Positions 1 through 64,000 of a stretch of 64,000 nucleotides of DNA are shown piece by piece (positions within the stretch are counted from its first letter, which is position 1; each line of letters starts with the position of its first letter). The notes under the pieces were generated by a model. The model had not been told where the DNA came from. It was given only the letters and a program-made list of their open reading frames with translations, and ran no database searches. Made by a program: the position numbers and the translations under genes. Source of the stretch: Chloroflexales bacterium ZM16-3 (lineage in GTDB: Bacteria > Chloroflexota > Chloroflexia > Chloroflexales > Chloroflexaceae). Location: contig RYFE02000028.1 in the NCBI GenBank assembly GCA_004138175.2, forward strand, positions 1 through 64,000. Reading direction: 5' to 3'.

Positions 1-148
1 TACAATCGACTCGGTGTTGAGGGCCATCGTCTGCCTCCTGGGTGTGCTCGGTTGGTTGATAACTCCGATTATCCCGCAGGTTGGACGAACCCTCAACATC
101 GCTCCCTTCCCACGTTTTGACGCCGCAGATGGAGAGAAACTCATGCGT

Positions 149-175
149 GTTTTACCGCATCAGGACGCGGTAAAA
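149..175 (+). repeat. Palindromic copy of the block found upstream of the element promoters
   Basis: GTTTTACCGCATCAGGACG here matches the block found 30 bases upstream of the three conserved promoters further right. Only in this copy is the block followed by GCGGTAAAA, giving a 9-bp inverted repeat (TTTTACCGC / GCGGTAAAA, 8-base loop). No TTGACA promoter follows. It could be a remnant cassette or a protein-binding site. Confidence 0.6.
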
Positions 176-218
176 TTGATAAACCCTAAGAACGCTCTAG
201 GCCATCTACAGATTTCAG

Positions 219-530
219 TCACACCCTAATGATATAAGTCATATCCACGTCAATAAGAAAGTCGTAATCCTTAAATAAGGATTTATTATTTTTCGTTGTT
301 CCCGGATTCGCACGTCGGTAAATACGCCCTGGTAATCCTCCTACCGTTTCTGCTGCAACAGCTCTAGTAAGCTGCTTTCCTAGAAATCCATCGTTACCTA
401 TGGCAGCTTCCCAGGCATCTGCTTCGCGGTATTGCTCTACTTTCACCGTCGCGCTCTGCAAGAAATCAATTCTTCCTTCCCGATACACATACAGCTTCCG
501 TGGCACATTGACTGTAGGTAGTGATGACAT
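219..530 (-). CDS. Hypothetical protein, 103 aa
   Basis: I do not recognise this protein. The frame is open for 103 codons, with an AGGA-type ribosome binding site about 8 bases before the ATG at 530. The N-terminal half is mixed in composition and the C-terminal part is Lys/Asp/Asn-rich (KNNKSLFKDYDFLIDVD) and coded by AT-rich DNA, unlike the GC-rich genes to the right. No signal peptide or membrane segment is visible. Positions 1-218 hold no convincing gene. It may be an accessory gene or a chance frame. Confidence 0.35.
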   Translation of the reverse strand: MSSLPTVNVPRKLYVYREGRIDFLQSATVKVEQYREADAWEAAIGNDGFLGKQLTRAVAAETVGGLPGRIYRRANPGTTKNNKSLFKDYDFLIDVDMTYIIRV

Positions 531-745
531 AAGTGTCCTAATAGACTTGCAAAAAGCTTTGCCGTATTCCGAACCTAACCACGTTGCGGCTTCGCAACCT
601 TACGCTGTGTCGTATTCCGATCCACCACATGGCCGCGAAAAAGGCCCTCTCCTTCGAGGGCCTGTAATCTCTCCGTCATCTGCACCAGAGCACACCTGTG
701 CTATACTCGCTGTCCACTGTTGCCCGATCTCTGCACGGGAGACCT

Positions 746-994
746 ATGCGCTACCTCGTCCCGCTCGTCGCCCTGCGCTCCACCGCCGTCATGCTCTGGT
801 TCTGCTCCCGCGTCCCAGGCCCCGACCTCGCCGTCACGCTGCGGAGCGTTCTGGCCGTGATCCTTGCCGACTGGGCGAAGACCCGCTGGTACGAGCGGCG
901 GATCGCAGAGCGAGACATTGCAATCGCTCGGATTAAGGCGATTTGCGAAGTTGATCAATCAGCTCCAGCACCAGGCGCTTATTCTCAGGATTGA
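746..994 (+). CDS. Hypothetical small protein, 82 aa, possible membrane anchor
   Basis: An ATG at 746 follows a GGAG ribosome binding site and a TATACT-like -10 box near 700. The first 45 residues are hydrophobic and could form one membrane segment (MRYLVPLVALRSTAVMLWF, then AVTLRSVLAVILADW). A charged helix follows (KTRWYERRIAERDIAIARIKAI). The last 60 bases overlap the 3' end of the convergent HTH gene, which lowers confidence. No family recognised. Confidence 0.35.
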   Translation: MRYLVPLVALRSTAVMLWFCSRVPGPDLAVTLRSVLAVILADWAKTRWYERRIAERDIAIARIKAICEVDQSAPAPGAYSQD

Positions 995-1244
995 GGCTTG
1001 CCAGCGCGTCATCCGACGGCCCGGCAGGCGCGTCCCTCGTGTCGAGTAGTAGCGCCACTGTTCGCCCCACATCTCCCCCGATAGACAGCACGTATTCGGC
1101 CAACTCGGTGAGCTTCGGCTCGTGCCGCCCAGCCTCCCAACGCTCTACCGTTTTCGCAGTGAGTCCCACGCGCTCGGCCGCCTCGACCTGGGTGAGCTTT
1201 GCCGCATCGCGAAGACTTCGTAAGTAGATCCCAACTGCATGCAT
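933..1244 (-). CDS. XRE-family HTH repressor
   Basis: A 103-residue protein with a Cro/C1-type helix-turn-helix in its first 60 residues (LRSLRDAAKLTQVEAAERVGLTAKTVERWEAGRHEPKL read in parts, with TQVEAAERVG as helix 2 and TAKTVERWEAG as the recognition helix). A short C-terminal helical tail follows (NPENKRLVLELIDQL). I start it at the ATG at 1244 because AAGGA lies 7 bases upstream; an ATG at 1250 is too close to that site. It is divergent from the small gene at 1375 across a 130-base gap holding a palindrome. This is the layout of a phage CI/Cro switch, so it probably represses itself and the rightward promoter. Confidence 0.8.
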   Translation of the reverse strand: MHAVGIYLRSLRDAAKLTQVEAAERVGLTAKTVERWEAGRHEPKLTELAEYVLSIGGDVGRTVALLLDTRDAPAGPSDDALASLNPENKRLVLELIDQLRKSP

Positions 1245-1311
1245 TGGCATGTCCTTTATGGTACCCAAAACCGACAGAGTTGTCTACACCTAAGTTTGTC
1301 CGAATCAACTC

Positions 1312-1340
1312 TTACATAAGACAATCTTATACGCTATACT
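1312..1340 (+). promoter_or_regulatory. Divergent-gap promoter with inverted-repeat operator
   Basis: A -10 box TATACT (1335-1340) lies 17 bases after a weak -35 box TTACAT (1312-1317). Between them is the inverted repeat ATAAGA-CAA-TCTTAT (1316-1330). The position suggests binding by the neighbouring XRE repressor and control of the gene at 1375. Confidence 0.5.
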
Positions 1341-1374
1341 AAGGTGCAAAATTGTTCACCAGGAGGCACACCCC

Positions 1375-1548
1375 ATGCAAACTATACCCGAGACCCTGAT
1401 GCTCCCCACTGATGAGTTCCCCTCCCTGCGCGCTGCTCTGTTGGCGCTCGGTTCTACTCACGAAGAGCGTCTCCAGGCTCTCGGTGTCGGCTCGACAAAA
1501 TACGTCGAGCGCATCCCTGAGCCAATGGGGCGCATGGCTTCACGCTAG
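1375..1548 (+). CDS. Small Cro-like partner protein, 57 aa
   Basis: A short frame with a strong AGGAGG ribosome binding site 8 bases before the ATG. The protein starts MQTIPETLMLPTDEF and contains a helical stretch (EERLQALGVGSTKYVERI) that fits the spacing of a helix-turn-helix. It is transcribed away from the XRE repressor, from the promoter at 1312-1340. By analogy with phage switches it could be the Cro-like antagonist. The HTH assignment is by eye and uncertain; the gene itself is well supported by its RBS and promoter. Confidence 0.55.
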   Translation: MQTIPETLMLPTDEFPSLRAALLALGSTHEERLQALGVGSTKYVERIPEPMGRMASR

Positions 1549-1563
1549 ATCGTACCGGCGACA

Positions 1564-1716
1564 ATGACACGTGTAAGGAGTTTGCATCAAGACGTGCGCC
1601 TGTGGAGCTGGGAAGGCTCCCTCATTATTGACCAGGTCCTCCACTTCGGTATGGCGGTATCTCCCGATTCCGGCATCAGAGATCAAGAATGCGTGTTAAG
1701 TCTGCCCAGTAAGTAG
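1564..1716 (+). CDS. Possible 50-aa ORF downstream of the Cro-like gene
   Basis: An open frame from ATG (MTRVRSLHQDVRLW) to TAG lies 15 bases after the small gene at 1375. There is no clear ribosome binding site and no recognisable domain. It may be a leader or a chance frame; the rest of the 1549-1790 gap holds only the promoter-like TACAAT at about 1791. Confidence 0.22.
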   Translation: MTRVRSLHQDVRLWSWEGSLIIDQVLHFGMAVSPDSGIRDQECVLSLPSK

Positions 1717-1808
1717 CTCAGAGTCATGGGACGTGCTGGGGTCGAGATGGCGATTATCTGAAGGATCTGTCTGACCCTTCGATGCACAGCGTACAATGAG
1801 GGAGCAGC

Positions 1809-1845
1809 GAACACGCGCATCACCTACCAGGTGGTGCGCGTGTTC
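1809..1845 (+). promoter_or_regulatory. Leader hairpin before the TGT-like gene
   Basis: A 16-base near-perfect stem (GAACACGCGCATCACC pairing with GGTGGTGCGCGTGTTC, loop of 5) is followed by CATTTTCC and then directly by the AGGAGG ribosome binding site of the gene at 1865. It resembles a terminator or attenuator placed inside the 5' leader. Confidence 0.55.
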
Positions 1846-1864
1846 CATTTTCCAGGAGGAAGCA

Positions 1865-2746
1865 ATGCCGGAGTTCTTCTTAGCGATCGGGTCGCGCCCG
1901 CGCCGAAGAGATATAGTTGTCAGCCGTATGGTCGGCCAGAATCGCTTCTTGGTGCCACTCGGCAGCGATGGCAGCCGGCTCCTGCGCCGCGAGGCGGGCG
2001 TGGTTGTCGTCGGCGATAGCGGTGCCTGGCCATCGCACAACCCTGCGCGTATCTCGTTGGCCAGCTACGCACGGGAGGTCTCCGCCTGGGGAACGGACAT
2101 GCGGTTTTGCCTGAGCTACGACACCATCGGCGACCCGGTAACGACGGCGATTGACGACGATTGGCTACGCCAGTTGGTCGGCGGGGATGCACCCGTCGTC
2201 TCAGTCGCTCATGTCGGTGAGGCGGCCGAGGACGTAGCCGATGATGTCCTCGACTACCTCGACGACGAGGAGCGGACTGACGCACTGGCCTACGGCCTCA
2301 GCTTCGCGGCCGGCCCGGTCGACTTTCCGGCACTGGCTGTGGGCGGGATGGCAAACGCGATGTATAGCACCGCGTCAGTGCAGTGGCTCATCCGCTTTGT
2401 GCGCGACCTGGAGCGCCTGTCAGCGCACGACCCGAGTATCGCCACGCTGCACCTGCTCGGCGTCGGGCGGGCCGAGCTCGCGCTGCTCTCGCCGCTGATC
2501 GAGTCGTTTGACAGCTCTGGCCCGATCCGTGCCGCAGCCTTTGGCTGGCAGAACATCGCGCCGAACTACTCGCCGCAGTACGGCCTGAGCCCGGCCAAGC
2601 TCAAGCGCAGCCGCGAGGCGAGATTGGCCTTCTTCCTCATGCAGCTCAGAGACCGGGTATGCCTGCCCTGGACGCCCACCGACGAGGCGCTGCTGCGCGA
2701 CGACGAGGGGCGTTTTACCTCATCAGGACGCCAAATAAATGATTGA
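1865..2746 (+). CDS. TGT/DpdA-like TIM-barrel protein (candidate deazaguanine transferase)
   Basis: A 293-aa protein starting MPEFFLAIGSRP, with AGGAGG 6 bases upstream. I read it as a distant relative of tRNA-guanine transglycosylases, closest in style to DpdA-like proteins that place 7-deazaguanine in DNA. The landmarks in order are DSGAW (residues 51-55), YDTIGDP (about 87-93), VSVAHVG, YGLSF, GGMAN (about 163), LHLLGVG (about 200) and FDSSGPIRAA (about 222). Known enzymes carry a catalytic Asp in a comparable strand and end with a similar Asp-Ser. The zinc site of bacterial TGT is not visible. No preQ0 synthesis gene is present here. Its last codons (FTSSGRQIND) are encoded by the next promoter cassette. 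The family assignment is inference. Confidence 0.5.
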   Translation: MPEFFLAIGSRPRRRDIVVSRMVGQNRFLVPLGSDGSRLLRREAGVVVVGDSGAWPSHNPARISLASYAREVSAWGTDMRFCLSYDTIGDPVTTAIDDDWLRQLVGGDAPVVSVAHVGEAAEDVADDVLDYLDDEERTDALAYGLSFAAGPVDFPALAVGGMANAMYSTASVQWLIRFVRDLERLSAHDPSIATLHLLGVGRAELALLSPLIESFDSSGPIRAAAFGWQNIAPNYSPQYGLSPAKLKRSREARLAFFLMQLRDRVCLPWTPTDEALLRDDEGRFTSSGRQIND

Positions 2747-2771
2747 CAATGAAGTTAGTTTGTGCTAAAAT
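2709..2771 (+). promoter_or_regulatory. Conserved promoter cassette, copy 1
   Basis: The cassette consists of the block GGCGTTTTACCTCATCAGG, then a consensus -35 TTGACA (2743-2748), a 17-base spacer, and -10 TAAAAT (2766-2771), followed by the conserved start region ACACATGGGCAAAAAA. The same arrangement with the same spacing recurs at 14963 and 23734. It drives the operon 2822-5247. The upstream block overlaps the 3' end of the preceding gene. Confidence 0.88.
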
Positions 2772-2821
2772 ACACATGGGCAAAAAAAACCAAAAGCCGA
2801 TCTACAAAGGACTTTCCTGCC

Positions 2822-3265
2822 ATGACATCCACACTCACCGCTGCTCCTTCGCTCGAAGTCCTTCGCTCGTTCGCCGACCTGGAGCCGTACTTCACTCAGC
2901 TCGACGCCGGCGAGCCGGCCAACTGGATCGTCTCAGGCGCGCTGTTCCACGAGTCCGAGAGCGAGCTGGTAATTCAGTTCGCCGTGGCGGTGCTGTCCGA
3001 GGTGCTCGGCGCGGAGCTGTCCGACGGCGAGGAGCTGTCGGATCTGGCAATCGTCGAGATGCTCGACCCCGCAAAGGGCTTCCCGGCAGCTGAGACGCGC
3101 CACATCGCGGCCCTGCTGGCGCTCAGCATTCCTGCGACCTCCGCGAAGGAGCGGCGGGACAACGCCTACCTCGCCAGCTACCTGACCGACGACCCGAACA
3201 TCGGCCTTGCCGTCTCCATCAACGAGATGCGCGCCGCTCAGGGCCTCGGCCCGACCGGCTGGTAG
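2822..3265 (+). CDS. Hypothetical protein, 147 aa, first gene of operon A
   Basis: The gene starts MTSTLTAAPSLEVLRSF at 2822, with AAAGGA upstream, about 50 bases after the first conserved promoter. The protein is acidic and mostly helical (repeated Glu/Ser/Leu segments such as FHESESELVIQFAVAVLSEVLG). It has no cysteine motif, signal peptide or membrane segment. I recognise no family. It heads an operon of five genes that end at 5247. The codon use matches the GC-rich neighbours. Confidence 0.75.
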   Translation: MTSTLTAAPSLEVLRSFADLEPYFTQLDAGEPANWIVSGALFHESESELVIQFAVAVLSEVLGAELSDGEELSDLAIVEMLDPAKGFPAAETRHIAALLALSIPATSAKERRDNAYLASYLTDDPNIGLAVSINEMRAAQGLGPTGW

Positions 3266-3300
3266 TCGATTCCTTCATCATTATTCAGGAGATCCGAAAG

Positions 3301-3801
3301 ATGTACACCTCAACCGTCAAAGCCATGAGCGCCGCCAATATCAACGAGATGCTGGACAACCTGATCGCGGAGGGGGTGGCGCTGCCGCGCCCGCGCACCG
3401 ACGATCTGGAGCAGAACCGGCTGCTGGCCGCCGAGATGATGCTGCTGGCCGCGCAGATCGAGGCTGAGCGCGAGGCGGCTAGCCGCTGGCCGTATGCGTT
3501 GGAGATGGCCTGCGGCCGCGACGGCCTGGCCGACGCCGAGCGGCGCTTCCGCCAGATCGGCACGCCGGCGGCGGTCAGGATGGCCGACCTGATCCAGGTC
3601 GGCACCGACCTGGTTCGGATCGAGCTCCAGGTCTCGCTCTGGATCGCGGCCGGGATGACCAGCCACTGCCAGCCCACCGTTGCCGGTGCCGAGGCGCTGG
3701 CGCTGGCCAACGAGGTGCCCGCCGACCTGGACGCCATCGGCGTCGCCGCCCGGCTGGCGGCGCTCGACAAGTGCGACCGGCTCCCGTATTGGAACGAGTA
3801 A
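3301..3801 (+). CDS. Hypothetical helical protein, 166 aa
   Basis: The start at 3301 (MYTSTVKAMSAANINEML) is set by AGGAG 9 bases upstream. The protein is almost entirely predicted helix, with heptad-like stretches (LEQNRLLAAEMMLLAAQIEAEREA) that could form a coiled coil, and an amphipathic C-terminal half. No known domain is recognised. It is the second gene of the operon driven by the cassette at 2709, 35 bases after its neighbour. A role as a structural or DNA-associated small protein is possible but unsupported. Confidence 0.72.
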   Translation: MYTSTVKAMSAANINEMLDNLIAEGVALPRPRTDDLEQNRLLAAEMMLLAAQIEAEREAASRWPYALEMACGRDGLADAERRFRQIGTPAAVRMADLIQVGTDLVRIELQVSLWIAAGMTSHCQPTVAGAEALALANEVPADLDAIGVAARLAALDKCDRLPYWNE

Positions 3802-3821
3802 GCCGTTCCTCGACCGCTGGG

Positions 3822-3844
3822 AAGCCGGCCACGCTGGCCGGCTT
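3822..3844 (+). promoter_or_regulatory. Intercistronic GC hairpin
   Basis: AAGCCGGCCA-cgc-TGGCCGGCTT forms a 10-bp perfect stem, followed by TCGCTGTTTCTTTTCTTTC and then the AGAGG ribosome binding site of the gene at 3878. It looks like a terminator, yet sits inside the operon. Confidence 0.65.
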
Positions 3845-3877
3845 CGCTGTTTCTTTTCTTTCAGAAAGAGGTTTCTC

Positions 3878-4159
3878 ATGAACACAACACCCCAGCCGCG
3901 CACGCCCCTGTTTGACCCGCGCATCGCGGTGGCCATCGCTGACCTCTCCGATGATGAGGTGGCCGATGTCCTGCGCCAGATGTGTCGGGCCTGGACGCCG
4001 GATGAAGATCCCGAAGATATGGTCGCTGGCAACCCGGCGAACACGCGCGGACTGGTGATTGAGGTGGCCGGGATGAACGTGAGCTACGGCGGCGAGGCCG
4101 AGTTCGAGACCCTCAACGGCTTCATCGCTCAGGCCACCGCCCACCGAGCCGCCGCCTGA
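3878..4159 (+). CDS. Hypothetical protein, 93 aa
   Basis: A small acidic protein starting MNTTPQPRTPLFDPRIAVAI at 3878, with an AGAGG-type RBS. It contains a helical segment (LSDDEVADVLRQMCRAW) and a C-terminal part ending in AHRAAA. No domain is recognised. It is the third gene of the operon and lies between two similar hairpins (3822 and 4182), so its expression may be tuned separately from its neighbours. Confidence 0.68.
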   Translation: MNTTPQPRTPLFDPRIAVAIADLSDDEVADVLRQMCRAWTPDEDPEDMVAGNPANTRGLVIEVAGMNVSYGGEAEFETLNGFIAQATAHRAAA

Positions 4160-4181
4160 CGCTGCCGACATCCTAACGAAC

Positions 4182-4210
4182 CGAAGCCCGGCCAGGCTGG
4201 CCGGGCTTCG
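4182..4210 (+). promoter_or_regulatory. Intercistronic GC hairpin
   Basis: CGAAGCCCGGCCA-ggc-TGGCCGGGCTTCG is a 13-bp perfect stem, followed by CTGTTTCTTCTTTCC and then GCGAGGAAACC, the ribosome binding site of the gene at 4244. It closely resembles the hairpin at 3822 in sequence and position. Confidence 0.65.
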
Positions 4211-4243
4211 CTGTTTCTTCTTTCCAAAAGCGAGGAAACCACA

Positions 4244-5017
4244 ATGAGCTACACCGTCTCGACAGAGCAGACACACCCCGCTGTACAGCAGCTCGGGCGC
4301 TGCATCGAGTATCTCAGATCGGTCTGCGATGGAGCTGTGGCCCGCGACAACGTCGGCTTCTCGGCCTTCGACAAGAACTTGGGCCACTACCTAGCTGATA
4401 GGTTGGCTGACCACGCCGGCTGGAGCCGCCAGGATCTTGGCTTCGCGGTGCAGATCGCCTGGCGCTACCGCGAGCAGCTGGGGCGGGCCGGCCTGACCTT
4501 CCCGACGGCGGCCGAGCTACAGGCCGAGTTGGGCGGCGCGGACCTGGTGCAGGTGGTGCCGACCGCCTCGACGGCGACCGTGCGGCTATGGCCCGACGCC
4601 GGGGGCTGGCTCTCGTTGCAGTTCAGCCACTACGACCACGCGCTACTGGCGCAGCTGATAAGCACGGTTCCCGACGCCGACCGCTGGTGGGACAACGACG
4701 GCACGCGCTGGCTCATCGAGCCGGCGCACACCGGCATGCTGGTGGCGCTCTACGGTGTCGCGGTTGAGGACGCGCCGGTCGGGCAGGTAGCCGTTGCGCC
4801 ACCGACCGCCAGGAAGCCCAACGGCCGCGCGGAGCCGCTGCTGGTGGAGATCACCGACCACGACGACCGGCGCATCGCCGTGCGCTGCCCTTTCTCCATG
4901 AAGGATCTGCTCAAGGCTGCGGTTCCCTACCGCGCCCGGGCCTGGGACGGCGCGACCAAGACCTGGCTCGTTGATCGGTCGTTTCATGACGCCGTCTCGC
5001 AGGCACTCGGTCTGTGA
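4244..5017 (+). CDS. Hypothetical protein with two HARP-like segments, 257 aa
   Basis: The start (MSYTVSTEQTHPAVQQLGRC) follows GAGG 9 bases upstream. Two segments look like repeats of one fold. The first (about 120-165) reads LSLQFSHYDHALLAQLIS, then VPDADRWWDNDGTRWLI. The second (about 215-255) reads IAVRCPFSMKDLLKAAVP, then YRARAWDGATKTWLV. The pattern of a strand, a helix, an aromatic W-D turn and a K/R-W-x-[VI] strand resembles the HARP-type annealing modules found near SMARCAL1-like helicases. That link is by eye only. An N-terminal helical domain precedes them. It could bind DNA. The stop overlaps the next gene. Confidence 0.6.
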   Translation: MSYTVSTEQTHPAVQQLGRCIEYLRSVCDGAVARDNVGFSAFDKNLGHYLADRLADHAGWSRQDLGFAVQIAWRYREQLGRAGLTFPTAAELQAELGGADLVQVVPTASTATVRLWPDAGGWLSLQFSHYDHALLAQLISTVPDADRWWDNDGTRWLIEPAHTGMLVALYGVAVEDAPVGQVAVAPPTARKPNGRAEPLLVEITDHDDRRIAVRCPFSMKDLLKAAVPYRARAWDGATKTWLVDRSFHDAVSQALGL

Positions 5018-5247
5018 GCAGCTTCATGTTCGTGATGGCCCCGTGCTTGCGCTGCGGCACGGTATTCAGCTTCAACCCCGAGCGCGTCCCGTCGCTCAGG
5101 GTGAACGCCGCTGGACTGCCCGACCCGGCTGGGACGCGCCAGCCGATCTGCCAAAGCTGCTGGGACGACCGCCAGGCCTACCGGCGCGGCCAGGGGCTCG
5201 CCGAGGAGGCGCTGCTTCCCGGTGCCTACGAGCCAGGAATCGCGTGA
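5014..5247 (+). CDS. Small zinc-ribbon protein, 77 aa
   Basis: The GTG start at 5014 overlaps the upstream stop (GTGA), indicating translational coupling. Two CxxC pairs (CLRC near residue 11 and CQSC near residue 46) could bind one zinc ion. The remainder is short and basic to neutral. No enzyme domain is seen. It is the last gene of the operon beginning at 2822. The 600 bases after it hold two MITEs and no gene. Confidence 0.62.
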   Translation: MSSFMFVMAPCLRCGTVFSFNPERVPSLRVNAAGLPDPAGTRQPICQSCWDDRQAYRRGQGLAEEALLPGAYEPGIA

Positions 5248-5379
5248 CTTGCCGAGCAAAGTGCTTTGCAGTCGTGACGCCGAAGTACATGGGCATGTTG
5301 GACCTCCCTCAACCCTAAAAGCCGTCGCCGGGCAGAACGAGTGGGTATCTACCAATAAATCCTGGTGTATACTTGTAGA

Positions 5380-5521
5380 TTGATGTTTAGACTAAATAGT
5401 TAAAATTGGAGCAGTTTACCGCATTGGGAAGCCATAGAGGGTACATCGATACAGATAGTGTCACGGATGGCTTCACAAAGCCCTAAAAGCCCGCTTTTTA
5501 ACCAATTAGTCTAAACATCAA
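5380..5521. mobile_element. MITE type A, 142 bp, with 6-bp target duplication
   Basis: Perfect 16-bp terminal inverted repeats TTGATGTTTAGACTAA (5380-5395) and TTAGTCTAAACATCAA (5506-5521) bound a 142-bp AT-rich segment with no coding capacity. TGTAGA occurs directly outside both ends (5374-5379 and 5522-5527), as expected for a target-site duplication. No transposase with matching ends is in the window. Confidence 0.8.
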
Positions 5522-5641
5522 TGTAGAGATGCCGTCCACTGGCATACACGTTGGGCCTTCCTCAACCCGTAACACAGCCGCAGAACCTAATTCTAGACCA
5601 AATTGCGCTACCTGAGCGACCCATTGTCCAACAGTATATAC

Positions 5642-5786
5642 GGCTCTTTGGGAATTGCCGTGGGAGCGTCTACCGCTAGTGGACGCTCTAAAACGCTTTT
5701 TGGCGTCCTAAAGCCACATCCAGCCCTTGTGGTGTCAATGCGACACTACTAGATGTAGTGTCATCTACGGAAATTCCCAAAGAGCC
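5642..5786. mobile_element. MITE type B, copy 1, 145 bp
   Basis: The ends are inverted repeats starting GGCTCTTTGGGAATT. The 8-base sequence GTATATAC directly flanks both ends (5634-5641 and 5787-5794), a likely target duplication. A nearly identical 145-bp copy lies at 10241. The GGCTCTTTG ends and 8-bp duplication fit non-autonomous derivatives of the ISL3 family (inference). Confidence 0.85.
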
Positions 5787-5890
5787 GTATATACTCGTGT
5801 CTCTTTGCATACCCAAAAATCTTTTGTAACCTAAAAGCGTCATCTGCGTAGATCTTGATCATAATGACTACCAGAGGAAGAGCCAACTCA

Positions 5891-6658
5891 ATGTCGTACA
5901 CCGCTGACCAAATCAAAGAAATTCTTCAAGCTGGTGAGAGCGAGGTCGTTGAATTCAAGCAGTCGCTACGTGATCGGGATATGCTTGCTACACTCATGGC
6001 CGCTTTCGCTAATACACGTGGTGGAACTATAATCATTGGTGTAACAGAGCCTACGACTATAGTGGGTGCAGATATAGTGCGTGTTCAGCGCCTGTTCCAC
6101 GAAGCACAAACTGTTCTTCAACCTGCCGTAAACTCAGAGATAGACACTATTGAGGTAGATGGCAAGAATATAGCAGTTATTCGTATCGAACCAGCAACGC
6201 GTCTCGTTTTGGCAAATACTGGTGCTTATCAGCGTGTCAATACTCTCCTTACACCCATGACCCCAGCGGCAATCGCACGCACTTTAGCGCGTTCTGATCA
6301 TGGAGATAAAAATGAGGGCGGTTTGATGCCACCGAGCGAGCAGAGGAGTAATATTACTGACTCTATAGCCTTCGAAGCATCATCAATACTTACGGCTTCT
6401 GGCACAGCAACTTCTGACTCTATCGCGATTGGAATTGCGAACTTGACCAAAGAGGTATCAGACCTAAAAGCCCACCTTAGCGAGGCAACTGGCTGGCAAG
6501 CCCAGTGGGAAAACTATCTTGTTGGCGGTGTTGTTGGCGGGTTGCTGGGACTAGCGTTTACTAATAACGTAAGCGCAACTGTAGCTGTCATCGTCGTGGC
6601 CTTAGTTGTAATTATCCGCGTTGTGCATTCATATCTTCGGAATAAGAAAATGCCTTAA
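5891..6658 (+). CDS. Schlafen AlbA_2 domain protein with C-terminal membrane segments
   Basis: A 255-aa protein. I start it at 5891 (MSYTADQIKEILQAGES), where GAGGAAG precedes the ATG. Residues 1-130 match the AlbA_2/Schlafen-like pattern: the ESEVVEFKQSL segment, AAFANTRGGTIIIGV, and the later YQRVNTLLTPMT strand. These domains bind nucleic acid or nucleotides in regulators and some defence proteins. A linker follows, then two hydrophobic segments (about residues 213-245, GGVVGGLLGLAF and VAVIVVALVVIIRVV), so it is probably membrane-anchored. Its coding DNA is lower in GC than the neighbours, and it lies between MITEs just before an attC-like site, suggesting a mobile cassette. Confidence 0.75.
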   Translation: MSYTADQIKEILQAGESEVVEFKQSLRDRDMLATLMAAFANTRGGTIIIGVTEPTTIVGADIVRVQRLFHEAQTVLQPAVNSEIDTIEVDGKNIAVIRIEPATRLVLANTGAYQRVNTLLTPMTPAAIARTLARSDHGDKNEGGLMPPSEQRSNITDSIAFEASSILTASGTATSDSIAIGIANLTKEVSDLKAHLSEATGWQAQWENYLVGGVVGGLLGLAFTNNVSATVAVIVVALVVIIRVVHSYLRNKKMP

Positions 6659-6775
6659 TATAGCAATCCTATCCCGGTTGTGAAACCTGTCAGGTGCGGC
6701 CCTTGAGCATTAGGACGCCATAATGTCATAATTGGCCGCACCTGACAGGTTTACGACTCACATAGGATTGCTATA
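6659..6775. mobile_element. MITE-like hairpin element with TATAGCAATCC ends
   Basis: Inverted repeats TATAGCAATCCTAT and ATAGGATTGCTATA bound the element. Inside is a second perfect 19-bp inverted repeat (AAACCTGTCAGGTGCGGCC and its complement). TA at both edges would fit TA-target insertion as in IS630/Tc1-type elements (inference). It starts immediately after the stop codon of the AlbA_2 gene, so it may also act as its terminator. Confidence 0.65.
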
Positions 6776-6828
6776 TCGATACTTGTCGTATATATCTGCC
6801 CATAAAGTCGCTATCGATAACCAATTCC

Positions 6829-6941
6829 GGCTCTCCAGGATTTCCCGGAGTAAACATGGCTTTCTGATGCGGAAGAACTAAATCGACTTTACACGTATCC
6901 GCATCAAAACCGTGTAGCACTCCGGGAAATCCTGGAGAGCC
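6829..6941. mobile_element. MITE with GGCTCT ends, 113 bp
   Basis: Perfect 23-bp terminal inverted repeats begin GGCTCTCCAGGATTTCC. The flanks CCAATTCC (6821-6828) and CCCATTCC (6942-6949) agree at 7 of 8 bases, consistent with an ageing 8-bp target duplication. The GGCTCT terminus and duplication length are shared with the type B elements at 5642 and 10241, although the interior differs. Confidence 0.75.
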
Positions 6942-6996
6942 CCCATTCCGTCATGCTCATCGCTGGTGTGCCTATTGCCCGTCACCTGCAAACTTG

Positions 6997-7130
6997 GTCC
7001 AACAACGCCTCGCAGGTGACGCCGCTGGCGCGTCCCTGACCTGAGTGGTTGTTTACAGCGCCGTGGCGTGCTGGTGCGCGCCTCGTTCTATCGAACCTGC
7101 CATCGGCGCACCTGAAGGCTGGCGTTGGGC
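6997..7130 (+). other. Integron attC-like recombination site 1
   Basis: The ends are GTCCAAC (RYYYAAC) and GTTGGGC (GTTRRRY), the conserved outer boxes of attC sites. Between them the two arms can pair: CAGGTG-A-CGCCGCTGGC on the left with GCCATCGGCGCACCTG on the right, leaving one extrahelical A, as attC folding requires. The length (134 bp) is in the attC range. No integrase gene is present in the window. Confidence 0.6.
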
Positions 7131-7448
7131 GGCACTCAACCCGAAGCGCCCATGCCGAACAGCATAAGCGAGCATTGAGCGGTTAAGCATGACTAATTCG
7201 TAGTAGTTTTATGGTATATTATAGGCTGAGGTGAGCTACTTAATGGAGTTAATTTGGCACACCGGGTAAGTGATATCTTGGGTGTCTTATTGGGTAGAGT
7301 AGATCACTCGTTTTTTGCCTTAGGGAAGCGGAACAACTAAAGTATCCAGGTTTGCCTGAGCTACCGCAACAGCAAGCGACAGTCTAGGTGCCTGTTCGGA
7401 AGTCTGGGCAGATAAGCATTTCCGCTTCCCTTAATGAGGAGGAGTGCC
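7131..7448. other. Gap with a candidate promoter but no gene
   Basis: About 320 bases with no supported ORF. TATATT and TATTAT near 7215-7225 could be -10 boxes for the gene at 7449. No repeat or hairpin is evident apart from the attC-like site at its left edge. Confidence 0.5.
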
Positions 7449-8498
7449 ATGTCATCTATCATCACCGCCGCTGGTATTGCCGCACTCAAGGCCGGGGATA
7501 AGGCGCAAGCCCGCGTGCTACTACTCCAGGCCGTCAAGGACGATCCAAACGACGAACTGGCGTGGCTCTGGTTGAGCGGATCGGTGGAACTTGATGGGCA
7601 GCGCCGGGATGCACTTGAGCGCGTTTTGGCAATCAATCCTGCAAACGAAGGCGCACGCAAGGGATTAGCATTGCTGCCCCCGTCCTCATCCCCATCTCCA
7701 TTACCATCCCCATTACCAGAAGCACTTATATCACAACAACAAGTCGATGCTGCAAAGAAATGCCCATACTGTGCTGAAACCATCAAGGCCGAAGCTGTAA
7801 TTTGTCGTTTCTGTGGTAAAGATTTGTCTATTGCTGCGCCGCAAGTAGGATCAACATCGATCCCAGAGGAATCTCAAGAAGTACTAACGCTATCACAGGT
7901 GACTTCTTCGTTAGGTGGTCCCCAAAAGACTAAAAAATCCAACCCCCTGAAAACTATTTTATTATTACTCATCGTACTGAGTTGTGGTTTTATATACTTT
8001 CTGGGCGATATTGGCAGTAAAAGCAATAATAGTGCTGAGAATAGTCGTAGTCCAGTCGTCGCGCCAGTGGCAGTTATCGAGCCAACCGCCGAACTGGCTC
8101 CTGGCATTGGCAGCACTGTCCAAGTCGGGGCGACGGAGTGGTATGTGACCGATGCCTTCCTCACCGACGCCCTGACCGGCGACACCTTCAGCGCGAGGCC
8201 CAGCGGCATCTTCCTCGTCGTAGAGGCGCGGGTCACGAACGGCGGCGACCAGGCCGAGAGCCTGGTGTCACCCAAGACACTGGATGCGGATGGCCGAGAG
8301 TACGAGGTCAGCGGGGAGGCCGACGTGATCCTCGCCAACGACCGGCCCTGCGTCTTCGAGCGCCTCAATCCCGGCGCGACAAAGACATGTCGCTTCGTCT
8401 ACGACATCCCCGCCGGCAATGATGGCAGCGGCTGGTCGCTACAGGCGGATGAGTTGGGCATCTTCGGCGAGACGGCCACTATCGCTCTTCAGAAGTAG
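7449..8498 (+). CDS. TPR, zinc-ribbon and DUF4352-like membrane protein
   Basis: A 349-aa protein starting MSSIITAAGIAALKAGDKAQ after a strong GAGGAGG ribosome binding site. Residues 5-75 form TPR-like helices (AWLWLSGSVELDG is typical of Chloroflexia proteins). A Ser/Pro linker follows, then a zinc ribbon (CPYCAETIK and CRFCGKDL, near 98-118). One membrane segment follows (about 167-187, TILLLLIVLSCGFIYFLG). The C-terminal 140 residues resemble DUF4352/telomeric-repeat-like extracytoplasmic domains (FLVVEARVTNGGDQAES). It is probably anchored in the membrane with the last domain outside. Base composition drops in the middle third. It lies between two attC-like sites. Confidence 0.72.
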   Translation: MSSIITAAGIAALKAGDKAQARVLLLQAVKDDPNDELAWLWLSGSVELDGQRRDALERVLAINPANEGARKGLALLPPSSSPSPLPSPLPEALISQQQVDAAKKCPYCAETIKAEAVICRFCGKDLSIAAPQVGSTSIPEESQEVLTLSQVTSSLGGPQKTKKSNPLKTILLLLIVLSCGFIYFLGDIGSKSNNSAENSRSPVVAPVAVIEPTAELAPGIGSTVQVGATEWYVTDAFLTDALTGDTFSARPSGIFLVVEARVTNGGDQAESLVSPKTLDADGREYEVSGEADVILANDRPCVFERLNPGATKTCRFVYDIPAGNDGSGWSLQADELGIFGETATIALQK

Positions 8499-8632
8499 GA
8501 CGCTATGACGAAACCTTTGGACACACGATTCTGGAATTGACACGCTGGACGTGCGTGTAGATCTCTTCACGCCAGCAGACTCTGGAGCAGCACCATATAC
8601 ACGTAGAAATGCCGCCCAAATAAGGAACAAGT

Positions 8633-9442
8633 ATGACCCTCGTACTCACCGAACTATCAGAAGCAGGTATCGCAATGGCAGCCGATTCCGCGATCACCAA
8701 AATTCGTGGAGGGAAAATTGTCGAAGTAGATCAGAGAGGATGGCTGAAATTGCTAAAAGTCCCAAGAATACGAGCTGCAATATCTTATTGGGGAATGATA
8801 GGTGCTGTAACACCTATTCAATTTGATATTTGGTTGCAGCGGGTAATCGATAGCGGTAATTATAATGATTTAAACTCTTTTGCAGATCACTTAGTTGCAA
8901 GTTTAAATAGCCAATGCAGAAATAAGCCTTTACCTGAAAAGCATGACGTAGGAATACACGTCGCCGGATATGAAAATTGGTCAGATGGGAAACGACGTCC
9001 TGTATTCTTTCATGTGCATAATGGTCATGGTTGTATGATATACCATCGAGAATTCGATCAAAACACTCTATTGTTAAAAACGCTTCGACCAGAATGGCTA
9101 TCAGAACCTAGAAAACTTTTTGAAAAGCATCAGGATTTTCCTTTCGTTAATAAACCCCTAGAAATAAGCCTAGAAGCACTACGGGGAGGCTACATAACCC
9201 GAAACGGTGACTACTCGCTATATGCTCTCATTTGGCAGAAGTTAGCCGAGTCTATTTATCTTATCAATTTAATACCAAACACATCCTTACCAAGAAACCC
9301 AAACAACATAAGTTCCCGAAAAGGATATCTTCATACTATCCTAGAGACAATTGTGCGACTGTATAGATGCAGTAATCTTAGTCCAACCATTGGAGGGGTT
9401 GTCTCAAGCTTAGGTATCAATGAGGTAAGATATCACAATTAG
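8633..9442 (+). CDS. Proteasome-fold (Ntn hydrolase)-like protein
   Basis: A 269-aa protein with AGGAAC before its ATG. The first residues, MTLVLTELSEAGIAMAADSA, resemble the start of proteasome-type Ntn hydrolases, where a Thr exposed by removal of Met is the nucleophile and a G-[IV]-x-[ML]-A-A-D-S strand follows. Further strands (RIRAAISYWGMIGAV) fit the next part of that fold. The rest (to HN at the end) is not recognised. The gene is markedly AT-rich, unlike most of the window, and is followed 43 bases later by a HEPN-motif gene, which suggests a two-gene transferred unit. Protease activity is inferred, not shown. Confidence 0.5.
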   Translation: MTLVLTELSEAGIAMAADSAITKIRGGKIVEVDQRGWLKLLKVPRIRAAISYWGMIGAVTPIQFDIWLQRVIDSGNYNDLNSFADHLVASLNSQCRNKPLPEKHDVGIHVAGYENWSDGKRRPVFFHVHNGHGCMIYHREFDQNTLLLKTLRPEWLSEPRKLFEKHQDFPFVNKPLEISLEALRGGYITRNGDYSLYALIWQKLAESIYLINLIPNTSLPRNPNNISSRKGYLHTILETIVRLYRCSNLSPTIGGVVSSLGINEVRYHN

Positions 9443-9484
9443 GTTGTGTGGCAATGGATTTCAGAAACGAGAAAGGCTAAAGCA

Positions 9485-10189
9485 ATGGCGACACCAGAAA
9501 CAATACGATACTGCAATAATGTGTACGAGGAATTCACTCGCTTAAGCGACTTTATATGGAAAATGAACAGTCAAATACATACATTGCGAGAGATTGAGTT
9601 AAGAAAGCTAGATTTATATTACCCCGATGATGCTGAGATGCGTCAGTTACGATGGAATGCTGAAGCCAAGAAATTAGACTATTGGTTTCCAATTACTCTT
9701 AATTATTCTTCTGTTGTCCAAGTATTTATAACCCTCGAAACCTCTTTAAGGAGAACTTGCAATCTTCTACATAAAGACAGAAAACTCCCTTTACGCCCAA
9801 GTGAGATTAAAGGAGGTCAAATCGAAAAGTATTTGATATTCCTAGGTAGATTGTGTGGTGTCTCGATATCGAATCTTACCTTATTGCCTCAGATGGATGT
9901 TTTGACAAAAATTAGAGATTGTATTGTGCATACGTCTGGCTTTATCGGAGATTCACGAGACGAGAAAGACTTGCGAAATGCTATTACGAGTAAAAGATTT
10001 TTATCACAGGAGGATATTCAATGGAGAAAAGAGAAAGGCATTCAAAATAAAAAAGAAGAAGGAGAGATACAAGTAATTAAGGCAGAACTAGGAGATAGGC
10101 TTTGGATAGAATTAGATTATTCTCACACTTGTTGTTCCTATGCGAAAGATTTTGTTGACAACATACATAAACTAGTTGATCTGAAATAA
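9485..10189 (+). CDS. HEPN-like protein (candidate RNase or toxin)
   Basis: A 234-aa protein. I prefer the ATG at 9485 (MATPETIRYCNNVYEEFTRL) over a GTG at 9446 because it removes an unlikely basic extension. It is helix-rich. The segment VLTKIRDCIVHTSGFIGD (about residues 138-155) contains R-x4-H, the signature of HEPN ribonuclease and RiboL-PSP-HEPN-like domains, preceded by helices of the right size. The C-terminal part is Lys-rich. The DNA is AT-rich like its partner at 8633. The pair is followed by an attC-like site, so it may be an integron cassette. Toxin, antiphage or RNA-processing roles are all possible. Confidence 0.55.
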   Translation: MATPETIRYCNNVYEEFTRLSDFIWKMNSQIHTLREIELRKLDLYYPDDAEMRQLRWNAEAKKLDYWFPITLNYSSVVQVFITLETSLRRTCNLLHKDRKLPLRPSEIKGGQIEKYLIFLGRLCGVSISNLTLLPQMDVLTKIRDCIVHTSGFIGDSRDEKDLRNAITSKRFLSQEDIQWRKEKGIQNKKEEGEIQVIKAELGDRLWIELDYSHTCCSYAKDFVDNIHKLVDLK

Positions 10190-10218
10190 TAAACGACTTG
10201 ATATTGCCAATCCCATCT

Positions 10219-10428
10219 GCCCAACGAACTAAGGATTTATGGCTCTTTGGGAATTGCCGTGGGAGCGTCTACCGCTAGTGGATGAGCTAAAACGCCTTTC
10301 GTCGTCCTAAAGCCAAATCCAGCCTTTGTAGTGTCAAGGCGACACTACTAAATGTAGTGTCATCCACGGGAATTCCCAAAGAGCCGGATTCATGTGGCGC
10401 GAAGCCGCCACATAATCCTGCGTTGAAC
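10219..10428 (+). other. attC-like site 2, interrupted by a MITE
   Basis: GCCCAAC (10219-10225) and GTTGAAC (10422-10428) match the outer attC boxes. If the MITE at 10241-10385 and one target copy are removed, the site reads as a near-perfect hairpin: AGGATT-C-ATGTGGCG pairing with CGCCACATAATCCT with one bulged base. That is the expected attC fold. Confidence 0.65.
10241..10385. mobile_element. MITE type B, copy 2, 145 bp
   Basis: Same length, ends and interior pattern as the copy at 5642, with about a dozen substitutions. The terminal repeats match over 22 bp with one mismatch. GGATTTAT (10233-10240) and GGATTCAT (10386-10393) flank it, an 8-bp duplication with one change. It lies in the arm of an attC-like site. 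Confidence 0.88.
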
Positions 10429-10810
10429 GGAGCCGGAGCAGCCAGGTCGCTGACGCATATAGGATTTCCGGTGGGTCGGGGCGAGGTGTGCGCAGGGTGG
10501 TGCACGGAATCAGGTGGGTCACGAGGTGTCAGGCCCGCATCGGCAGGTCGAGTCTCAACCCATAACGCCCTTGCCACATAGGAACGAGTATGGTGGTGGT
10601 GCTGTTGTCTCCACCACGGTTTACACTCGCCAGTGGGAAAGGTCGCCTGGAGGCAGGTATTTGCGTTGCTTCAGCCGCGAGTGGCGGCGAAGATCTGGGT
10701 CAGCCACACCGCCTGGCGTCGCCAGATGGCCGGCGGCGTGGTACACTCTTGCTATATCGCTCGTGCGCGCACCACAACAAGAGACAGGACGGCACCGGGC
10801 CGACAAATAC
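10429..10810. other. Gap of 380 bases without a supported gene
   Basis: Several short frames exist but none has coding character. A -10-like TATATC near 10752 and GTACAC about 13 bases earlier could be a weak promoter for the gene at 10811. Confidence 0.4.
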
Positions 10811-11182
10811 ATGACCCATGTTCCCATCGACTTGGACGGCATCGAGGCGCGCAGCATCGCCTCGCTGCCCGGCCGGTCAGAGTTCGGCAACGACCTCTTC
10901 GTGTACGAGGACGGCCAGCGGATGCTCGCAGGTGCCAGCCGGACGATCCGGCCGCACGACGGCGAGACCGGCAGCGAGTTTCGGCGGCGCGTCGAGGCGA
11001 TCGTGATCGCCATCGACGGCCACAAGGTCAAGACCGTCGAGCTGAGCGAGGAGATCCGCGCCGGGATCATCGTCCAGGCCCAGGTCGCCGTGCGGTGGCC
11101 GCCGGAGCCCGCGCCGATCCAGGATGACGGCCGCCTCGCTGGCGGCAGGCCCACCGGTCCGCGAGGCACGCGCGGCGCATAA
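10811..11182 (+). CDS. Hypothetical protein, 123 aa
   Basis: The frame from MTHVPIDLDGIEARSIASL runs to a Gly/Arg-rich tail. The ribosome binding site is weak. The composition is GC-rich with strong third-position bias, which supports coding. It contains mixed alpha/beta segments (EFRRRVEAIVIAIDGHKVKTVELSEE) but no recognised domain. It is the first rightward gene of the phage-like block and points towards the convergent three-gene minus-strand set at 11257-12758. Confidence 0.5.
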   Translation: MTHVPIDLDGIEARSIASLPGRSEFGNDLFVYEDGQRMLAGASRTIRPHDGETGSEFRRRVEAIVIAIDGHKVKTVELSEEIRAGIIVQAQVAVRWPPEPAPIQDDGRLAGGRPTGPRGTRGA

Positions 11183-11256
11183 GATACGGGTTAGCCAGCG
11201 AATACGCGCAACCCGAACCGCGACGCCCGACCTCCAGAGGCCGGGCATCGCGATGT

Positions 11257-11640
11257 CTACCGGCGCACGAGCGGCAGCAGCACCACCGCCAGGGCCAGCG
11301 GGAGCGGCGCGGTCTTGCCGAGGAAGGTGCCGTTATCGTACTCGGCGATGCGCAGGCACGCCAGGAGCGGGTGCGGGATCTCAGAGGTGAAGCTGATGAC
11401 GCGGCGGTGATCACCGGGCGCGCCCTCCTCGTAGAAGAACTGGTCTTTGCCGGCGCACTCGATGGTCAGGATGACCGAATCGGCCGAGCCGGTCTGCCAC
11501 CACCGCGCGACGAGGCCGTCGATGGTCACCTCGAAGTGAACGTCCGCTGGCGGCGTGAAGATAGGCGGGTCGCGGCCACGGGCGACGGACGGCAGGAAGG
11601 CGGCGGTCAGCACGATGAGCGCAATGGCCAAGGTACGCAT
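11257..11640 (-). CDS. Exported protein with signal peptide and C-terminal hydrophobic tail
   Basis: A 127-aa protein starting MRTLAIALIVLTAAFLPSVA, a clear signal peptide with a likely cleavage near SVARG. The mature part is beta-rich (DVHFEVTIDGLVARWW, DSVILTIECAG). It ends with a hydrophobic segment and two arginines (PLPLALAVVLLPLVRR), the layout of a C-terminal membrane anchor or sorting tail. It starts 9 bases after the stop of the HTH gene at 11650 and is probably cotranscribed with it. The function is not known. Confidence 0.65.
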   Translation of the reverse strand: MRTLAIALIVLTAAFLPSVARGRDPPIFTPPADVHFEVTIDGLVARWWQTGSADSVILTIECAGKDQFFYEEGAPGDHRRVISFTSEIPHPLLACLRIAEYDNGTFLGKTAPLPLALAVVLLPLVRR

Positions 11641-11649
11641 CACAGGCTC

Positions 11650-12486
11650 CTACGCAATCAGCGGCATCGCCAGGTCGGCGACGAGGGCCCGGCGCAGGCC
11701 AGCGAGCCAGTCCGCCGAGAGGCCATCGGTCGCGAGATCATGCCATCTAGACAGGGTGATCAGCGCGGCCCCGGCCGGCCGGGGCGCGAGGATCTGGTAC
11801 CACGCGAGCCACAAGAAACACCCGCGCTGGCCGAGCGCGCTGTCCAGCTCCATGACCGTGCGCAGCTTCGTCGAGGCCAACGTGACGCCGCCGGCGAGCC
11901 GCTCCAGGGTCGCGGACGCGTGCCGCGTCACCGTTTCTCCGGTCTGGACCAAGCCGCAGGCAGCGGCGTAGGCGCGGATGTCTTCAGCGACGAGCACGCC
12001 GCCCGCGAGGGCCACGCGGCGCACCTGGCGCGCTGGCACAGGCGGGTAGACGAGCACGAGCCGGGCCGGGCTCGCGGGGATTATCGGCGCGAGGACATGC
12101 TGGACCAGCTCGCTGGCCGGGAGGTGCAACGAGCACAGCACCCGCTGCGCGACTAGGCTGCTCAGAAGATCGCTAAGCACGCCGAGCGCGGCGGGGGCGT
12201 TGCGATCTGCCAGCGCCTCGAACGCGCGCACGTCGGCCAGCAGCAGGGCCGGCTGCGCCGATGGCGTCAACGACCAGCCGTTCAGGGCGCGGCTCGTGTC
12301 CGGCAGGCTCAGGCCGAGCGCGCGGGCCAGGGCCACCGCGTCGCGCATGATGACGCTTCGGGAGCCATGCTCGATCGCGCGCAGCTCGTCGTCGGCGAGG
12401 TCAACGCGGCGGGCTAGGTCGTGCAGCGTGATGCCGCGATCACGCCGCGTGCGCTCCAGCAGGGTCGCAAAGAAGTTCACGGTCAT
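11650..12486 (-). CDS. HTH (XRE-type) regulator with unknown C-terminal domain
   Basis: A 278-aa protein whose first 70 residues form an XRE helix-turn-helix (LLERTRRDRGITLHDLARRV, then DLADDELRAIEHGSRSVIM). The remaining 200 residues are Ala/Leu-rich and helical, with strands such as PARLVLVYPPVPARQVRRVA. I do not recognise this part, but it could be a sensor domain. The start overlaps the stop of the upstream gene by 4 bases. It lies in the middle of a three-gene minus-strand operon and may regulate the divergent terminase-side genes. Confidence 0.7.
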   Translation of the reverse strand: MTVNFFATLLERTRRDRGITLHDLARRVDLADDELRAIEHGSRSVIMRDAVALARALGLSLPDTSRALNGWSLTPSAQPALLLADVRAFEALADRNAPAALGVLSDLLSSLVAQRVLCSLHLPASELVQHVLAPIIPASPARLVLVYPPVPARQVRRVALAGGVLVAEDIRAYAAACGLVQTGETVTRHASATLERLAGGVTLASTKLRTVMELDSALGQRGCFLWLAWYQILAPRPAGAALITLSRWHDLATDGLSADWLAGLRRALVADLAMPLIA

Positions 12487-12758
12487 CCTTTCGGGTGCGG
12501 CACGACGACCGCCGCCGCCTCGACGAAGCGGTAGTCATGCCGCCGAGCGGTTCCCGGTGCCGCGCGCCGCGCATTCATCGGCCGTAGGCTATGTTCGCCG
12601 ACCCAGCGGGCGCGGAATGCGATCTTGGTCCACCGCGCCGTCGAGCCAGAGATCGCAAAGGTCGTGCCGACGGGAAGGCTCCCGAAGCGGGTCGGCTGGC
12701 CCCACGCCGGCGGCGGGCGGGTGGGGCTGATGGGTCGCGGGCGTCGAGGTAAACGCAT
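12483..12758 (-). CDS. Hypothetical phage-type small protein, 91 aa
   Basis: I start the gene at 12758 (MRLPRRPRPISPTRPPPAW). It has a Pro/Arg-rich N-terminus, then a beta segment RFGSLPVGTTFAISG, WTKIAFRARWVG and YRFVEAAAVVV. The F-x-x-LPVG-x-x-F...K-x-A-F pattern is common in small phage and mobile-element proteins of unknown function. It is the first gene of the minus-strand operon and overlaps the HTH gene by ATGA. Confidence 0.5.
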   Translation of the reverse strand: MRLPRRPRPISPTRPPPAWGQPTRFGSLPVGTTFAISGSTARWTKIAFRARWVGEHSLRPMNARRAAPGTARRHDYRFVEAAAVVVPHPKG

Positions 12759-12808
12759 GTGCGCATTGTGATCACGGACATGCCGCTCTGTCAACCCACG
12801 GCGGCAAA

Positions 12809-12837
12809 CGACAAATGAGGAGTTCGTGCTACAATAC
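12809..12837 (+). promoter_or_regulatory. Diverged relative of the conserved promoter
   Basis: AGTTCGTGCTACAATAC (12821-12837) is identical to the spacer end and -10 box of the cassettes at 14963 and 23734. The -35 position reads ACGACA instead of TTGACA and the spacer is 16 bases. The upstream GTTTTACC block is missing. It would drive the gene at 12854, and probably more weakly. Confidence 0.6.
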
Positions 12838-12853
12838 CGTCAGGAAGCGCAGC

Positions 12854-13423
12854 ATGGAGCCTACGATGTCACCGCCACAAACCCTTCCCGACGACGCGCC
12901 CGAGTATAAGGTCTGCCCCGATTGCTACGCCGAAGGCCGCGACCCGTATCTGCTGAAGGTCGAAACCCACTTCTACATCAAGCGGGCGCCGCGCTACAAG
13001 GGCGGCTATCGCATCAGCGCCTACTGCAAAGAGCACGAGAGCAAGCGGGTTGTTGCGCGCAAGCAGGCCCGGATGGAGCGGTTGGCGCAGGCTGAGCGCG
13101 AGAGCGGGGAAACCCCGCCCGAGCTGGCGAAGATCCGCGAGGATGAGCGGCGCTGGCACCGCGGCCGGGGGTCGATGGCCGGGGCATACGCCGCGCTGCC
13201 GGAGGAGAAGAAGGTAGAGCGGCGGGCGAAGGCGAAGGTGTACGCCAAGGCCTGGCGTCAGGAGCAAGACCCGAAGAAACACGAAGAGGCCCTGGAGCGC
13301 AAGCGGCAGCACTATCGCGAGAACCGCGAACAGATCCTCGCGCAGCAGCGCCAGCGGCGCCGGGAGGAAGGGAGAGGGCCGCGAAAGGTGAAGGCACCGG
13401 CTGAACCGGCGGAAGACGCGTAG
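12854..13423 (+). CDS. Zinc-finger and basic coiled-coil protein next to terminase
   Basis: A 189-aa protein; the ATG at 12854 follows AGGAAG. Residues 15-55 carry CPDCYAEG and YCKEHESKR, a likely Cys/His zinc site. From residue 60 onward it is highly charged and helical, rich in Arg, Lys and Glu, ending in a basic tail. It is placed directly upstream of the terminase large subunit, where phages often encode a DNA-binding small terminase or an HNH protein. A small-terminase-like role is a guess from position; HNH catalytic residues are not evident. Confidence 0.6.
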   Translation: MEPTMSPPQTLPDDAPEYKVCPDCYAEGRDPYLLKVETHFYIKRAPRYKGGYRISAYCKEHESKRVVARKQARMERLAQAERESGETPPELAKIREDERRWHRGRGSMAGAYAALPEEKKVERRAKAKVYAKAWRQEQDPKKHEEALERKRQHYRENREQILAQQRQRRREEGRGPRKVKAPAEPAEDA

Positions 13424-13441
13424 CCAGTCGCCCGCGCGTGC

Positions 13442-13499
13442 TATAGTAAAGGCATACAGGCAGCGATTACGCGCCGATCCGCACCGCGGGTTGGCGCGT
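13442..13499 (+). promoter_or_regulatory. Leader with -10 box and hairpin before terminase
   Basis: TATAGT (13442-13447) could be a -10 box, without a good -35. ACGCGCC (13469-13475) and GGCGCGT (13493-13499) form a stem followed by TTTCTG, another leader hairpin ahead of a start codon. Confidence 0.35.
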
Positions 13500-13536
13500 T
13501 TCTGTGCGCGGCGGGGCGGGTCGGCGACCCCGGCAC

Positions 13537-14961
13537 ATGGCACAGGCGAGCACTATCTACACCCACGTCCAGCTGGAGCTCGCCCGCCGCGAGCTTGAGC
13601 GGCGGCGGGCTGCGCGCGTGGCCGAGACGACCTTTGGCACATGGCTCCCCGAGGTCACCCCGGAGTTCACCTGGGACTGGCAGCACCTCGTCCATATCCG
13701 CAGCTATCTCGACCAGATCACCGCCGGCACCCTCAAGAAGCTGATGATCTTCCTGCCGCCACGGCACGGGAAGAGCGAGATGTCGACCGTCCGCTACCCG
13801 GTGTATCGGATGGAGCAGAACCCCAAGACGCGGGTGATCGTGGGCTGCTACAACACCGAGCTGGCCACCACGTTCTCCCGCGAGGCCCGGCGCATCGCTG
13901 GGCCGCGCGGGATGTTCCAGCGACCGGGGCTCAAGAACACCGAGTCGCACTGGGAGATCGCCGGCGGCGGCAGCTTCCGCACGGCCGCCGTCGGAGCGGC
14001 ACCGACCGGGCGCGGCGGCGACCTGATCATCATCGACGACCCGGTGCGGTCGCGCGAGGACGCCAATAGCGAGACCTATCGCGATAAGGCCTACGCCTGG
14101 TACTCCAACGATATGTACACCCGTCTGGAGCCAGGCGGCGCGATCATCCTGATCATCACCCGCTGGCACGAGGACGACCTGGCCGGGCGCATCCTGGCCT
14201 CAGAGGACGGCCCGAACTGGACGGTCTGCTCACTGCCCGCCGAGGCTGAGGAGAACGACCCGCTGGAGCGCGAGGTGGGCGCTGCGCTCTGCCCCCAGCG
14301 CTTCGACGAGGCGGCGCTGGCCGATATTCGCGGCGTGCTGGGCATCGACTACTACGCGCTCTACCAGCAGCGGCCGGTCAGCGACGAGGGCGGGCTGTAC
14401 CAGAAGGGATGGTTCACTTACCGCAAGCCGCCGACGAACGCCCGGGGCGATCTCCTCTTCGACTCCATCATCCAGGCCTGGGACACCGCCTCGTCCAAGC
14501 TGGGCGACTACTCGGTCTGCGCCACCGCCGGCGTCACCGGCACCGATGTCTATCTGCTCGATGTGTTCCGCGACCGCCTCGAAACACCCGAGCTGAAGCG
14601 TGAGGTCGAGCGGCTGGCGGCGATCTGGCAGCCCAGGGTGATCCTGATCGAGGACGCCAGCAACGGCATCGCGATCCAGCAGATGCTGCGCCGCGAGACC
14701 AAGCTGCCCATCATCGCCGTGCCGGCACACAAGGCGGGCAAGGTCAGCCACGCCCGGGCCAACGCGCCGTATCTGGAGGGTGGCCGGGTCATCTTCTGCC
14801 CCGGCGCCTACCTCCCCGCCTTCGAGCGCGAGCTGCTCAGCTTCCCGAGCGGCACGCACGACGACCAGGTCGATGCGCTCAACGTCCTGCTCACCCGCGT
14901 CTTCGGCGCGGTGGCCACCGGCCGGGCGGGCTCACATAGCGGGGCTGGTGCGCGCTCGTAG
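13537..14961 (+). CDS. Phage-type terminase large subunit
   Basis: A 474-aa protein, normal length for the family. The ATPase half shows Walker A PPRHGKSE (residues 74-81) and Walker B DLIIIDDP (162-169), plus the coupling segment IITRWHEDDLAGRIL (207-220). The nuclease half begins with QAWDTASS (313-320), and its later acidic motifs are LIEDASNG (near 370) and DDQVDAL (near 448). The protein would drive DNA into a capsid and cut it. I start at the ATG at 13537 rather than a GTG 33 bases earlier. No portal or capsid gene follows; instead a new promoter cassette begins 2 bases after the stop. It may package DNA for a helper phage or serve another translocation role. Confidence 0.92.
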   Translation: MAQASTIYTHVQLELARRELERRRAARVAETTFGTWLPEVTPEFTWDWQHLVHIRSYLDQITAGTLKKLMIFLPPRHGKSEMSTVRYPVYRMEQNPKTRVIVGCYNTELATTFSREARRIAGPRGMFQRPGLKNTESHWEIAGGGSFRTAAVGAAPTGRGGDLIIIDDPVRSREDANSETYRDKAYAWYSNDMYTRLEPGGAIILIITRWHEDDLAGRILASEDGPNWTVCSLPAEAEENDPLEREVGAALCPQRFDEAALADIRGVLGIDYYALYQQRPVSDEGGLYQKGWFTYRKPPTNARGDLLFDSIIQAWDTASSKLGDYSVCATAGVTGTDVYLLDVFRDRLETPELKREVERLAAIWQPRVILIEDASNGIAIQQMLRRETKLPIIAVPAHKAGKVSHARANAPYLEGGRVIFCPGAYLPAFERELLSFPSGTHDDQVDALNVLLTRVFGAVATGRAGSHSGAGARS

Positions 14962-14962
14962 A

Positions 14963-15025
14963 GGCGTTTTACCGCATCAGGACGACAAATAAGCACTTGA
15001 CAATGAAGTTAGTTCGTGCTACAAT
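14963..15025 (+). promoter_or_regulatory. Conserved promoter cassette, copy 2
   Basis: Block GGCGTTTTACCGCATCAGG, -35 TTGACA (14997-15002), 17-base spacer, -10 TACAAT (15020-15025), then ACACATGGGCC. It begins 2 bases after the terminase stop and drives the long operon 15098-23732. Confidence 0.9.
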
Positions 15026-15097
15026 ACACATGGGCCAAAAAAGGCAAACCGGCTCATGCGTCGCGGCTTTCGTTCAATCAAAAGGAACCAACCAATC

Positions 15098-15571
15098 ATG
15101 GCACCCACCACCACCAACCTGTACGACTTCGCCGGCATCACCGCGCAGATGATCATCGGCGGCAAGGAGCCGCGCTTCGAGCTGCTGCGCGCGGGCGTGG
15201 TCGAGAAGGTTGTCCCGGCCACCCGCTCCTGGAAGGCCGAGCAGAAGGCCATCATCGCCGAGGCTGAGGCGCTGGCCGCGAGCGGCAAGACCGCCCACAT
15301 CTACCAGTTGCTGCTGGCCAGCGCGGTCCCGATGAGCAACACTGGGGCCAAGCCGACCCGCAAGGCCACGGTGCTGGATGCCGAGGAGAACCCAGACGGT
15401 TCCTACACCCTCACGCTGCGGGGCGGGCCGAGCGCCGCAGCCCGCAACGCCGAGCTGGATCTGATCGGCACCTACCTGCTGGGCAACGGCGTTTCGATCA
15501 GCTTCCGGGGCGGCGAACTGGTCGCCAGCTGGCCGGAGCCGGGCGAGGACGGGGCCGACGAGGAGGCGTAA
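15098..15571 (+). CDS. Operon-head protein, paralogue of the gene at 23846
   Basis: A 157-aa protein starting MAPTTTNLYDFAGIT. Its first 55 residues align with the protein at 23846: both have PRF[ED][IL]L, a V-P-A-T-x-x-W-[KR]-A-E-Q-K segment and an Ala-rich helix. The C-terminal half differs and is beta-like (GSYTLTLRGGPSAAARNAEL). Both genes sit first behind the same promoter cassette, so gene head and promoter were probably duplicated together. No known domain. It leads an operon of thirteen genes. The RBS is a modest AAAGGAACC. Confidence 0.75.
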   Translation: MAPTTTNLYDFAGITAQMIIGGKEPRFELLRAGVVEKVVPATRSWKAEQKAIIAEAEALAASGKTAHIYQLLLASAVPMSNTGAKPTRKATVLDAEENPDGSYTLTLRGGPSAAARNAELDLIGTYLLGNGVSISFRGGELVASWPEPGEDGADEEA

Positions 15572-15593
15572 ATCGCGATAGGTCTTTCCGCCG

Positions 15594-15622
15594 GAGCCGC
15601 GCTGAAAAGCGCGGCTCTTTTT
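15594..15622 (+). promoter_or_regulatory. Intercistronic terminator-like hairpin
   Basis: GAGCCGCGCT-gaaa-AGCGCGGCTC followed by TTTTT looks like a textbook intrinsic terminator, but the AGGAAAGG ribosome binding site of the gene at 15647 follows within 20 bases. A near-identical hairpin lies at 24687. Confidence 0.75.
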
Positions 15623-15646
15623 GATTCCCCAGGAAAGGGGACAGCC

Positions 15647-16282
15647 ATGCGTCTCTGGTTCTGCTGCCCTGGCTGCCGTGAGGAAGCCGACCTCCAGGAG
15701 CGGCCCTGGTCCTTCCTGCTTGACCCCAACGCCTGCGTGGTCTGCGGCGCGCCGCAGCCGAGGGCGTTCGCCTACCTCGTCGCGAAAGCGGGCCTGCCTG
15801 TGGACTACCTGCGCTTCACCGCCCGGCCGGTCGCCGACCTCAGTGGCTATCTACTGATCGAGGCCGACGCCGCGTGGCGCGAGGCGGTTTGGGAGCAGCT
15901 CGCCTCGGGCTTGTGGCTTGGCCTGAGCGAGACCTTCGACACCGCCGTGGATGCCGCCCAGGCGGCCCTGGCTCAGGCCGCCTGGGATAGCAGCGCGGGC
16001 AAGGTGCGGGCGCCGCGCCAGCGCTGGGGCGTGGCGGTGCGCCGGCGCGGGGCCTGGCAGATCGAGCTGCGGCCCACCTGCGCGGACGACGACGCCCCGC
16101 CCGATGCCGTGCATTTCACGCTGCTGCGCCGGGCCACGCCAATGGCCAGCAGGTTCGCGGTGAAACAGACCGGCACCGCGAGCTCGTTCACTGACCTTTC
16201 CTCGGCCGTGGGGCAGCACTTCCCCGGCCGCTTTCGCGCCGCCCTGGCGTCGGCCTGGCTCGCGGTCAGGCTCGCCAAATAG
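15647..16282 (+). CDS. Zinc-ribbon protein, 211 aa
   Basis: The protein begins MRLWFCCPGCREEADLQE, and a second pair CVVCGAP follows at about residue 31, giving a CxxC...CxxC zinc ribbon. The rest has helices rich in Ala and Trp and a later beta region (RWGVAVRRRGAWQIELRP). No enzyme motif is recognised. It is the second gene of operon B, 14 bases upstream of the radical SAM gene, with which it may work. Confidence 0.65.
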   Translation: MRLWFCCPGCREEADLQERPWSFLLDPNACVVCGAPQPRAFAYLVAKAGLPVDYLRFTARPVADLSGYLLIEADAAWREAVWEQLASGLWLGLSETFDTAVDAAQAALAQAAWDSSAGKVRAPRQRWGVAVRRRGAWQIELRPTCADDDAPPDAVHFTLLRRATPMASRFAVKQTGTASSFTDLSSAVGQHFPGRFRAALASAWLAVRLAK

Positions 16283-16295
16283 AAGGCTTTCCGCC

Positions 16296-17792
16296 ATGCC
16301 CCTGCTCGTGACCGAACGCACGTCCAAATCCATCCTGTCCGCCCAGCCCAACGGGTTCCTGGTTCAGGGGCCGTACCCGTTCACCCACACGCTCTCGCCG
16401 TTTACTGGCTGCCAGTTTGGAGCCACCACATGCGGGCTCTACTGCTACGCGCAGTGGCTGCCGAACTGGACCTACCGCAGCGCCGAGCTCAAGGGCACCA
16501 CGGCGGAGCCGGTGCGCTGGGGCGAGGGCGTCGATGTCAAGGTCAACGCCCCCGAGCTCCTGGCCGACTACCTCGCCCGCTCCACGGTGGCCCAGCGCCA
16601 GACGCTGCGGATCTTCATGGCGACCACGACCGACCCGTACATGCCGCTGGAGAAGCAGCGGGGCATCACCCGCCGGCTGCTGGAGGTGTTCGCCACATAC
16701 GATGACCTGGACCTCCTGGTTATCCAGACGCGCAGCCCGCTGGCGGCCAGGGACTTCGACCTCCTGCGGCACATCCCCTACGCCTGGCTCAGCCTCACCA
16801 TCGAGTCCGACGACGAGTCGCAGCAGTTGCGCGGCGGGCCGTCGTTTGCCGCCCGGCTGCGCCTCGCCGATGCCGCGGTGCAGGCGGGCGTCCGCACCCA
16901 GATCGCAATCAGCCCGTGCCTTCCCTACGGGCCGGACTTCTGCACCAAGCTGCTGGACACCGGCGCCCAGCGGTTTGTGGTGGACACCCTGGTCGCCGGC
17001 GACGGCCAGGGCGGCGGGCGCACCGCCCGATCGACCTACGCCCGGCTGGTGCCCGAATGGGACGACGAGGCGCCCGCCCAGCGCCTCCACGATGCGCTGC
17101 TGGCCGCTGGGGTTGCGGTGGGCTGGTCGGCCGACGGCTTTGGGGGCATCCCCTACCGCACGGAGCAAGCCAAGAAGGGCCATCCGGGTGGCCGTCAGGC
17201 GGCGACGGGGGATGACATGCAGATGCGCCTGTTTACCACCGACCCGCCGCCGGCGTCAGCGATGGTGCTGACCCTGGGCGAGGAGGGCCAGGAGCGGCGG
17301 CCGATGCCAGGGTTCCCCTACTTCTGGCTGAAATATATCACCGGGTTCGACGCCCGCCACCACTGCGCTCAGTGCTTTATCGGCCCCTACCACAAGGGGA
17401 TCTGGTCCACGGTTCGCGTCCCGAGCGTTCACGTCCTCAAGCCGTCGGTGGAATGGCAGTTCGCCTACCTGTGCGGGGTGGCTGAGACGCAGTGGGCCGA
17501 CAACCTCCACGTCCCGATGGTGGAGGCCCAGGGCGAGGAGATCGAGCTCTTCACCCACAACGGAATCCGCGTCCACATCAGGAACGCCCGTCGGCTAGAG
17601 ATTCCCTGGATTGAGGACGGCTGGAACGGCTTCCCCAGAAGCTATACCACCTGCCGCAACTTCCAGTTCGGGGTTGACCGGTACGGTTACGACGGAGTCA
17701 GCCGGCCGATCCAGGCCGAGTTTAGCAACCCCAGAAATGGCCGCTCCCAGGCCGCCCTCCAGCGGCGGGAGAAGCGGCGGAGGAACCCATGA
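16296..17792 (+). CDS. SPL-like radical SAM protein with unusual cysteine spacing
   Basis: A 498-aa protein. The N-terminal 300 residues resemble the spore photoproduct lyase-like radical SAM family: an entry strand before the cysteines (FTHTLSPFTGC), YCYAQW after them, and TTTDPYMPLEKQ, LLVIQTRSPLAARD and VQAGVRTQIAISPCLP strands of the barrel. The cluster cysteines are C39, C46 and C50, that is CX6CX3C instead of the usual CX3CX2C. The C-terminal 200 residues are an added domain with HHCAQCF, a possible second metal site. Family members repair thymine lesions or modify substrates by radical chemistry; the substrate here is unknown. The stop overlaps the next gene. Confidence 0.75.
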   Translation: MPLLVTERTSKSILSAQPNGFLVQGPYPFTHTLSPFTGCQFGATTCGLYCYAQWLPNWTYRSAELKGTTAEPVRWGEGVDVKVNAPELLADYLARSTVAQRQTLRIFMATTTDPYMPLEKQRGITRRLLEVFATYDDLDLLVIQTRSPLAARDFDLLRHIPYAWLSLTIESDDESQQLRGGPSFAARLRLADAAVQAGVRTQIAISPCLPYGPDFCTKLLDTGAQRFVVDTLVAGDGQGGGRTARSTYARLVPEWDDEAPAQRLHDALLAAGVAVGWSADGFGGIPYRTEQAKKGHPGGRQAATGDDMQMRLFTTDPPPASAMVLTLGEEGQERRPMPGFPYFWLKYITGFDARHHCAQCFIGPYHKGIWSTVRVPSVHVLKPSVEWQFAYLCGVAETQWADNLHVPMVEAQGEEIELFTHNGIRVHIRNARRLEIPWIEDGWNGFPRSYTTCRNFQFGVDRYGYDGVSRPIQAEFSNPRNGRSQAALQRREKRRRNP

Positions 17793-18013
17793 GCGCACTG
17801 ACCTTCGAGAACCTGCTGCGCCACGTCGGCCACACGATCACCTGTAGCGCGCACGGCCTGCCGCCGCAGAACGTGGTGCTGAACTGCGAAACCTGCGACG
17901 AGGTGATCGTTGACCTCGACGCCGACGGCGAGACGTTGTTTCAGCTCGTGCCCGTCACACCTGAGCCGCCAGTGATGCCGCCGGCTGCGGCGATGGCCGT
18001 CGCCGCAGATTAG
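17789..18013 (+). CDS. Small Cys-containing protein, 74 aa
   Basis: The ATG overlaps the stop of the radical SAM gene (ATGA), so it is translationally coupled to it. The sequence has a single possible metal site (TCSAHG and NCETCDEV), an acidic middle (IVDLDADGE) and a Pro/Ala tail. No domain is recognised. The coupling suggests a partner or accessory of the radical SAM protein. Confidence 0.6.
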   Translation: MSALTFENLLRHVGHTITCSAHGLPPQNVVLNCETCDEVIVDLDADGETLFQLVPVTPEPPVMPPAAAMAVAAD

Positions 18014-18272
18014 CCCGCCCGCGGGCTGGTGGCCAGCGGCACCAGCCCGCCGCCTTGCCTCGCCCCCGGTTCGGGGCACCAGCGACAACTCTGTCGCAAA
18101 CGCAATGCCTGACGCCCAGCCGCCTGCTGGGCGCGAGCAAACGCAACCTTTTTGGGTAGAACAAAAGGGCGCTGAACCGTTCGGCCGGGCTTCACCCCTG
18201 GCCGGGCGGGGACGCAATCCACGCCGGCGATCTCCGCCGGCTTCGTGTTGTCCGAAAGGAAAGGATTGTGAG
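18014..18272 (+). promoter_or_regulatory. Long leader with hairpins before the ligase gene
   Basis: The 259-base gap has no gene. It holds GGGCTGGTG...CACCAGCCC and, nearer the start codon, GCCGGC-gatctcc-GCCGGC followed by TTCGTGTTGTCC and the AAGGAAAGG ribosome binding site, the same layout as the hairpins at 3822 and 4182. Confidence 0.5.
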
Positions 18273-19658
18273 ATGCCTCAGAACCTCGTGGGCTTCCTCG
18301 GCGGCATCGCCGCCAGCGGAGCGCGCTACAAGATCGAGATCCGCTTCGTCGGCGACGGTTACGAGGCCCACAGCTTCAACGCCGGCGGCTCGGGCGCCTG
18401 GACGAAGCCAACGCTGGTGAAGTCTGGCCCATGGAGCGTGGTGATTAAGGCCGCCTCGTCCAAGTTCGCAGAGAAGACCCGGCCCGGCCGCGACCGCATC
18501 TACACCCAGCCGATGAACGGCGGGCCGAACGCCGGCCCCTTCCCCAAGGCGGTGAGCGACCTGCCGAGCCACCCGCTCTGCTGGCAGATCGGCGAGGGGA
18601 ACGAGCGGCTGCCCTACGAGCTCCATGCCGAGGCTTCCCCAAGCTGGAACGCCGCTTGGGCGTCAGACGCGGCGGTAGAGGCGGTGCCAGCACCGCCGCC
18701 GCTGCCGGCCACGCCCGACCTCGGCCATTTGGTCATGCTCTGCGAGACGATCCCCACCCTGGCCGCCTTCCAGGCCTACCTGACCGACGACCGCTGGCTG
18801 CTCACCGAGAAGATGGAGGGCGACCGGGGCCAGCTTCACCATGATCGCGAGGGGCGCGTCTACCTGACCAACCGCTCGGGCGAGGTGGTGAACTGCCCGC
18901 CGCATATCGAGACCGCGATGCGGGCGGGGACGATGCCGGGCACCTCGCTCGATGGCGAGGTGATCAGCGTAGACGAGGCGGGGCGCGCCCAGCTCTACGT
19001 CGGCGGCAAGGCCACCATCCAGCTCTTTGTGGCCTTCGACCTCCTGCACTATCCGAGCTGCCACGATGCAATGGGGATGCCCCAGATCGAGCGGCTGAAC
19101 ATCCTCGATGGGCTGCTGATTCCCTTCCAGGTGCCGGTGGATCGCTACGCCAGCGGGCTGCGTCTCGTGCGCTGGGCGCAGGGCACCCAGGCCAAGCAGC
19201 GCCTCTACCGCGAGGTGCGCGACCGGGAGGGCGAGGGCTGGGTGGCCCGGGCCACGTACGCCTACTACGCGGGCAAGCGTAGCGACAACTGGATGCGTTA
19301 CCGCGACCGGCTGGCCACGCTCGATGTGGTGGTCTGCGACTACAAGCGGGGCACAGGCAAGTTCCGCGACACGGTTGGTGCCGTGCAGGTCGGCCTCTAC
19401 GAGGGGCAGACCTTGTACTCCATCGGGTGGGTGGGGTCGGGCTGGGACGACGCGCAGCGGGCGGCGTTCTGGGACGCCTGGCAGGCGGGCACGGCGGGCC
19501 AGGTCGTGACGGTTCAGTCGTTCGGGCTGAGCTTCCGCGACCAGGTGATCCGCCCGAGCGGCGTGGCCATCCGCACGCCTGGGGATAAGCGCCCCGTGGA
19601 GTGCCAGTTCCAGAGCGAGGCCAAGCGGGCGCGGGTGAACGCGCCGAAGGTGCAGTGA
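18273..19658 (+). CDS. Diverged ATP-dependent polynucleotide ligase
   Basis: A 461-aa protein; the ATG at 18273 follows AAGGAAAGG. The nucleotidyltransferase core is clear: motif I EKMEGDRG with the adenylated Lys at residue 180, motif III SLDGEV (225-230), IIIa LFVAFDLLHY, motif IV EGWVAR (321-326), and an OB-fold part VVVCDYKRGTGKFRDTVGAVQVGLY read in pieces. Motif I is KxEG rather than the DNA-ligase KxDG. The lysines expected in motifs IV and V are arginines here (EGWVAR, NWMRYR at 339-344). The N-terminal 150 residues are not recognised. It could seal nicks in element DNA, act on RNA, or be catalytically altered. Confidence 0.75.
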   Translation: MPQNLVGFLGGIAASGARYKIEIRFVGDGYEAHSFNAGGSGAWTKPTLVKSGPWSVVIKAASSKFAEKTRPGRDRIYTQPMNGGPNAGPFPKAVSDLPSHPLCWQIGEGNERLPYELHAEASPSWNAAWASDAAVEAVPAPPPLPATPDLGHLVMLCETIPTLAAFQAYLTDDRWLLTEKMEGDRGQLHHDREGRVYLTNRSGEVVNCPPHIETAMRAGTMPGTSLDGEVISVDEAGRAQLYVGGKATIQLFVAFDLLHYPSCHDAMGMPQIERLNILDGLLIPFQVPVDRYASGLRLVRWAQGTQAKQRLYREVRDREGEGWVARATYAYYAGKRSDNWMRYRDRLATLDVVVCDYKRGTGKFRDTVGAVQVGLYEGQTLYSIGWVGSGWDDAQRAAFWDAWQAGTAGQVVTVQSFGLSFRDQVIRPSGVAIRTPGDKRPVECQFQSEAKRARVNAPKVQ

Positions 19659-20362
19659 TGATGCTCTACATCTTTGCGGCCCTGACTGTGGAGGAGGCGG
19701 CGACGGTCGCCGAGTCGCTGGAGGACGGCGGCGTGCCGGAGGCGCTGCGGCAGAAGCTGATCGCGGCCACGGTGCCGACGCTGCCGCCGACCGCACTGGT
19801 GCTGCACGACGATCACAACGCGCACCGCGTCATCCTGCTGCTCGACGACCGGAGCCGGCCGAACCGGGAGTTGGAGGCGCTGCGCAGCTTGGCCTACGAG
19901 GAGTTCGGTCAGGAGCTGACCGACGTGCGGCTGCAGACGGCGCAGAGCGTCGAGGTGGTGCGGCGGATCGTGCATGACGCCAACGACATGGGCGACGCCG
20001 GCGACGCCGGGCCAGTCGCATTCGAGAATCGCCAGATCGCGGATCGGCGCGACCTGATCACGGCCCTGGCGCGGGTCGCGCCGGTGGCCTACGAACACTC
20101 CTCGGGCAGCGGGAACTACCACGTCGTCATCGACATCGGCGCGACCCCTGGCGAGGTCATGATCGCCAGCGGCAGCGGCATCAGCGATTGCGACGTCTTT
20201 ATCTTCGGGTGGAGGGACGGGCGGCAGATCGAGTCCTGCGCGTTGCCGGGAGGGAATATCGCGGTGACAAGCCTGAAGGAGGCCGTCACAGCCTTCACCA
20301 CGTTTTGGGACAACCGTGATGCCTGGCTCAGCCAGATCGCCGAGGGGCGGCTGGATATCTAA
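19658..20362 (+). CDS. Hypothetical protein, 234 aa
   Basis: Its ATG overlaps the ligase stop (TGATG), implying coupled translation. The protein starts MMLYIFAALTVEEAATVAES and shows mixed alpha/beta content, with an acidic middle (DANDMGDAGDAG) and a C-terminal segment SGSGNYHVVIDIGATPGEVM that looks like a compact beta domain. No family recognised. The linkage to the ligase suggests a joint role in DNA or RNA ends, without further evidence. Confidence 0.65.
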   Translation: MMLYIFAALTVEEAATVAESLEDGGVPEALRQKLIAATVPTLPPTALVLHDDHNAHRVILLLDDRSRPNRELEALRSLAYEEFGQELTDVRLQTAQSVEVVRRIVHDANDMGDAGDAGPVAFENRQIADRRDLITALARVAPVAYEHSSGSGNYHVVIDIGATPGEVMIASGSGISDCDVFIFGWRDGRQIESCALPGGNIAVTSLKEAVTAFTTFWDNRDAWLSQIAEGRLDI

Positions 20363-20373
20363 ACGACGGCTAT

Positions 20374-20401
20374 GCCCGGCGAGGCCACTGCCTCGCCGGG
20401 C
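20374..20401 (+). promoter_or_regulatory. Intercistronic GC hairpin
   Basis: GCCCGGCGAGGC-cact-GCCTCGCCGGGC is a perfect 12-bp stem located 14 bases before the ATG at 20416, with the GAGAGGAACG ribosome binding site immediately after it. Confidence 0.65.
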
Positions 20402-20415
20402 CGAGAGGAACGACG

Positions 20416-20946
20416 ATGGCAATGGAGAGACGACCGGACGGCGTGGTGCTGGCGACGCGGGGAGGCATCGACTTCATTCGCCAGGACGCGATCCTGGCCG
20501 TGGACGCCGAGGGCCGAGTCGCGTACTACTGCCCGGCCGCGGGTTGGGACGAGAGCGGGGCGCGCCGGGCGGTCGCGCTGGAGACCAAGATCGCGGCGGC
20601 GCAGGCGAAGCTGGCCGCGCTGCTGGCGGAGCAGCGGGAGCTCGGCGGCCAGCCTTTGACGCAGCTGGAGGCACCCAGGGCGAAGAAGCCGAAGCCACCG
20701 CGTCAGCAGTGGACGTGCCTCCGGTGCGGGCGCGGGATCAACAACTTCGCGCTGCACGCACGGTCGCACCCCGAGGTGGCCGACCCCGAGGAGCTGCGCG
20801 GGGAGCTGCGCGGGCCGGGGATGCAGGGCGGCGCGGAGCTGCCCCAGGAGCCGGCCCAGGCGGCCCCAGCCGAGCCGGAAGCGACGGGGCAGGGCGATGG
20901 GGCACCGCCCCGGCAGGAGGCCGCGAGGGGCGAAGGCGTAAAATGA
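20416..20946 (+). CDS. Protein with a Ros-like C2H2 zinc finger, 176 aa
   Basis: The N-terminal 45 residues are beta-like (MAMERRPDGVVLATRGG). A coiled helix (about 50-80, KIAAAQAKLAALLAEQREL) follows. The segment CLRCGRGINNFALHARSH (about 101-118) has C-x2-C-x9-H-x3-H, the spacing of the prokaryotic Ros/MucR zinc finger, a DNA-binding module. The tail is rich in Pro, Glu and Gly. It is probably a small DNA-binding protein of the element. The stop overlaps the next gene by ATGA. Confidence 0.65.
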   Translation: MAMERRPDGVVLATRGGIDFIRQDAILAVDAEGRVAYYCPAAGWDESGARRAVALETKIAAAQAKLAALLAEQRELGGQPLTQLEAPRAKKPKPPRQQWTCLRCGRGINNFALHARSHPEVADPEELRGELRGPGMQGGAELPQEPAQAAPAEPEATGQGDGAPPRQEAARGEGVK

Positions 20947-21095
20947 TACTGCCGCAGGGACAGCTCGCCGCCGCGTGGCAGCGGATCAGCGACCGGACAC
21001 TGGCCCGCATCGATACGGGGGCTGAGGATGCCGACGAGCTGCGGCGTCAATTCCTGCGGCAGCGCCTGCGGGCGCACCGCACCGGAGGTGCGTAA
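20943..21095 (+). CDS. Short helical protein, 50 aa
   Basis: The ATG overlaps the preceding stop (ATGA). The frame MILPQGQLAAAWQRISDRTL continues to a basic C-terminus (LRRQFLRQRLRAHRTGGA). It is entirely helical in character. It ends 1 base before the next gene's start. No domain recognised; the tight packing supports it as a real gene. Confidence 0.55.
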   Translation: MILPQGQLAAAWQRISDRTLARIDTGAEDADELRRQFLRQRLRAHRTGGA

Positions 21096-21096
21096 T

Positions 21097-21369
21097 ATGA
21101 TCGCGATCATTCTCCATCTTGGGACAACCGTGGTCGGCTCCTGGACCGTGCAGGACTGGATTGCCGACCCCGAGGCGCTCCAGCGCCTCGCCGACGAGGC
21201 CGGCTGTCGCATCTCCGTGGTGCCGCTGGCGAAGGTGCAGCCGCTCGAGCCCGGCGACCTCGTGCGCCGGGCGCGGGCCAAGCTCACTGACGGCGGAGCC
21301 AGTCTGGTGACGGAGTACCACCCCGGCAGCCGGCCGCGAGACATGCGTGATCAGGAGTATCCGCTATGA
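21097..21369 (+). CDS. Hypothetical protein, 90 aa
   Basis: The frame starts MIAIILHLGTTVVGSWTVQD with GGAGG 8 bases upstream. It is short, alpha/beta, without a recognised domain. The start codon lies inside TATGATCGCGATCAT, a 15-base stretch identical to the operator-like palindrome at 26653, which may be chance or a binding site. The stop overlaps the following gene (ATGA). Confidence 0.6.
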   Translation: MIAIILHLGTTVVGSWTVQDWIADPEALQRLADEAGCRISVVPLAKVQPLEPGDLVRRARAKLTDGGASLVTEYHPGSRPRDMRDQEYPL

Positions 21370-21560
21370 CAGGCCATTGCCCGCACTGCAATCGCACCTT
21401 TGACCTCACGAATCGGATATCCGGTGACGAGATCCTCTGTGTGTGCAATCACCGCATCCGAGTCCAGTTCCAGCCCCGCGCGACCGCGAGCCTGACTGAT
21501 GTGACCCCGCGCCGACCGATGGGGCAGGTGAAGCCGCCGACCGATCCACCAACGGAGTAA
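21366..21560 (+). CDS. Zinc-ribbon mini-protein, 64 aa
   Basis: The sequence begins MTGHCPHCNRTFDLTNRI and continues DEILCVCNHRIRVQF, so CxxC and CxC pairs can form one zinc ribbon of about 30 residues, followed by a Pro-rich tail. The start overlaps the preceding stop. It is probably a nucleic-acid or protein-binding accessory of operon B. Confidence 0.6.
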   Translation: MTGHCPHCNRTFDLTNRISGDEILCVCNHRIRVQFQPRATASLTDVTPRRPMGQVKPPTDPPTE

Positions 21561-21566
21561 CCCGCT

Positions 21567-22319
21567 ATGACCGCAACATCGAGCACCCCGGCCGTCCTGG
21601 CCGGGGTGCTGCTCTTTGCCCTTCCCGACAGCGAAGGCGTCACCCGGCGGATCGCCCTGCACCCGCCGGGGCACTACGCCGTGGATGATCGCTGGCCGAG
21701 GCTCAGCCTGATGGTCGGACAGCCCGATGGGTCGGTCGAGCTGTCTGCGCCGACCGCCGATGCGCCGCGGGCCAAGGTGAGCTTCCCCCACCTCGGCCAT
21801 TGGGACCCGCGCTACCTCGGCTACGAGAACCTGTGGATGCTGATCACGCACTACCCATATGAGCGCACCCGTGACGGGCAGCGGCACCGCCTCATGCATC
21901 CCGAGCTGGCCGGCCAGAGCCGATGGCTCACCGTGCAGCGTGACCGGGGCGACGGGCTGATCGAGCCGATCACCTGCGTGGCCCCGGCGCCGGTGCTCGC
22001 CCAGGAGTTGCTTGGTTCGTGGATGCGCGACCGCGCCGCGTCGACGTGGAGCGGCGGCGACGAAGACCCGTCGCTGGGGCGCTCGACGCTCCAGGTTGAG
22101 CGAATCCTAGGCGTAACCATCACCCTGCGCCGCGTCAAGGTGCTGCCCGACGACCCGATGGCGCGGGTCAGCCCGACCTGGTGGACTGTCGTGAGAAGCT
22201 GGCCGCGGCCGATGCAGGAGCCGCTGGTCACCACACGCTGGTTCAGCCCCGGCTCGACCGACTGGGCGATCACCGCCTTTGTCGGCATGGTCGCCGGCAC
22301 CGGCCCGCACTGGCGATGA
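21567..22319 (+). CDS. Hypothetical protein, 250 aa, with a hairpin in its first codons
   Basis: The start at 21567 has GGAG 9 bases upstream. The codons after the start (21583-21614) form GAGCACCCCGGCC-gtcct-GGCCGGGGTGCTGCTC, a stem like the intercistronic hairpins nearby but located inside the coding sequence. The protein has several Trp-rich beta segments (RWPRLSLMVGQPDGS, FPHLGHWDPRYLGYENLWML) and ends in GTGPHWR. No family recognised. It may be a structural protein. The stop overlaps the next start. Confidence 0.62.
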   Translation: MTATSSTPAVLAGVLLFALPDSEGVTRRIALHPPGHYAVDDRWPRLSLMVGQPDGSVELSAPTADAPRAKVSFPHLGHWDPRYLGYENLWMLITHYPYERTRDGQRHRLMHPELAGQSRWLTVQRDRGDGLIEPITCVAPAPVLAQELLGSWMRDRAASTWSGGDEDPSLGRSTLQVERILGVTITLRRVKVLPDDPMARVSPTWWTVVRSWPRPMQEPLVTTRWFSPGSTDWAITAFVGMVAGTGPHWR

Positions 22320-22726
22320 GCTACTTTCGCGAGCTCTACCGCCTGCCGGTCAAGGACTGGCAGCGGGAGATGCTCGACCATCTACATGCCGAGGAGCTCG
22401 CAGCGATCTGCGAGCTCCTCGGCATTCCGGTCTCGGGAACCAAAGCGGAGCGGAGCGCCAGGATCTGGCAGGCCAGGCACCTGCGCCTGGTGCTGGCTCC
22501 CTACACCCTCGGCCAGGCCGGCGTCGCCCAGCTCGCGAAGAGCTACCGCGCCGATGAGCTGCTGGCGCTGTGCCGCGCCGCCGGAGCCTACGCTGGCGCG
22601 ACCAAGTACGCCCGCGCTGCCTCGCTCATCCAATGGCGCGAGGCCTGCCGCCAGCGCGGCCAGGAGGCCCTCGACCAGGCCCGCGCCGCCGTGGCAGGGC
22701 AACCAGGACAGAAGCGACTTCTTTAG
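22316..22726 (+). CDS. SAP-like DNA-binding protein, 136 aa
   Basis: The ATG overlaps the preceding stop. The segment LHAEELAAICELLGIPVSGT followed by KAERSARI (about residues 23-50) has the L-x4-L-x3-C-x2-L-G-x5-G-x-K pattern of a SAP domain, a helix-extended-loop-helix DNA-binding unit. A second, weaker copy follows (YRADELLALCRAAGAYAGA, then TKYARAASLIQW). The rest is helical and Gln/Arg-rich. It probably binds DNA of the element. Confidence 0.6.
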   Translation: MSYFRELYRLPVKDWQREMLDHLHAEELAAICELLGIPVSGTKAERSARIWQARHLRLVLAPYTLGQAGVAQLAKSYRADELLALCRAAGAYAGATKYARAASLIQWREACRQRGQEALDQARAAVAGQPGQKRLL

Positions 22727-22740
22727 AAGGGACACGACGC

Positions 22741-23058
22741 ATGCAACGCACCGTCTGGTTCGACACCTTTGAGCTAGATGCAGGCGAAATCGCCGAATAC
22801 GTCTCGACCGAAACCATTGTCCGCGCCGAGGCGCGCTACTCGGCACGGAATGCGATGAACCGCGACTCGCTGGAGGTGCGGGCCGACCTTATCGGGCCGC
22901 CGTGGATGTGGTCGATTGCCGAGATGCCGATGGATGACGACAGCCTGAACTGCCTCGTGCTGGTGCTCGACCTCGACGAGGCCGGCGAGCAGGCGCTGCG
23001 GGCAGCTATCGCGCCGCTGGTAGAGACGGATTACGCCGGGTTCTGGCTCGAACCATGA
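22741..23058 (+). CDS. Hypothetical protein, 105 aa
   Basis: A small acidic protein starting MQRTVWFDTFELDAGEIAEY, 14 bases after its neighbour, with AAGGGAC upstream of the ATG. It has alternating strands and helices and several Trp and Met residues (GPPWMWSIAEMPMDDD). No domain recognised. The stop overlaps the next gene (ATGA), so it belongs to operon B. Confidence 0.6.
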   Translation: MQRTVWFDTFELDAGEIAEYVSTETIVRAEARYSARNAMNRDSLEVRADLIGPPWMWSIAEMPMDDDSLNCLVLVLDLDEAGEQALRAAIAPLVETDYAGFWLEP

Positions 23059-23732
23059 GCTGCGCATGGACGAGCGACGACGTTGATCGCGAGCTTCACG
23101 CCGTCGGGTGCTGTCTCTGCGCGCTCGACCAGACCCGGCCCGCGCAAAAGCGGCTGAGCCCCGAGGAGGCCCGGCACCTGCTGGGCCTCTTCGGCTTTGC
23201 GCTGGCCGAGCTTGACGACGGCACATGGGTCGCCATCGATGAGCAGCGCGGCAGGCGGGTGCCGTCCGTCTCGGGGATGGGCACCGACCACTCCATCGAC
23301 GACCTCGCCGGGCTGGTGGTGCGCGCCCGCTGCGCCGACAAGCTGGCGGGGCCGCTGACCATCGCCGAGGCTACCGCGCAGCTGGCGACGCTAGGCTTTA
23401 CGCTGCATCACACCGATCACCGGTGGTACGGCAGGCAGTGGCGCGCGACCAGCCAGGATCGCGAGGCGAGCACGTTCGACTGGGGCCGGCTGGCCTCGGT
23501 GGTTGAGGCCGCGCGGTCGATTGTGCGGCAGGACCTCTACAGAGGATCGCGGCAGGAGCGCATGCTGGAGCTGACCCGGCAGATGGCACCGCTCGACCTG
23601 GAGCCGGCCAAGCCACCGACGCGGACCTGGACGCCGGCGACGCCGCCGCCGGGCCCTGGCGGGCAGCTCCAGTTCGACCTCGACGCGCCCGTCGTGCCGA
23701 AGCCCTGGAGCCCGAAGCGACGGAGACGCTAG
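23055..23732 (+). CDS. Hypothetical protein, 225 aa, with two related halves
   Basis: The protein starts MSCAWTSDDVDRELHAVGCC. Two similar segments can be seen: LSPEEARHLLGLFGFALAEL with DDGTWVAID, and LTIAEATAQLATLGFTLHHT with DHRWYGRQW, each a helix, a G-F turn and a strand. The C-terminal 40 residues are Pro-rich and end in a basic KRRRR. It is the last gene of operon B; the third promoter cassette begins immediately after its stop. Function unknown. Confidence 0.62.
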   Translation: MSCAWTSDDVDRELHAVGCCLCALDQTRPAQKRLSPEEARHLLGLFGFALAELDDGTWVAIDEQRGRRVPSVSGMGTDHSIDDLAGLVVRARCADKLAGPLTIAEATAQLATLGFTLHHTDHRWYGRQWRATSQDREASTFDWGRLASVVEAARSIVRQDLYRGSRQERMLELTRQMAPLDLEPAKPPTRTWTPATPPPGPGGQLQFDLDAPVVPKPWSPKRRRR

Positions 23733-23733
23733 G

Positions 23734-23796
23734 GGCGTTTTACCTCATCAGGACGCCAAACAAATGATTGACAATGAAGTCAGTTCGTGCTACAAT
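23734..23796 (+). promoter_or_regulatory. Conserved promoter cassette, copy 3
   Basis: Block GGCGTTTTACCTCATCAGG, -35 TTGACA (23768-23773), 17-base spacer, -10 TACAAT (23791-23796), then ACACATGGGCAAAAAAA. It drives the operon 23846-25526. Confidence 0.9.
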
Positions 23797-23845
23797 ACAC
23801 ATGGGCAAAAAAACCCACAAAACCCGCTGTCAAAAGGAGTTCGCA

Positions 23846-24328
23846 ATGGCAATCACATCGCTCCACATCGCAGATTTCAACGGCAACCAGGCGGAAGTGC
23901 TGATGGTCACCGCGAGCAAGGGCGTCGCGCCCCGGTTCGATATTCTTTTCAACGGCCAGCTGGCCGATCAGGTGCCGGCCACCTCCGCGTGGCGGGCCGA
24001 GCAGAAGCTGGCGATCGCTAAGGCCCGCGTGCTGGTGGGGCTGCCGGAAGTTGAGGATGCCCTGACCCCGGCCCCGGCGGCGGCTCCCTGGGCGCCGACC
24101 TCGAGGCGGCAGGCGAAGATGGCCCTGATGTATGCGGAGAATGCGCGGGAGGCAGGCGCGACGGATTCACCGAATGCCCTGCTGGCCAAGGGTCGGGAGC
24201 ATGCGGCAGTCTGGGCGGGCTACGGGCGCGAGGCGTTCAATCACGAGTTCGACCGCCTCGTGGTCGAGGGCAATGAGCTATGCGAGGATTGGGACCTGGC
24301 GGCCCGTGAAAAAGTGATCGTGTACTAG
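23846..24328 (+). CDS. Operon-head protein, paralogue of the gene at 15098
   Basis: A 160-aa protein starting MAITSLHIADFNGNQAEVLM, with AAAGGAG before the ATG. The N-terminal 60 residues align with the protein at 15098 through APRFDILF and VPATSAWRAEQKLAI. The C-terminal part is different and helical (RRQAKMALMYAENAREAGAT). Its place behind an identical promoter suggests duplication of an operon head. Function unknown. Confidence 0.75.
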   Translation: MAITSLHIADFNGNQAEVLMVTASKGVAPRFDILFNGQLADQVPATSAWRAEQKLAIAKARVLVGLPEVEDALTPAPAAAPWAPTSRRQAKMALMYAENAREAGATDSPNALLAKGREHAAVWAGYGREAFNHEFDRLVVEGNELCEDWDLAAREKVIVY

Positions 24329-24340
24329 GAGAAATCGACC

Positions 24341-24664
24341 ATGAACGACGCCACCAATGACATTCAGCTCGCCAGCCCCAGCCGTGAGATCGTGGTCTGG
24401 CGCCGAATCGGGGGCGGCAACCCCGGATACGGGCTGGATGTGGACGGGAAGACCCAGCAGTTCAACCCGCGCGGGCGGGCGAAGCTGGTGGCCGCCGCCC
24501 AGGAGCTGGCGAAGATCCGCGGCGTGGTGCTGGCGAAGCCCGCGGTGACCCCCATCGTGATCACCGGTTCGCCCGGCCTCACCCACGTCGATCCCGAGCT
24601 GGACCGGATGCTGGGCCGGTTCTACGTCGGGGATGACGAGTACGGCTGGGACGAGCAGATGTGA
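24341..24664 (+). CDS. Hypothetical protein, 107 aa
   Basis: The frame runs from MNDATNDIQLASPSREIVVW to an acidic end (DDEYGWDEQM), with AGGAG upstream. A central basic helix (RGRAKLVAAAQELAKIRGVV) is flanked by strands. No domain recognised. It lies 12 bases after the operon head and before a terminator-like hairpin. Confidence 0.6.
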   Translation: MNDATNDIQLASPSREIVVWRRIGGGNPGYGLDVDGKTQQFNPRGRAKLVAAAQELAKIRGVVLAKPAVTPIVITGSPGLTHVDPELDRMLGRFYVGDDEYGWDEQM

Positions 24665-24686
24665 CCGAGTCCTGTCCCCCTCGCCA

Positions 24687-24715
24687 GAGCCGCGCTGAAA
24701 AAGCGCGGCTCTTTT
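24687..24715 (+). promoter_or_regulatory. Intercistronic terminator-like hairpin
   Basis: GAGCCGCGCT-gaaaa-AGCGCGGCTC followed by TTTT, then AAAGGAAACC and the ATG at 24736. Almost identical to the hairpin at 15594, although in a different operon. Confidence 0.75.
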
Positions 24716-24735
24716 GATTCGCAAAGGAAACCACG

Positions 24736-24978
24736 ATGGATATCGCTCGCGTGACTACCGACCTCGACCTGATGGTCGAGAAGCTGAACAGCCTGCGCAA
24801 CCAGATCGATGTCGAGATCAAAGCGACCAGGCCGACCGCAGCCAACGCCGAGGCCATCGCGAAGCTGCGCGCCCTGGAGACCCAGCTGGCCCGGGCGCGC
24901 GCCGGCGCGATCACCGCCCGCGCGGCCGCCAGGGAGATCGCGCCGAGGAACTACCAGACTGAGGCATCCGGCATTTAG
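24736..24978 (+). CDS. Small coiled-coil protein, 80 aa
   Basis: The protein starts MDIARVTTDLDLMVEKLNSL and is almost wholly helical with heptad-like leucines (LRNQIDVEIKAT, IAKLRALETQLARARA), so a coiled coil is likely. It has AAGGAAACC before its ATG and follows the hairpin at 24687. No domain recognised. Confidence 0.6.
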   Translation: MDIARVTTDLDLMVEKLNSLRNQIDVEIKATRPTAANAEAIAKLRALETQLARARAGAITARAAAREIAPRNYQTEASGI

Positions 24979-24995
24979 CCACCACGAGGCATCCA

Positions 24996-25526
24996 ATGAG
25001 CGATCTATCCCAGACCAAGCTCTCGCCCGTGCAGCGCGCGCTGGCGCTGCTGATCAAGGACACGCACCGCGAGGACGAGGCCGCAGGCCGGGCGGTGAAC
25101 CGGCTGCTCGGCCAGACGAAGCTGCCGCCGCTGGTCTCTTTTGACGGCGTGGAGGCAATCTTTCAGTCCGCGAGCGAGCCCGAGCTGCGCAACGTCACGA
25201 CGGCGGAGGGCTGCTCCTGCCGAGGCGGCAACCACGCATGGTGTGTGCACAGAGTACGCTTCCGCATCCTGATGGCCGAGGCCGCGATCCTCGACCCGCT
25301 GAGCCTCCTGAGCGCGTTCGTCGAGCACGCACCGGCCGATATGCGGCGCACCAGACCGTACCCGTGGCCGAGTCCGGTTGGCAAGGAAGATGGCCACCGT
25401 GTCGGCGGCGGCGTCGTAGAGGTCGATCTTCCCGCTAGCCTCGGATCGCCGGTGGGGCGACCGAAGGCCCAGGTGACACCGCTCCCGGCTGACATTCAGC
25501 AAGAGATCGACGAGCTCTATCCATAG
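24996..25526 (+). CDS. SWIM-type zinc-finger protein, 176 aa
   Basis: The protein begins MSDLSQTKLSPVQRALALLI. Near residues 74-86, CSCRGGNHAWCVH matches the SWIM zinc finger (C-x-C-x7-C-x-H), a small module that binds DNA or protein and occurs with helicases, transposases and MULE-type proteins. The remainder is helical, then Pro-rich. It is the last gene of operon C. A role in DNA handling by the element is inferred. Confidence 0.65.
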   Translation: MSDLSQTKLSPVQRALALLIKDTHREDEAAGRAVNRLLGQTKLPPLVSFDGVEAIFQSASEPELRNVTTAEGCSCRGGNHAWCVHRVRFRILMAEAAILDPLSLLSAFVEHAPADMRRTRPYPWPSPVGKEDGHRVGGGVVEVDLPASLGSPVGRPKAQVTPLPADIQQEIDELYP

Positions 25527-25590
25527 GCAGCAATCGCTGATAATAGCCTTCGGCATCTGCCTCATGAGATTGTACTAGCGAGTAGCGCTA

Positions 25591-26367
25591 TCAATCTTGG
25601 CGGATAAGCAAGTAGCAGCCCCGAGCAACACGCTCGATCTGCCCGCGATGAGCCATACGGTTGAGTCGGGTCTTTACTTGATCGGCCTGCGTGTAGCTCA
25701 CGCCTGCGCGCAGCAGCGCGCCGCGGATCTCGGCCGTCGAAAGTGGGCCTCCGCCTACCGCTATTAGGGCCGCGATGATCGCCTGAGCCTGCGGGTGTAG
25801 CGGGCTGTCCGGGTCGGCCACAGCTAGAGTAGGCGGTTGTCGGGACTGCACGGCGGCCTCGAGTGCTGTCACGCGAGCCTCCAAGCTGGAGATTACTGCG
25901 CTTCGGCCAGTCATGCGATCCATCGCCCACTCGTTCCACTGGAGATAGAAGTGTGGGTCGAGATAGTGAGCGTAGGCCGCCGCGATCTGCCAGTGCGCCC
26001 ATGTGCCGCCGCTGCGGCCCTCGCGAGCCGTGACAAAGCGACCCAAATGTCCAATAGCCTCCCAGCCCTCCGCTCCGACTAAACTACGGTCAATGCCCAT
26101 AGTTTTCACGTCATCCGCCCCAGTTAAGCTATGGGAGTTAAGCATAGTTTCTGAGCCTTCTACCTCGTCGGGATTTCCGGTAGTTTCCCGCTCAGCTAGA
26201 GCCGTCATAAACTCCTGAGTCTGCTGTTGTCGTAGCCATTCCGCTGGAGCCTTATGTTTTGACGCCCCCACCGCCCGATGCATGGCGGTCAGGTTCCACA
26301 TCCGCGCCGCTGGATCGAACGCCACCTCACGCCCCTCAAACTCAAAGACTACCAGATCGTCCACCAT
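25591..26367 (-). CDS. KilA-N domain protein with C-terminal winged-helix-like part
   Basis: A 258-aa protein. Residues 1-130 fit the KilA-N DNA-binding domain of phages and large DNA viruses: EFEGREVAFDPAARMWNLTA, then MHRAVGASKHKAPAEWLRQQ, then GGTWAHWQIAAAYAHYLDPH and FYLQWNEWAMDRM. A short coiled helix follows (ISSLEARVTALEAAV). The C-terminal 70 residues (STAEIRGALLRAGVSYTQAD) look like a winged helix. It is convergent with operon C, 64 bases away. Such proteins are usually regulators or antirepressors. Confidence 0.85.
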   Translation of the reverse strand: MVDDLVVFEFEGREVAFDPAARMWNLTAMHRAVGASKHKAPAEWLRQQQTQEFMTALAERETTGNPDEVEGSETMLNSHSLTGADDVKTMGIDRSLVGAEGWEAIGHLGRFVTAREGRSGGTWAHWQIAAAYAHYLDPHFYLQWNEWAMDRMTGRSAVISSLEARVTALEAAVQSRQPPTLAVADPDSPLHPQAQAIIAALIAVGGGPLSTAEIRGALLRAGVSYTQADQVKTRLNRMAHRGQIERVARGCYLLIRQD

Positions 26368-26630
26368 AGCCTCCTGATGCGCTTTCAGCTGGCTGTATTG
26401 CTATATTATAGACAACAACGCACCCTTGTGCTACAAATTCCGCTTTCGGGAGAAGATGCCTCTGTTTAGCTGATTGTATATAGGGGAGCAAGCATAATAC
26501 GGTGGTTTTTGATATTCACCACATGTTTTTTATTTGATGATAGGACATGTCAATTCACTATTGTGATACCTCGAATCGAGGAATTGCTCTGTTCAGGCGA
26601 TAACTCGTGACTGAAGGGTCAAGATGGTGA

Positions 26631-26670
26631 TTGACAGATCACAACGAGGGTGCTATGATCGCGATCATAG
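26631..26670 (+). promoter_or_regulatory. Consensus promoter with overlapping palindromic operator
   Basis: TTGACA (26631-26636), a 17-base spacer and TATGAT (26654-26659). The perfect 18-bp palindrome CTATGATCGCGATCATAG (26653-26670) covers the -10 box. The HTH gene it drives starts 13 bases later, so autorepression is likely. Confidence 0.8.
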
Positions 26671-26682
26671 TAGGAGGTCGGC

Positions 26683-26964
26683 GTGGGGAAGATCAAGTAC
26701 AAAGCTCGCATGCTGCGCGTCGAACTACAGCAGAAGGAAGGTCAGAACGTCACCATTCAGGAAGTATCTGAGGCGGTCGGCGTTGATCGATTTCGTCTTA
26801 GCCGTATCGAGATGGGGCATATCAAGGCGATCAAGCCTGAAGAGCTTGTAGCGATCTGTACCTTCTACACTGCTCGGCTTGAGCGATTCATTGACACGAA
26901 TGATGTCCTGGGGTTCGACCCAAATGACCAGAGGGCGCTTGAACTAGCGAGCCTCGCGGCTTAG
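26683..26964 (+). CDS. Small XRE-type HTH regulator, 93 aa
   Basis: The GTG start follows TAGGAGG. The protein is a single HTH domain: RMLRVELQQKEGQNVTIQEV, SEAVGVDRFRLSRIEMGHI and KAIKPEELVAICTFYTARLE, typical of short XRE regulators. Its promoter carries an 18-bp palindrome over the -10 box, pointing to autoregulation. The last codons and stop lie within a strong hairpin, so gene and terminator overlap. It is the last element-like gene before the tRNA pair. Confidence 0.8.
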   Translation: MGKIKYKARMLRVELQQKEGQNVTIQEVSEAVGVDRFRLSRIEMGHIKAIKPEELVAICTFYTARLERFIDTNDVLGFDPNDQRALELASLAA

Positions 26965-26980
26965 TTCAAGCGCCCTCTGG
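26928..26980 (+). terminator. Terminator hairpin overlapping the HTH gene end
   Basis: CCAGAGGGCGCTTGAACTA (26928-26946) and its exact complement TAGTTCAAGCGCCCTCTGG (26962-26980) form a 19-bp stem followed by TTTG. The TAG of the second arm is the stop codon of the HTH gene. Confidence 0.7.
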
Positions 26981-27166
26981 TTTGTGGTTGCGCTGGTCAC
27001 CGACCAAAGCTATCAGCGCCGCCACGTCCACCAGCCCAAACCGCTGTTTCCAGCGGTGATAGGCTATGCTGTACCCTCTGACGAGGGGAAACAACCGTAT
27101 CTGATGCACCTTACCAATTACAGAAATGGGCCAGCTCCACGCCATTGTGGTGCCGACCCGCTTTGT

Positions 27167-27240
<74 letters not shown>

Positions 27241-27244
27241 GCAG

Positions 27245-27331
27245 TGGTGCCGAAAGCGGGACTCGAACCCGCACGGGGTCACCCCCACTACGCCCTGAAC
27301 GTAGCGCGTCTGCCAATTCCGCCACTTCGGC
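27245..27331 (-). tRNA. tRNA-Leu (CAG)
   Basis: On the minus strand the acceptor GCCGAAG pairs with CTTTCGGC-type ends, the anticodon stem CTACG/CGTAG encloses TTCAGGG (anticodon CAG), there is a long variable arm (TGGGGGTGACCCCG region) and the T loop is GTTCGAGTCC. CCA is encoded. It lies 4 bases upstream of tRNA-Gln. Confidence 0.95.
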
Positions 27332-27455
27332 AAGTGGTTTACTCAACGCGGGGAATGATACTACAGCGGGGGAGGTTTGTCAAATATGCCGACGGGCGGG
27401 CGCATCTGGTATAATGGGGCATCGCCCAAACACTCAGGAAGACAGATCTCCGCCG

Positions 27456-28208
27456 ATGATTAACCCGCTTCGGCCCATATGGGCGGCCCTGCGCGATGTG
27501 TTTGATGAGTTCCTGCTGCTGCTGGGCTGCAATCTGATCTGGTGCCTGCTGAGCCTGCCGTTGATCTGGGTCGCCTACGCGCTGATTAGCGCGGGCCAGA
27601 CCGCCCCGGCCGCCCTTACGATGATGGTCGGGGTGCTGCCGGCCGGCCCAGCTACGGCGGCCATGGCCTATGTGGCGAACCGGGTGAGCGAGGGGCGGGC
27701 CACCCGTGTCGGCGAGTTCTTTGGCGCGATGCGCACCTATGCCCGCCAGGGCTGGGTTCTCCTCGGCGTCTGGATGCTCGGCTTCCTGATCATTCTGATC
27801 GACATTGGGTTCTACCTCGGGGTCGGCAACCTGTTTGGCTCGCTCATCCTGGGCCTGTGGATCTATCTGCTGGTGGTGTGGATGGCTCTGCTGATCTACA
27901 TCTTCCCGCTGATGGCGCTGCAGGAGCAGTTTAGCCTGCGTCTGATCGCCCGCAGCGCTGGCCTGATGGTTGTCGGCCGGCCGATCTTCACTGTGGTAAA
28001 CCTGGCGCTGATGCTGCTGGTGATCTTTGGTAGCCTGATGGTGGTGCTGCCGATCTTTGTGATCACCGTGGCCTTCCTGAATGTCTGGAGCGTCCGCGCC
28101 GCCCGCGACCTGATCGAGGACGCCCGCCGCCGCCGTGGCGAAGCCGAGGCCGAAGAGGCGCCGCCGGTCGAGGAGAAGGGCCGCAAGGGCCAGGTGCGGC
28201 CGAAGTAG
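27456..28208 (+). CDS. YesL-like (DUF624) integral membrane protein
   Basis: A 250-aa protein starting MINPLRPIWAALRDVFDEFL. It has about five hydrophobic segments: LLLLGCNLIWCLLSLPLIWV, ALTMMVGVLPAGPATAAMAY, VLLGVWMLGFLIILIDIGF, LILGLWIYLLVVWMALLIYI and FTVVNLALMLLVIFGSLMVV. The pattern of two N-terminal segments around a conserved G-P loop matches the YesL family, often found near carbohydrate-uptake genes in Gram-positives. The tail is charged (RRRRGEAEAEEAP). A palindromic terminator follows. It lies upstream of hisF but is probably a separate unit. Confidence 0.8.
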   Translation: MINPLRPIWAALRDVFDEFLLLLGCNLIWCLLSLPLIWVAYALISAGQTAPAALTMMVGVLPAGPATAAMAYVANRVSEGRATRVGEFFGAMRTYARQGWVLLGVWMLGFLIILIDIGFYLGVGNLFGSLILGLWIYLLVVWMALLIYIFPLMALQEQFSLRLIARSAGLMVVGRPIFTVVNLALMLLVIFGSLMVVLPIFVITVAFLNVWSVRAARDLIEDARRRRGEAEAEEAPPVEEKGRKGQVRPK

Positions 28209-28216
28209 GGGCGTCG

Positions 28217-28242
28217 TAGGGGCGGCTCGCGAGCCGCCCCTA
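28217..28242. terminator. 26-bp palindrome, dispersed repeat and likely terminator
   Basis: TAGGGGCGGCTCG followed by its complement CGAGCCGCCCCTA. The same palindrome occurs at 56464-56491 and a variant at 51833-51858, each at the end of a gene. Confidence 0.65.
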
Positions 28243-28261
28243 TGACGCTAGAGTGAATGCT

Positions 28262-29041
28262 ATGCTTACACGACGAATTATCCCATGTCTGGATGTGAAG
28301 GCCGGTCGGGTGGTCAAGGGTGTCTCGTTTGTGAACCACCGCGACGCCGGGGACCCGGTGGCCCTCGCGGCGGCCTATAACGAGGCCGGCGCCGATGAGC
28401 TGGTCTTCTACGATATCACGGCGTCGAGCGACGAGCGCTCGATTATGCTCGATGTGGTCGAGCGCACCGCCGCCCAGATCTTCATCCCGCTGACGGTCGG
28501 CGGCGGCATCCGCACGGTGGATGATATGTACCGCATGCTGCGCGCCGGGGCCGAGAAGGTCTCGATCAACACGGCGGCGGTGCTCAACCCGCAGCTGATC
28601 GAGGACGGCGCGCGCCGCTTCGGCAGCCAGTGCATTATGCTCTCGGTGGACGCCCGCCGGGTGAGCGGGCCGGGCGAGCCGCCGCGCTGGGCGGTCTTTA
28701 CGCACACGGGGGCGAACCCTCGGCCAACTGGCCTCGATGCGATCGAGTGGATCAGGCGCGGGGCCGATATGGGCGCCGGTGAGATCTGTATCAACAGTAT
28801 GGACGCCGACGGCCAGAAGGGCGGCTACGATATCGAGCTGCTGCGCGCGGTGGCCGAGGCTGTGCCTGTGCCCGTGATCGCCTCCGGCGGCGTCGGCTCG
28901 CCCGAGGACATGTACCGTGGCGTGGTGGATGGCCAGGCTGATGCGGTGCTGGCGGCGTCGATCTTCCACTTTGGCGAGTACAGCATCGCCGATGTGAAGG
29001 CGTACCTCGCCGAGCGCGGCGTGCCGGTGCGCTCGGCGTAG
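28262..29041 (+). CDS. hisF: Imidazole glycerol phosphate synthase cyclase subunit HisF
   Basis: A 259-aa protein, normal for HisF. It makes imidazole glycerol phosphate and AICAR from PRFAR using ammonia supplied by HisH, in histidine synthesis in the cytoplasm. The (beta/alpha)8 barrel is complete: [20 protein letters not shown] with the catalytic Asp 11, [39 protein letters not shown] with the second catalytic Asp, and [28 protein letters not shown] at the phosphate sites. I start at the ATG at 28262; a GTG three codons upstream is possible. No other his gene is nearby. Confidence 0.97.
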
Positions 29042-29075
29042 GGCTTGGGCCTGCGGCCCGCACAATTAATGTAAT

Positions 29076-29130
29076 GTATTGTTGCGCCGAAATGGGCCAG
29101 CGAAGCTGGCCCATTTCGGCGCAACAATAC
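29076..29130. terminator. Bidirectional hairpin between hisF and treY
   Basis: A perfect 26-bp stem (GTATTGTTGCGCCGAAATGG and on, to 29101) with a GAA loop and its complement to 29130, followed by GGGTTTTTAG. It sits between convergent genes. Confidence 0.75.
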
Positions 29131-29150
29131 GGGTTTTTAGGGCGGTAGCC

Positions 29151-32126
29151 CTACTCCTTCACCAGCAGCGCCAGCGGGAAGATCGCCAGCGCCTCACACA
29201 TCGGCAGGCCGATGACGCCCTCGCGCTCCTGGGCGGCCAGCCGCTCGCCGGTGAAGATGTTGGTGTAGGCGGTTCCCATGGCTACGTCGGGCAGGGGCAG
29301 CCAGGTGTCGCCCCAGATCGCGGCGATGGGCGGGCGCTGCTCGCCGTCGGCGAGGCGCAGGCTTAGGCGTGGGGCTACGCTGATCGCCTCTTGCTGTCCC
29401 AGGCGGCGGGCGAAGGCCACCACATGCTCGGCCCGCTCGCCCGTGGCCTCAAGTGGCACATACGCGCCCTCGGCGAAGAGTGCCGGGCGCTCGCGGCGCA
29501 GCCCCAGGGCGCGCTCGATCAGGTAGAGCTTCACCCGCCCGTCCACCGCCTGCTCCAGCAGCTCGGTCGCCAGCTCGGCCAGGTCGCCCCCCGCCGTGCG
29601 CTCGCGGAGCTCGGCCAGCAGCCGCGCCCGCAGCGCGTAGTCCACCGGTCGGCGGTTGTCCGGGTCCACCAGGCTCAGATCCCACAGCTCGGTGCCCTGG
29701 TAGATGTCGGGCACGCCGGGGGCCGTGAGCTTGATCAGGGTCTGGGCGAGCGTGTTGATGCGGCCGAAGAAGGCCACCTTGCGGCTGAACGCGCCGATGC
29801 TCTCGATGAAGGCCCGCGAGCGGCGGCCGTCGAGGATGCCCGCCACAAAGCCCTGGACGGCCTGGTCGTACTCGGGGTTGGGGTTGATCCAGCTGGTGTG
29901 AACCTTGGCCTCGCGGGTGGCCTTCTCCATGTAGGCGGCGATGCGCTCCTTGAAGCTGGCCGGCACGCTGGTGGGGCTGTCGGTCTCCGGCCAGGTGCCC
30001 ACCAGGGTCTGGTAGAGCAGGTACTCGTCGTTGCGCGAGGGCATGGGCTCGGCCTCGTCGGCGGCGGCCCGCTTGGCGGCGTTGAGCCGCCCCCAGCGGG
30101 TGACGAGCTGCCGCCACTCGCGGGGCAGCTCCGAGATCACGTTGATCCGGGCGCGCACGTCCTCGCTGCGCTTGGTGTCGTGGGTCGAGCTGGCGAGCAT
30201 GGCCAGGGGCCAGCGGCTGGCGCGGGCGGCGGCGCGCTCGTGCATGCGCTCCACCGTCCCGCCGAAGTGCTCGGGGTGGCCGCCGACCTCGTTCAGCGAG
30301 ACGAGCCGGTTGTAGACGTAGAAGCTGGTGTCCTCGACGCCCTTGGCCATCACTGGGCCGCTGAGCTGCTGGAACTTCATCACGAAGCGCAGCACGGGCT
30401 CGTGGGCCTCGGCGGCGAAGCTCGCTAGGTTGCGCAGGGTGAGCGTGTCGCGCAGGAAGTCGAAGATCGCGGCGGCGGTGCGCGGGTTGCGCCGCCGGGC
30501 CTCGCGCACCGCATGCTCGATGTAGCGCACGTCGCGGGCGGTGACGGTGTCGGGGCTGCTGATGTAGGTGCGGTAGATCGGCAGGCAGGCGATCACCTCG
30601 CGGATGGTGAAGGTGAGGCTGTTCAGGGTGAAGTCGCGGTAGTGCCGGTTGTGCTCGGTCAGCTCGTCGAGGATGTGGCTGAGGGCGTTGATCTCGCTGG
30701 AGAGGGAGACAAGCATGATCTCCTTCTTCTTCGAGTTGACCAGGTTGGCGTAGGCGGGCTGCGGGCCGACCACATCGACGTAGAGCCGGTCGATGGTGCG
30801 GCGGGCGGCCTGATCGACGAAGATGCCGTTCACCTCGTTGAGGAAGTCGTAGCCGGTGGTGCCTGCCACAGCCCAGTCGTCGGGGAGGGGCTCGCCGAGC
30901 GAGAGGATCTTCTCGGCGACGACGTAGAGCGGCCAGCGCGGCGGGCGGCCCGCTGCCTCGGCCGGGGCGATCACCTGCTCTTCCAGCTGGCGCGTGATGG
31001 CCGCCTCGTCGGCGGATTCGCCGGCGCAGTAGGCCAGGCAGCGCTCCTGGAGCTGGCGGAAGTAGCTGGCCGGGTCCCACAGGCCATCGGGGTGGTCGAT
31101 GCGCAGGCCGCTGGCCTTGCCCTCGGCCAGCATGTGGAAGATGAGCTGGTGGGTGGCGTCGAGCACCTCGGGCAGCTCGACGCGGATGGCGGCTAGGTCG
31201 TTGATGTCGAAGAAGCGCCGGTAGTTAATCTCCTCGGTGGCGACACGCCAGAAGGCCAGCCGGTAGGGCTGCTGCTCCAGCAGGCCGTCGAGCAGGTCGA
31301 AGCTGTGCGCGTCGCCGGGGTCGCCGTTATACTCGGCCAGGGTGGCGTCGATGGCCTTGCGCACCGGCTTGCTGGCCTTATACAGCCTATCGAGCCGACG
31401 CTTGACGATCTCCTTCTCGCGGTTGCGCTCGGCGATCCGCTCCGGGTCGGTCTCGCTGCGCGGGGGCAGGTACTTGACGGCGGTGATGATGCTCTGGAGC
31501 TCCATCACGTCCTCGCTATCGGCGCCCTGCGCGCCGATCAGCTGCTCCAGCCGGTGGGTGAGCAGGTCGCTGTAGGTGCGCGGGCTGAGCGGGAAGCGGT
31601 GGTCCCAGTAGGCCACGGAGAAGGCCCCGTCGGCGTAGCGCAGCTGGAGCTCGCCACGGTCGAGCACGACGCCATACTGGTCGCCGAGGACGGGCAGCAG
31701 CACCTTGCCGCTGAGCTGGCGCGGCACGGGGTCCCAGTCGATATCGAAGTAGCGGGCGTAGATCGAGCTGGAGCCGTTCTCCAGCACGTCGGACCACCAG
31801 GTGTTGCGGGCGTCGCCGATGCCCATGTGGTTGGGCACCACGTCGAGGATGAGGCCCAAGTCGCGGGCGCGCAGCGCGGCGCTGAGCTGCTCGAACCCAT
31901 CCTCGCCGCCGAGGTCGGGGTTGAGGGTGCTGTGGTCGGTGATGTCGTAGCCGTGGGTGCTGCCGCTGCGCGGGGTGAGGATGGGCGAGGCGTACGCCTC
32001 GCTGACGCCGAGGTCGTCGAGGTAGGCGACGATCTTGGTGGCGTCGGCGAAGGTGAACCCGGCGTGGAACTGGAGCCTGTAGGTGGCGCGGGGGGCGGGC
32101 GCATCCGGTTGGTCGCTGGTTGTCAT
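29151..32126 (-). CDS. treY: Malto-oligosyltrehalose synthase TreY
   Basis: A 991-aa GH13 enzyme that isomerises the reducing end of maltodextrins to a trehalosyl end, the first step of the TreY/TreZ route. Visible motifs are the start [69 protein letters not shown] (nucleophile Asp region), YVVAEKIL and, late, [21 protein letters not shown] start at 32126 ([18 protein letters not shown]), where GAGGAAA precedes the ATG; an upstream Met lacks an RBS. It is the last gene of the minus-strand glgE-treY cluster and is longer than many homologues. Confidence 0.95.
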
Positions 32127-32471
32127 GGATTTCCTCTTCAGAGCAGGCACGCCCGGCCCTGCTGCCGGACGGCCCTCACCCCCCTAGCCCCCTCTCCCGC
32201 TGCGGCGGGCGAGGGGGGGTATTCCGCACCAGGAAGGGATATACTCCCCTCTCCCCTTGAGGGAGAGGGGAGGACAGAACATTTGGGCGATGTGGTTATA
32301 CATGCCATAGGAACGCGGTAAACCAATCCGTAATTCTGACTCTTCCGGTGCGTGGGTAGGGGCGCGTCGCGACGCGCCCCTACGGCACTGGAACGCGGTA
32401 TGTCATTCCTTAATCTTGATTCTTCCGGTGCGCGGGTAGAGACGCCCCGCCGGGGCGTCTCTACGGCTTGC
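32127..32471. repeat. Repeat-filled gap between treY and treZ
   Basis: No gene. It holds CCCCCTAGCCCCCTCTCCC-type hairpins, an 80-base direct repeat (32310-32359 and 32390-32439, starting GGAACGCGGTA), the palindrome TAGGGGCGCGTCGCGACGCG near 32357, and the 29-bp palindrome GTAGAGACGCCCCG-c-CGGGGCGTCTCTAC at 32436-32464. The AACATTT-GGCG stretch recurs at 36620. Confidence 0.75.
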
Positions 32472-34322
32472 CTACGCCCGGCGCAGCAGGCGGAAGCTGT
32501 AGGGGGCGACCATCTCGCCCGGTGGGCTGGCCGGGGGCGCGGCGGGGTCGGCCCAGCGCGGGTCGGCCGAGTCGAGCAGGGTCTCCCATCTGCCCTCGGG
32601 CGGGCGCAGGGCGGCCGGCTCAGGGCCGAAGTTCATGCCGACCCAGGCCACGCCACGCGAGCCACGGCGGGTCAGTGCGAGGGAGCGCGTCGCCTCGTCC
32701 ACGCTCACGCTCAGGTCGGCGAGGGACTCGGCCTGTAGGGAGGGCTGCTCGCGGCGCAGGCGCAGCAGCTCGCGGTAGAGCGTGCGCAGCACCTGGTGGC
32801 GGCCCCGCCCGCGCAGGCTGTGATCCAGCTTCGAGCGGGCGAAGGTGGCCGGGTCCTGCGGGTCGGGCAGCTCCTGGCCGTGGGCGGCCACAAATTCGGC
32901 GAACTCGGCCTTGCGGCCCTCGCGCACGCCGCGCACCAGGTCGGGGTCGCCGTGGTCGGTAAAAAACTGGAAGGGGGCGGGCTCGGCGTACTCCTCGCCC
33001 ATGAAGATCAGCGGGATGAAGGGCGAGAGCAGCATGGCCCCGGCGGCGAGCTTGAGCTGATCAAAGCTGAGCGTATCGGCCAGCCGGTCGCCGATCGGCC
33101 GGTTGCCCACCTGGTCGTGGTTCTGGATGCAGACGACAAACTGCTCGGGGCGGCAGCCGGTGGGCGGGCGGCCCAGGCGACGCCCCCGGCTCGGCGCATA
33201 CTCGCCGGCGAAGACGAAGGCCCGCCGGTAGGCCGTGGCCAGCTGGGCCATGGTGCCGAATCCAGCGAAGTAGGCCAGCTGCTCGCCGGTGAGCAGGGCG
33301 TGGATGGCGTGATGCAGCTCATCGGCCCACTGGGCGTCGATCCCGTAGCCGCCGCTGGTCTGGGGGCGGATCAGGCGCGGGTCGTTCTGGTCGCTCTCGG
33401 CGATCAGGTAGGCCGGTTTCTGGCGCTCCAGCGCAAACATATGGACCTCGGCGGCCAGCTCCTCCAGCAGGTGGTAGGCCGAGAAGTCGTAGATCGCGTG
33501 GACGGCGTCGAGCCGCAGGGCGTCAATATGGAACTCGCGCAGCCAGTAGAGGGCGTTGGCGATGATGAAGTGGCGCACCGGGTCGCAGCTGGGGCCGTCG
33601 TAATTGATCGCGTCGCCCCAGGGCGTGCGGTAGTGGCCGGTAAAGAAGGGCCGCGAGATCGCCCAGAGGTAGTTGCCCTCGGGGCCGAAGTGGTTGTAGA
33701 CCACGTCGAGGATGACGGAGACGCCCTCGGCGTGGCAGGCGTCCACCAGCCGCTTCAGGCCCTCGGCGCCGCCGTAGGCCGTGTGCGGCGCGTAGAGGTA
33801 GACCCCGTCGTAGCCCCAGTTGTGCTCGCCGGGGAAGTGGGCCACCGGCATCAGCTGGATTGCGGTGACGCCGAGCTCCTTCAGCTGGGGCAGTTGAGGG
33901 ATGATCGCATCGAAGGTGCCCTCGGGCGTAAACGCGCCCACGTGCAGCTCGTAGATCACGTAGTCGCGCAGGGGGAGTCCGGCCCAGCCATCGTCCGCCC
34001 AGGCAAACTGCGGGTCAACGACGGCGGAGGGGCCGTGGACGCCCTCGGGCTGGTGACGCGAGGCCGGGTCGGGCAGCTCGTCGCCGCCGTCGAGGCGGTA
34101 GCGGTAGCGGGTGCCGGGCGGGGCGTCGTCAAGCGTGGCCCGCCAGTAGCCCCAGCTGTCACGCTGCATGGGCACGTGGCGAGGCTGCGGCCCGAGGAGG
34201 CTCACCTCAACGCTGGCGAGCAGGGGCGCCCAGACGCTAAAGGCGGTCCGGCCACCGCCCAGATATGTCGCGCCGGGGGGGGCGTCGTTGGCGGGGAGCT
34301 GGCCACGGGGTTGCTCAGACAT
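32472..34322 (-). CDS. treZ: Malto-oligosyltrehalose trehalohydrolase TreZ
   Basis: A 616-aa GH13 enzyme that releases trehalose from the trehalosyl ends made by TreY. It has an N-terminal beta domain (GGGRTAFSVWAPLLASVEVS), then the barrel: LMPVAHFPGEHNWGYDGVYL, VILDVVYNHFGPEGNYL, IDALRLDAVHAIYDF with the nucleophile Asp, YLIAESDQNDPRL with the acid/base Glu, and QNHDQVGNRPIGDRL with the transition-state Asp. A C-terminal beta sandwich ends RLLRRA. AAGGA precedes the ATG at 34322. It lies between treY and glgB in one orientation. Confidence 0.95.
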   Translation of the reverse strand: MSEQPRGQLPANDAPPGATYLGGGRTAFSVWAPLLASVEVSLLGPQPRHVPMQRDSWGYWRATLDDAPPGTRYRYRLDGGDELPDPASRHQPEGVHGPSAVVDPQFAWADDGWAGLPLRDYVIYELHVGAFTPEGTFDAIIPQLPQLKELGVTAIQLMPVAHFPGEHNWGYDGVYLYAPHTAYGGAEGLKRLVDACHAEGVSVILDVVYNHFGPEGNYLWAISRPFFTGHYRTPWGDAINYDGPSCDPVRHFIIANALYWLREFHIDALRLDAVHAIYDFSAYHLLEELAAEVHMFALERQKPAYLIAESDQNDPRLIRPQTSGGYGIDAQWADELHHAIHALLTGEQLAYFAGFGTMAQLATAYRRAFVFAGEYAPSRGRRLGRPPTGCRPEQFVVCIQNHDQVGNRPIGDRLADTLSFDQLKLAAGAMLLSPFIPLIFMGEEYAEPAPFQFFTDHGDPDLVRGVREGRKAEFAEFVAAHGQELPDPQDPATFARSKLDHSLRGRGRHQVLRTLYRELLRLRREQPSLQAESLADLSVSVDEATRSLALTRRGSRGVAWVGMNFGPEPAALRPPEGRWETLLDSADPRWADPAAPPASPPGEMVAPYSFRLLRRA

Positions 34323-34336
34323 AAGGAGATCCTTGT

Positions 34337-34389
34337 GGCCCGCACCCCCGTAGGGCCGCAGCGCGCTGCGGCCCTACGGGGTGCGGGCC
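34337..34389. terminator. Long GC palindrome between treZ and glgB
   Basis: GGCCCGCACCCCCGTAGGGC and on pairs with the following arm ending GGTGCGGGCC, about 25 bp with one bulge and a 2-base loop. The core TAGGGCCGCAGC/GCTGCGGCCCTA resembles the dispersed TAGGGGCG palindromes. Confidence 0.6.
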
Positions 34390-34397
34390 GTCTACTT

Positions 34398-36527
34398 CTA
34401 GCCTTCGCTCTTAAAGAACAGGGCGGCGAGCGGCGGCAGGGTCAGGTTTAGCGAGTGGCCGTGGCCGTGGACGGGCACGACATCGGCGTTCATGCCGCCG
34501 GAGTTGCCGATGCCGCTGCCCCAGTACTCGCCGCCGTCGCTGTTGAGCATCTCGCGCCACCAGCCGCCGCGCGGCACGCCGATGCGGTAGTCGGCGCGCA
34601 CCACCGGGGTGGCGTTCATCACCACCAGCATGATGTCGCCGGTGGTCTTGCCCTTACGCAGGAAGCTGTAGACGCTGCTGTCGGTGTCGCTGGCATCGAC
34701 CCACTCGAAGCCAGCCGGGTCGCAGTCGAGCTCGTGGAGCGAGGGCTCGCTGGAGTAGAGCCGGTTGAGGTCGCCCACCAGCTGCATCAGGCCGCTGTGC
34801 GAGGGGAACTCCAGCAGGTGCCAGTCGAGACTGCCATCGTGGTTCCACTCGCGCCACTGGCCGAACTCAGCGCCCATAAACATCAGCTTCTTGCCGGGCT
34901 GGGCGTACATGTAGCTGAAGAGCAGGCGCATGTTGGCGAACTTCTGCCACACGTCGCCGGCCATCTTGTCCATCAGCGAGCCCTTGCCGTGGACCACCTC
35001 GTCGTGCGAGAGCGAGAGCACATAGTTCTCGGTGAACATATAGAGCCCACGGAAGGTCAGCTCGTTATGGTGGAAGCGCCGGAAGACGCCCTCGCGGCGC
35101 ATGTACTGGAGCGTGTCGTGCATCCAGCCCATGTCCCACTTATAGCCGAAGCCCAGGCCGCCCACGTAGGTCGGGCGCGAGACCATGGGCCATGCGGTGC
35201 TCTCCTCGGCGATCGTCTGCACGTCGGGGAAGCTCTTGTAGACCTCGGCGTTGAACTGGCGCAGGAACATGATCGCCTCGATGTTCTCGTTGCCGCCGTA
35301 GATGTTGGGGATCCACTCGCCGTCCTTGCGCGAGTAGTCGAGGTAGAGCATGCTGGCCACGGCGTCCACGCGCAGGCCATCGATGTGGAACTTCTCCAGC
35401 CAGCAGATCGCCGAGCTAATCAGGAAGCTGCGCACCTCGTTGCGGCCATAGTTGAAGATGTAGCTGCCCCAGTCGGGGTGGAAGCCCTTGCGCGGGTCGG
35501 CGTGCTCAAAGAGGTGCGTCCCGTCGAAGTAGGCCAGCCCGTGGCCGTCGGTGGGGAAGTGCGAGGGCACCCAGTCGAGGATGATCCCGATCCCATGCTG
35601 GTGCAGGTAGTCCACGAAGAACATAAAGTCCTGGGGCGTGCCGAGGCGGCTGGTGGGCGCGAAGAAGCCCGTGACCTGGTAGCCCCACGAGCCGTAGAAG
35701 GGGTGCTCGGTGATGGGCATCAGCTCGATGTGGGTGAATCCGCACGTCTTCATGTGCTCGGCCAGCAGCGGAGCCAGCTCGCGGTAGCTGAGGAAGCGCT
35801 CGGGCTCATTGGGGTCACGCATCCACGAGCCAAGGTGCAGCTCGTAGATCGCCATGGGCGCGTTGAGGTTCTGGCGCTGATGGCGGGTAGCCATCCAGGT
35901 CTCGTCGTTCCAGCCGTAGTCGCGATCCCAGACGACGGCGCCCGTGCGCGGGGCCACCTCGTAGTAGCTGCCGAAGGGGTCGGTCTTATCCTCGCGGTAG
36001 CCGTAGTAGCGCGAGGCGATGTGGAACTTGTAGGTAGCGCCCTTGCCGATGCCGGGGATGAATCCCTCCCAGATGCCCGAGCTGCCGCGCATCTTCAGCG
36101 GGTTGGGGCCGCTCTCCCAGCCGTTCCAGTCGCCGATCACGGCCACATACTCGGCGTTGGGTGCCCAGACGGCGAAGTAGGTGCCGGGCGCGCCATCGAC
36201 TACGGTGAGGTGGGCGCCGAACTTTTCGTACATCCGGTAGTGGGTGCCCTCGCCGAAGAGGTACAGGTCATCGTCGGTGAGGAAGGGCGACGCGGCGGGC
36301 GCGGACTCTATCACTGCCACGGCGGTCTCGACCACCTCTGCCGGGGCGACCTCGACCACCTCGGCCACGGGCGTCTCTGCCACCTCGGCCACGGGCGTCT
36401 CTGCCACCTCAGCCACGGGCGTCTCTGCCACCTCAGCCACGGGCGTCTCAACCGCCTCGGGCGGCGCGGCGGGCGCATCAGCCTTCTTCGTGCGGCTGCG
36501 CCGGGTTGTCTTCGTCTTGTCGGTCAT
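34398..36527 (-). CDS. glgB: 1,4-alpha-glucan branching enzyme GlgB
   Basis: A 709-aa enzyme that cuts an alpha-1,4 chain and rejoins it as an alpha-1,6 branch. After an odd N-terminus comes a CBM48-like domain ([20 protein letters not shown]) and the GH13 barrel: [59 protein letters not shown] with the nucleophile Asp, [14 protein letters not shown] with the acid/base Glu, and [16 protein letters not shown]. The first 70 residues hold four copies of an 8-residue repeat (TPVAEVAE), coded by a 24-bp DNA tandem repeat at about 36350-36450, and a basic [15 protein letters not shown] start. In this cluster it would branch the product of GlgE. Confidence 0.96.
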
Positions 36528-36853
36528 ATAAGCTCCTTCACGTATTGATTATGTAGCGTTGGGGTTAGCTGTCGGCCCTCACCCCCCAGCCCCCTCTCCC
36601 TCAAGGGGAGAGGGGCGGACAGAACATTTAGGCGGCAAGGCGATTCATGCCGTTAGGGTGGCTGTTGGCCCTCACCCCCCAGCCCCCTCTCCCGCTGCGG
36701 CGGGAGAGGGGGGGCGATCCTTTGCTGATGCGGTGCATGGCTTCATGATACACCTGTTCTGTTCGCCCCTGAACCCTCAAGGGAAGATTTCGCACCAGGA
36801 CGCTTCAGGCTCCCCCTCTCCCGGTCAGGGAGAGGGGGCTAGGGGGTGAGGGT
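36528..36853. repeat. Repeat-filled gap upstream of glgB
   Basis: No gene. Three copies of the dispersed CCCTCACCCCCCAGCCCCC element are present, two with a hairpin loop (CCCCTCTCCCGCTGCGGCGG). ACAGAACATTTAGGCGGCAA near 36618 parallels 32270. These may terminate treS transcription or be REP-like elements. Confidence 0.65.
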
Positions 36854-39800
36854 CTACCCCCCCACCTGGCGCAGGATGCCGCCAAGCGGGATGCTCAGCC
36901 ACGCCGGGCGGTTGTTCATCTCGTAGCCGACCTCGTAGACGACCTTCTCGAGCACATAGACCTCCAGCAAGATCTCCAGGTCGGCGCGGGCGGCGGGCAT
37001 AAAGGGCGCGCCTGCGGAGTGCTCGGCATAGCTGCGCAAGAAGGACGCGCTGACCCAGAAGCACCAGAAGTCGGCCCACTGGCGCAGGCGGGCAGACTCC
37101 TCCTCCGTCACGGCCATGCCGCTGGTGCGGCTGAAGTAGCTAGAGTAGGCGGCGTACTGGAAGGAGCGCAGCATGCCGGCCACATCGCGCAGGGGCGAGC
37201 GCTTGATCCGGCGCTCGCTGATCGGGCGCATCGGCTCGCCCTCCAGGTCGATGATCATGAAGTCCTTGCCGGTGAAGAGCACCTGGCCGAGGTGGTAGTC
37301 GCCGTGGATGCGCGTGCGCGACACATCGATCTTGGCCCCGACGATGCGCTGGAAGCGAGCCATCAGGGCGTCCTCGCTCGCCAGGGCGGCCTCAGCCTCG
37401 GCGCGCACATTATCGGGCAGGTGGCGCAGGCTCTTGCGCAGGCTCTGGAAGGTCTGCACCGTCAGGGAGCGCATGCTCTGGTAGAGCGAGCGCTGGTAGA
37501 GCTGCGAGAAGGGCTCGGGGGCGAAGGCGGGGCTCGTGCCGCGAGCGAGGGCGCGGTGCAGCTCGGCGGTGCGCTGGCCGAGTAGGCGCGCCCGCTCGAT
37601 GTAGCTGGTGACTAGCTCGGCGGCCAGCTCGGACTCGCTCTCGGTGGTGGCGTCGAGCAGGGCGGCCAGGGTGGCCGGCACATGCGGCGGCTCCAGGTGG
37701 GGGCGGGCCAGCACCTCATCGAAGTAGGTGTGCAGCACATCCAGCGTGTAGGCCCAGGCGTCGCCCTCATTCTCCACAAAGCCCTGGAGGATGGCCAAGG
37801 TCAGCGGCTCATCGCCGTTGCGGGTATACTCGATGCTGCCGGCCACCGGCGGCGTGTTGGGGAAGCCCTGCTCATCGGTGAGGAAGCGACCGATCTCCAG
37901 ATCCGGGTTGAGCCCGCTGTCGATCTTGCGGAACAGCTTCATGATCAGGTGTCCGCCGAAGTTGATCGATGAGTTGCTCTGCTCAGCGCGCATGGGCAGC
38001 GGGTCGAGGCTAGCGTCACCGACGCCGCTCAGCAGACCGCGCAGCGCCTTCGTCGGCGTGCCCACCAGCTCGCCCTTCAGTCCGCGCAGGCGGCGGCGAC
38101 CAGATACAAACTCGCGCAGGGCCACGCAGAATTCACGCTCGATCAGCGGGTCGTACAGCACACCGGGCTCCTCGGCATTGCCCACGCGCAGATGGGCGAT
38201 CACCGTGTGGTGCCAGTCACTCAGCAACTGCTGTGCCCGGTCGCCGCTGGCGTAGGCCATCGGCATCAGGTAGATCTCGGCGCTGCCCTCGGTGTACTGC
38301 ACATTCGCCAGAACCAGGTAGGCCATGTCGGTGTCGCGGTTGAAGGGCAGGATCACCGTATCGGTGATCGTGACGCTCTTGATCTTGCGCGACTTAGCCC
38401 CAAACCAGCGTCGTGGGCGCATAAAGTCGGGCAACACCTTCTCCAGGCGGGCCTGGCGGCCATCGTAGAAGATCGCATCCCACTTATCGGCGTTCGTCTC
38501 GATCATGGCCAGATCTTCGACCGAGGGCGCATCCAGCAGCACGCCCTCGACGCGCTGGGGCACCAGGCGGAACCAGTAGAAGGCGTGCGGCCCCACGGTG
38601 ATGAAGTAGGGCAGGTCGCCAATCGGCGGGAACTCCACCTGGCCGAACAGCTCCACCGGCATCAGGCTCTTGAACTCGGCCATGTCCAGCTCCACCGCCT
38701 GGACGAAGCGCGAGAGGTTGGCCACCACCAGGATAACCTCGTCCTGATAGCGGCGCACAAAGCAGAGCACCTTGCGGTTATCGGGCTGGAGGAACTCCAG
38801 GGTGCCACGGCTAAAAGCGTGGTAGCGCTTGCGCAGCGCGATCAGGCGCTTCGTCCACCAGAGCAGCGAGTGCTGGTTCGCGCTCTGGGTCTCCACATTC
38901 ACCACCCCGAAGTGATACTCCGGGTCGGTGACGATCGGCAGGTAGAGCCGCTGCGGGTTGGCCTTCGAGAAGCCCGCGTTGCGGTCGCCCGTCCACTGCA
39001 TCGGCGTGCGCACGCCGTTGCGGTCGCCCAGGTAGATATTGTCGCCCATGCCGATCTCATCGCCATAGTAGAGCACCGGGGTGCCGGGCAGCGAGAAGAG
39101 CAGGCCGTTCATCAGCTCGATCTTGCGGCGGTGATTGCCGAGCAGCGGGGCCAGCCGCCGCCGGATGCCGAGGTTAATCCGCGCCTGCGGGTCCTTCGCA
39201 TAGACCCGGTACATATAGTCGCGCTCCTCGTCCGTCACCATCTCCAGGGTCAGCTCATCGTGGTTACGCAGGAAGATCGCCCACTGGCAGTTCTCGGGGA
39301 TAGAGGGCGTCTGGCGCATGATCTCAATGATCGGGAAGCGGTCTTCCTGATAGAGAGCCATATACAGGCGCGGCATCACCGAGAAGTGAAAGGCCATATG
39401 GCACTCATCGCCATCGCCAAAGTAGGCCACCAGATCCTCGGGCCACTGGTTAGCCTCGGCGAGGAACATGCGGCCGGGGTACTTCTCGTCCATGTGGCGG
39501 CGCATCTGCTTGAGGAAGGTGTGAGTGGCGGGCAGGTTCTCGCAGTTGGTGCCCTCCTCCTCATAGAGGTAGGGGATAGCGTCCAGGCGCATCCCATCCA
39601 CGCCCATATCGAGCCAGAACTCCATCGCCTTGAAGACCGCCTTATGCACGGCCGGGTTCTCAAAGTTCAGGTCGGGCTGGTGGCTGTAGAAGCGGTGCCA
39701 GTAGTAGGCGCCCGCCAGCGGGTCCCATGTCCAGTTGCTGCTCTCAAAATCCTTAAAGATAATCCGCGTGTCTTTATACTTCTCGGACGTATCCGACCAG

Positions 39801-40216
39801 ACATAGAAGTCGCGGTAGACGCTGCCGGGCTTGGCGCGGCGGGCGCGCTGGAACCAGGCGTGCTGGTCGGAGGTGTGGTTGCAGACCAGCTCGGTGATCA
39901 CGCGCATGCTACGGCTGTGGGCCTCGCGGATGAGCGTGCGCACATCCTGGATGGTGCCGTACGAGGGGTTGACCGCGTTATAGTCGGCAATATCGTAGCC
40001 GTCGTCGCGCAGGGGGGAGGGGTAGAAGGGCAGCACCCAGATCGCCGTAACGCCAAGGTCCTGGAGGTAGTCGAGCTTGCTGATCAGTCCTTTAAAGTCG
40101 CCACTCCCGTCGCCGTCGCTGTCGCAGAAGGTGCGGACATGCACCTCGTAGATGACGGCATCTTTATACCAGAGCGGGTCGTCGCTAAATATTTGCGGGT
40201 GCCTCTTTGTGGCCAT
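36854..40216 (-). CDS. treS: Trehalose synthase fused to maltokinase (TreS-Pep2/Mak)
   Basis: A 1120-aa fusion. The N-terminal 550 residues are TreS, which interconverts trehalose and maltose: WYKDAVIYEVHVRTFCDSDG, ITELVCNHTSDQHAWF, DGMRLDAIPYLYEEEG with the nucleophile Asp, MFLAEANQWPEDLV, and IFLRNHDELTLEMV. The C-terminal part from about 580 is a maltokinase that phosphorylates maltose with ATP: RRWFGAKSRKI near its start and RIHGDYHLGQVLF...MIIDLEGEP as the kinase catalytic and metal sites. The product is maltose-1-phosphate, the substrate of GlgE. I start at 40216 (MATKRHPQIFSDD), where AAAGAG precedes the ATG. Such fusions are common in bacteria with GlgE. Confidence 0.95.
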   Translation of the reverse strand: MATKRHPQIFSDDPLWYKDAVIYEVHVRTFCDSDGDGSGDFKGLISKLDYLQDLGVTAIWVLPFYPSPLRDDGYDIADYNAVNPSYGTIQDVRTLIREAHSRSMRVITELVCNHTSDQHAWFQRARRAKPGSVYRDFYVWSDTSEKYKDTRIIFKDFESSNWTWDPLAGAYYWHRFYSHQPDLNFENPAVHKAVFKAMEFWLDMGVDGMRLDAIPYLYEEEGTNCENLPATHTFLKQMRRHMDEKYPGRMFLAEANQWPEDLVAYFGDGDECHMAFHFSVMPRLYMALYQEDRFPIIEIMRQTPSIPENCQWAIFLRNHDELTLEMVTDEERDYMYRVYAKDPQARINLGIRRRLAPLLGNHRRKIELMNGLLFSLPGTPVLYYGDEIGMGDNIYLGDRNGVRTPMQWTGDRNAGFSKANPQRLYLPIVTDPEYHFGVVNVETQSANQHSLLWWTKRLIALRKRYHAFSRGTLEFLQPDNRKVLCFVRRYQDEVILVVANLSRFVQAVELDMAEFKSLMPVELFGQVEFPPIGDLPYFITVGPHAFYWFRLVPQRVEGVLLDAPSVEDLAMIETNADKWDAIFYDGRQARLEKVLPDFMRPRRWFGAKSRKIKSVTITDTVILPFNRDTDMAYLVLANVQYTEGSAEIYLMPMAYASGDRAQQLLSDWHHTVIAHLRVGNAEEPGVLYDPLIEREFCVALREFVSGRRRLRGLKGELVGTPTKALRGLLSGVGDASLDPLPMRAEQSNSSINFGGHLIMKLFRKIDSGLNPDLEIGRFLTDEQGFPNTPPVAGSIEYTRNGDEPLTLAILQGFVENEGDAWAYTLDVLHTYFDEVLARPHLEPPHVPATLAALLDATTESESELAAELVTSYIERARLLGQRTAELHRALARGTSPAFAPEPFSQLYQRSLYQSMRSLTVQTFQSLRKSLRHLPDNVRAEAEAALASEDALMARFQRIVGAKIDVSRTRIHGDYHLGQVLFTGKDFMIIDLEGEPMRPISERRIKRSPLRDVAGMLRSFQYAAYSSYFSRTSGMAVTEEESARLRQWADFWCFWVSASFLRSYAEHSAGAPFMPAARADLEILLEVYVLEKVVYEVGYEMNNRPAWLSIPLGGILRQVGG

Positions 40217-40396
40217 ACTGCTCTTTCTGTTCAAAGCGAGGGGACAAGCGAGGGGACAGGGGACAGAAGACAGGGGACAGGCCGAGCACCTGAGGTGGAC
40301 GGAATATCCCAGCGACAAGACGTTTCATATTGGCGGACGAGATGCCTGCCCCCTGTGCCCCGTCCCCGTCCCCCGTCCCCTGTCCCCTGTCCCCTG
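40217..40396. repeat. Low-complexity heptamer repeats between treS and glgE
   Basis: The 180-base gap carries several GGGGACA copies on the left (40235-40285) and several CCCCTGT/CCCCGTC copies on the right (40350-40398). The two groups are complementary and could form a long imperfect hairpin in the transcript. Confidence 0.7.
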
Positions 40397-42448
40397 TCAA
40401 GAGTAGAACTCAAACCCGCGCTCGTCGCGCACGCGCCGGCGCAGCCGGAAGACATGCACCGGCATCACGTAGGGGTTCAGCTCCACATAGTTGAAGCCCT
40501 CGTTCCATGTGTAGCGCGCGTCGCTGATCTGGTCGTGCATCTGGACGGGGCCGCTCAGCCCCCAGTCGCCCAGGGGCAGCTCGACCCAGCCCGCCTGCGT
40601 GTTCAGCGGGTCGAGGTTGATCACCACCAGCACGATGCTGCCCATATCGGCGCTATGCTTGCTGTAGGCGATGACCTGCTCGTTCTCGACGTAGTTATGC
40701 TCAACGCGGTGGAAGCGGATGCTCTCGTTGCGCTGGAGCGCCTCGTTCTCGCGGCGGGCGCGGTTGAGCGCGGCGATGAAGCTGCGGATGCTGCGCGGGT
40801 CGTCAAGGTTCCAGGTGCGCAGCTCGTACTTCTCGTTATTGCGGTACTCCTCGCGGCCCTGCACTGGCATATGCTCCAGCAATTCGTATGCCGGGCCGTA
40901 CAGTCCCCAGCTCGCGGCCAGCGTAGCCGCCAGCGCGGCGCGGGCGTAGAAGGTGCCCCGGTAGCCGGCGTAGAACTGCGGCGTGAGGATGTCGTGGGTG
41001 TTGGGCCAGAAGTTCGGCCGGAAGAAATCCTTCACCTCGCTCTGGGTCAGCTCCAGCATATACTGGGTCAGCTCCCACTTGTTCGTGCGCCAGGTGAAGT
41101 AGGTGTAGCTCTGGGTGAAGCCGAGCTTGGCCAGGCCATACATCACCTTCGGCCGGGTGAAGGACTCGGAGAGGAAGATCACCTCGGGGTGCTCGGCCTT
41201 AAGCTCGCCGATGCACCACTCCCAGAAGTGGAAGCTCTTCGTGTGCGGGTTATCCACCCGGAAGACCTTCACGCCCTGCGCGATCCAGTGGTCGAAGTAG
41301 TGCTTCAGCTCGTGCCAGAGGCCCTGCCAGTCCGCCGACTCAAAGTCGAAGGGGTAGATATCCTGGTACTTCTTAGGCGGGTTCTCGGCGTACTGGATCG
41401 TCCCGTCGGGGCGGGCGCGGAACCACTCGGGGTGCTCCTTCACGTAGGGGTGGTCGGGCGAGCACTGGAAGGCGTTGTCGAGCGCCACCTCGATGCCGTA
41501 CTGCTCGCGGGCCACGCGCACCAGCTCGCGGAAGTCATCCAGGGTTCCCAGCTCGGGGTGAATGTCAAGGTGGCCGCCCTCGTCGGAGCCGATCGCATAG
41601 GGGCTGCCGGGCTCACCGGGCTTCGCCGTGGGCGCATTATCCTTGCCCTTGCGGAAGGTGCTGCCGATCGGGTGGATGGGCGTCAGGTAGAGCACATCAA
41701 AGCCCAGCTCGGCCACATAGGGCAGGCGGTTGATCACATCCCTGAAGGTGCCGTGGCGACCGGGCTCAGGCGAGGTCGAGCGCGGGAAGAGCTCGTACCA
41801 GCTAGAGAAGCGGGCCAGGGCCGGGTCAACCACCACCTTCAGCGTGCGCTCATAGGTGGACAGATAGCGGCGAGGGGCGTGGTCAGCCATCAGCTCGGAG
41901 AGGGACGGGGCGAAGGCGGCGGTATGGTCGCCGGCGCGCAGCGCCTCCGCGTAGGAGCGCAGGCGGGCGGCCGATTCGGCGGGCGCGTGGTCGGCGGCGT
42001 CGGCCACCAGGTCCGCGCCGATCATCAGGTCGACGCGCAGATCCTGACCGGCATCGACGCGCCGGTGCAGCTGGTGCTCCCAGGTTCTAAAGTGATCGAC
42101 CCAGCCGGCCACCGTATACTCATAGCGACCGACCTCGGATGGCGTGAAGCTGCCGCGCCAGCGGTCATTCACCAGCGGCTCCAGCGGCGACTCAGACCAG
42201 GCGAGCGCGCCCTCGCGGCGGAAGCGCACCACGCAGTCGATCACATCGTGCCCGTCGGCGAATGCGTCCACCTCGACAATAACCGGCTCGCCGGGGGTGC
42301 GCTTGATCGGATAGCGCCCGGCGTCGATCTCGGGCTGGAGCCGCTCAAGGACGACCCGCCTGCGGCCATCGCCGAGCGGACTGAGGCCGTTGGGGCTATG
42401 GTCAGCTGCGGCCAGACCCCTGGCGGTTTCGGTTGCCTGCGCTGGCAT
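40397..42448 (-). CDS. glgE: Alpha-1,4-glucan:maltose-1-phosphate maltosyltransferase GlgE
   Basis: A 683-aa enzyme that adds maltose units from maltose-1-phosphate to alpha-1,4-glucan. Domain N comes first (RVVLERLQPEIDAGRYPIKR), and the barrel shows PIHPIGSTFRKGKDN, DNAFQCSPDHPYVKEHPEWF, AENPPKKYQDIYPFDFES, VFRVDNPHTKSFHFWEW with the nucleophile Asp, IFLSESFTRPKVMYGL with the acid/base Glu, and the C-terminal beta domain to the FEFYS end. Length is normal. It is the first gene of the minus-strand cluster. Confidence 0.96.
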   Translation of the reverse strand: MPAQATETARGLAAADHSPNGLSPLGDGRRRVVLERLQPEIDAGRYPIKRTPGEPVIVEVDAFADGHDVIDCVVRFRREGALAWSESPLEPLVNDRWRGSFTPSEVGRYEYTVAGWVDHFRTWEHQLHRRVDAGQDLRVDLMIGADLVADAADHAPAESAARLRSYAEALRAGDHTAAFAPSLSELMADHAPRRYLSTYERTLKVVVDPALARFSSWYELFPRSTSPEPGRHGTFRDVINRLPYVAELGFDVLYLTPIHPIGSTFRKGKDNAPTAKPGEPGSPYAIGSDEGGHLDIHPELGTLDDFRELVRVAREQYGIEVALDNAFQCSPDHPYVKEHPEWFRARPDGTIQYAENPPKKYQDIYPFDFESADWQGLWHELKHYFDHWIAQGVKVFRVDNPHTKSFHFWEWCIGELKAEHPEVIFLSESFTRPKVMYGLAKLGFTQSYTYFTWRTNKWELTQYMLELTQSEVKDFFRPNFWPNTHDILTPQFYAGYRGTFYARAALAATLAASWGLYGPAYELLEHMPVQGREEYRNNEKYELRTWNLDDPRSIRSFIAALNRARRENEALQRNESIRFHRVEHNYVENEQVIAYSKHSADMGSIVLVVINLDPLNTQAGWVELPLGDWGLSGPVQMHDQISDARYTWNEGFNYVELNPYVMPVHVFRLRRRVRDERGFEFYS

Positions 42449-42769
42449 CTACATCTCCTAAAAAACTGTTCGCTGGTGGCCGCAGCCCCAGAAAAAAAGA
42501 CAAGCTAAGACAGTCAGCGGACGCCGCGCATCAAAAGATCCGATGGCAGTAGCGCGCCGTAGTGGCTATTGTGAGAGAACAACACCTGCACAGTGATTGT
42601 ACTGACGCACATAGCATGTGTCAAACCTGAGCTTTAGGGCCAATACTTTTCGAGTAAGATATGGTTCGTAGCAACTTGACAGTCTACCGCCGGACACCCC
42701 TCACCTCCAGCCCCTCTCCCGCTCAGGGAGAGGGGCTGGGGGTGAGGGGGCGAGGTCGGAGAGAGAACC
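42449..42769. other. Gap upstream of glgE
   Basis: No gene. A hairpin CCCTCACCTCCAGCCCC...GGGGCTGGGGGTGAGGGGG (about 42697-42750) is another member of the CCCTCACCCCC family. No clear promoter for glgE is recognised; TAGCATGTGTC and TTGACA-like stretches near 42600-42680 are weak candidates. Confidence 0.5.
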
Positions 42770-42777
42770 GCTTATTC

Positions 42778-42900
42778 GCAATACCGCAGAAGTAACCCTG
42801 TGAAGTGTTCTGTCATTCTGAGCGCAGCGAAGAATCCCGGCCGGGACGCTTCGCTGCGCTCAGCGTGACATGGGTGACAGGGTTACTTCTGCGGTATTGC
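42778..42900. mobile_element. MITE type D, copy 1, 123 bp
   Basis: Terminal inverted repeats begin GCAATACCGCAGAAGTAACC. GCTTATTC flanks both ends (42770-42777 and 42901-42908), an intact 8-bp target duplication. The interior holds the palindromic GAGCGCAGCGAAGAATC core. It is the exact reverse complement of the copy at 45390. Confidence 0.92.
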
Positions 42901-42937
42901 GCTTATTCGTAACGTATTGCGGGCACCGCCTCCGCCC

Positions 42938-42975
42938 TTGACAGCTGTGTTATTATTGATTGACTGGTCAATCAA
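42938..42975 (+). promoter_or_regulatory. Promoter region with TetR-type operator before the ABC permease
   Basis: TTGACA (42938-42943) is followed after 17 bases by a poor -10. The near-perfect palindrome TTGATTGACTGGTCAATCAA (42956-42975) overlaps the -10 position and has the TGAC-x2-GTCA form often bound by TetR-family repressors. No TetR gene is in the window. Confidence 0.6.
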
Positions 42976-42996
42976 AGATGGTAACACGGAGCAGCG

Positions 42997-45387
42997 ATGC
43001 GGCCACGATGGCACAAAGTCTTACGCGACCTGATATCGAGCCCGACCCGGACGATCATGGTGGTGCTCTCGATCGCGATCGGCGTCTTCGCCTTCGGCGC
43101 GATCCTGGCCACGCGCACGATCATCACCGAGCAGCTGCACACCAGCTACCTGGCGATCAACCCGTCGAGCGCGACGATCACCACCGACCCGTTTAACGAC
43201 GACCTGATCGATGCGGTGCGCAACGTGCCGGGGGTGGCCCAGGCCCAGGGCGTGCGCGTGGTGAGCGCGCGCATCGCCACCGGCCCCCAGCAGTGGCAGG
43301 ATACGGCGCTGTATGTGCTGCCCGACGAGGGCTGGCGCGACATCGGTATTGTGAAGCCCTGGCAGGGCGCATGGCCGCCGCCGAAGAATGCCCTGCTGAT
43401 CGAGCGGGCCTCGCTGGGCAAGACGAAGGCCGCCGTCGGCGACACCGTGCGCATCGAGATCGCCGGCCAGGATTCTCGCGAGATCCCGATCGCCGGGCTG
43501 ACCTACGACCTCAGCCTCCAACCGGCGGTGATCTCGGGCCAGGTGTACGCCTACGTTAGTTTCGACACCCTGGAGTGGCTGGGCGGCCCGCGCAGCTACA
43601 ACCAGATCCAGTTTGTGGTGAGCGAGGGCCGCGCCGACGAGTCCCACATCCAGGCCGTGGCCGACGCTGTGGGCCGGCTGGTCGAGCGCAGCGGGCGCAC
43701 GGTGATCAACACCGACGTGCCCACCCCGCCGCTTCAGCACCCGCTGGAGATCCTGCTGCCCACCATCCTCTTCATCCTCACCTCGCTGGGCCTGCTCTCG
43801 CTGCTGATCAGCGGCTTCCTGATCATCAACACGATCAGCGCTATCCTGACCCAGCAGACCCGCCAGATCGGGATTATGAAGGCGATTGGGGCCAGGGCCG
43901 ACCAGATCACCGGGCTCTACTTCGGCCTCTCGGCGGGCTTCGGCGTGCTGGCCCTGCTCTTCGCCGTGCCCCTGGGCGTGCTCGGCTCCTATGGGCTGAC
44001 CCAGTTCTTAGCCAGCCAGTTCAACCTCGACATCGTGAACTTCCGCTTCCCGCTGCCGGTGCTGGGCCTCCAGGTAGCCGCCGCCCTGATCGTGCCCATG
44101 GCCACCGCCGCCCTGCCCATCCGCGCCGTGGCCAGTCGGCCGGCCCGCGAGGCGCTCAGCGGCGAGACCAGCGCGCCGCCCGCCGGTAGAGACGCCCCGG
44201 CGGGGCGTCTCTACGAGGCGTTACACATCTCTCGGCCGACGCGCCTGGCCCTGCGCAACACCTTCCGCCGCCGAGGCCGCCTCGCCCGCACCCTGATCGC
44301 CCTCGCGCTCGGCGGCGGCGTCTTCATCACCGTGATGACCCTGCGCGCCTCGCTCTTCACCACCCTAGACGAGAGCATCGCCTCGCAGCGCTACGATGTG
44401 GAGGTGCAGTTTGCCCGGCCCTACCGCGACGCGCAGGCCGAGCAGGCGGTGCTGGGCGTGCCGGGGGTGACGGGCGCGGAGAGCCTGCTGCGCAATATGG
44501 CCTTCCCGGTGCTGGCCGACGGCACCACCGCCGAGGGGATCAACCTGCGGGCGATACCCGCCAACACCGATATGTTCGCCCCGCGCATGGCCGGCGGGCG
44601 CTGGCTGCTCCCCGCAGACGGTCGGGCGGTGGTGCTGACCAGCAACTATCTGGTGAAGGCGCCGCAGACGCGGGTCGGCGACGAGATCACCCTGGAGATC
44701 AACGGCGACAACTACCGCTGGCGGGTGGTCGGCTTCATTGAGGAGCTGATCCCGCCGGTCAGCCCGGCCTGGGCCTATGTGACGATCGACGCCTACACGC
44801 AGGCGCTCGGCGGCGTGGGCCGCACCGATACCCTGCGCGTGGCAACTGCCGGCCACGACGCGGCCAGCCACGCCGCCGCCGCCAGGGCGATGGAGCAGCA
44901 GCTCACCGACGACGGCTTCGCGGTGCGGCTCATCCACACCCGCACCGAGGATCGCAACATCCTGGCCGAGCGCTTCAACGTGCTCACGGCGGTGCTGTCG
45001 ATCATGGCCATGATCATCGGCACGGTGGGCGGGCTGGGCCTGGCCGGGACGATGAGCATCAACGTGCTGGAGCGCACCCGCGAGATCGGGGTGATGCGCG
45101 CCATCGGAGCCTCGGACGAGGCCGTGCAGCAGATCGTGCTCAGCGAAGGGCTGATCATCGGCGGCATCGCCTGGGTGATCAGCACGATCATCTCGGTGCC
45201 GATGAGCCTGGCCATGGGCTACGCCTTCGGCATGGCCCTGCTGAACACGCCGCTGATCTGGGTCTACTCGCTGCCCGCCGTGGCTATGTGGCTGGGGCTC
45301 GTCCTGCTGATCGCCAGCGTGGCCAGCGTCCTGCCGGCCCGCTCGGCCTCCCGGCTCACCGTGCGCGAGGTGCTCGCCTACGAATAA
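42997..45387 (+). CDS. ABC transporter permease, FtsX/MacB type
   Basis: A 796-aa membrane protein. An N-terminal membrane segment (TIMVVLSIAIGVFAFGAILA) is followed by a large periplasmic-type domain. Then comes an FtsX core of three segments (FILTSLGLLSLLISGFLIIN, FGLSAGFGVLALLFAVPLGV, VLGLQVAAALIVPMATAALP). A second such unit repeats this from about 420 to 796, ending in the SVLPARSASRLTVREVLAYE motif. This is the two-module layout of LolC/MacB-like exporters and acts with the ATPase at 45594 and adaptor at 46465. Residues near 397-406 (GRDAPAGRLYE) are coded by a dispersed palindrome. Both flanks carry identical MITEs, and the stop codon lies in a MITE target site. Confidence 0.92.
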   Translation: MRPRWHKVLRDLISSPTRTIMVVLSIAIGVFAFGAILATRTIITEQLHTSYLAINPSSATITTDPFNDDLIDAVRNVPGVAQAQGVRVVSARIATGPQQWQDTALYVLPDEGWRDIGIVKPWQGAWPPPKNALLIERASLGKTKAAVGDTVRIEIAGQDSREIPIAGLTYDLSLQPAVISGQVYAYVSFDTLEWLGGPRSYNQIQFVVSEGRADESHIQAVADAVGRLVERSGRTVINTDVPTPPLQHPLEILLPTILFILTSLGLLSLLISGFLIINTISAILTQQTRQIGIMKAIGARADQITGLYFGLSAGFGVLALLFAVPLGVLGSYGLTQFLASQFNLDIVNFRFPLPVLGLQVAAALIVPMATAALPIRAVASRPAREALSGETSAPPAGRDAPAGRLYEALHISRPTRLALRNTFRRRGRLARTLIALALGGGVFITVMTLRASLFTTLDESIASQRYDVEVQFARPYRDAQAEQAVLGVPGVTGAESLLRNMAFPVLADGTTAEGINLRAIPANTDMFAPRMAGGRWLLPADGRAVVLTSNYLVKAPQTRVGDEITLEINGDNYRWRVVGFIEELIPPVSPAWAYVTIDAYTQALGGVGRTDTLRVATAGHDAASHAAAARAMEQQLTDDGFAVRLIHTRTEDRNILAERFNVLTAVLSIMAMIIGTVGGLGLAGTMSINVLERTREIGVMRAIGASDEAVQQIVLSEGLIIGGIAWVISTIISVPMSLAMGYAFGMALLNTPLIWVYSLPAVAMWLGLVLLIASVASVLPARSASRLTVREVLAYE
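44186..44214. repeat. Dispersed 29-bp palindrome inside the permease gene
   Basis: GTAGAGACGCCCCG-g-CGGGGCGTCTCTAC has arms identical to the intergenic copy at 32436-32464. Here it is read in frame and adds residues to the linker between the two FtsX modules. Confidence 0.85.
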
Positions 45388-45389
45388 AC

Positions 45390-45512
45390 GCAATACCGCA
45401 GAAGTAACCCTGTCACCCATGTCACGCTGAGCGCAGCGAAGCGTCCCGGCCGGGATTCTTCGCTGCGCTCAGAATGACAGAACACTTCACAGGGTTACTT
45501 CTGCGGTATTGC
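45390..45512. mobile_element. MITE type D, copy 2, 123 bp, inverted
   Basis: Identical to the copy at 42778 but in the opposite orientation. GAATAAAC flanks both ends (45382-45389 and 45513-45520). The TAA of the left duplication is the stop codon of the permease gene. Confidence 0.92.
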
Positions 45513-45517
45513 GAATA

Positions 45518-45580
45518 AACACTCTTTTGTTGGTCTGGCCGTGCGCCTGCCACGCACGGCCAGACCAACAAAAGAGTGTT
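45518..45580. promoter_or_regulatory. Perfect 28-bp hairpin in the ATPase leader
   Basis: AACACTCTTTTGTTGGTCTG and on, a 28-bp arm, is followed by a 7-base loop and its exact complement ending at 45580, 13 bases before the ATG at 45594. It could terminate permease transcripts or control the ATPase gene. Confidence 0.65.
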
Positions 45581-45593
45581 CCACGAGGAATAT

Positions 45594-46334
45594 ATGACGA
45601 TCGAGCAGCTTCCGGGGCCAACCCCGGTGAAGGCGGCGGCGCAGGGCGAGGCCCTGATTAGCCTACGGGATGTGGTCAAGCAGTACGAGACGGCAGCCGG
45701 GGCCTACACGGCCCTGCGCGGGATCAACCTGACGATTGATCGCGGCGAGTTCGTGGCGATTGTCGGCAAGTCGGGCAGCGGCAAGTCCACCCTGATCAAT
45801 ATGATCACCGGCATCGACCGCTCGACCTCGGGCGAGGTGCGGGTGGCCGGCGAGAACCTGGGCAAGCTCAACGAGGGCAAGCTGGCCGTCTGGCGCGGCC
45901 GCACCATCGGCATCATCTTCCAGTTCTTCCAGCTTCTGCCGACCCTGACGGTGGCCGAGAATGTGATGCTGCCGATGGACTTCTGCAACATCGGCACGGA
46001 TCGCCAGCGCCGCGAGCGCGCCGCCGCGCTGCTGGAGCGCATGGAGCTCTCTGAGGAGCAGGCCAACAAGCTGCCGACGGCGCTCTCGGGCGGCCAGCAG
46101 CAGCGCGTGGCGATCGCCCGCGCCCTGGCCAACGACCCGCCGCTGCTGGTGGCCGACGAGCCAACTGGCAACCTGGACTCACGCACCGCCGACTCGATCT
46201 TCCACCTCTTCGAGGAGCTGGCCGCGCAGGGCAAGACGGTGGTGATGGTGACGCACGATAACGACCTGGCTAACCGCGCCAGCCGCGCTGTGGTCGTCGC
46301 CGACGGGCAAATTGTTGATGCGAGCGCCGCGTGA
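45594..46334 (+). CDS. ABC transporter ATP-binding protein, LolD/MacB type
   Basis: A 246-aa ATPase that powers the permease encoded upstream. Walker A is [13 protein letters not shown], the Q-loop [20 protein letters not shown], the signature [15 protein letters not shown], Walker [16 protein letters not shown], and the switch His is in [11 protein letters not shown]. The N-QFFQLLP and GNLDS features are typical of the MacB/LolD branch. I start at 45594 ([12 protein letters not shown]), with CGAGGAA upstream. It is separated from the permease by a MITE and a hairpin. Confidence 0.95.
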
Positions 46335-46377
46335 CGCGGCGGGGGTTTGGGGCTGGCAAGCCACCCCCAAAAAGATC

Positions 46378-46423
46378 TTTTGTGTTGATGATTGGCGGCA
46401 AGCCGCCAATCATCAACACAAAG
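46378..46423. promoter_or_regulatory. Perfect hairpin between ATPase and adaptor genes
   Basis: TTTGTGTTGATGATTGGCGG(C) pairs exactly with GCCGCCAATCATCAACACAAA across an AA loop. It follows the ATPase stop by 45 bases and precedes the adaptor start by 40 bases. Confidence 0.6.
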
Positions 46424-46464
46424 CTGGGTCTGGGGCGCAGCCCCTATAGATATGAGGAACCGAG

Positions 46465-47949
46465 ATGCGCAAGTTTATCTTCCCGATCATCGTGATCGCC
46501 CTGATCGCCGGCGGCGGCTTCTTCGCCTTCAGCGGGAACCTGCCCAACCTGGCGGCCACGCCCGAGCCGACCGTGCCGGCGCAGACGCAGGCCCAGGCGG
46601 TGGTGGCCGACGCCAAGGTGCTGCCCGCCGCCGATGTGACGCTCTCCTTCGACCGCGCCGGCACGGTGGCCGAGATCATGGTGCGTGAGGGCGACGCCGT
46701 GCAGGCCGGGCAGCCCCTGGCCCGCCTCGACACCCGCGCCCTTGAGCTGCGGGTGCAGCAGGCCCAGGTTGGGCTTGACCAGGCCCAGGCCCGCTACGAG
46801 CAGATCGCCGCCGGTGCCTCGCCCGAGGCGATCGCCGCCGCTGACGCGGCCATTGCCCAGGCCCAGGCCAGCGCCACCCAGGTGGCCGCCGGGGTGACGA
46901 GCCAGGATCTGGCCGCCGCTCAGGCCCAGCTCGCCGAGGCCAACGCCGCCCTGGCCCAGCTGCTCGACGGCCCGAAGAGCACCGAGGTGACCCAGGCCCA
47001 GGCCGCGCTCGATCAGGCGACGGCGAATCTGTCCAGCCAGCGCGACGGCCTCTCGGCAGCTAAGACAAACGCCCAGCTCCAGCTCGACCAGGCCGCCAAT
47101 GCGCTGCGCAACGCCCAAGATAGCTACTCGCTGATCTACTGGGACAACCGCGACAAGGAGGCATTGCCCGGAGACATGCCCCAGGAGCTGATCGACGCTG
47201 AGGCCGCCGCGCTGCGCGCCGTCGATAGCGCCCAGGCGGCTATGGCGCAGGCGCAGGTGGCGATGGAGAACGCCGGCCAGGCCGAGTCCGAGGGCATCGC
47301 CTCGGCCGAGGCCCGCGTCCGCGACGCCCAGGCCCGCCTTGAGCAGCTGGTCGCCCCGGCCGACGCCGATAAGGTGGCCGCCGCGAAGGCCCGCGTGGCC
47401 GCAGCCCAGGCCAATCTGGCCAAGCTGCGCGGCCCCGCCCGCAGCACCCAGCTCGACGTGGCCGAGGCCGCCATCTCCCAGGCTGCGGCCGCCCGCGAGC
47501 AGGTGGCCGCCCCCGCCCGCGAGGTGGACCTGACGGTGGCCAAGGTCGCCATCGACGCCGCGAAGGTGACGCTTGATCAGGCCCAGCTCGACCTCGACCA
47601 GGCCACGCTTAGCGCGCCCTTCGCCGGGACGGTGGCCCAGATCGACCTGGATGTCGGCGCGCTGACCGGCCCCAGCGGGCCAGCCATCGTGCTGGCCGAC
47701 CTCTCTAGCTGGCGCATCGAGACCGACGACCTGACCGAGCTAGACGTGGTCAAGCTTCGCGAGGGCGACGCCGTCACCGTCACCTTCGACGCGCTGCCCG
47801 ACGTGAGCCTGCCCGGCACGATCTCGCAGATCAAGCCGCTGGGCAGCAACCGCCAGGGCGATATCGTCTACACCGTGGTGGTGGCCCTCGGGCAGGAGGA
47901 GGCCCGCCTGCGCTGGAACATGACCGCCGTGGTGACGGCGAATTCATAA
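46465..47949 (+). CDS. HlyD/RND-type membrane fusion (adaptor) protein
   Basis: A 494-aa protein starting MRKFIFPIIVIALIAGGGFF, one N-terminal membrane anchor. A biotinyl-lipoyl half motif follows (VTLSFDRAGTVAEIMVREGD, AVQAGQPLARLDTRALELRV). From about 95 to 370 there is an unusually long Ala/Gln-rich helical region, probably a coiled-coil hairpin. The second lipoyl half is LSAPFAGTVAQIDLDVGALT, then the beta-barrel part (IETDDLTELDVVKLREGDAV). It would link the FtsX-type permease to export. RBS GAGGAACCGAG. Confidence 0.9.
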   Translation: MRKFIFPIIVIALIAGGGFFAFSGNLPNLAATPEPTVPAQTQAQAVVADAKVLPAADVTLSFDRAGTVAEIMVREGDAVQAGQPLARLDTRALELRVQQAQVGLDQAQARYEQIAAGASPEAIAAADAAIAQAQASATQVAAGVTSQDLAAAQAQLAEANAALAQLLDGPKSTEVTQAQAALDQATANLSSQRDGLSAAKTNAQLQLDQAANALRNAQDSYSLIYWDNRDKEALPGDMPQELIDAEAAALRAVDSAQAAMAQAQVAMENAGQAESEGIASAEARVRDAQARLEQLVAPADADKVAAAKARVAAAQANLAKLRGPARSTQLDVAEAAISQAAAAREQVAAPAREVDLTVAKVAIDAAKVTLDQAQLDLDQATLSAPFAGTVAQIDLDVGALTGPSGPAIVLADLSSWRIETDDLTELDVVKLREGDAVTVTFDALPDVSLPGTISQIKPLGSNRQGDIVYTVVVALGQEEARLRWNMTAVVTANS

Positions 47950-47952
47950 GAC

Positions 47953-48056
47953 GCAATAGAGCAAAATGAACGCTGTCACGCTGAGCGCAGCGAAGCGTCC
48001 CGGCGGGCGATAGGGACACCGGGACGCTGAGCGCAGCGAAGCGTGATATGTGTCTG
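47953..48056. mobile_element. Degraded MITE type D remnant
   Basis: The left end GCAATAGAGCAAAATGAACG and the core GTCACGCTGAGCGCAGCGAA match the type D family, but the right end is rearranged and lacks the terminal repeat. It lies directly after the adaptor gene. Confidence 0.6.
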
Positions 48057-48058
48057 TC

Positions 48059-48721
48059 TTATTGAAGGTGCTCGCGCAGAAATGTGATCGTCCGATCCCA
48101 GGCAAGATCGGCCGCCTCGGGGTTGTAGGCGTCGGGGCGGTCGGACTCGCAGAACCAGTGGCTGGTGCCGGGGTAGCGGTAGATGGTGACGGGCCGGTCG
48201 GCGGCGCGTAGGGCGGCCTCCATCTGGGCCATGTACTCTTCGGGCTCGTAGAGGTCGGTCTCGGCGAAGTGGCCCTGGTAGGCGGCCTGGGACTGGCTGA
48301 AGTCGGGGTCATAGCTGCCGTAGAAGACCGTCACCGCGCGGATATCATCGGGCCGCTTGGCCGAGAGGGCGAGCGCCCAGGCCGCGCCAAACGAGAATCC
48401 GAGTGCGCCCAGGGGCCGCCCGCCGACGGCCGGGTGGTCGTGCAGGTGGTCGAGGGCAAGATTGACCGCCACCTCGATCGCCGCGCCGTCGTGCTGATCG
48501 ACCAGCGACCGGGCATCGTCGATGGCTGTGGACACTACGCCGCCCCAGAGGTCGGGGGCCACAGCCACAAAGCCCGCCTCGGCCAGCCGGTCGCACAGCC
48601 CACGGATAAAGTCGTTCAGCCCCCACCATGCGTGCAGCACCAGCACCCCCGGCCCCTCGCCGCCCGCCGGCACGGCCTCATACCCCAGCGCCACCGGCTC
48701 CCCAGGCTTCAGATCAGCCAT
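48059..48721 (-). CDS. Dienelactone hydrolase family protein
   Basis: A 220-aa alpha/beta hydrolase. The fold is visible as GPGVLVLHAWWGLNDFIRGL (Glu/oxyanion region), FVAVAPDLWGGVVST, LGALGFSFGAAWALALSA with the nucleophile elbow G-F-S-F-G, IRAVTVFYGSYDPDFS, and YRYPGTSHWFCESDR with the catalytic His. Classical dienelactone hydrolases use Cys at the elbow; Ser here places it with the wider family, so the substrate is unclear. It is cytoplasmic and convergent with the adaptor gene. Confidence 0.88.
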   Translation of the reverse strand: MADLKPGEPVALGYEAVPAGGEGPGVLVLHAWWGLNDFIRGLCDRLAEAGFVAVAPDLWGGVVSTAIDDARSLVDQHDGAAIEVAVNLALDHLHDHPAVGGRPLGALGFSFGAAWALALSAKRPDDIRAVTVFYGSYDPDFSQSQAAYQGHFAETDLYEPEEYMAQMEAALRAADRPVTIYRYPGTSHWFCESDRPDAYNPEAADLAWDRTITFLREHLQ

Positions 48722-48853
48722 CGCACCCTCCGTGTATCTCTAGCTTCTCTCTAGCGCATTATCCTGGCGAATGCGGGCGGGATCGAGCCGCATATGCCCC
48801 CGACTATCTTCCCATTGCGCCCGCCAGAACCGGCGTGCTATCCTGCCCTGACT

Positions 48854-50845
48854 ATGATACGACACATCTACCCGCTGGCGGCGCTGCTCACCCTGACGGC
48901 CATCCTGCTCGCCGCGCTCCCAGTTGAGGCGCAGATGGTCACGTCAACCCAGCCCGCCGCGATCAGCCTCTTCGGCATGAACACCTACTTCGCTGGCCGC
49001 GAGCGGATCACCCGCGACGGCGACGCGGGCGTGGCGGCGCTGATCGCCAAGGGCCGCCAGATTGGCGTGGCCTGGGCCCGCGAGGAGCTGAGCTGGGGCA
49101 ACGTTGAGCGCGACCGCAAGGGCAAGTGGCAGTGGGACGACATCGACCGGCAGATCGGCGCGACCGCTCAGGCCGGCTACGGGATCGTCGGCATGCTGCT
49201 CACCACGCCCGCCTGGGCCAGGGTGGGCGACTGCGGCATCCGCACGATGCGCTACATCTACGCCGGCGTGCGCGCCGAGAGTTACTGGTGTCCGCCGGCC
49301 AGCCCGCAGGACTTCGCCGACTATGTGCGGGCCACCGTCGAGCGCTACGACGGCGACGGGGTGGCCGATGCGCCGGGCTCGCCGCGCGTGGCCGTGTGGC
49401 AGATCTGGAACGAGCCCAACGCCTGGGAGACATGGCCGGGCAGCCCGGCCGAGTTCGCGGCGATCTGGCAGGCCGGCTATGCTGCCGCCAAGGCCGCCGA
49501 CCCGACGGCGGTCGTCACCTCGCCTGGTCTCTATATCTTCGATGGGCAGTGGCAGGATGGCGTGGGCCACAGCGACGGCCTGCGCTTCTTCGACGAGGCC
49601 CTGGCCGCGCGCCCTTCTCTCTGGGGCAGCTTCGACGCCCTGGCCGTCCACCCCTATATGCCCGACGTGGCCCCCGACCAGCCCGGCCTCTACAGCTCGA
49701 TCAGCCTTTGGGGCCGCCTGAGCACTGCGCGCGAATGGCTCGATGCGCGCATCCGGCACTACGGCGGATCGCCGAAGCCGCTCTGGGTCAGCGAGGTCGG
49801 CTGGTCCACCTGCACATCCGCCCAGGCTGACTGCTACGCTGGGGCGGTGGCGGGCACAGCAGCGCCCGTAGAAAGCCTGGTGGCCTCCAGTTCTCAGCCC
49901 CTAACCCCCAGCCCCCAACGCCCATCCTTCTTCCTCGGCCCGATGGCCACTGGTGCCTACACCGACACGTCCGCGCCGCAGCTCGACTCCGCCGGGCTCG
50001 CCGCGATGGTCGGCAAGAGCGAGGACCAGCAGGCCAGCTACCTTGTGCGGGCCTACGGCCTGGCAATCGCCGCTGGCGTGCAGCACATGAGCTGGTTCCA
50101 GCTTGAGGATAAGTTCGACGGCTCGGCGCGCAACTTCTGGGAGGAGGCGGCGATCTTCGGCACCGCCGCCGAGGGCTACCGGGCCAAGCCGGCGGCCCAG
50201 GCATACGCAACAATGGCGAACCTGCTCACGGGGGCGAGCTTCCTCGGCTTCGGCGCGCTAAGCACCTTCGCCTACAGCCCGACGGCGCTCAGCCCGAAGG
50301 CACGCTTCCATCTGCGCTTTCTCACCGCCGACAACCGGCTCGTCGATCTGCTCTGGCGCAATAGCGGTGTGGAGACGGTCGATCTGCCCCTGGAGCCGGG
50401 GCGCGGGGCCGAGCTGATCGACCGCGCGGGCGCGCAGCTTGGCATGGGGGGCGTCGGCGGCGCGGCCCGGCTTACGCTCAGCGAGAGTCCGATCTATCTT
50501 ATCCAGAGCATCCCACCTGCCCTTACGATATCGCCCGCCAGCCTGACAGTGCTTGTTCAGCTAGATGCCCCGCCGCAGCAGATGAGCATTGTTGTCGCCA
50601 ACAGCGGGTCTGGCGCGATCATCTGGGGTGCCACGTCGAGCGCCGCCTGGGCCAGCGTGCAGACGCCCGCCGGCCAGGGCTACCGCAGTCTCCTGCGCAT
50701 CAGCATCAGCCCGGCAGGCATGAGGCTGGGCAGCTATAACGCGATCCTGCACGTCAGCAGCGCCGCCGGAACCAGAGATATTCCGCTGCGCATGGTAGTG
50801 AGCGAGCAGGTCTATCGGCGCTACTTGCCCTTTGTGGGGCGATAG
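48854..50845 (+). CDS. Secreted clan GH-A glycosidase-like protein with BACON-type C-terminus
   Basis: A 663-aa protein; MIRHIYPLAALLTLTAILLA is a signal peptide cleaved near VEAQ. The barrel resembles GH39/GH5-type enzymes: VAWAREELSWGNVERDRKGK, VAVWQIWNEPNAWETWPG with the acid/base Glu, LAVHPYMPDVAPD, and KPLWVSEVGWSTCTS with the nucleophile Glu. A Ser/Pro-rich loop (about 340-385) interrupts the barrel and is coded by a CCCCTAACCCCCAGCCCCC stretch like the dispersed repeat. The C-terminal 100 residues (LTISPASLTVLVQLDAPPQQ) look like a BACON domain, and the protein ends RYLPFVGR. It probably acts on an extracellular polysaccharide. Confidence 0.82.
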   Translation: MIRHIYPLAALLTLTAILLAALPVEAQMVTSTQPAAISLFGMNTYFAGRERITRDGDAGVAALIAKGRQIGVAWAREELSWGNVERDRKGKWQWDDIDRQIGATAQAGYGIVGMLLTTPAWARVGDCGIRTMRYIYAGVRAESYWCPPASPQDFADYVRATVERYDGDGVADAPGSPRVAVWQIWNEPNAWETWPGSPAEFAAIWQAGYAAAKAADPTAVVTSPGLYIFDGQWQDGVGHSDGLRFFDEALAARPSLWGSFDALAVHPYMPDVAPDQPGLYSSISLWGRLSTAREWLDARIRHYGGSPKPLWVSEVGWSTCTSAQADCYAGAVAGTAAPVESLVASSSQPLTPSPQRPSFFLGPMATGAYTDTSAPQLDSAGLAAMVGKSEDQQASYLVRAYGLAIAAGVQHMSWFQLEDKFDGSARNFWEEAAIFGTAAEGYRAKPAAQAYATMANLLTGASFLGFGALSTFAYSPTALSPKARFHLRFLTADNRLVDLLWRNSGVETVDLPLEPGRGAELIDRAGAQLGMGGVGGAARLTLSESPIYLIQSIPPALTISPASLTVLVQLDAPPQQMSIVVANSGSGAIIWGATSSAAWASVQTPAGQGYRSLLRISISPAGMRLGSYNAILHVSSAAGTRDIPLRMVVSEQVYRRYLPFVGR

Positions 50846-50865
50846 GCTCGGCTTTGCAAGTGCTG

Positions 50866-50880
50866 TGCAATGACATTGCA
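50866..50880. promoter_or_regulatory. Inverted repeat upstream of the alpha/beta hydrolase
   Basis: TGCAAT-GAC-ATTGCA is a perfect inverted repeat, followed by TATGCT (50888-50893), a possible -10 box for the gene at 50936. It may be an operator. Confidence 0.4.
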
Positions 50881-50935
50881 ATTGTGGTATGCTACAGACA
50901 CGAAGGCTGAACACACCTCTAGTAAGGACACCAAT

Positions 50936-51826
50936 ATGTCAATAGCAGACACCGATACAACGACCGAGCAGCGCTACAGCGTGAGCGAGCACAGCCTGGC
51001 GGGCGAGTTTGGCCAGACGCGCTACTGGGCCTCGCAGCCGCAGCACGGGCTGCCGGTCGTCTTCATCCACGGCTACGCGGCGATGATCGAGCACTGGCGG
51101 CGGATCATACGCCCCGTCGCACGCGAGCACACCTTCTACGCGCTCGACCTCTACGGCTTCGGCCAGTCGGCCCGCCCGACAGGCACGCCCACCAGAGAGC
51201 GCTGGGCCAAGCAGGTGGCAGACTTCATCCGCGAGGTTGTCGGCGGGCCGGCGGTGATCGTCGGCCACTCGATGGGCGGGGTGGTCGCCGTCGAGGTGGC
51301 CCGGCGCTACCCCGAGCTGACTCGCGGCCTCGTCCTGGTGAACAGCTCGGGCATGCAGATGTCGGAGCGCCCACCCAGCCAGTTCGACATGGTAATGATG
51401 TCGGCGATCGCCGCGCCGCTGCTCGGCGAGACGGTGGCCGGGCTCTTCACCAACCCGCTGAGCGTAGATTGGAGCATACGGCAGGGGCTGATGTCGGCCT
51501 ACCACCGCAAGGAGCGGGTCACGGATGAGCTTGTCGAGACATTCAGCGCGCCGCTGCGCAGGTACGGGGCCGCATCATACCTGGCGGTCAGCCGCAACTT
51601 CCAGGGGCTGATCATCGACGCCAAGGCGGGCGAGATCACTGCGCCGTCGCTGCTGATCTGGGGGGCCGAGGATCGCTCGATCCCGCCGTCGGACGCCGAG
51701 GCGATCAAGCGGCGCGTGCTGCCGCAGGCCGATCTGGCCATCCTGCCGGGCACCGGCCACTGCCCCTTCGACGAGACCCCCGAGCTGTTCTGCGACGCGC
51801 TGCTGCCCTGGCTGGGTAGATTGTAG
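50936..51826 (+). CDS. Alpha/beta hydrolase
   Basis: A 296-aa cytoplasmic hydrolase. VVFIHGYAAMIEHW gives the oxyanion HG motif, FYALDLYGFGQSARP the second strand loop, VIVGHSMGGVVAVEVARR the nucleophile elbow G-H-S-M-G, LLIWGAEDRSIPPSDAE the catalytic Asp, and LPGTGHCPFDETPEL the His. The nearest general type is MhpC/haloperoxidase-like esterases; no substrate can be named. I start at the ATG at 50936, where AAGGACACC lies upstream. It is convergent with the large secreted protein gene. Confidence 0.9.
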   Translation: MSIADTDTTTEQRYSVSEHSLAGEFGQTRYWASQPQHGLPVVFIHGYAAMIEHWRRIIRPVAREHTFYALDLYGFGQSARPTGTPTRERWAKQVADFIREVVGGPAVIVGHSMGGVVAVEVARRYPELTRGLVLVNSSGMQMSERPPSQFDMVMMSAIAAPLLGETVAGLFTNPLSVDWSIRQGLMSAYHRKERVTDELVETFSAPLRRYGAASYLAVSRNFQGLIIDAKAGEITAPSLLIWGAEDRSIPPSDAEAIKRRVLPQADLAILPGTGHCPFDETPELFCDALLPWLGRL

Positions 51827-51832
51827 AGAGCA

Positions 51833-51858
51833 AAGGGGCGGCTTGCGAGCCGCCCCTT
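51833..51858. terminator. Convergent terminator palindrome
   Basis: AAGGGGCGGCT-tgcg-AGCCGCCCCTT then TCTGCTTTCCCC, between two convergent genes. It is a variant of the TAGGGGCGGCTCG palindrome family. Confidence 0.7.
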
Positions 51859-51887
51859 CTGCTTTCCCCTATCGTGACCCACGAGCG

Positions 51888-54800
51888 CTATCGGATCAGC
51901 AGCGGCAGGTAGATATTGAATGCGGGCGTCGCACCGATGCCACTCAGGCTGACGCTATGCGGGCTGCCGATCGCGTCGCTGCTGATCGTCAGCGTGCCGC
52001 TGCGGCTGCCGGTCGTTGTCGGCGTGAAGGTGACGCTGATGGTGCAGCTCGCCCCCGCCGCCAGCGTTGCCCCACAGGTGGTCGTGCGGGCAAAGTCGCC
52101 GCTCGCCGCGATGCTGCTGATCGCCAGCGTGTCATTGCCGCTGTTGGTCAGCGTCACCTGCTGCGCTGCGGTCGTTGTGCCAACCGTCACGCTGCTAAAG
52201 CTCTGGCTGCTCGCCGACAGGCTGATCTCCAGCGTAGCGCCCGCCCCGCTCAGGCTGACGCTGTGCGGGCTACCGGTCGCGTTGCTGCTGATCGTCAGCG
52301 TGCCGCTGCGGCTGCCGGTCGTCGGCGGCGTGAAGGTGACGCTGATGGTGCAGCTCGCCCCCGCCGCCAGGGTGGCCCCGCAGGTGGTGGTGCGGGCGAA
52401 GTCGCCGCTCGCCACAATGCTGGCGATGGTCAGGCTGGCCCCGCCGTTATTCGTGAGCGTGATCTGCTGGGCCGCGCTCGTCGTGCCGACGCGCTGGCTG
52501 CCAAAGCTTAGGCTGCTCGCCGACAGGCTCACCGCCGGAGCGATGCCGGTGCCGCTCAGGCTAACACTATGCGGGCTGCCGGTCGCGTCGTCGCTGATCG
52601 TCAGCGTGCCGCTGCGGGTGCCGGTCGCCGTTGGGGTGAAGGTGACGCTCACGCTACAGCTCGCCCCCGCCGCCAGCGTTGCCCCACAGGTGGTCGTGGG
52701 CGCGAAGTCGCCGCTCGCCGCGATGCTGCTGATCGTGAGCGTGGCGTCGCCGCTGTTGGTCAGCGTCACCTGCTGCGCTGCGGTCGTTGTGCCAACCGTC
52801 ACGCTGCTAAAGCTCAGGCTGCTTCCCGACAGGCTCACCCCAGGAACTACGCCCGTGCCGCTCAGCCCCACGCTTTGTGGGCTGCCCGCAGCACTGCTGG
52901 TGATCGTCAGCGTGCTGCTGCGAGCACCCGTTGCCGTCGGGGTAAACGTCACGCTGATCGTGCAGTTCGCCCCCGGCACCAGGGTGGATCCGCAGGTGGT
53001 GGTGCGGGCAAAGTCGCCGCTGGCGGTGATGCTGTTGATCTTCAGATCGGCAGCCCCGCTGTTGGTCAGCGTCACCTGCTGGGCCGCGCTGGTGCTGCTA
53101 ACCCGCAGGTTGCCGAAGCCAATGCTACCTGTCGAGAGCGCGGCGTTCGCCAGCGCCTGGTACACACCGCGCCCGTGGGTCGCCGCCGTCAGCGTGTTGC
53201 CCACCCAGAACAGCTCATCGACCGAGACATTCGAAGGCCCGTCGTGAGGCAGGCTCCAGGTGGCCCCGGCGTCCTCGCTGGCGAAGATGCCCACCTCGGT
53301 GCCGACATAGATCCGGTTGCTGTCGAGCGGGCTGATCACCAGCGAGCGCACCGGCGCGTCGGGCAGCCCGGTCGCCCCGCTGCCGGTGCGGTCGCCCCAG
53401 GTTGTGCCGCCGTCGGTGGAGCGGTAGACGTTATCGGCGTTGAAGCCGCCGAAGGTCACGTAGACGATCGAGCTGTTGTTCGGGTCGATGGCGATCCGGT
53501 TCGCGTAGCGGTTCGGCAGGCCGACGCCGTTGGTGTCTACCTGCGTCCAGGTCGGCGCCGCCGCCGTGCCATTGGTCGTCTTATAGACATTGCCGTTGTT
53601 ATGGCCGACCCAGATGATATCCGAGTTGCCTGGGGCGACCGCGATCGCGCTAATCTCATTGTTGAGGCCGCCGATGCTCGACTTGATCGCCGCCCACGAC
53701 GGGCCGCTGGAGTTCGTGTTGGGAGTCTTGACATCGTTCGTGCGCCAGAGCGAGAGTCCGCCCACCAGCATGCGGTTGGAGTCGTTCGGGTCGAGGATGA
53801 AGGGCGCGATGAAGTTGGCGCTGCTATTTTGTGCGTCGGTAATCGTGTAGGGAGCCGGCTTCCAGGCAATTACCGAGTTCACGCCATTAAAGTACGAGTA
53901 CCGGCCGGAGATATACTCTCCCGAGTCGGCGGTAGCGCCGGTCACTGTGCGGTGGACGTTTGCCCGGACATACTCGCCGTAAAAGTAGTTCGCGTCGTTG
54001 GGGTCGGCGGCCGAGAAGCCGCCGTCGCCGCCATAGACCTCGACCCAGCCCTCGCTATCGCCGCTATAGGCCAGGGTGCCGTTATCTTGGGTGCCGCCGA
54101 CGATCACGCCCGTGCTGGCGTTGCCGGCCGCCCCGTAGAACTGGGTGATCCCCAGGTTATTGTTCAGCTCTTGCCATCCAGTGGTGTTATAGGGGTCGTC
54201 GCTGCCGAGGGTGTTGATATCGGCGGCCTTATAGATGCCGCCGTCATTGCCAAAGTAGACCGTGCGGTTGGTTGGGCCGTTATAGCCGGGGTCGGCCACA
54301 ATCGCGTGCTGGTCGGCGTGCGCCGAGAAGGGCGAGTACTCCCAGGAGCTGACCTGGGTGAGGGTCGCGCCGCCATTCGTACTCTTCCAGAGATCGATCC
54401 CGCCGACGATCAGGGTGTTGGGGTCATCCGGCGCTACCCAGATGATATTGTCGTACCAGCCCTGGAGGCCCAGGTAGTTTGTGTCCGTGCTCACCTGGCT
54501 ATAGCTCTGCCCGCCGTCGGTGCTCTTCCAGATCTCGCCGCTGTTGACGTTGACCGAGGCGTAGATCGTGCCTGCACCGGTGGTGACACTCGGCGCGTAG
54601 GCTATCTCGACACGGCGGTAGAGATCAGCCACGGAGGGTAGCCCGCTCGCCGTTGACCAGTTCAGCCCGCCATTAATCGAGTACCACGCCGCCCCGTTAC
54701 GCCCCGCAGCCACCGCGTAGGTTGCGTTATTCGGGTTGAAGTTGACATCCAGCACTTCACTGGCCAATACTGCTGTCCAACTTGTGCCACCATTGGTCGA

Positions 54801-55601
54801 GCGGAAGAGACTGGTTCGCGTAGCGGCGAGGATCACCGCGCCGTCCGGGGAGATATCCAGGCGGTTGACATAGACGAAGTTGCTGTTCGCAGTGGCGTTC
54901 AGCTGGCTCCAGCTCACCCCGCCATCGGTGCTCTTGAAGATGCCGGCACCCTGGATTCCATCGCTGTTATAGAAGCCCTCGCCGGTGCCGGCGTACATCA
55001 CGGTGGAGTCGGTGGGGGCCATAACCATAGTCGAGACGGCCAGGTTACTCATAAAGTCGTCCACCGGATCCCAGCGCGCGCCGCCATTGCTGCTGTACCA
55101 GATGCCGCCGGAGACGCTTCCCGCCCACATGCGGCTCGTCTGGGTGGGGTGAATGACCAGCGCGCGGATGCGCCCGCCGATATTACCCGGCCCGAGCCAC
55201 TTCCACTGGTCCTGGGCGATCCCGGCCGCCGGCGGGCTGTTCTGCTCGGCGGCGCGCATCTGGGCGACGTGCTCAAGCGCCAGGCCGATGCCGTCGGGCT
55301 TGATGCTGCCATCCTCGCTGCGCAGGGCCAGGTTGCGCCAGGCGAGCGCCTCGTCAGGCTTATCGGGCTTCGGGCTGCCCACCCGAAAGATTGCCCGGTC
55401 GAGCTTGTCCTGCGGGATCACACAGATCGCCGCCGGGCTCAGGCTGCGCAGTCTGCCCAGCTGCTCCGCCATCTCAACGCTGATCTGGCGGTGGGCGGCG
55501 ATCTCGGCGAGGCTCAGCCCCGGCCGGTCGCAGAACTCGCCCGTCGCACGACCACGTACAAAAAGCAGACTGCCCCCGACGACGACGATCAGCATCGCCA
55601 C
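51888..55601 (-). CDS. Secreted BNR-repeat and choice-of-anchor D repeat protein
   Basis: A protein of up to 1237 aa. A hydrophobic start (MLIVVVGGSLLFV) suggests a signal anchor. From about 120 to 820 there are many BNR/sortilin-like repeats (IWYSSNGGARWDPV, IFKSTDGGVSWSQL, LFRSTNGGTSWTAV, VYRSTDGGTTWGDR), forming one or two beta-propellers. From about 824 to 1227 come four tandem HYDIN/choice-of-anchor D repeats of about 100 residues (SAAQQVTLTNSGAADLKINS type), nearly identical at the DNA level. The end is FNIYLPLLIR. The start is uncertain: an ATG at 55639 with a better leader is out of frame by one base. It probably binds ligands or partners outside the cell. Confidence 0.82.
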   Translation of the reverse strand: MAMLIVVVGGSLLFVRGRATGEFCDRPGLSLAEIAAHRQISVEMAEQLGRLRSLSPAAICVIPQDKLDRAIFRVGSPKPDKPDEALAWRNLALRSEDGSIKPDGIGLALEHVAQMRAAEQNSPPAAGIAQDQWKWLGPGNIGGRIRALVIHPTQTSRMWAGSVSGGIWYSSNGGARWDPVDDFMSNLAVSTMVMAPTDSTVMYAGTGEGFYNSDGIQGAGIFKSTDGGVSWSQLNATANSNFVYVNRLDISPDGAVILAATRTSLFRSTNGGTSWTAVLASEVLDVNFNPNNATYAVAAGRNGAAWYSINGGLNWSTASGLPSVADLYRRVEIAYAPSVTTGAGTIYASVNVNSGEIWKSTDGGQSYSQVSTDTNYLGLQGWYDNIIWVAPDDPNTLIVGGIDLWKSTNGGATLTQVSSWEYSPFSAHADQHAIVADPGYNGPTNRTVYFGNDGGIYKAADINTLGSDDPYNTTGWQELNNNLGITQFYGAAGNASTGVIVGGTQDNGTLAYSGDSEGWVEVYGGDGGFSAADPNDANYFYGEYVRANVHRTVTGATADSGEYISGRYSYFNGVNSVIAWKPAPYTITDAQNSSANFIAPFILDPNDSNRMLVGGLSLWRTNDVKTPNTNSSGPSWAAIKSSIGGLNNEISAIAVAPGNSDIIWVGHNNGNVYKTTNGTAAAPTWTQVDTNGVGLPNRYANRIAIDPNNSSIVYVTFGGFNADNVYRSTDGGTTWGDRTGSGATGLPDAPVRSLVISPLDSNRIYVGTEVGIFASEDAGATWSLPHDGPSNVSVDELFWVGNTLTAATHGRGVYQALANAALSTGSIGFGNLRVSSTSAAQQVTLTNSGAADLKINSITASGDFARTTTCGSTLVPGANCTISVTFTPTATGARSSTLTITSSAAGSPQSVGLSGTGVVPGVSLSGSSLSFSSVTVGTTTAAQQVTLTNSGDATLTISSIAASGDFAPTTTCGATLAAGASCSVSVTFTPTATGTRSGTLTISDDATGSPHSVSLSGTGIAPAVSLSASSLSFGSQRVGTTSAAQQITLTNNGGASLTIASIVASGDFARTTTCGATLAAGASCTISVTFTPPTTGSRSGTLTISSNATGSPHSVSLSGAGATLEISLSASSQSFSSVTVGTTTAAQQVTLTNSGNDTLAISSIAASGDFARTTTCGATLAAGASCTISVTFTPTTTGSRSGTLTISSDAIGSPHSVSLSGIGATPAFNIYLPLLIR

Positions 55602-55682
55602 AACAACCGCAACCTATCGAGTCCGAGCTTGGAGTGACATAAGCCAGTGCATACTCCCCCCCTAATGTGCCCACCTAGGGCC

Positions 55683-56320
55683 TCAGGTTCGCACAATGAC
55701 ACTAAGGGTAAACTGCATCACGGGTGGTGAGCAGGGCTGACTGGTCGGACAAGGCTCCGGGCGACTGGTCACCATCGCATCAGTCTGGCCAGGGCGTATC
55801 GCCCGGAGTTGCCAGCCCGTGTCGCCGGGGTGATCGACCTGATCGGCAGCGGTGAGCATGGTCAAGATATCGTCGCTGTAGCTGATATTCCACCCGGCCG
55901 CGTCCTGGGGCGGGATCAGCCGGATAACCTGGCCGACCGCGAGCGTGACCTCCGGGGACGCGGGCGGCAGGGTAACGACCACCTCGCTGGGCGCGGGGAG
56001 GCTTGTGGGCGACGCGGCGGCGGTCGGGGCAGGCGCACGAGTAGCGGTAGGGGGAGAGTCGCGCTTGGGGCGGGGATAACCGTGGGGGAGGGGGTAGCAG
56101 TAGCTTCGGCTGTCGCCGTCAGGGTGGGCGGGGCCGCCCCCAACAGGGCTGATGGCGTGGGCTCCGGGGTGGGCGAGCCGCGCAGTTCACGTGCGCCGCA
56201 GGCGGTAAGGGCAAGCGCCATACAGGCGAGCAGGAGAGTCAGTACCAGCACCCGCCCTTGATAAAATTCCGAAATCGACACATCATTCACGGATGTCAGA
56301 TCACTCGATAATGCGGGCAC
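55683..56320 (-). pseudogene. Probable lipoprotein interrupted by a frameshift
   Basis: The upstream frame (from 56320 or a GTG near 56281) has a lipoprotein signal, VLVLTLLLACMALALTACG, with lipobox LTAC, then a Thr/Pro-rich linker (GSPTPEPTPSALLG). At the C5 run (plus strand GGGGG, 56050-56054) the frame turns into improbable Arg/Pro sequence. The frame one base over continues sensibly: DSPPTATRAPAPTAAASPTS, then VVVTLPPASPEVTLAVGQVI to the end at 55683. A one-base change in the homopolymer would join them. This is a recent pseudogene or a sequencing error. Confidence 0.6.
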
Positions 56321-56403
56321 ATCTCAAGAATCCCTGAAGATTATACGCTCACTTGCTCATATCTGAGGCATGTGCAACCCCATTACGAGTTAAGATAGGA
56401 CAA

Positions 56404-56458
56404 CATGAAGAGAGGGTTTCAGGGAGGGCTTTGCCCTCCCTGAAACCCTCTCTTCATG
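56404..56458. terminator. Perfect 26-bp hairpin downstream of trpE
   Basis: CATGAAGAGAGGGTTTCAGG and on, a 26-bp arm, then a TTT loop and the exact complement ending at 56458. The half-site AGAGGGTTTCAGGGAGGGC recurs at 61115. With the TAGGGGCGGCTCG palindrome at 56464-56491 it forms a double structure; the palindrome edge supplies the trpE stop codon. Confidence 0.65.
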
Positions 56459-56487
56459 CTCCTGTAGGGGCGGCTCGCGAGCCGCCC

Positions 56488-57987
56488 CTACAGATCATCC
56501 GCCGCGTCGATCGCCCGCAGCGAGGCGGCGGCCTTGTTGCAGCTCTCGACGTACTCGTACTCGGGGGTGCTGTCGGCCACCACCCCGGCGGCGGCCTGGG
56601 CGTAGGCCACCCCGTCCTTGACGATCAGCGTGCGCAGAGCGATGCAGGTGTCCAGGTCGCCGTTGAAGCCCACGTGGCCCACCGCCCCGGCGTAGACCCC
56701 GCGCTGCTGCTGCTCCAGCTCGGCGATCACCTCCATGGCCCGGATCTTCGGCGCGCCGGTGACGGTGCCGGCCGGGAAGCAGGCCCGCAGGGCGTCGAGC
56801 GGCTTGAGGTCGGCGCGCAGCTTGCCCGTCACCGCCGAGACGATGTGCTGGACGTGGCTGTACTTCTCGATCACCATGAAGGTCGGCACCTCCACCGTTC
56901 CCGGCTCGCTGATCCGGCCGACATCGTTGCGGCCGAGGTCAACCAGCATCAGGTGCTCAGCGCGCTCCTTCTCATCGGCCAGCAGCTCGGCGGCCAGGCG
57001 CTCGTCCTCGGCGGTGTCCTTGCCGCGCCAGCGCGTCCCAGCGATCGGGCGCGTCTCGACGTTGCCGTCCTGCACCTGGACGAGCATCTCGGGCGAGGCG
57101 CCCACCAGGTCGCCCTCGCCGGTGCGGATGTAGAACATGTAGGGCGAGGGGTTGATCGTGCGCAGCGCCCGGTAGATCGTGAAGCTGTCGGCGGCGGTGG
57201 GCTTGCTGAAGCGCTGCGAGATCTGCACCTGGAAGATGTCGCCGGCCATGACGTACTCTTTGGCCACCAGCACGGCCTGCTCGAACTCCTCGCGGGTGCG
57301 GTTCGAGGCCACCGGCACCGGCTCGCGGGCCGGCGTCACGCTGTGCGGCTCGTAGTTGCGGGCTACGGCCGGCGACGCCTGGGGCAGCGGGCGCATCAGC
57401 CGGGCGATCACCGCCTCGATCTTGCCCACCGCCCGCTGGTACTCCGCCGCCAGATCCTCGGCGTCGAGGTGGGCGTGCGAGATCACCAGGATCTTATGCT
57501 TCACATGGTCGAAGACCAGGATGGTGTCCACGAACATCCACCAGCTGTCGGGCATGTCGTAGGCGCGGGCGGCGGGCATGGGCAGGCGCTCGAAGCAGCG
57601 GGCTGCCTCGTAGGCCAGGTAGCCCACCGCGCCGCCGACGAAGATCGGCAGGCCGGGGATGCGCACCGGCCGGTAGGCGTTCAGGTAGCTGTCGAGCACC
57701 AGCAGCGGGTCCTCATACTGCAGCGTCTGCTTATAGCCACCCTGAGTCGCCTGGGCCACCCCATCGTGCATACGCAGGGTCTGGTAGGGGTCGCCGCCGA
57801 TGAAGGAGTAGCGGCCCACATTCTGCCCGCCGGTCACGCTCTCCAGCAGGAAGGACGGCCCGGCCTGGGCCAGCTTCAGGTAGGCCGACACCGGCGTCTC
57901 CAGGTCGGCCAATATCTCGCGGTAGATCGGGCAGAGGTTGCCCTGCGCGCGCAGGGCGCGCATCTCATCCAGAGTAGGTGCGTACAT
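56488..57987 (-). CDS. trpE: Anthranilate synthase component I TrpE
   Basis: A 499-aa enzyme that makes anthranilate from chorismate with TrpG, the first step of tryptophan synthesis. The feedback-site region (SAYLKLAQAGPSFLLESVTG) is present near the N-terminus. The chorismate-binding domain shows AKEYVMAGDIFQVQISQRFS, PSPYMFYIRTGEGDLVGASP, RPIAGTRWRGKDTAEDERLA, LMLVDLGRNDVGRISEPGTV and FPAGTVTGAPKIRAMEVIAE, all typical of TrpE rather than PabB. I start at 57987 (MYAPTLDEMRALRAQGN), with GGAG 8 bases upstream. trpS lies just upstream in the same direction, 43 bases away. Confidence 0.96.
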   Translation of the reverse strand: MYAPTLDEMRALRAQGNLCPIYREILADLETPVSAYLKLAQAGPSFLLESVTGGQNVGRYSFIGGDPYQTLRMHDGVAQATQGGYKQTLQYEDPLLVLDSYLNAYRPVRIPGLPIFVGGAVGYLAYEAARCFERLPMPAARAYDMPDSWWMFVDTILVFDHVKHKILVISHAHLDAEDLAAEYQRAVGKIEAVIARLMRPLPQASPAVARNYEPHSVTPAREPVPVASNRTREEFEQAVLVAKEYVMAGDIFQVQISQRFSKPTAADSFTIYRALRTINPSPYMFYIRTGEGDLVGASPEMLVQVQDGNVETRPIAGTRWRGKDTAEDERLAAELLADEKERAEHLMLVDLGRNDVGRISEPGTVEVPTFMVIEKYSHVQHIVSAVTGKLRADLKPLDALRACFPAGTVTGAPKIRAMEVIAELEQQQRGVYAGAVGHVGFNGDLDTCIALRTLIVKDGVAYAQAAAGVVADSTPEYEYVESCNKAAASLRAIDAADDL

Positions 57988-57999
57988 AAAAAATCTCCC

Positions 58000-58045
58000 G
58001 TTCTGCCCGCATAGCGCGGGCTTGCCCGCGCTATGCGGGCAGAAC
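58000..58045. terminator. Hairpin overlapping the trpS stop codon
   Basis: GTTCTGCCCGCATAGCGCGG(GC) and its complement form a 22-bp stem with a TT loop. On the minus strand it codes the last residues L-P-A and the stop of TrpS and lies just before trpE, so read-through or attenuation would affect trpE. Confidence 0.6.
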
Positions 58046-59038
58046 AAACCCCATCCGCTCCATCATCTCGCGCACCTTGGGGTCGGCCACGGCGCGGGCC
58101 TGGGCGGCGCCGATGGCCAGGATGCGGTCGAGCTCAGCGGGGTCGCCGATCAGTCGCTCGTAGCGCTCGCGGATGGGCCGCAGGCCCTCGATCACCGCCT
58201 CGGCCACATCGGCCTTGAGCGCGCCGTAGCCCTTGCCTGCAAAGTGGGCCTCGATGGCGTCGCGGCTCTGGCCGGTGAACAGCTCGTAGATCTGGAGCAG
58301 GTTGTTCACCCCGGCGCGGGCCGGGTCGGCGCTAAAGCCGATGTTGGCAAAGGCGTCGGTGACGGCGCGCTTGATCACCCAGCGGATCTCCTCGGGCGTG
58401 TCGTTCACGCGGATGGCGTGGCCACGGGTGAAGTCGCTCTTGCTCATCTTGGCGGTCGGGTCGTTCAGGGCCATGATCCGCGCGCCGCTCTCGCGGATCA
58501 CCGGCTTGGGCACCACAAACGTCTCGCCGTAGAGGCCGTTGAAGCGCTGGGCGATGTCGCGGGTCAGCTCGACGTGCTGCTTCTGGTCATCGCCCACCGG
58601 CACCTCGTCGGTGTCGTAGAGCAGGATATCGACGGCCATCAGCACCGGGTAGTTGAGCAGGCCGGCCAGCACGCTCTCCTGCTTCTGGGCCTTCGTCTTA
58701 TACTGGGTCATGCGCTCAAGCCAGCCCAGCGGCGTCTGGCAGGTCAGCAGCCAGCATGCCTCGGTGTGGGCGCGCACATGGCTCTGGACGAACAGCGTGG
58801 TCTGCTGGGGGTCGATCCCGGCGGCGATCAGCAGCGCGGCCAGCTCGCGGGTCTGCTGGCGCAGGGCGGCGGGCTCCTGCGGCACAGTGATCGCGTGCAG
58901 GTCGACGATGCAGATGAAGTTGGTCTTCTGGCCCTGGCCGGCGACCCACTGCTGGATCGCGCCCAGGTAGTTGCCGATATGGAGCATCCCCGAGGGCTGG
59001 ATGCCTGAGAAGACGCGGGCGCGTTTTGGTGTGGTCAT
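58031..59038 (-). CDS. trpS: Tryptophan--tRNA ligase TrpS
   Basis: A 335-aa class I synthetase that charges tRNA-Trp. The HIGH motif appears as SGIQPSGMLHIGNYLGAIQQ, the KMSKS motif as DPTAKMSKSDFTRG, and the Trp-pocket region as FICIVDLHAITVPQEPAALR and LMAVDILLYDTDEVPVGDDQ. I start at the ATG at 59038 (MTTPKRARVFSGIQ), preceded by CAGGAGGTGGTT. The gene is upstream of trpE and probably cotranscribed. No T-box is visible before it; a GC hairpin (GGGGGCGGCTGCGCCGCCCCC) lies in its leader. Confidence 0.96.
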   Translation of the reverse strand: MTTPKRARVFSGIQPSGMLHIGNYLGAIQQWVAGQGQKTNFICIVDLHAITVPQEPAALRQQTRELAALLIAAGIDPQQTTLFVQSHVRAHTEACWLLTCQTPLGWLERMTQYKTKAQKQESVLAGLLNYPVLMAVDILLYDTDEVPVGDDQKQHVELTRDIAQRFNGLYGETFVVPKPVIRESGARIMALNDPTAKMSKSDFTRGHAIRVNDTPEEIRWVIKRAVTDAFANIGFSADPARAGVNNLLQIYELFTGQSRDAIEAHFAGKGYGALKADVAEAVIEGLRPIRERYERLIGDPAELDRILAIGAAQARAVADPKVREMMERMGFVLPA

Positions 59039-59172
59039 AACCACCTCCTGGTGGGGGTGTGGGGGCGGCGCAGCCGCCCCCACATACTATATTATGAGGT
59101 CTGGGGCGCAGCCCCAGAGGCATGGTATACTTCTGCATCTCCGACAATAACCCTATCAAACCCAAAAATCTT

Positions 59173-61113
59173 ATGCCTCGTCGCATCCTGCTGGCCCTAG
59201 CCGTGCTCCTGCTGGTCACGCTCATCCCGAACGCCCCGGCCCACGCCCAGACCATCGCCTCGTTCACCAGCGAGCGTCCGGTGGTGTCGCCCCTCGCGCC
59301 GGATCTGGTCTATGTCAACGTGCAGGGCTACACTGGCCCGGCCCAGCTGCTGATCTTCGACCCGGCTGGCCGCACGGCCGGCGCATTCGATCTGGAGCTG
59401 AGCGGCGGCTACGGCGCCGTGCAGGTGCTGCCGCGCGGCGCGCTCGGCCAGCATTGGGGCGCGCTCTTCGTCAATGGCACTCAGGTCTACGCTGGCCAGA
59501 TCTACACCCTCGACGCCAGCACCACGGTGCAGACCGGCGTGCCCGCCTTCGATACGCTCTACAATACGGTGCGCGGCTTTATGGCCAATGACCGCCTGAG
59601 CTATAGCCTCGACGGCGCACAGGTGTCCGGCTACCGCTCGCCCGACAGCCCGCTGCTCTGGCTGCGCGACCACTATTACCAGAACCGGGCCTTCCGCTAC
59701 TTTGAGCAGGATCTGCGCAGCCTGCCCGAGGCGTTCGCCCGCGCCCAGCTGCCCGACGGCAGCCTGCCCGACTTCCTGGCCCGCCCCGAGTGGGGCATCC
59801 CGGCCTTCCGCACCCCGGTCGAGGCCGACGTGGAGTTCCTCTATGTCCAGCTGATCTATGAGACCTGGCAGACCACCGGCGACACAGCCTGGATGCTTAA
59901 GATGCTGCCCTCGGCCCAGAAGGCGATTGAGTATACGCTGACCAGCCCGGATCGCTGGGAGCCCTACCTGGGCCTGGTCAAGCGGCCCTTCACGATCGAC
60001 ACATGGGACTTCGAGTACGGCCCGACCACCACCGACCCGCGCACCGGCAACCCGGCCCCGCGCCACTGGATCGATGACCAGACCAAGTGGGGCATCTTCC
60101 ACGGCGACAACACCGGCCTGGCCGAGGCGCTGCGCTCGCTCTCGACGATGGAGCAGCAGGCCGGCCTCTGGGACAGCGCCTACAACCGGCGGGCGCTGGC
60201 CGACGACATTATGACTCGGCTGAATGCCCTGAGCTGGAACGGTACGTTCTACACGCACCACGTCAAGCTTGTGCCCTACGATGTCCCCGGCGTGGATGAG
60301 GCCACCCAGCTCAGCCTCTCCAACGCTCTGGCGCTCAACCGGGGCGTGCTGACGGTGGAGCAGGGCCGGGCGATTGTGGGCGAGTACCTGCGGCGGCTTC
60401 AGTCCAAGGGCCGGGTCTCCTTCGCCGAGTGGTGGAGCATCGACCCGCCCTTCCCGCCCGGCGCGTTCGGGCTGAATGGCCGGCTCGGCGAGCGCCCCGG
60501 CGAGTACGTCAACGGCGGGGTGATGCCGCTGGTGGGCGGCGAACTGGCCCGCGGAGCCTTCCGCTACGGCTACGAGGCATACGGCTTCGACATCCTCGAC
60601 CGCTACGATGGCCTGCTGCGCCGCACCGACGCCAGCTACCTCTGGTACTACCCCACCGGCGGGTTCGCCCCAGTACAGGAGTTCCTGGGCACCGACGGCT
60701 GGGGCTCCAGCGCCATGTTCGGCGCGCTGATCGAGGGCGCGGCCGGGATCGAGGACAGCGGCATCAACTTCGGCGGGGCGACGATCAGCCCGCGCTGGCC
60801 GGCCTCCCCGCGCGACCCGGTGGGTGACGCCTATGTGGTGGCGCGCTACGCGAGCACCGGCAGCTACGCGGCCTACCGCTGGCACTACGAGCCGGCCCTC
60901 AAGAAGGGCGGCCCGCAGTCGATCAGCGTCGAGGCCACCGGCAGCGGCGACGGCAGCACCCTGCGCATCCTGCTGCCCGCCGATGCCCGCACGGTGACGC
61001 GCGTCATCCTCAACGGCCAGCTCGTCGCCCCGCAGGTCGAGACGGTCGGGCTGAGCCGCTATGTTGTTGTAAAGGCCAATGGGCCAATTGTTCAGGTGCA
61101 AGTGAGCTTCTAA
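59173..61113 (+). CDS. Secreted (alpha/alpha)6-barrel glycosidase-like protein
   Basis: A 646-aa protein with signal peptide MPRRILLALAVLLLVTLIPN, cleaved near AHAQ. The mature part begins with a small beta domain. From about 130 to 520 it is helical with acidic residues in loops typical of six-hairpin glycosidases: SPDSPLLWLRDHYYQNRAFR, ARAQLPDGSLPDFLAR, TPVEADVEFLYVQLIYETWQ, HGDNTGLAEAL, and FAEWWSIDPPFPPGAFGLNG. A C-terminal beta part (LRILLPADARTVTRVILNGQ) resembles the last domain of rhamnosidase-like enzymes. The family cannot be fixed by eye. A TATACT near 59126 may be its -10 box. It is divergent from trpS. Confidence 0.75.
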   Translation: MPRRILLALAVLLLVTLIPNAPAHAQTIASFTSERPVVSPLAPDLVYVNVQGYTGPAQLLIFDPAGRTAGAFDLELSGGYGAVQVLPRGALGQHWGALFVNGTQVYAGQIYTLDASTTVQTGVPAFDTLYNTVRGFMANDRLSYSLDGAQVSGYRSPDSPLLWLRDHYYQNRAFRYFEQDLRSLPEAFARAQLPDGSLPDFLARPEWGIPAFRTPVEADVEFLYVQLIYETWQTTGDTAWMLKMLPSAQKAIEYTLTSPDRWEPYLGLVKRPFTIDTWDFEYGPTTTDPRTGNPAPRHWIDDQTKWGIFHGDNTGLAEALRSLSTMEQQAGLWDSAYNRRALADDIMTRLNALSWNGTFYTHHVKLVPYDVPGVDEATQLSLSNALALNRGVLTVEQGRAIVGEYLRRLQSKGRVSFAEWWSIDPPFPPGAFGLNGRLGERPGEYVNGGVMPLVGGELARGAFRYGYEAYGFDILDRYDGLLRRTDASYLWYYPTGGFAPVQEFLGTDGWGSSAMFGALIEGAAGIEDSGINFGGATISPRWPASPRDPVGDAYVVARYASTGSYAAYRWHYEPALKKGGPQSISVEATGSGDGSTLRILLPADARTVTRVILNGQLVAPQVETVGLSRYVVVKANGPIVQVQVSF

Positions 61114-61158
61114 AAGAGGGTTTCAGGGAGGGCAACGCCCTCCCTCTCCCTCCCCTTT

Positions 61159-61213
61159 ATATTATGTTGCTTGAAATTGCCAGCGAAGCTGGCAATTTCA
61201 AGCAACATAATAT
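61159..61213. terminator. Perfect 26-bp hairpin after the glycosidase gene
   Basis: ATATTATGTTGCTTGAAATT and on, a 26-bp arm, with a GAA loop and its complement ending at 61213. It resembles the hisF/treY hairpin in stem length and loop. The MITE at 61215 is inserted at its edge. Confidence 0.65.
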
Positions 61214-61214
61214 G

Positions 61215-61328
61215 GCAATAGAGCATAAGTAACGCTGTCACCCTGAGCGAAGCGAAGGGTCCCGGCCGGGATTCTTCGCTTCGCTCAGAATGACAGGACA
61301 CCTCACAGCGTTACTTCTGCGGTATTGC
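61215..61328. mobile_element. MITE type D, copy 3, 114 bp
   Basis: The ends GCAATA...GTAAC and GTTACTTCTGCGGTATTGC and the GAGCGAAGCGAAG core match the type D family. ATAATATG flanks both sides (61207-61214 and 61329-61336), a perfect 8-bp duplication. The left end has diverged. Confidence 0.85.
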
Positions 61329-61338
61329 ATAATATGGA

Positions 61339-62697
61339 TTACCCGACGCTCGGCAGGCCGGCGAGGGCCATGGCGACCTCCTCATCGGAGTACTCGTAGT
61401 CCTTCAGCGTGCCGGCCTGGTAGTCCATGTACGCCTGTAGGTCGAAGTGGCCGTGGCCGCTGAGGTTGAACAGGAGCGTCTCGCTCTTGCCCTCCTCCTT
61501 GCAGCGCAGCGCCTCGCGGATAGTCGCCGCCACCGCGTGGTTGGCCTCGGGGGCGGGCAGGATGCCCTCGGTGCGGGCGAACTGAACCCCGGCCGCGAAG
61601 GTCTCAAGCTGCTGGATGGCCGTCGCCTCGATCTGGCCCAGGTCGGCCAGGTGGCTCACCAGCGGCCCCATGCCGTGGTAGCGCAGGCCGCCGGCGTGGA
61701 TGCCCGAGGGCACGAAGGTGCTGCCCAGGGTGTGCATCTTGGTGATCGGCGCGAGGTGAGCCGTGTCGCCGTAGTCGTAGGCGAACTTGCCCTTGGTGAT
61801 CGAGGGGCAGGCCGCCGGCTCAACCGCCAGCACGCGCACATCGCGCTCGCCGCGCAGCTTCGCGCCGATGAACGGGAAGGTGAGCCCGGCGAAGTTCGAG
61901 CCGCCGCCGGTGCAGCCGATAAGAACGTCCGGGTAGTCGCCAGCCATCTCCATCTGGGCCATGGCCTCCTGGCCGATCACCGTCTGGTGCAGCATAACGT
62001 GGTTGAGCACGCTGCCGAGGGCGTACTTCGTATCCTCGCGCTGGACGGCCATCTCCACCGCCTCGCTGATCGCGATGCCGAGGCTGCCGGTGCTGTCGGG
62101 GTGCTCGGCCAGGATCGCGCGGCCGCAGGCCGTCTCCATGCTGGGGCTGGCCACCACGCTCGCGCCGTAGACCTCCATCAGCGCCCGGCGGTAGGGCTTC
62201 TGGTGGTAGCTCACCTTGACCATGTAGACCTTGACCTCAAGGCCGAAGAGGGCACCGGCGAAGGCCAGCGAGGAGCCCCACTGGCCGGCACCCGTCTCGG
62301 TGACGAGGCGCTTGACGCCCTCCTGCTTGTTGTAGTACGCCTGGGCGATGGCGGTGTTCGGCTTGTGGCTGCCGGCAGGGCTGACGCCCTCGTACTTGTA
62401 GTAGATCTTCGCGGGCGTGTCGAGGGCGGCCTCCAGGCGGCGGGCGCGGTAGAGCGGGGATGGCCGCCACTGCCGGTAGATCTGCTGGACCTCCTCGGGG
62501 ATATCGATCGAGCGCTCGGCGCTGACCTCCTGCATAATCAGGGCCATGGGGAAGAGCGGCGCGAGGTCGGCCGGGCCGAGGGGCTGGCCGGTGCCGGGGT
62601 GCAGCGGCGGGGCCAGCGGCGTCGGCAGGTCGGCGGCGATGTTGTACCAGCTGGTGGGCATACGGTCTTCGCTGAGCATGTACTTGATCGTGTCCAT
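61339..62697 (-). CDS. trpB: TrpB-like (TrpB2) tryptophan synthase beta chain
   Basis: A 452-aa PLP enzyme that joins indole and serine. It belongs to the longer TrpB2 type, which has an N-terminal extension ([20 protein letters not shown]) and does not need the usual TrpA contact. PLP motifs are [20 protein letters not shown] (Schiff-base Lys), [40 protein letters not shown] (phosphate loop) and [14 protein letters not shown] (ring-N contact). AAGGAGG lies 12 bases before the ATG at 62697. Upstream is a T-box leader, so it is expected to be switched on when tRNA-Trp is uncharged. Confidence 0.95.
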
Positions 62698-62734
62698 CTT
62701 CGAGAGTCCTCCTTCACGGCGATGTGCGGCCAGG

Positions 62735-62905
62735 CAACAAAAAACCCCCCGACCCGAGCTGGGTCGAGAGGCGAGAAAAACTCGTGGTGCCACTCTCGTT
62801 CGCCGGCCCTCGCGGGGACGGCGCACTTTGCGGGTACTGTCGGCGAGGCCGCTCCATACCCATCGCCCTGATAACGGTGGCGTCTCCGGCGAAGACTATT
62901 TAGAT
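62735..62905 (-). ncRNA. T-box riboswitch upstream of trpB2
   Basis: On the minus strand the T-box sequence GAGAGTGGCACCACGAG (62781-62799 region) has the TGGC bulge expected to pair with the GCCA end of uncharged tRNA-Trp. A preceding stem (GCCGTCCCCGCGAGGGCCGGC) and a long 5' stem region including GATGGGTATGGAGC, with UGG as possible specifier, come before it. After it, CGACCC-agctc-GGGTCG followed by TTTTTT (62737-62770) is the terminator. The specifier is inferred, not proven. Confidence 0.78.
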
Positions 62906-62972
62906 TTTAGATTTTAGATTTTAGATTTATGGGTTCTAGAACTCAAAAATCAAAAATCAAAAATCAAAAATC
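62900..62972. repeat. Two 7-base tandem repeats upstream of the T-box
   Basis: TTTTAGA repeated about four times (62897-62926) and AAAAATC repeated four times (about 62944-62973), separated by TTATGGGTTCTAGAACTC. Both are in the likely promoter region of trpB2. The copy number could vary by slippage. Confidence 0.75.
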
Positions 62973-62990
62973 TTTTCGCCCCCGCGACTC

Positions 62991-63291
62991 CTAGGGCCAT
63001 TCCGCGCCGCCGTATGCGCCGGCCTCACACCACCTGCCGGCTCGCTGGGCACCGTGTTGCGCGTACTCGTCCTGCTCAACGTCGCTGCTCTGAAGTTGCG
63101 CGGAGTATAGCACGGCCCGTCGCGGCGTGTCAACCGATACGAGGCGTGCGGGGCAACTGAACTTTTGAGGGGCGTTCATCTTCTCGTCACGAAACGGGGC
63201 TATACTGTTGAGGGCCGTCCGGCGGCAAACGGTCAAGCTGTTACGAACCTTGCCTAACTTCCAATCAATAATTATACGAGGATCACAGATC
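62991..63291. other. Gap before the metallophosphoesterase gene
   Basis: No gene. GCTATACTGTTGAGG near 63200 contains a TATACT-like -10 box that could drive the gene at 63292. GGAGTATAGCACGG near 63106 is another -10-like element. No repeat is recognised. Confidence 0.4.
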
Positions 63292-64000
63292 ATGGCGACC
63301 ACATCACATAAGGCGGGGAATAAGAACCTGAAGCGCCCGGAGAACCCCTTCGCGCCACTGCCGGGGCGAGTGCGCTACTCGGCGCGCTGGCTGGGGATGA
63401 GCGCCGGGGCGGCGGGGCTGGCGGCGCTGGCGGTGGCCCGGGGCGGGCGGCGGGCCGCGGCCGTGATCGGCGCGGCGGGCCTGGCCGGTGCGGCCTACGC
63501 CACCATGTACGAGCCGAGCCACCCAAAGCTGGAGCGGGTCAGCCTGCGCTTCCATGGCCTTCCGCTGGCCCTCGACGGCATGCGGATCGGCCAGCTGAGC
63601 GACCTGCACCTCGGCCACGGCTACTCGGTTGAGAACACGCGCTGGGCGGTGGCCCAGATGCTCGCTGAGGCCCCCGACTTGCTGGCGCTCACCGGCGACC
63701 TGGTGAGCTACACGCAAAACATCGCCGATCTGCCGGGCCTGCTGGCTCCGCTGCGCGCGCCGCTGGGCATCTACGCGGTGCCGGGCAACCATGATCACTG
63801 GGAGGGCATGCCTGAGATAGCCGAGGCGCTGCGGCCGCTGGGTGTGGAGTTTCTGGTGAATGACAGCCGCCGCCTGCACTGGCGCGGCACCGATTTTACC
63901 ATTGCCGGCGTGGACGACGCCTGGGACGGCGAGATGGATATGGCGGCGGCGCTGGCTGGCGCGCCCACCGGCGACTTCACCGTCCTGCTCTGCCATATGC
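63292..64000 (+). CDS. Membrane-anchored metallophosphoesterase, incomplete at window end
   Basis: The gene starts MATTSHKAGNKNLKRPENPF at 63292, with GAGGATC upstream, and runs out of the window without a stop after 236 codons. Two hydrophobic stretches (GMSAGAAGLAALAVA and AAAVIGAAGLAGAAYATMY) suggest an N-terminal anchor. Metal-site motifs follow in order: [33 protein letters not shown] and, at the edge, LLCHM. This matches YkuE/UDP-2,3-diacylglucosamine-type phosphoesterases. The substrate is unknown. Confidence 0.9.
   Translation, partial: MATTSHKAGNKNLKRPENPFAPLPGRVRYSARWLGMSAGAAGLAALAVARGGRRAAAVIGAAGLAGAAYATMYEPSHPKLERVSLRFHGLPLALDGMRIGQLSDLHLGHGYSVENTRWAVAQMLAEAPDLLALTGDLVSYTQNIADLPGLLAPLRAPLGIYAVPGNHDHWEGMPEIAEALRPLGVEFLVNDSRRLHWRGTDFTIAGVDDAWDGEMDMAAALAGAPTGDFTVLLCHM

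Follow-up and report, generated by a model that had tools for sequence, protein, structure and literature searches.

The window analysed here, a stretch of 64,000 nucleotides from a bacterium of the Oscillochloris group (Chloroflexota) whose position 1 is the end of the host contig, holds a genomic island of at least ~26 kb (roughly 0.9–27.0 kb) belonging to a mobile-element lineage of Oscillochloris-type bacteria. Comparison with an island of Oscillochloris sp. ZM17-4 showed that the two occupy different loci, have in common a conserved core with a terminase large subunit (TerL) and three operons under an element-specific operator-promoter type, and differ in one cargo slot (Table 1). The initial annotation had confined the element to positions 10811–25526; the island appears to exceed this interval on both sides, from ~930 or less to ~26980.

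Results

The gene initially described as a full-length terminase with ATPase and nuclease motifs proved to be one: phrog_38, two Pfam domains above cut-off (Terminase_6C 2.7e-12, Terminase_6N 1.7e-7) and a pattern search agree, the latter returning PPRHGKSE, LIIIDDP and three acidic motifs, which we take to be Walker A, Walker B and the nuclease motifs. All are complete in 5/5 full-length clade members, while a phmmer search of TerL against the PDB gave no match. As judged from a crude Nei-Gojobori-type count (custom script, 18 gene pairs of window and ZM17-4), in which its dN/dS of 0.23 is the second-lowest, TerL is under purifying selection; the count leaves out the ribosyltransferase-like gene, of which the last ~85 aa alone are left in ZM17-4, and gives no ratio for the right-end HTH gene, where synonymous sites are saturated.

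The new promoter and small unknown genes noted after TerL were likewise recovered, as a promoter-like site 3' of the gene (TTGACA-17-TACAAT, 14997–15025) followed by genes without family. Portal, capsid and integrase genes, first reported as missing alongside TerL, were recognised neither in the window island nor in that of ZM17-4, so that TerL followed by portal and capsid, the order of a conventional prophage, is seen neither here nor in the host-flanked ZM17-4 island. PHROGs searched with 23 window proteins at E <= 0.01 gave no structural family except TerL, with the left end of the island lying beyond the contig end, and neither TerS nor a cos site could be identified in the island. The Cys-rich protein upstream of TerL has relatives in the same position in ZM17-4 and in two further genomes, G033 and G027.

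Table 1. Features of the island in window coordinates, with the evidence for each.
Feature	Position	Strand	Evidence
Perfect dyad TTTTACCGC-N8-GCGGTAAAA	150..175	.	Pattern scan; operator type as in three promoters
XRE/HTH repressor-like gene, 104 aa	933..1247	-	HTH_31 1.9e-11, HTH_3 2.7e-9; phage regulator PHROGs
57-aa ORF, divergent from XRE/HTH gene	1375-1548	+	No family
Ribosyltransferase-like protein	1928..2746	+	Weak match to phage queuine tRNA-ribosyltransferases (phrog_7068 2.8e-6)
Operator-promoter repeat copy 1, heads operon 1	2706..2795	+	Pattern scan, repeat comparison
Operon 1, five genes (147, 166, 93, 257, 77 aa)	2822..5247	+	ZM17-4 homologues; no Pfam family above cut-off
Low-GC cargo block between two 158-bp repeats	5633..10389	.	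GC 0.468
SLFN/AlbA_2 gene in cargo block	5855-6658		PF04326 1.6e-17
123-aa protein	10811..11182	+	Conserved in ZM17-4 (59%); no family
Two genes (128 aa; 278 aa with HTH)	11257..12486	-	HTH_31 2.3e-6
Cys-rich 189-aa protein, directly upstream of TerL	12854..13423	+	No Pfam family
TerL, full-length	13504..14961	+	phrog_38 E 2.7e-98
Operator-promoter repeat copy 2, heads operon 2, directly after TerL	14960..15049	+	Pattern scan, repeat comparison
Two fast-evolving genes (157, 211 aa)	15098..16282	+	Comparison with ZM17-4
Radical-SAM-like protein, 498 aa	16296..17792	+	phrog_13321 1.7e-19 (function unknown)
74-aa protein	17789..18013	+	dN/dS 0.13, strongest constraint of tested pairs
ATP-dependent DNA ligase, 461 aa (longer ORF from 18105)	18273..19658	+	PF01068 1.4e-9; phrog_114 1.8e-23; PDB ligases
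Rest of operon 2, small family-less genes including 23055-23732	19601..23732	+	Pfam scans, ZM17-4 comparison
250-aa protein	21567-22319	+	71% in ZM17-4
Operator-promoter repeat copy 3, heads operon 3	23731..23820	+	Pattern scan, repeat comparison
Operon 3, four genes (175, 107, 80, 176 aa)	23801..25526	+	No Pfam family above cut-off
KilA-N plus AbiEi_4 regulator-like gene	25591..26367	-	PF04383 6.1e-13; phrog_129 2.9e-23
Right-end HTH gene	26683..26964	+	3' end inside hairpin (~26927-26981)

The ZM17-4 island is largely collinear with that of the window (TerL 81–82% identical) and lies at another locus (tRNA-Ser), between two blocks of host chromosome, with no head genes recognised. Each locus, tRNA-Gln/hisF in the window genome and tRNA-Ser in ZM17-4, is island-free in the other genome, which places the element at different chromosomal sites in close relatives, as is characteristic of mobile elements. 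The left neighbour in ZM17-4 is host chromosome, syntenic with contig C37 of the window genome; a conventional prophage directly to the left, the outcome the initial annotation had named as fatal to its reading, is thus absent there. This left end looks truncated, and further left genes may have existed in the ancestral island, since no more than the 3' portion of the leftmost core gene survives in ZM17-4. For the window's own locus no left flank was located: the gene that adjoins the hisF block on its left side in ZM17-4 (C105) sits in a different neighbourhood in the window genome (C106).

At the right end, HTH gene and hairpin, the latter with T-rich flanks by eye, lie ~200 bp from the 3' end of tRNA-Gln (27167–27240, minus strand). 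An att function of the hairpin was considered first; it would be read more simply as a terminator separating the HTH gene from the convergent tRNA genes. Comparing the ends of both islands gave only short direct repeats at chance level and no att repeat above it. Integrase PF00589 is absent on C49 and C96 among the matches listed (~22 of 25 own, ~24 of 27 ZM17-4), and Pfam scans of the called island genes gave no recombinase.

One operator-promoter repeat is common to three operons, with three copies in each island, and the dyad at the far left has no clear promoter or gene alongside. The operator is missing from 8/9 short kin contigs. Among viral contigs the pattern matched once, in a contig without homologue of either island, which we take as chance. 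A single slot differs between the islands and holds interchangeable cargo, with TIR-type, SLFN-type and, in ZM17-4, Mom-like genes.

For the remaining genes the initial annotation fared unevenly. Its ligase is borne out by Pfam and has distant phage relatives in 17 records (best 28% over 58%). The KilA-N gene is real and lies just past the interval first given. Of the "SPL-like radical SAM" protein, radical SAM is backed by sub-threshold Pfam matches (DUF5131 2.7e-4, Radical_SAM 2.7e-3) and by the annotation of most of its listed plasmid relatives, while "SPL" lacks Pfam support; distant relatives occur in 2 phage and 56 plasmid records. The SAP, SWIM and Ros-like assignments were drawn from motifs by eye and found no Pfam support among the genes scanned, the SWIM-like motif being visible in the last, 176-aa protein of operon 3. 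The ribosyltransferase-like protein, possibly acting in DNA modification to judge from its weak family match, had no match in phage or plasmid records and no phmmer match in the PDB. The 250-aa protein had none in phage records, and its AlphaFold2 model, from a two-row alignment, reached a pLDDT of 39.5. Viral contigs scanned with the radical-SAM-like, ligase, 250-aa and ribosyltransferase-like proteins yielded no confirmed relative, and a test for the 278-aa HTH gene in the ZM17-4 locus (L011) was negative. Neither relaxase, coupling protein nor conjugation genes appeared in Pfam scans of the called genes of both islands, and no replication or partition genes were recognised in either as scanned.

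Close TerL kin occur in 6/150 related genomes. A portal lies beside TerL in 0/6 of these in the contig DNA examined, in contrast to the phage-type relatives checked singly, where the portal is the next large gene in 7/7. The PF04860 portal family, searched genome-wide, is absent from all six, which therefore hold no resident helper of that type. In a tree of the window and 121 of 134 TerL rows (400 to 639 aa; the G015 fragment left out) the clade is grouped with an SH-aLRT of 99, and this clade without adjacent portal extends to further genera. At 22/109 loci with enough DNA no 300-aa ORF lies within 2.2 kb after TerL; 20 of these 22 lie outside the window clade, and one of the 20, L060, has a portal overlapping TerL. 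The IMG/VR contig L058, a tailed phage, carries a TerL of the same family as the island (47%), followed by a portal (phrog_104 1.9e-69, from a scan of 66 of 94 downstream ORFs plus L144:11210-12670; PF05133 2e-30) and, farther downstream, an HK97-type capsid (PF05065 3.1e-26), neither of which is recognised in the island. PF05133 is the portal type of the closest phage relative.

Discussion

Among the initial readings, "satellite" fits best; nothing speaks directly for a "domesticated DNA-transfer system". We tentatively propose, at a probability somewhat short of even, a satellite-like island equipped with a packaging motor of its own and dependent on helper procapsids, packaging being what we infer. 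For this speak the intact and constrained TerL, its SH-aLRT 99 clade, two loci, shared operators, interchangeable cargo and the repressor-like gene on the left, as well as the missing TerL-adjacent portal (6/6, versus a portal in 7/7 relatives) and the lack of PF00589 among the matches listed. Against it, no helper, excision or particle was seen, TerS, cos, integrase, att repeats and, in six genomes, a PF04860 portal were not found, and the left ends are unassembled (window) or seemingly truncated (ZM17-4), so that head genes may be lost or unseen; moreover, the operator is missing from most short kin contigs, and the ORF-poor stretch after TerL is not unique to the clade.

Much of this material would also be left if a temperate phage from this bacterial family had shed its head and tail genes before the two copies diverged, the rest persisting partly through useful cargo. 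TerL is of ordinary phage type, the repressor-like, KilA-N and Mom-like genes are phage-like, the ZM17-4 left end cuts into a gene and no integrase was found among the matches listed; yet purifying selection on TerL, a core and regulon conserved in two islands at different loci, and the occurrence of this TerL clade in further genera, again with no portal alongside, make such a reduced prophage unlikely. The structural genes could instead be unrecognised or lie left of position 1, since the window begins at a contig end, many island proteins have no family, and the genome-wide portal search used PF04860 while the closest phage relative has the PF05133 type. This we consider quite improbable: host chromosome is the left neighbour in ZM17-4, and all family-less called genes of both islands are below ~280 aa, too small for known portals, which are larger.

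The "plasmid-like phage relative" of the initial annotation is kept alive by genome G027, where ParB adjoins a ligase and a partial radical-SAM-like gene (C889) and DnaN lies on the TerL-bearing contig (C460); an FtsK/HerA-like ATPase after the G015 TerL fragment, a weak match (phrog_1358 4.7e-4, DUF87 1.1e-3), points the same way. In a plasmid-type or integrative element TerL would serve DNA processing (resolution, nicking, translocation) rather than packaging. As scans of the window and ZM17-4 islands show neither ParB nor DnaN, and the Pfam scans neither relaxase nor conjugation genes, and as the DNA-modification gene of ZM17-4 would suggest entry as dsDNA, we hold this improbable too.

Under the preferred satellite-like reading, infection by or induction of a tailed helper phage would relieve the island repressor and switch on the operons. 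Excision and copying of the island would fall to enzymes of host or helper, or to unrecognised ones, and the island TerL would dock on the helper portal, so that island DNA is packed into helper procapsids. In the next cell, DNA-modification genes (Mom-like in ZM17-4, possibly ribosyltransferase-like here) might shield the packed dsDNA from restriction, while the ligase may help to close it.

Satellites usually carry an integrase and att repeats. The island shows neither; it also shows no complete structural gene set of its own, as is general for satellites, its left end lying beyond the contig. According to the available portion of PMC10690885, a small percentage of satellites, such as some VEIMEs and MiniFlayer, have no known integrase, as here; MiniFlayer, however, has terminase, portal and capsid genes, whereas this island has TerL alone. 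Like cf-PICI, the island has a large terminase and no tail set, but in that portion cf-PICI also encode capsid, portal, protease and TerS, none of which, nor an integrase, is recognised here. Classical PICI/SaPI and P4-like satellites are likewise chromosomal islands in which a repressor is combined with interchangeable cargo for defence (PMC9122126, in the part available), and differ in using the helper terminase via cos sites, own TerS or adapter (PMC10690885, same portion), while this island encodes TerL. The satellite AH14b is described without a terminase in the accessible text of PMC4936722, again unlike the island.

A separate class of phage satellite is a more doubtful proposal, which we consider possible rather than probable: one with its own TerL, its own DNA modification and a regulon of three operons under element-specific operators, without shell, portal or integrase genes, relying on a helper for procapsids and residing at tRNA genes through host recombination or an unknown enzyme. 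Among the matches listed in open-licence PMC text, no title or abstract describes such elements in Chloroflexota, which is not proof of absence from print. The packaging strategies named in the available portion of PMC10690885 are use of the helper terminase via cos, redirection by own TerS or adapter, and a whole capsid and terminase set. If our reading is true, an island keeping only the motor under selection would be a further packaging strategy for satellites and a direct test case for a terminase serving a foreign portal over evolutionary time, and it would place satellites in filamentous anoxygenic phototrophs.

Results

The open reading frame at 13504–14961 was identified as a terminase large subunit (TerL) by PHROGs (phrog_38, E 2.7e-98) and by Pfam (Terminase_6N and 6C above cut-off). 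Each of the five full-length sequences in its clade carries ATPase and nuclease motifs, confirming the initial annotation of a full-length terminase with both motifs intact. TerL matches were found in 9 of the 150 related genomes (own included), six of them being close kin: the window's genome, the same-genus relative Oscillochloris sp. ZM17-4 (81%), G005 (75%), G033 (65%), G027 (64%) and G015 (80%, a C-terminal fragment). The remaining three (G090, G138, G014) share 29–37% identity, and a search for a second TerL relative in the window's own genome found none. The five full-length clade sequences form one group (SH-aLRT 99) in a tree calculated by a quick method, with long-branch warnings on rows other than the clade. 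Among the 18 gene pairs with a dN/dS ratio between window and ZM17-4, TerL is second-lowest (0.23), preceded by a 74-aa protein (0.13) and followed by the SWIM-like (0.24), radical-SAM-like (0.26) and 123-aa (0.27) proteins, with the other 13 at 0.33–1.02.

In the closest viral contig, L058 from IMG/VR (TerL 47%), TerL is followed by a portal gene (phrog_104 1.9e-69; PF05133 2e-30) and further downstream by an HK97-type capsid gene (PF05065 3.1e-26). A Pfam portal is the next large ORF in all seven relatives scanned singly (L058, L059, L060, L061, L063, L064 and L144, the last barely above cut-off), and portal families top the list in a broader set, composed of 66 of the 94 downstream ORFs and one extra, with phrog_156 in 22 of these 67. 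As annotated initially, no portal or capsid gene was recognised after the terminase in the window, and none of the six clade members shows a portal in the available DNA, which in G005, G033 and G027 reaches just 1.1–1.6 kb past TerL. Portals of PF04860, the one portal family covered by the genome-wide search, occur in 11 of 61 genomes searched and in none of the six TerL-bearing ones. The contrast with relatives is not absolute for the absence of a large ORF: among the 109 loci where 1.5 kb or more of DNA follows TerL, 22 lack a same-strand 300-aa ORF that begins within 2.2 kb. Of those 22, 20 fall outside the clade, including L060, whose portal overlaps TerL.

PF00589 matches are abundant in both genomes; among those listed (about 22 of 25 own, 24 of 27 in ZM17-4) none lies on C49 or C96, the contigs of the two islands, and Pfam scans of called island genes returned no serine recombinase, in agreement with the noted lack of an integrase gene.

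The new promoter described after the terminase is present and, given the 90-nt repeats, is one of three in a shared regulon. The repeats contain a dyad-like box, TTTTACCKC-N8 with a degenerate right arm, directly upstream of TTGACA-N17-TANAAT. Three such sites occur in ZM17-4, with fuller dyads and their own sequence variety, and one in contig G033:C1071. With six mismatches tolerated, one additional weak match was obtained in the window and none in its 27–64 kb part, in host loci L149, L170, L171 and L210 or in 20 mononucleotide-shuffled windows; the pattern is missing from 8 of 9 kin contigs.

The window covers bases 1–64000 of C49 (72,435 bp; genome 6.27 Mb), and its host chromosome, from about 27.4 kb, shows 88–91% synteny with ZM17-4 contig C105, where no island adjoins hisF. 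In ZM17-4 the island spans about 24.9 kb between syntenic blocks on C96. Locus L011, extending only to contig position 94178, gave tblastn matches to TerL and to 17 others of the 28 window ORFs tested (between 1796 and 25526). These are collinear with one exception, 3301–3801, whose counterpart sits next to operon 3, more to the right. No match was obtained for the cargo genes, a minus-strand pair, several small ORFs and KilA-N at 25591. The same place on C37 of the window's genome holds other genes, and the island is therefore absent from it. This is not a clean empty site, since part of the right-end HTH gene persists there together with its hairpin, which we interpret as a scar left by an earlier insertion. 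At the ZM17-4 left end a ribosyltransferase-like gene is reduced to its final ~85 aa, and this end may thus be a deletion end. The right-end hairpin may represent a terminator or the island end. A convergent tRNA lies 0.2–0.35 kb beyond it in both islands and in G021, which is without this TerL.

Of the 150 genomes, four have a full-length radical-SAM-like gene (at least 56% identity), and each of them belongs to the six of the TerL clade (hypergeometric 7e-7, kinship ignored). G033:C1071 carries the radical-SAM-like gene with the 74-aa protein, two copies of a 250-aa protein and operon 3 genes. In G027, C319 carries a full-length copy with operon 3 kin, C889 the C-terminal part of another with ligase and ParB, and C460 TerL with DnaN.

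The window's cargo block is low in GC (0.468 against 0.682 in the core) and encodes an SLFN/AlbA_2 protein; PADLOC gave no match for three of its proteins. The same slot in ZM17-4 holds a TIR-STAND-TPR protein, a TIR protein and a Mom-like DNA-modification protein (PF25680 5.8e-8; phrog_1384 7.2e-9). The direct repeats flanking the block form a MITE-like pair and may have brought it in.

Features of the island, its relatives and their surroundings (window coordinates unless stated)
Feature	Position	Remarks
Perfect dyad	150	no clear promoter
XRE repressor-like gene	933–1247 (−)	divergent 57-aa ORF, no family
Possible DNA-modification gene	1928–2746	one weak PHROG match, 2.8e-6
90-nt repeats	starts 2706, 14960, 23731	latter two 86% and 93% identical to first
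Weak operator-promoter match	5414	
Direct repeats	5633–5790, 10232–10389	158 bp, 89% identical; 29-bp terminal inverted repeats demonstrated for one
Cargo part (from 6656–8521)	7742–8521	86% match outside the ZM17-4 island: L171 (C105) 1–1834, at contig end, ~10 kb from hisF-side gene
Radical-SAM-like gene	16296–17792	unusual C-x6-C-x3-C near start (by eye), likewise in G033 homologue
Operon 3	23801–25526	
Small HTH gene	26683–26981; ZM17-4 C96 97463–97748; L213 (G021) 1495–1798	3' end inside strong hairpin
tRNA-Gln, tRNA-Leu	27167–27331	
hisF	28253	by eye; host part
ZM17-4 operator-promoter sites	73473, 84216, 91377	
ZM17-4 left flank	66646–72990	syntenic with C37
ZM17-4 right flank	from 97885	58-bp match from 97691; adjoins tRNA-Ser
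HNH-like gene (by eye)	L140 14342–14833 = C96 98221–98712	between tRNA-Ser and tRNA-Trp; missing from matching C37 stretch
Corresponding place	C37 58870–62930	other genes
HTH-gene/hairpin remnant	C37 62930–62987	
DISARM DrmD-like helicase	L142 (G033:C1423) 3995–5899	E 3.2e-303; few genes from TerL kin

Discussion

The element is a mobile, conserved and regulated island with a working-looking TerL, in which no head or integration gene was recognised. We tentatively favour a model in which TerL would pack the island into the procapsids of a helper, a reading somewhat short of even probability. That the island is instead a prophage which has lost its head appears unlikely, and a decaying relic is hard to square with the low dN/dS of TerL. 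A plasmid-type element, in which TerL serves a use other than packaging, must likewise be considered unlikely. In its favour, DnaN and ParB genes accompany TerL or radical-SAM-like kin in G027. Structural genes that are present but unseen are more improbable still. In favour of this reading, the window starts at base 1 of C49, so that position 1 is a physical contig end.

Since features tested for PICIs, cf-PICIs and prophages were not found in it, the island should not be filed under any of these classes. It may nonetheless work like a satellite.
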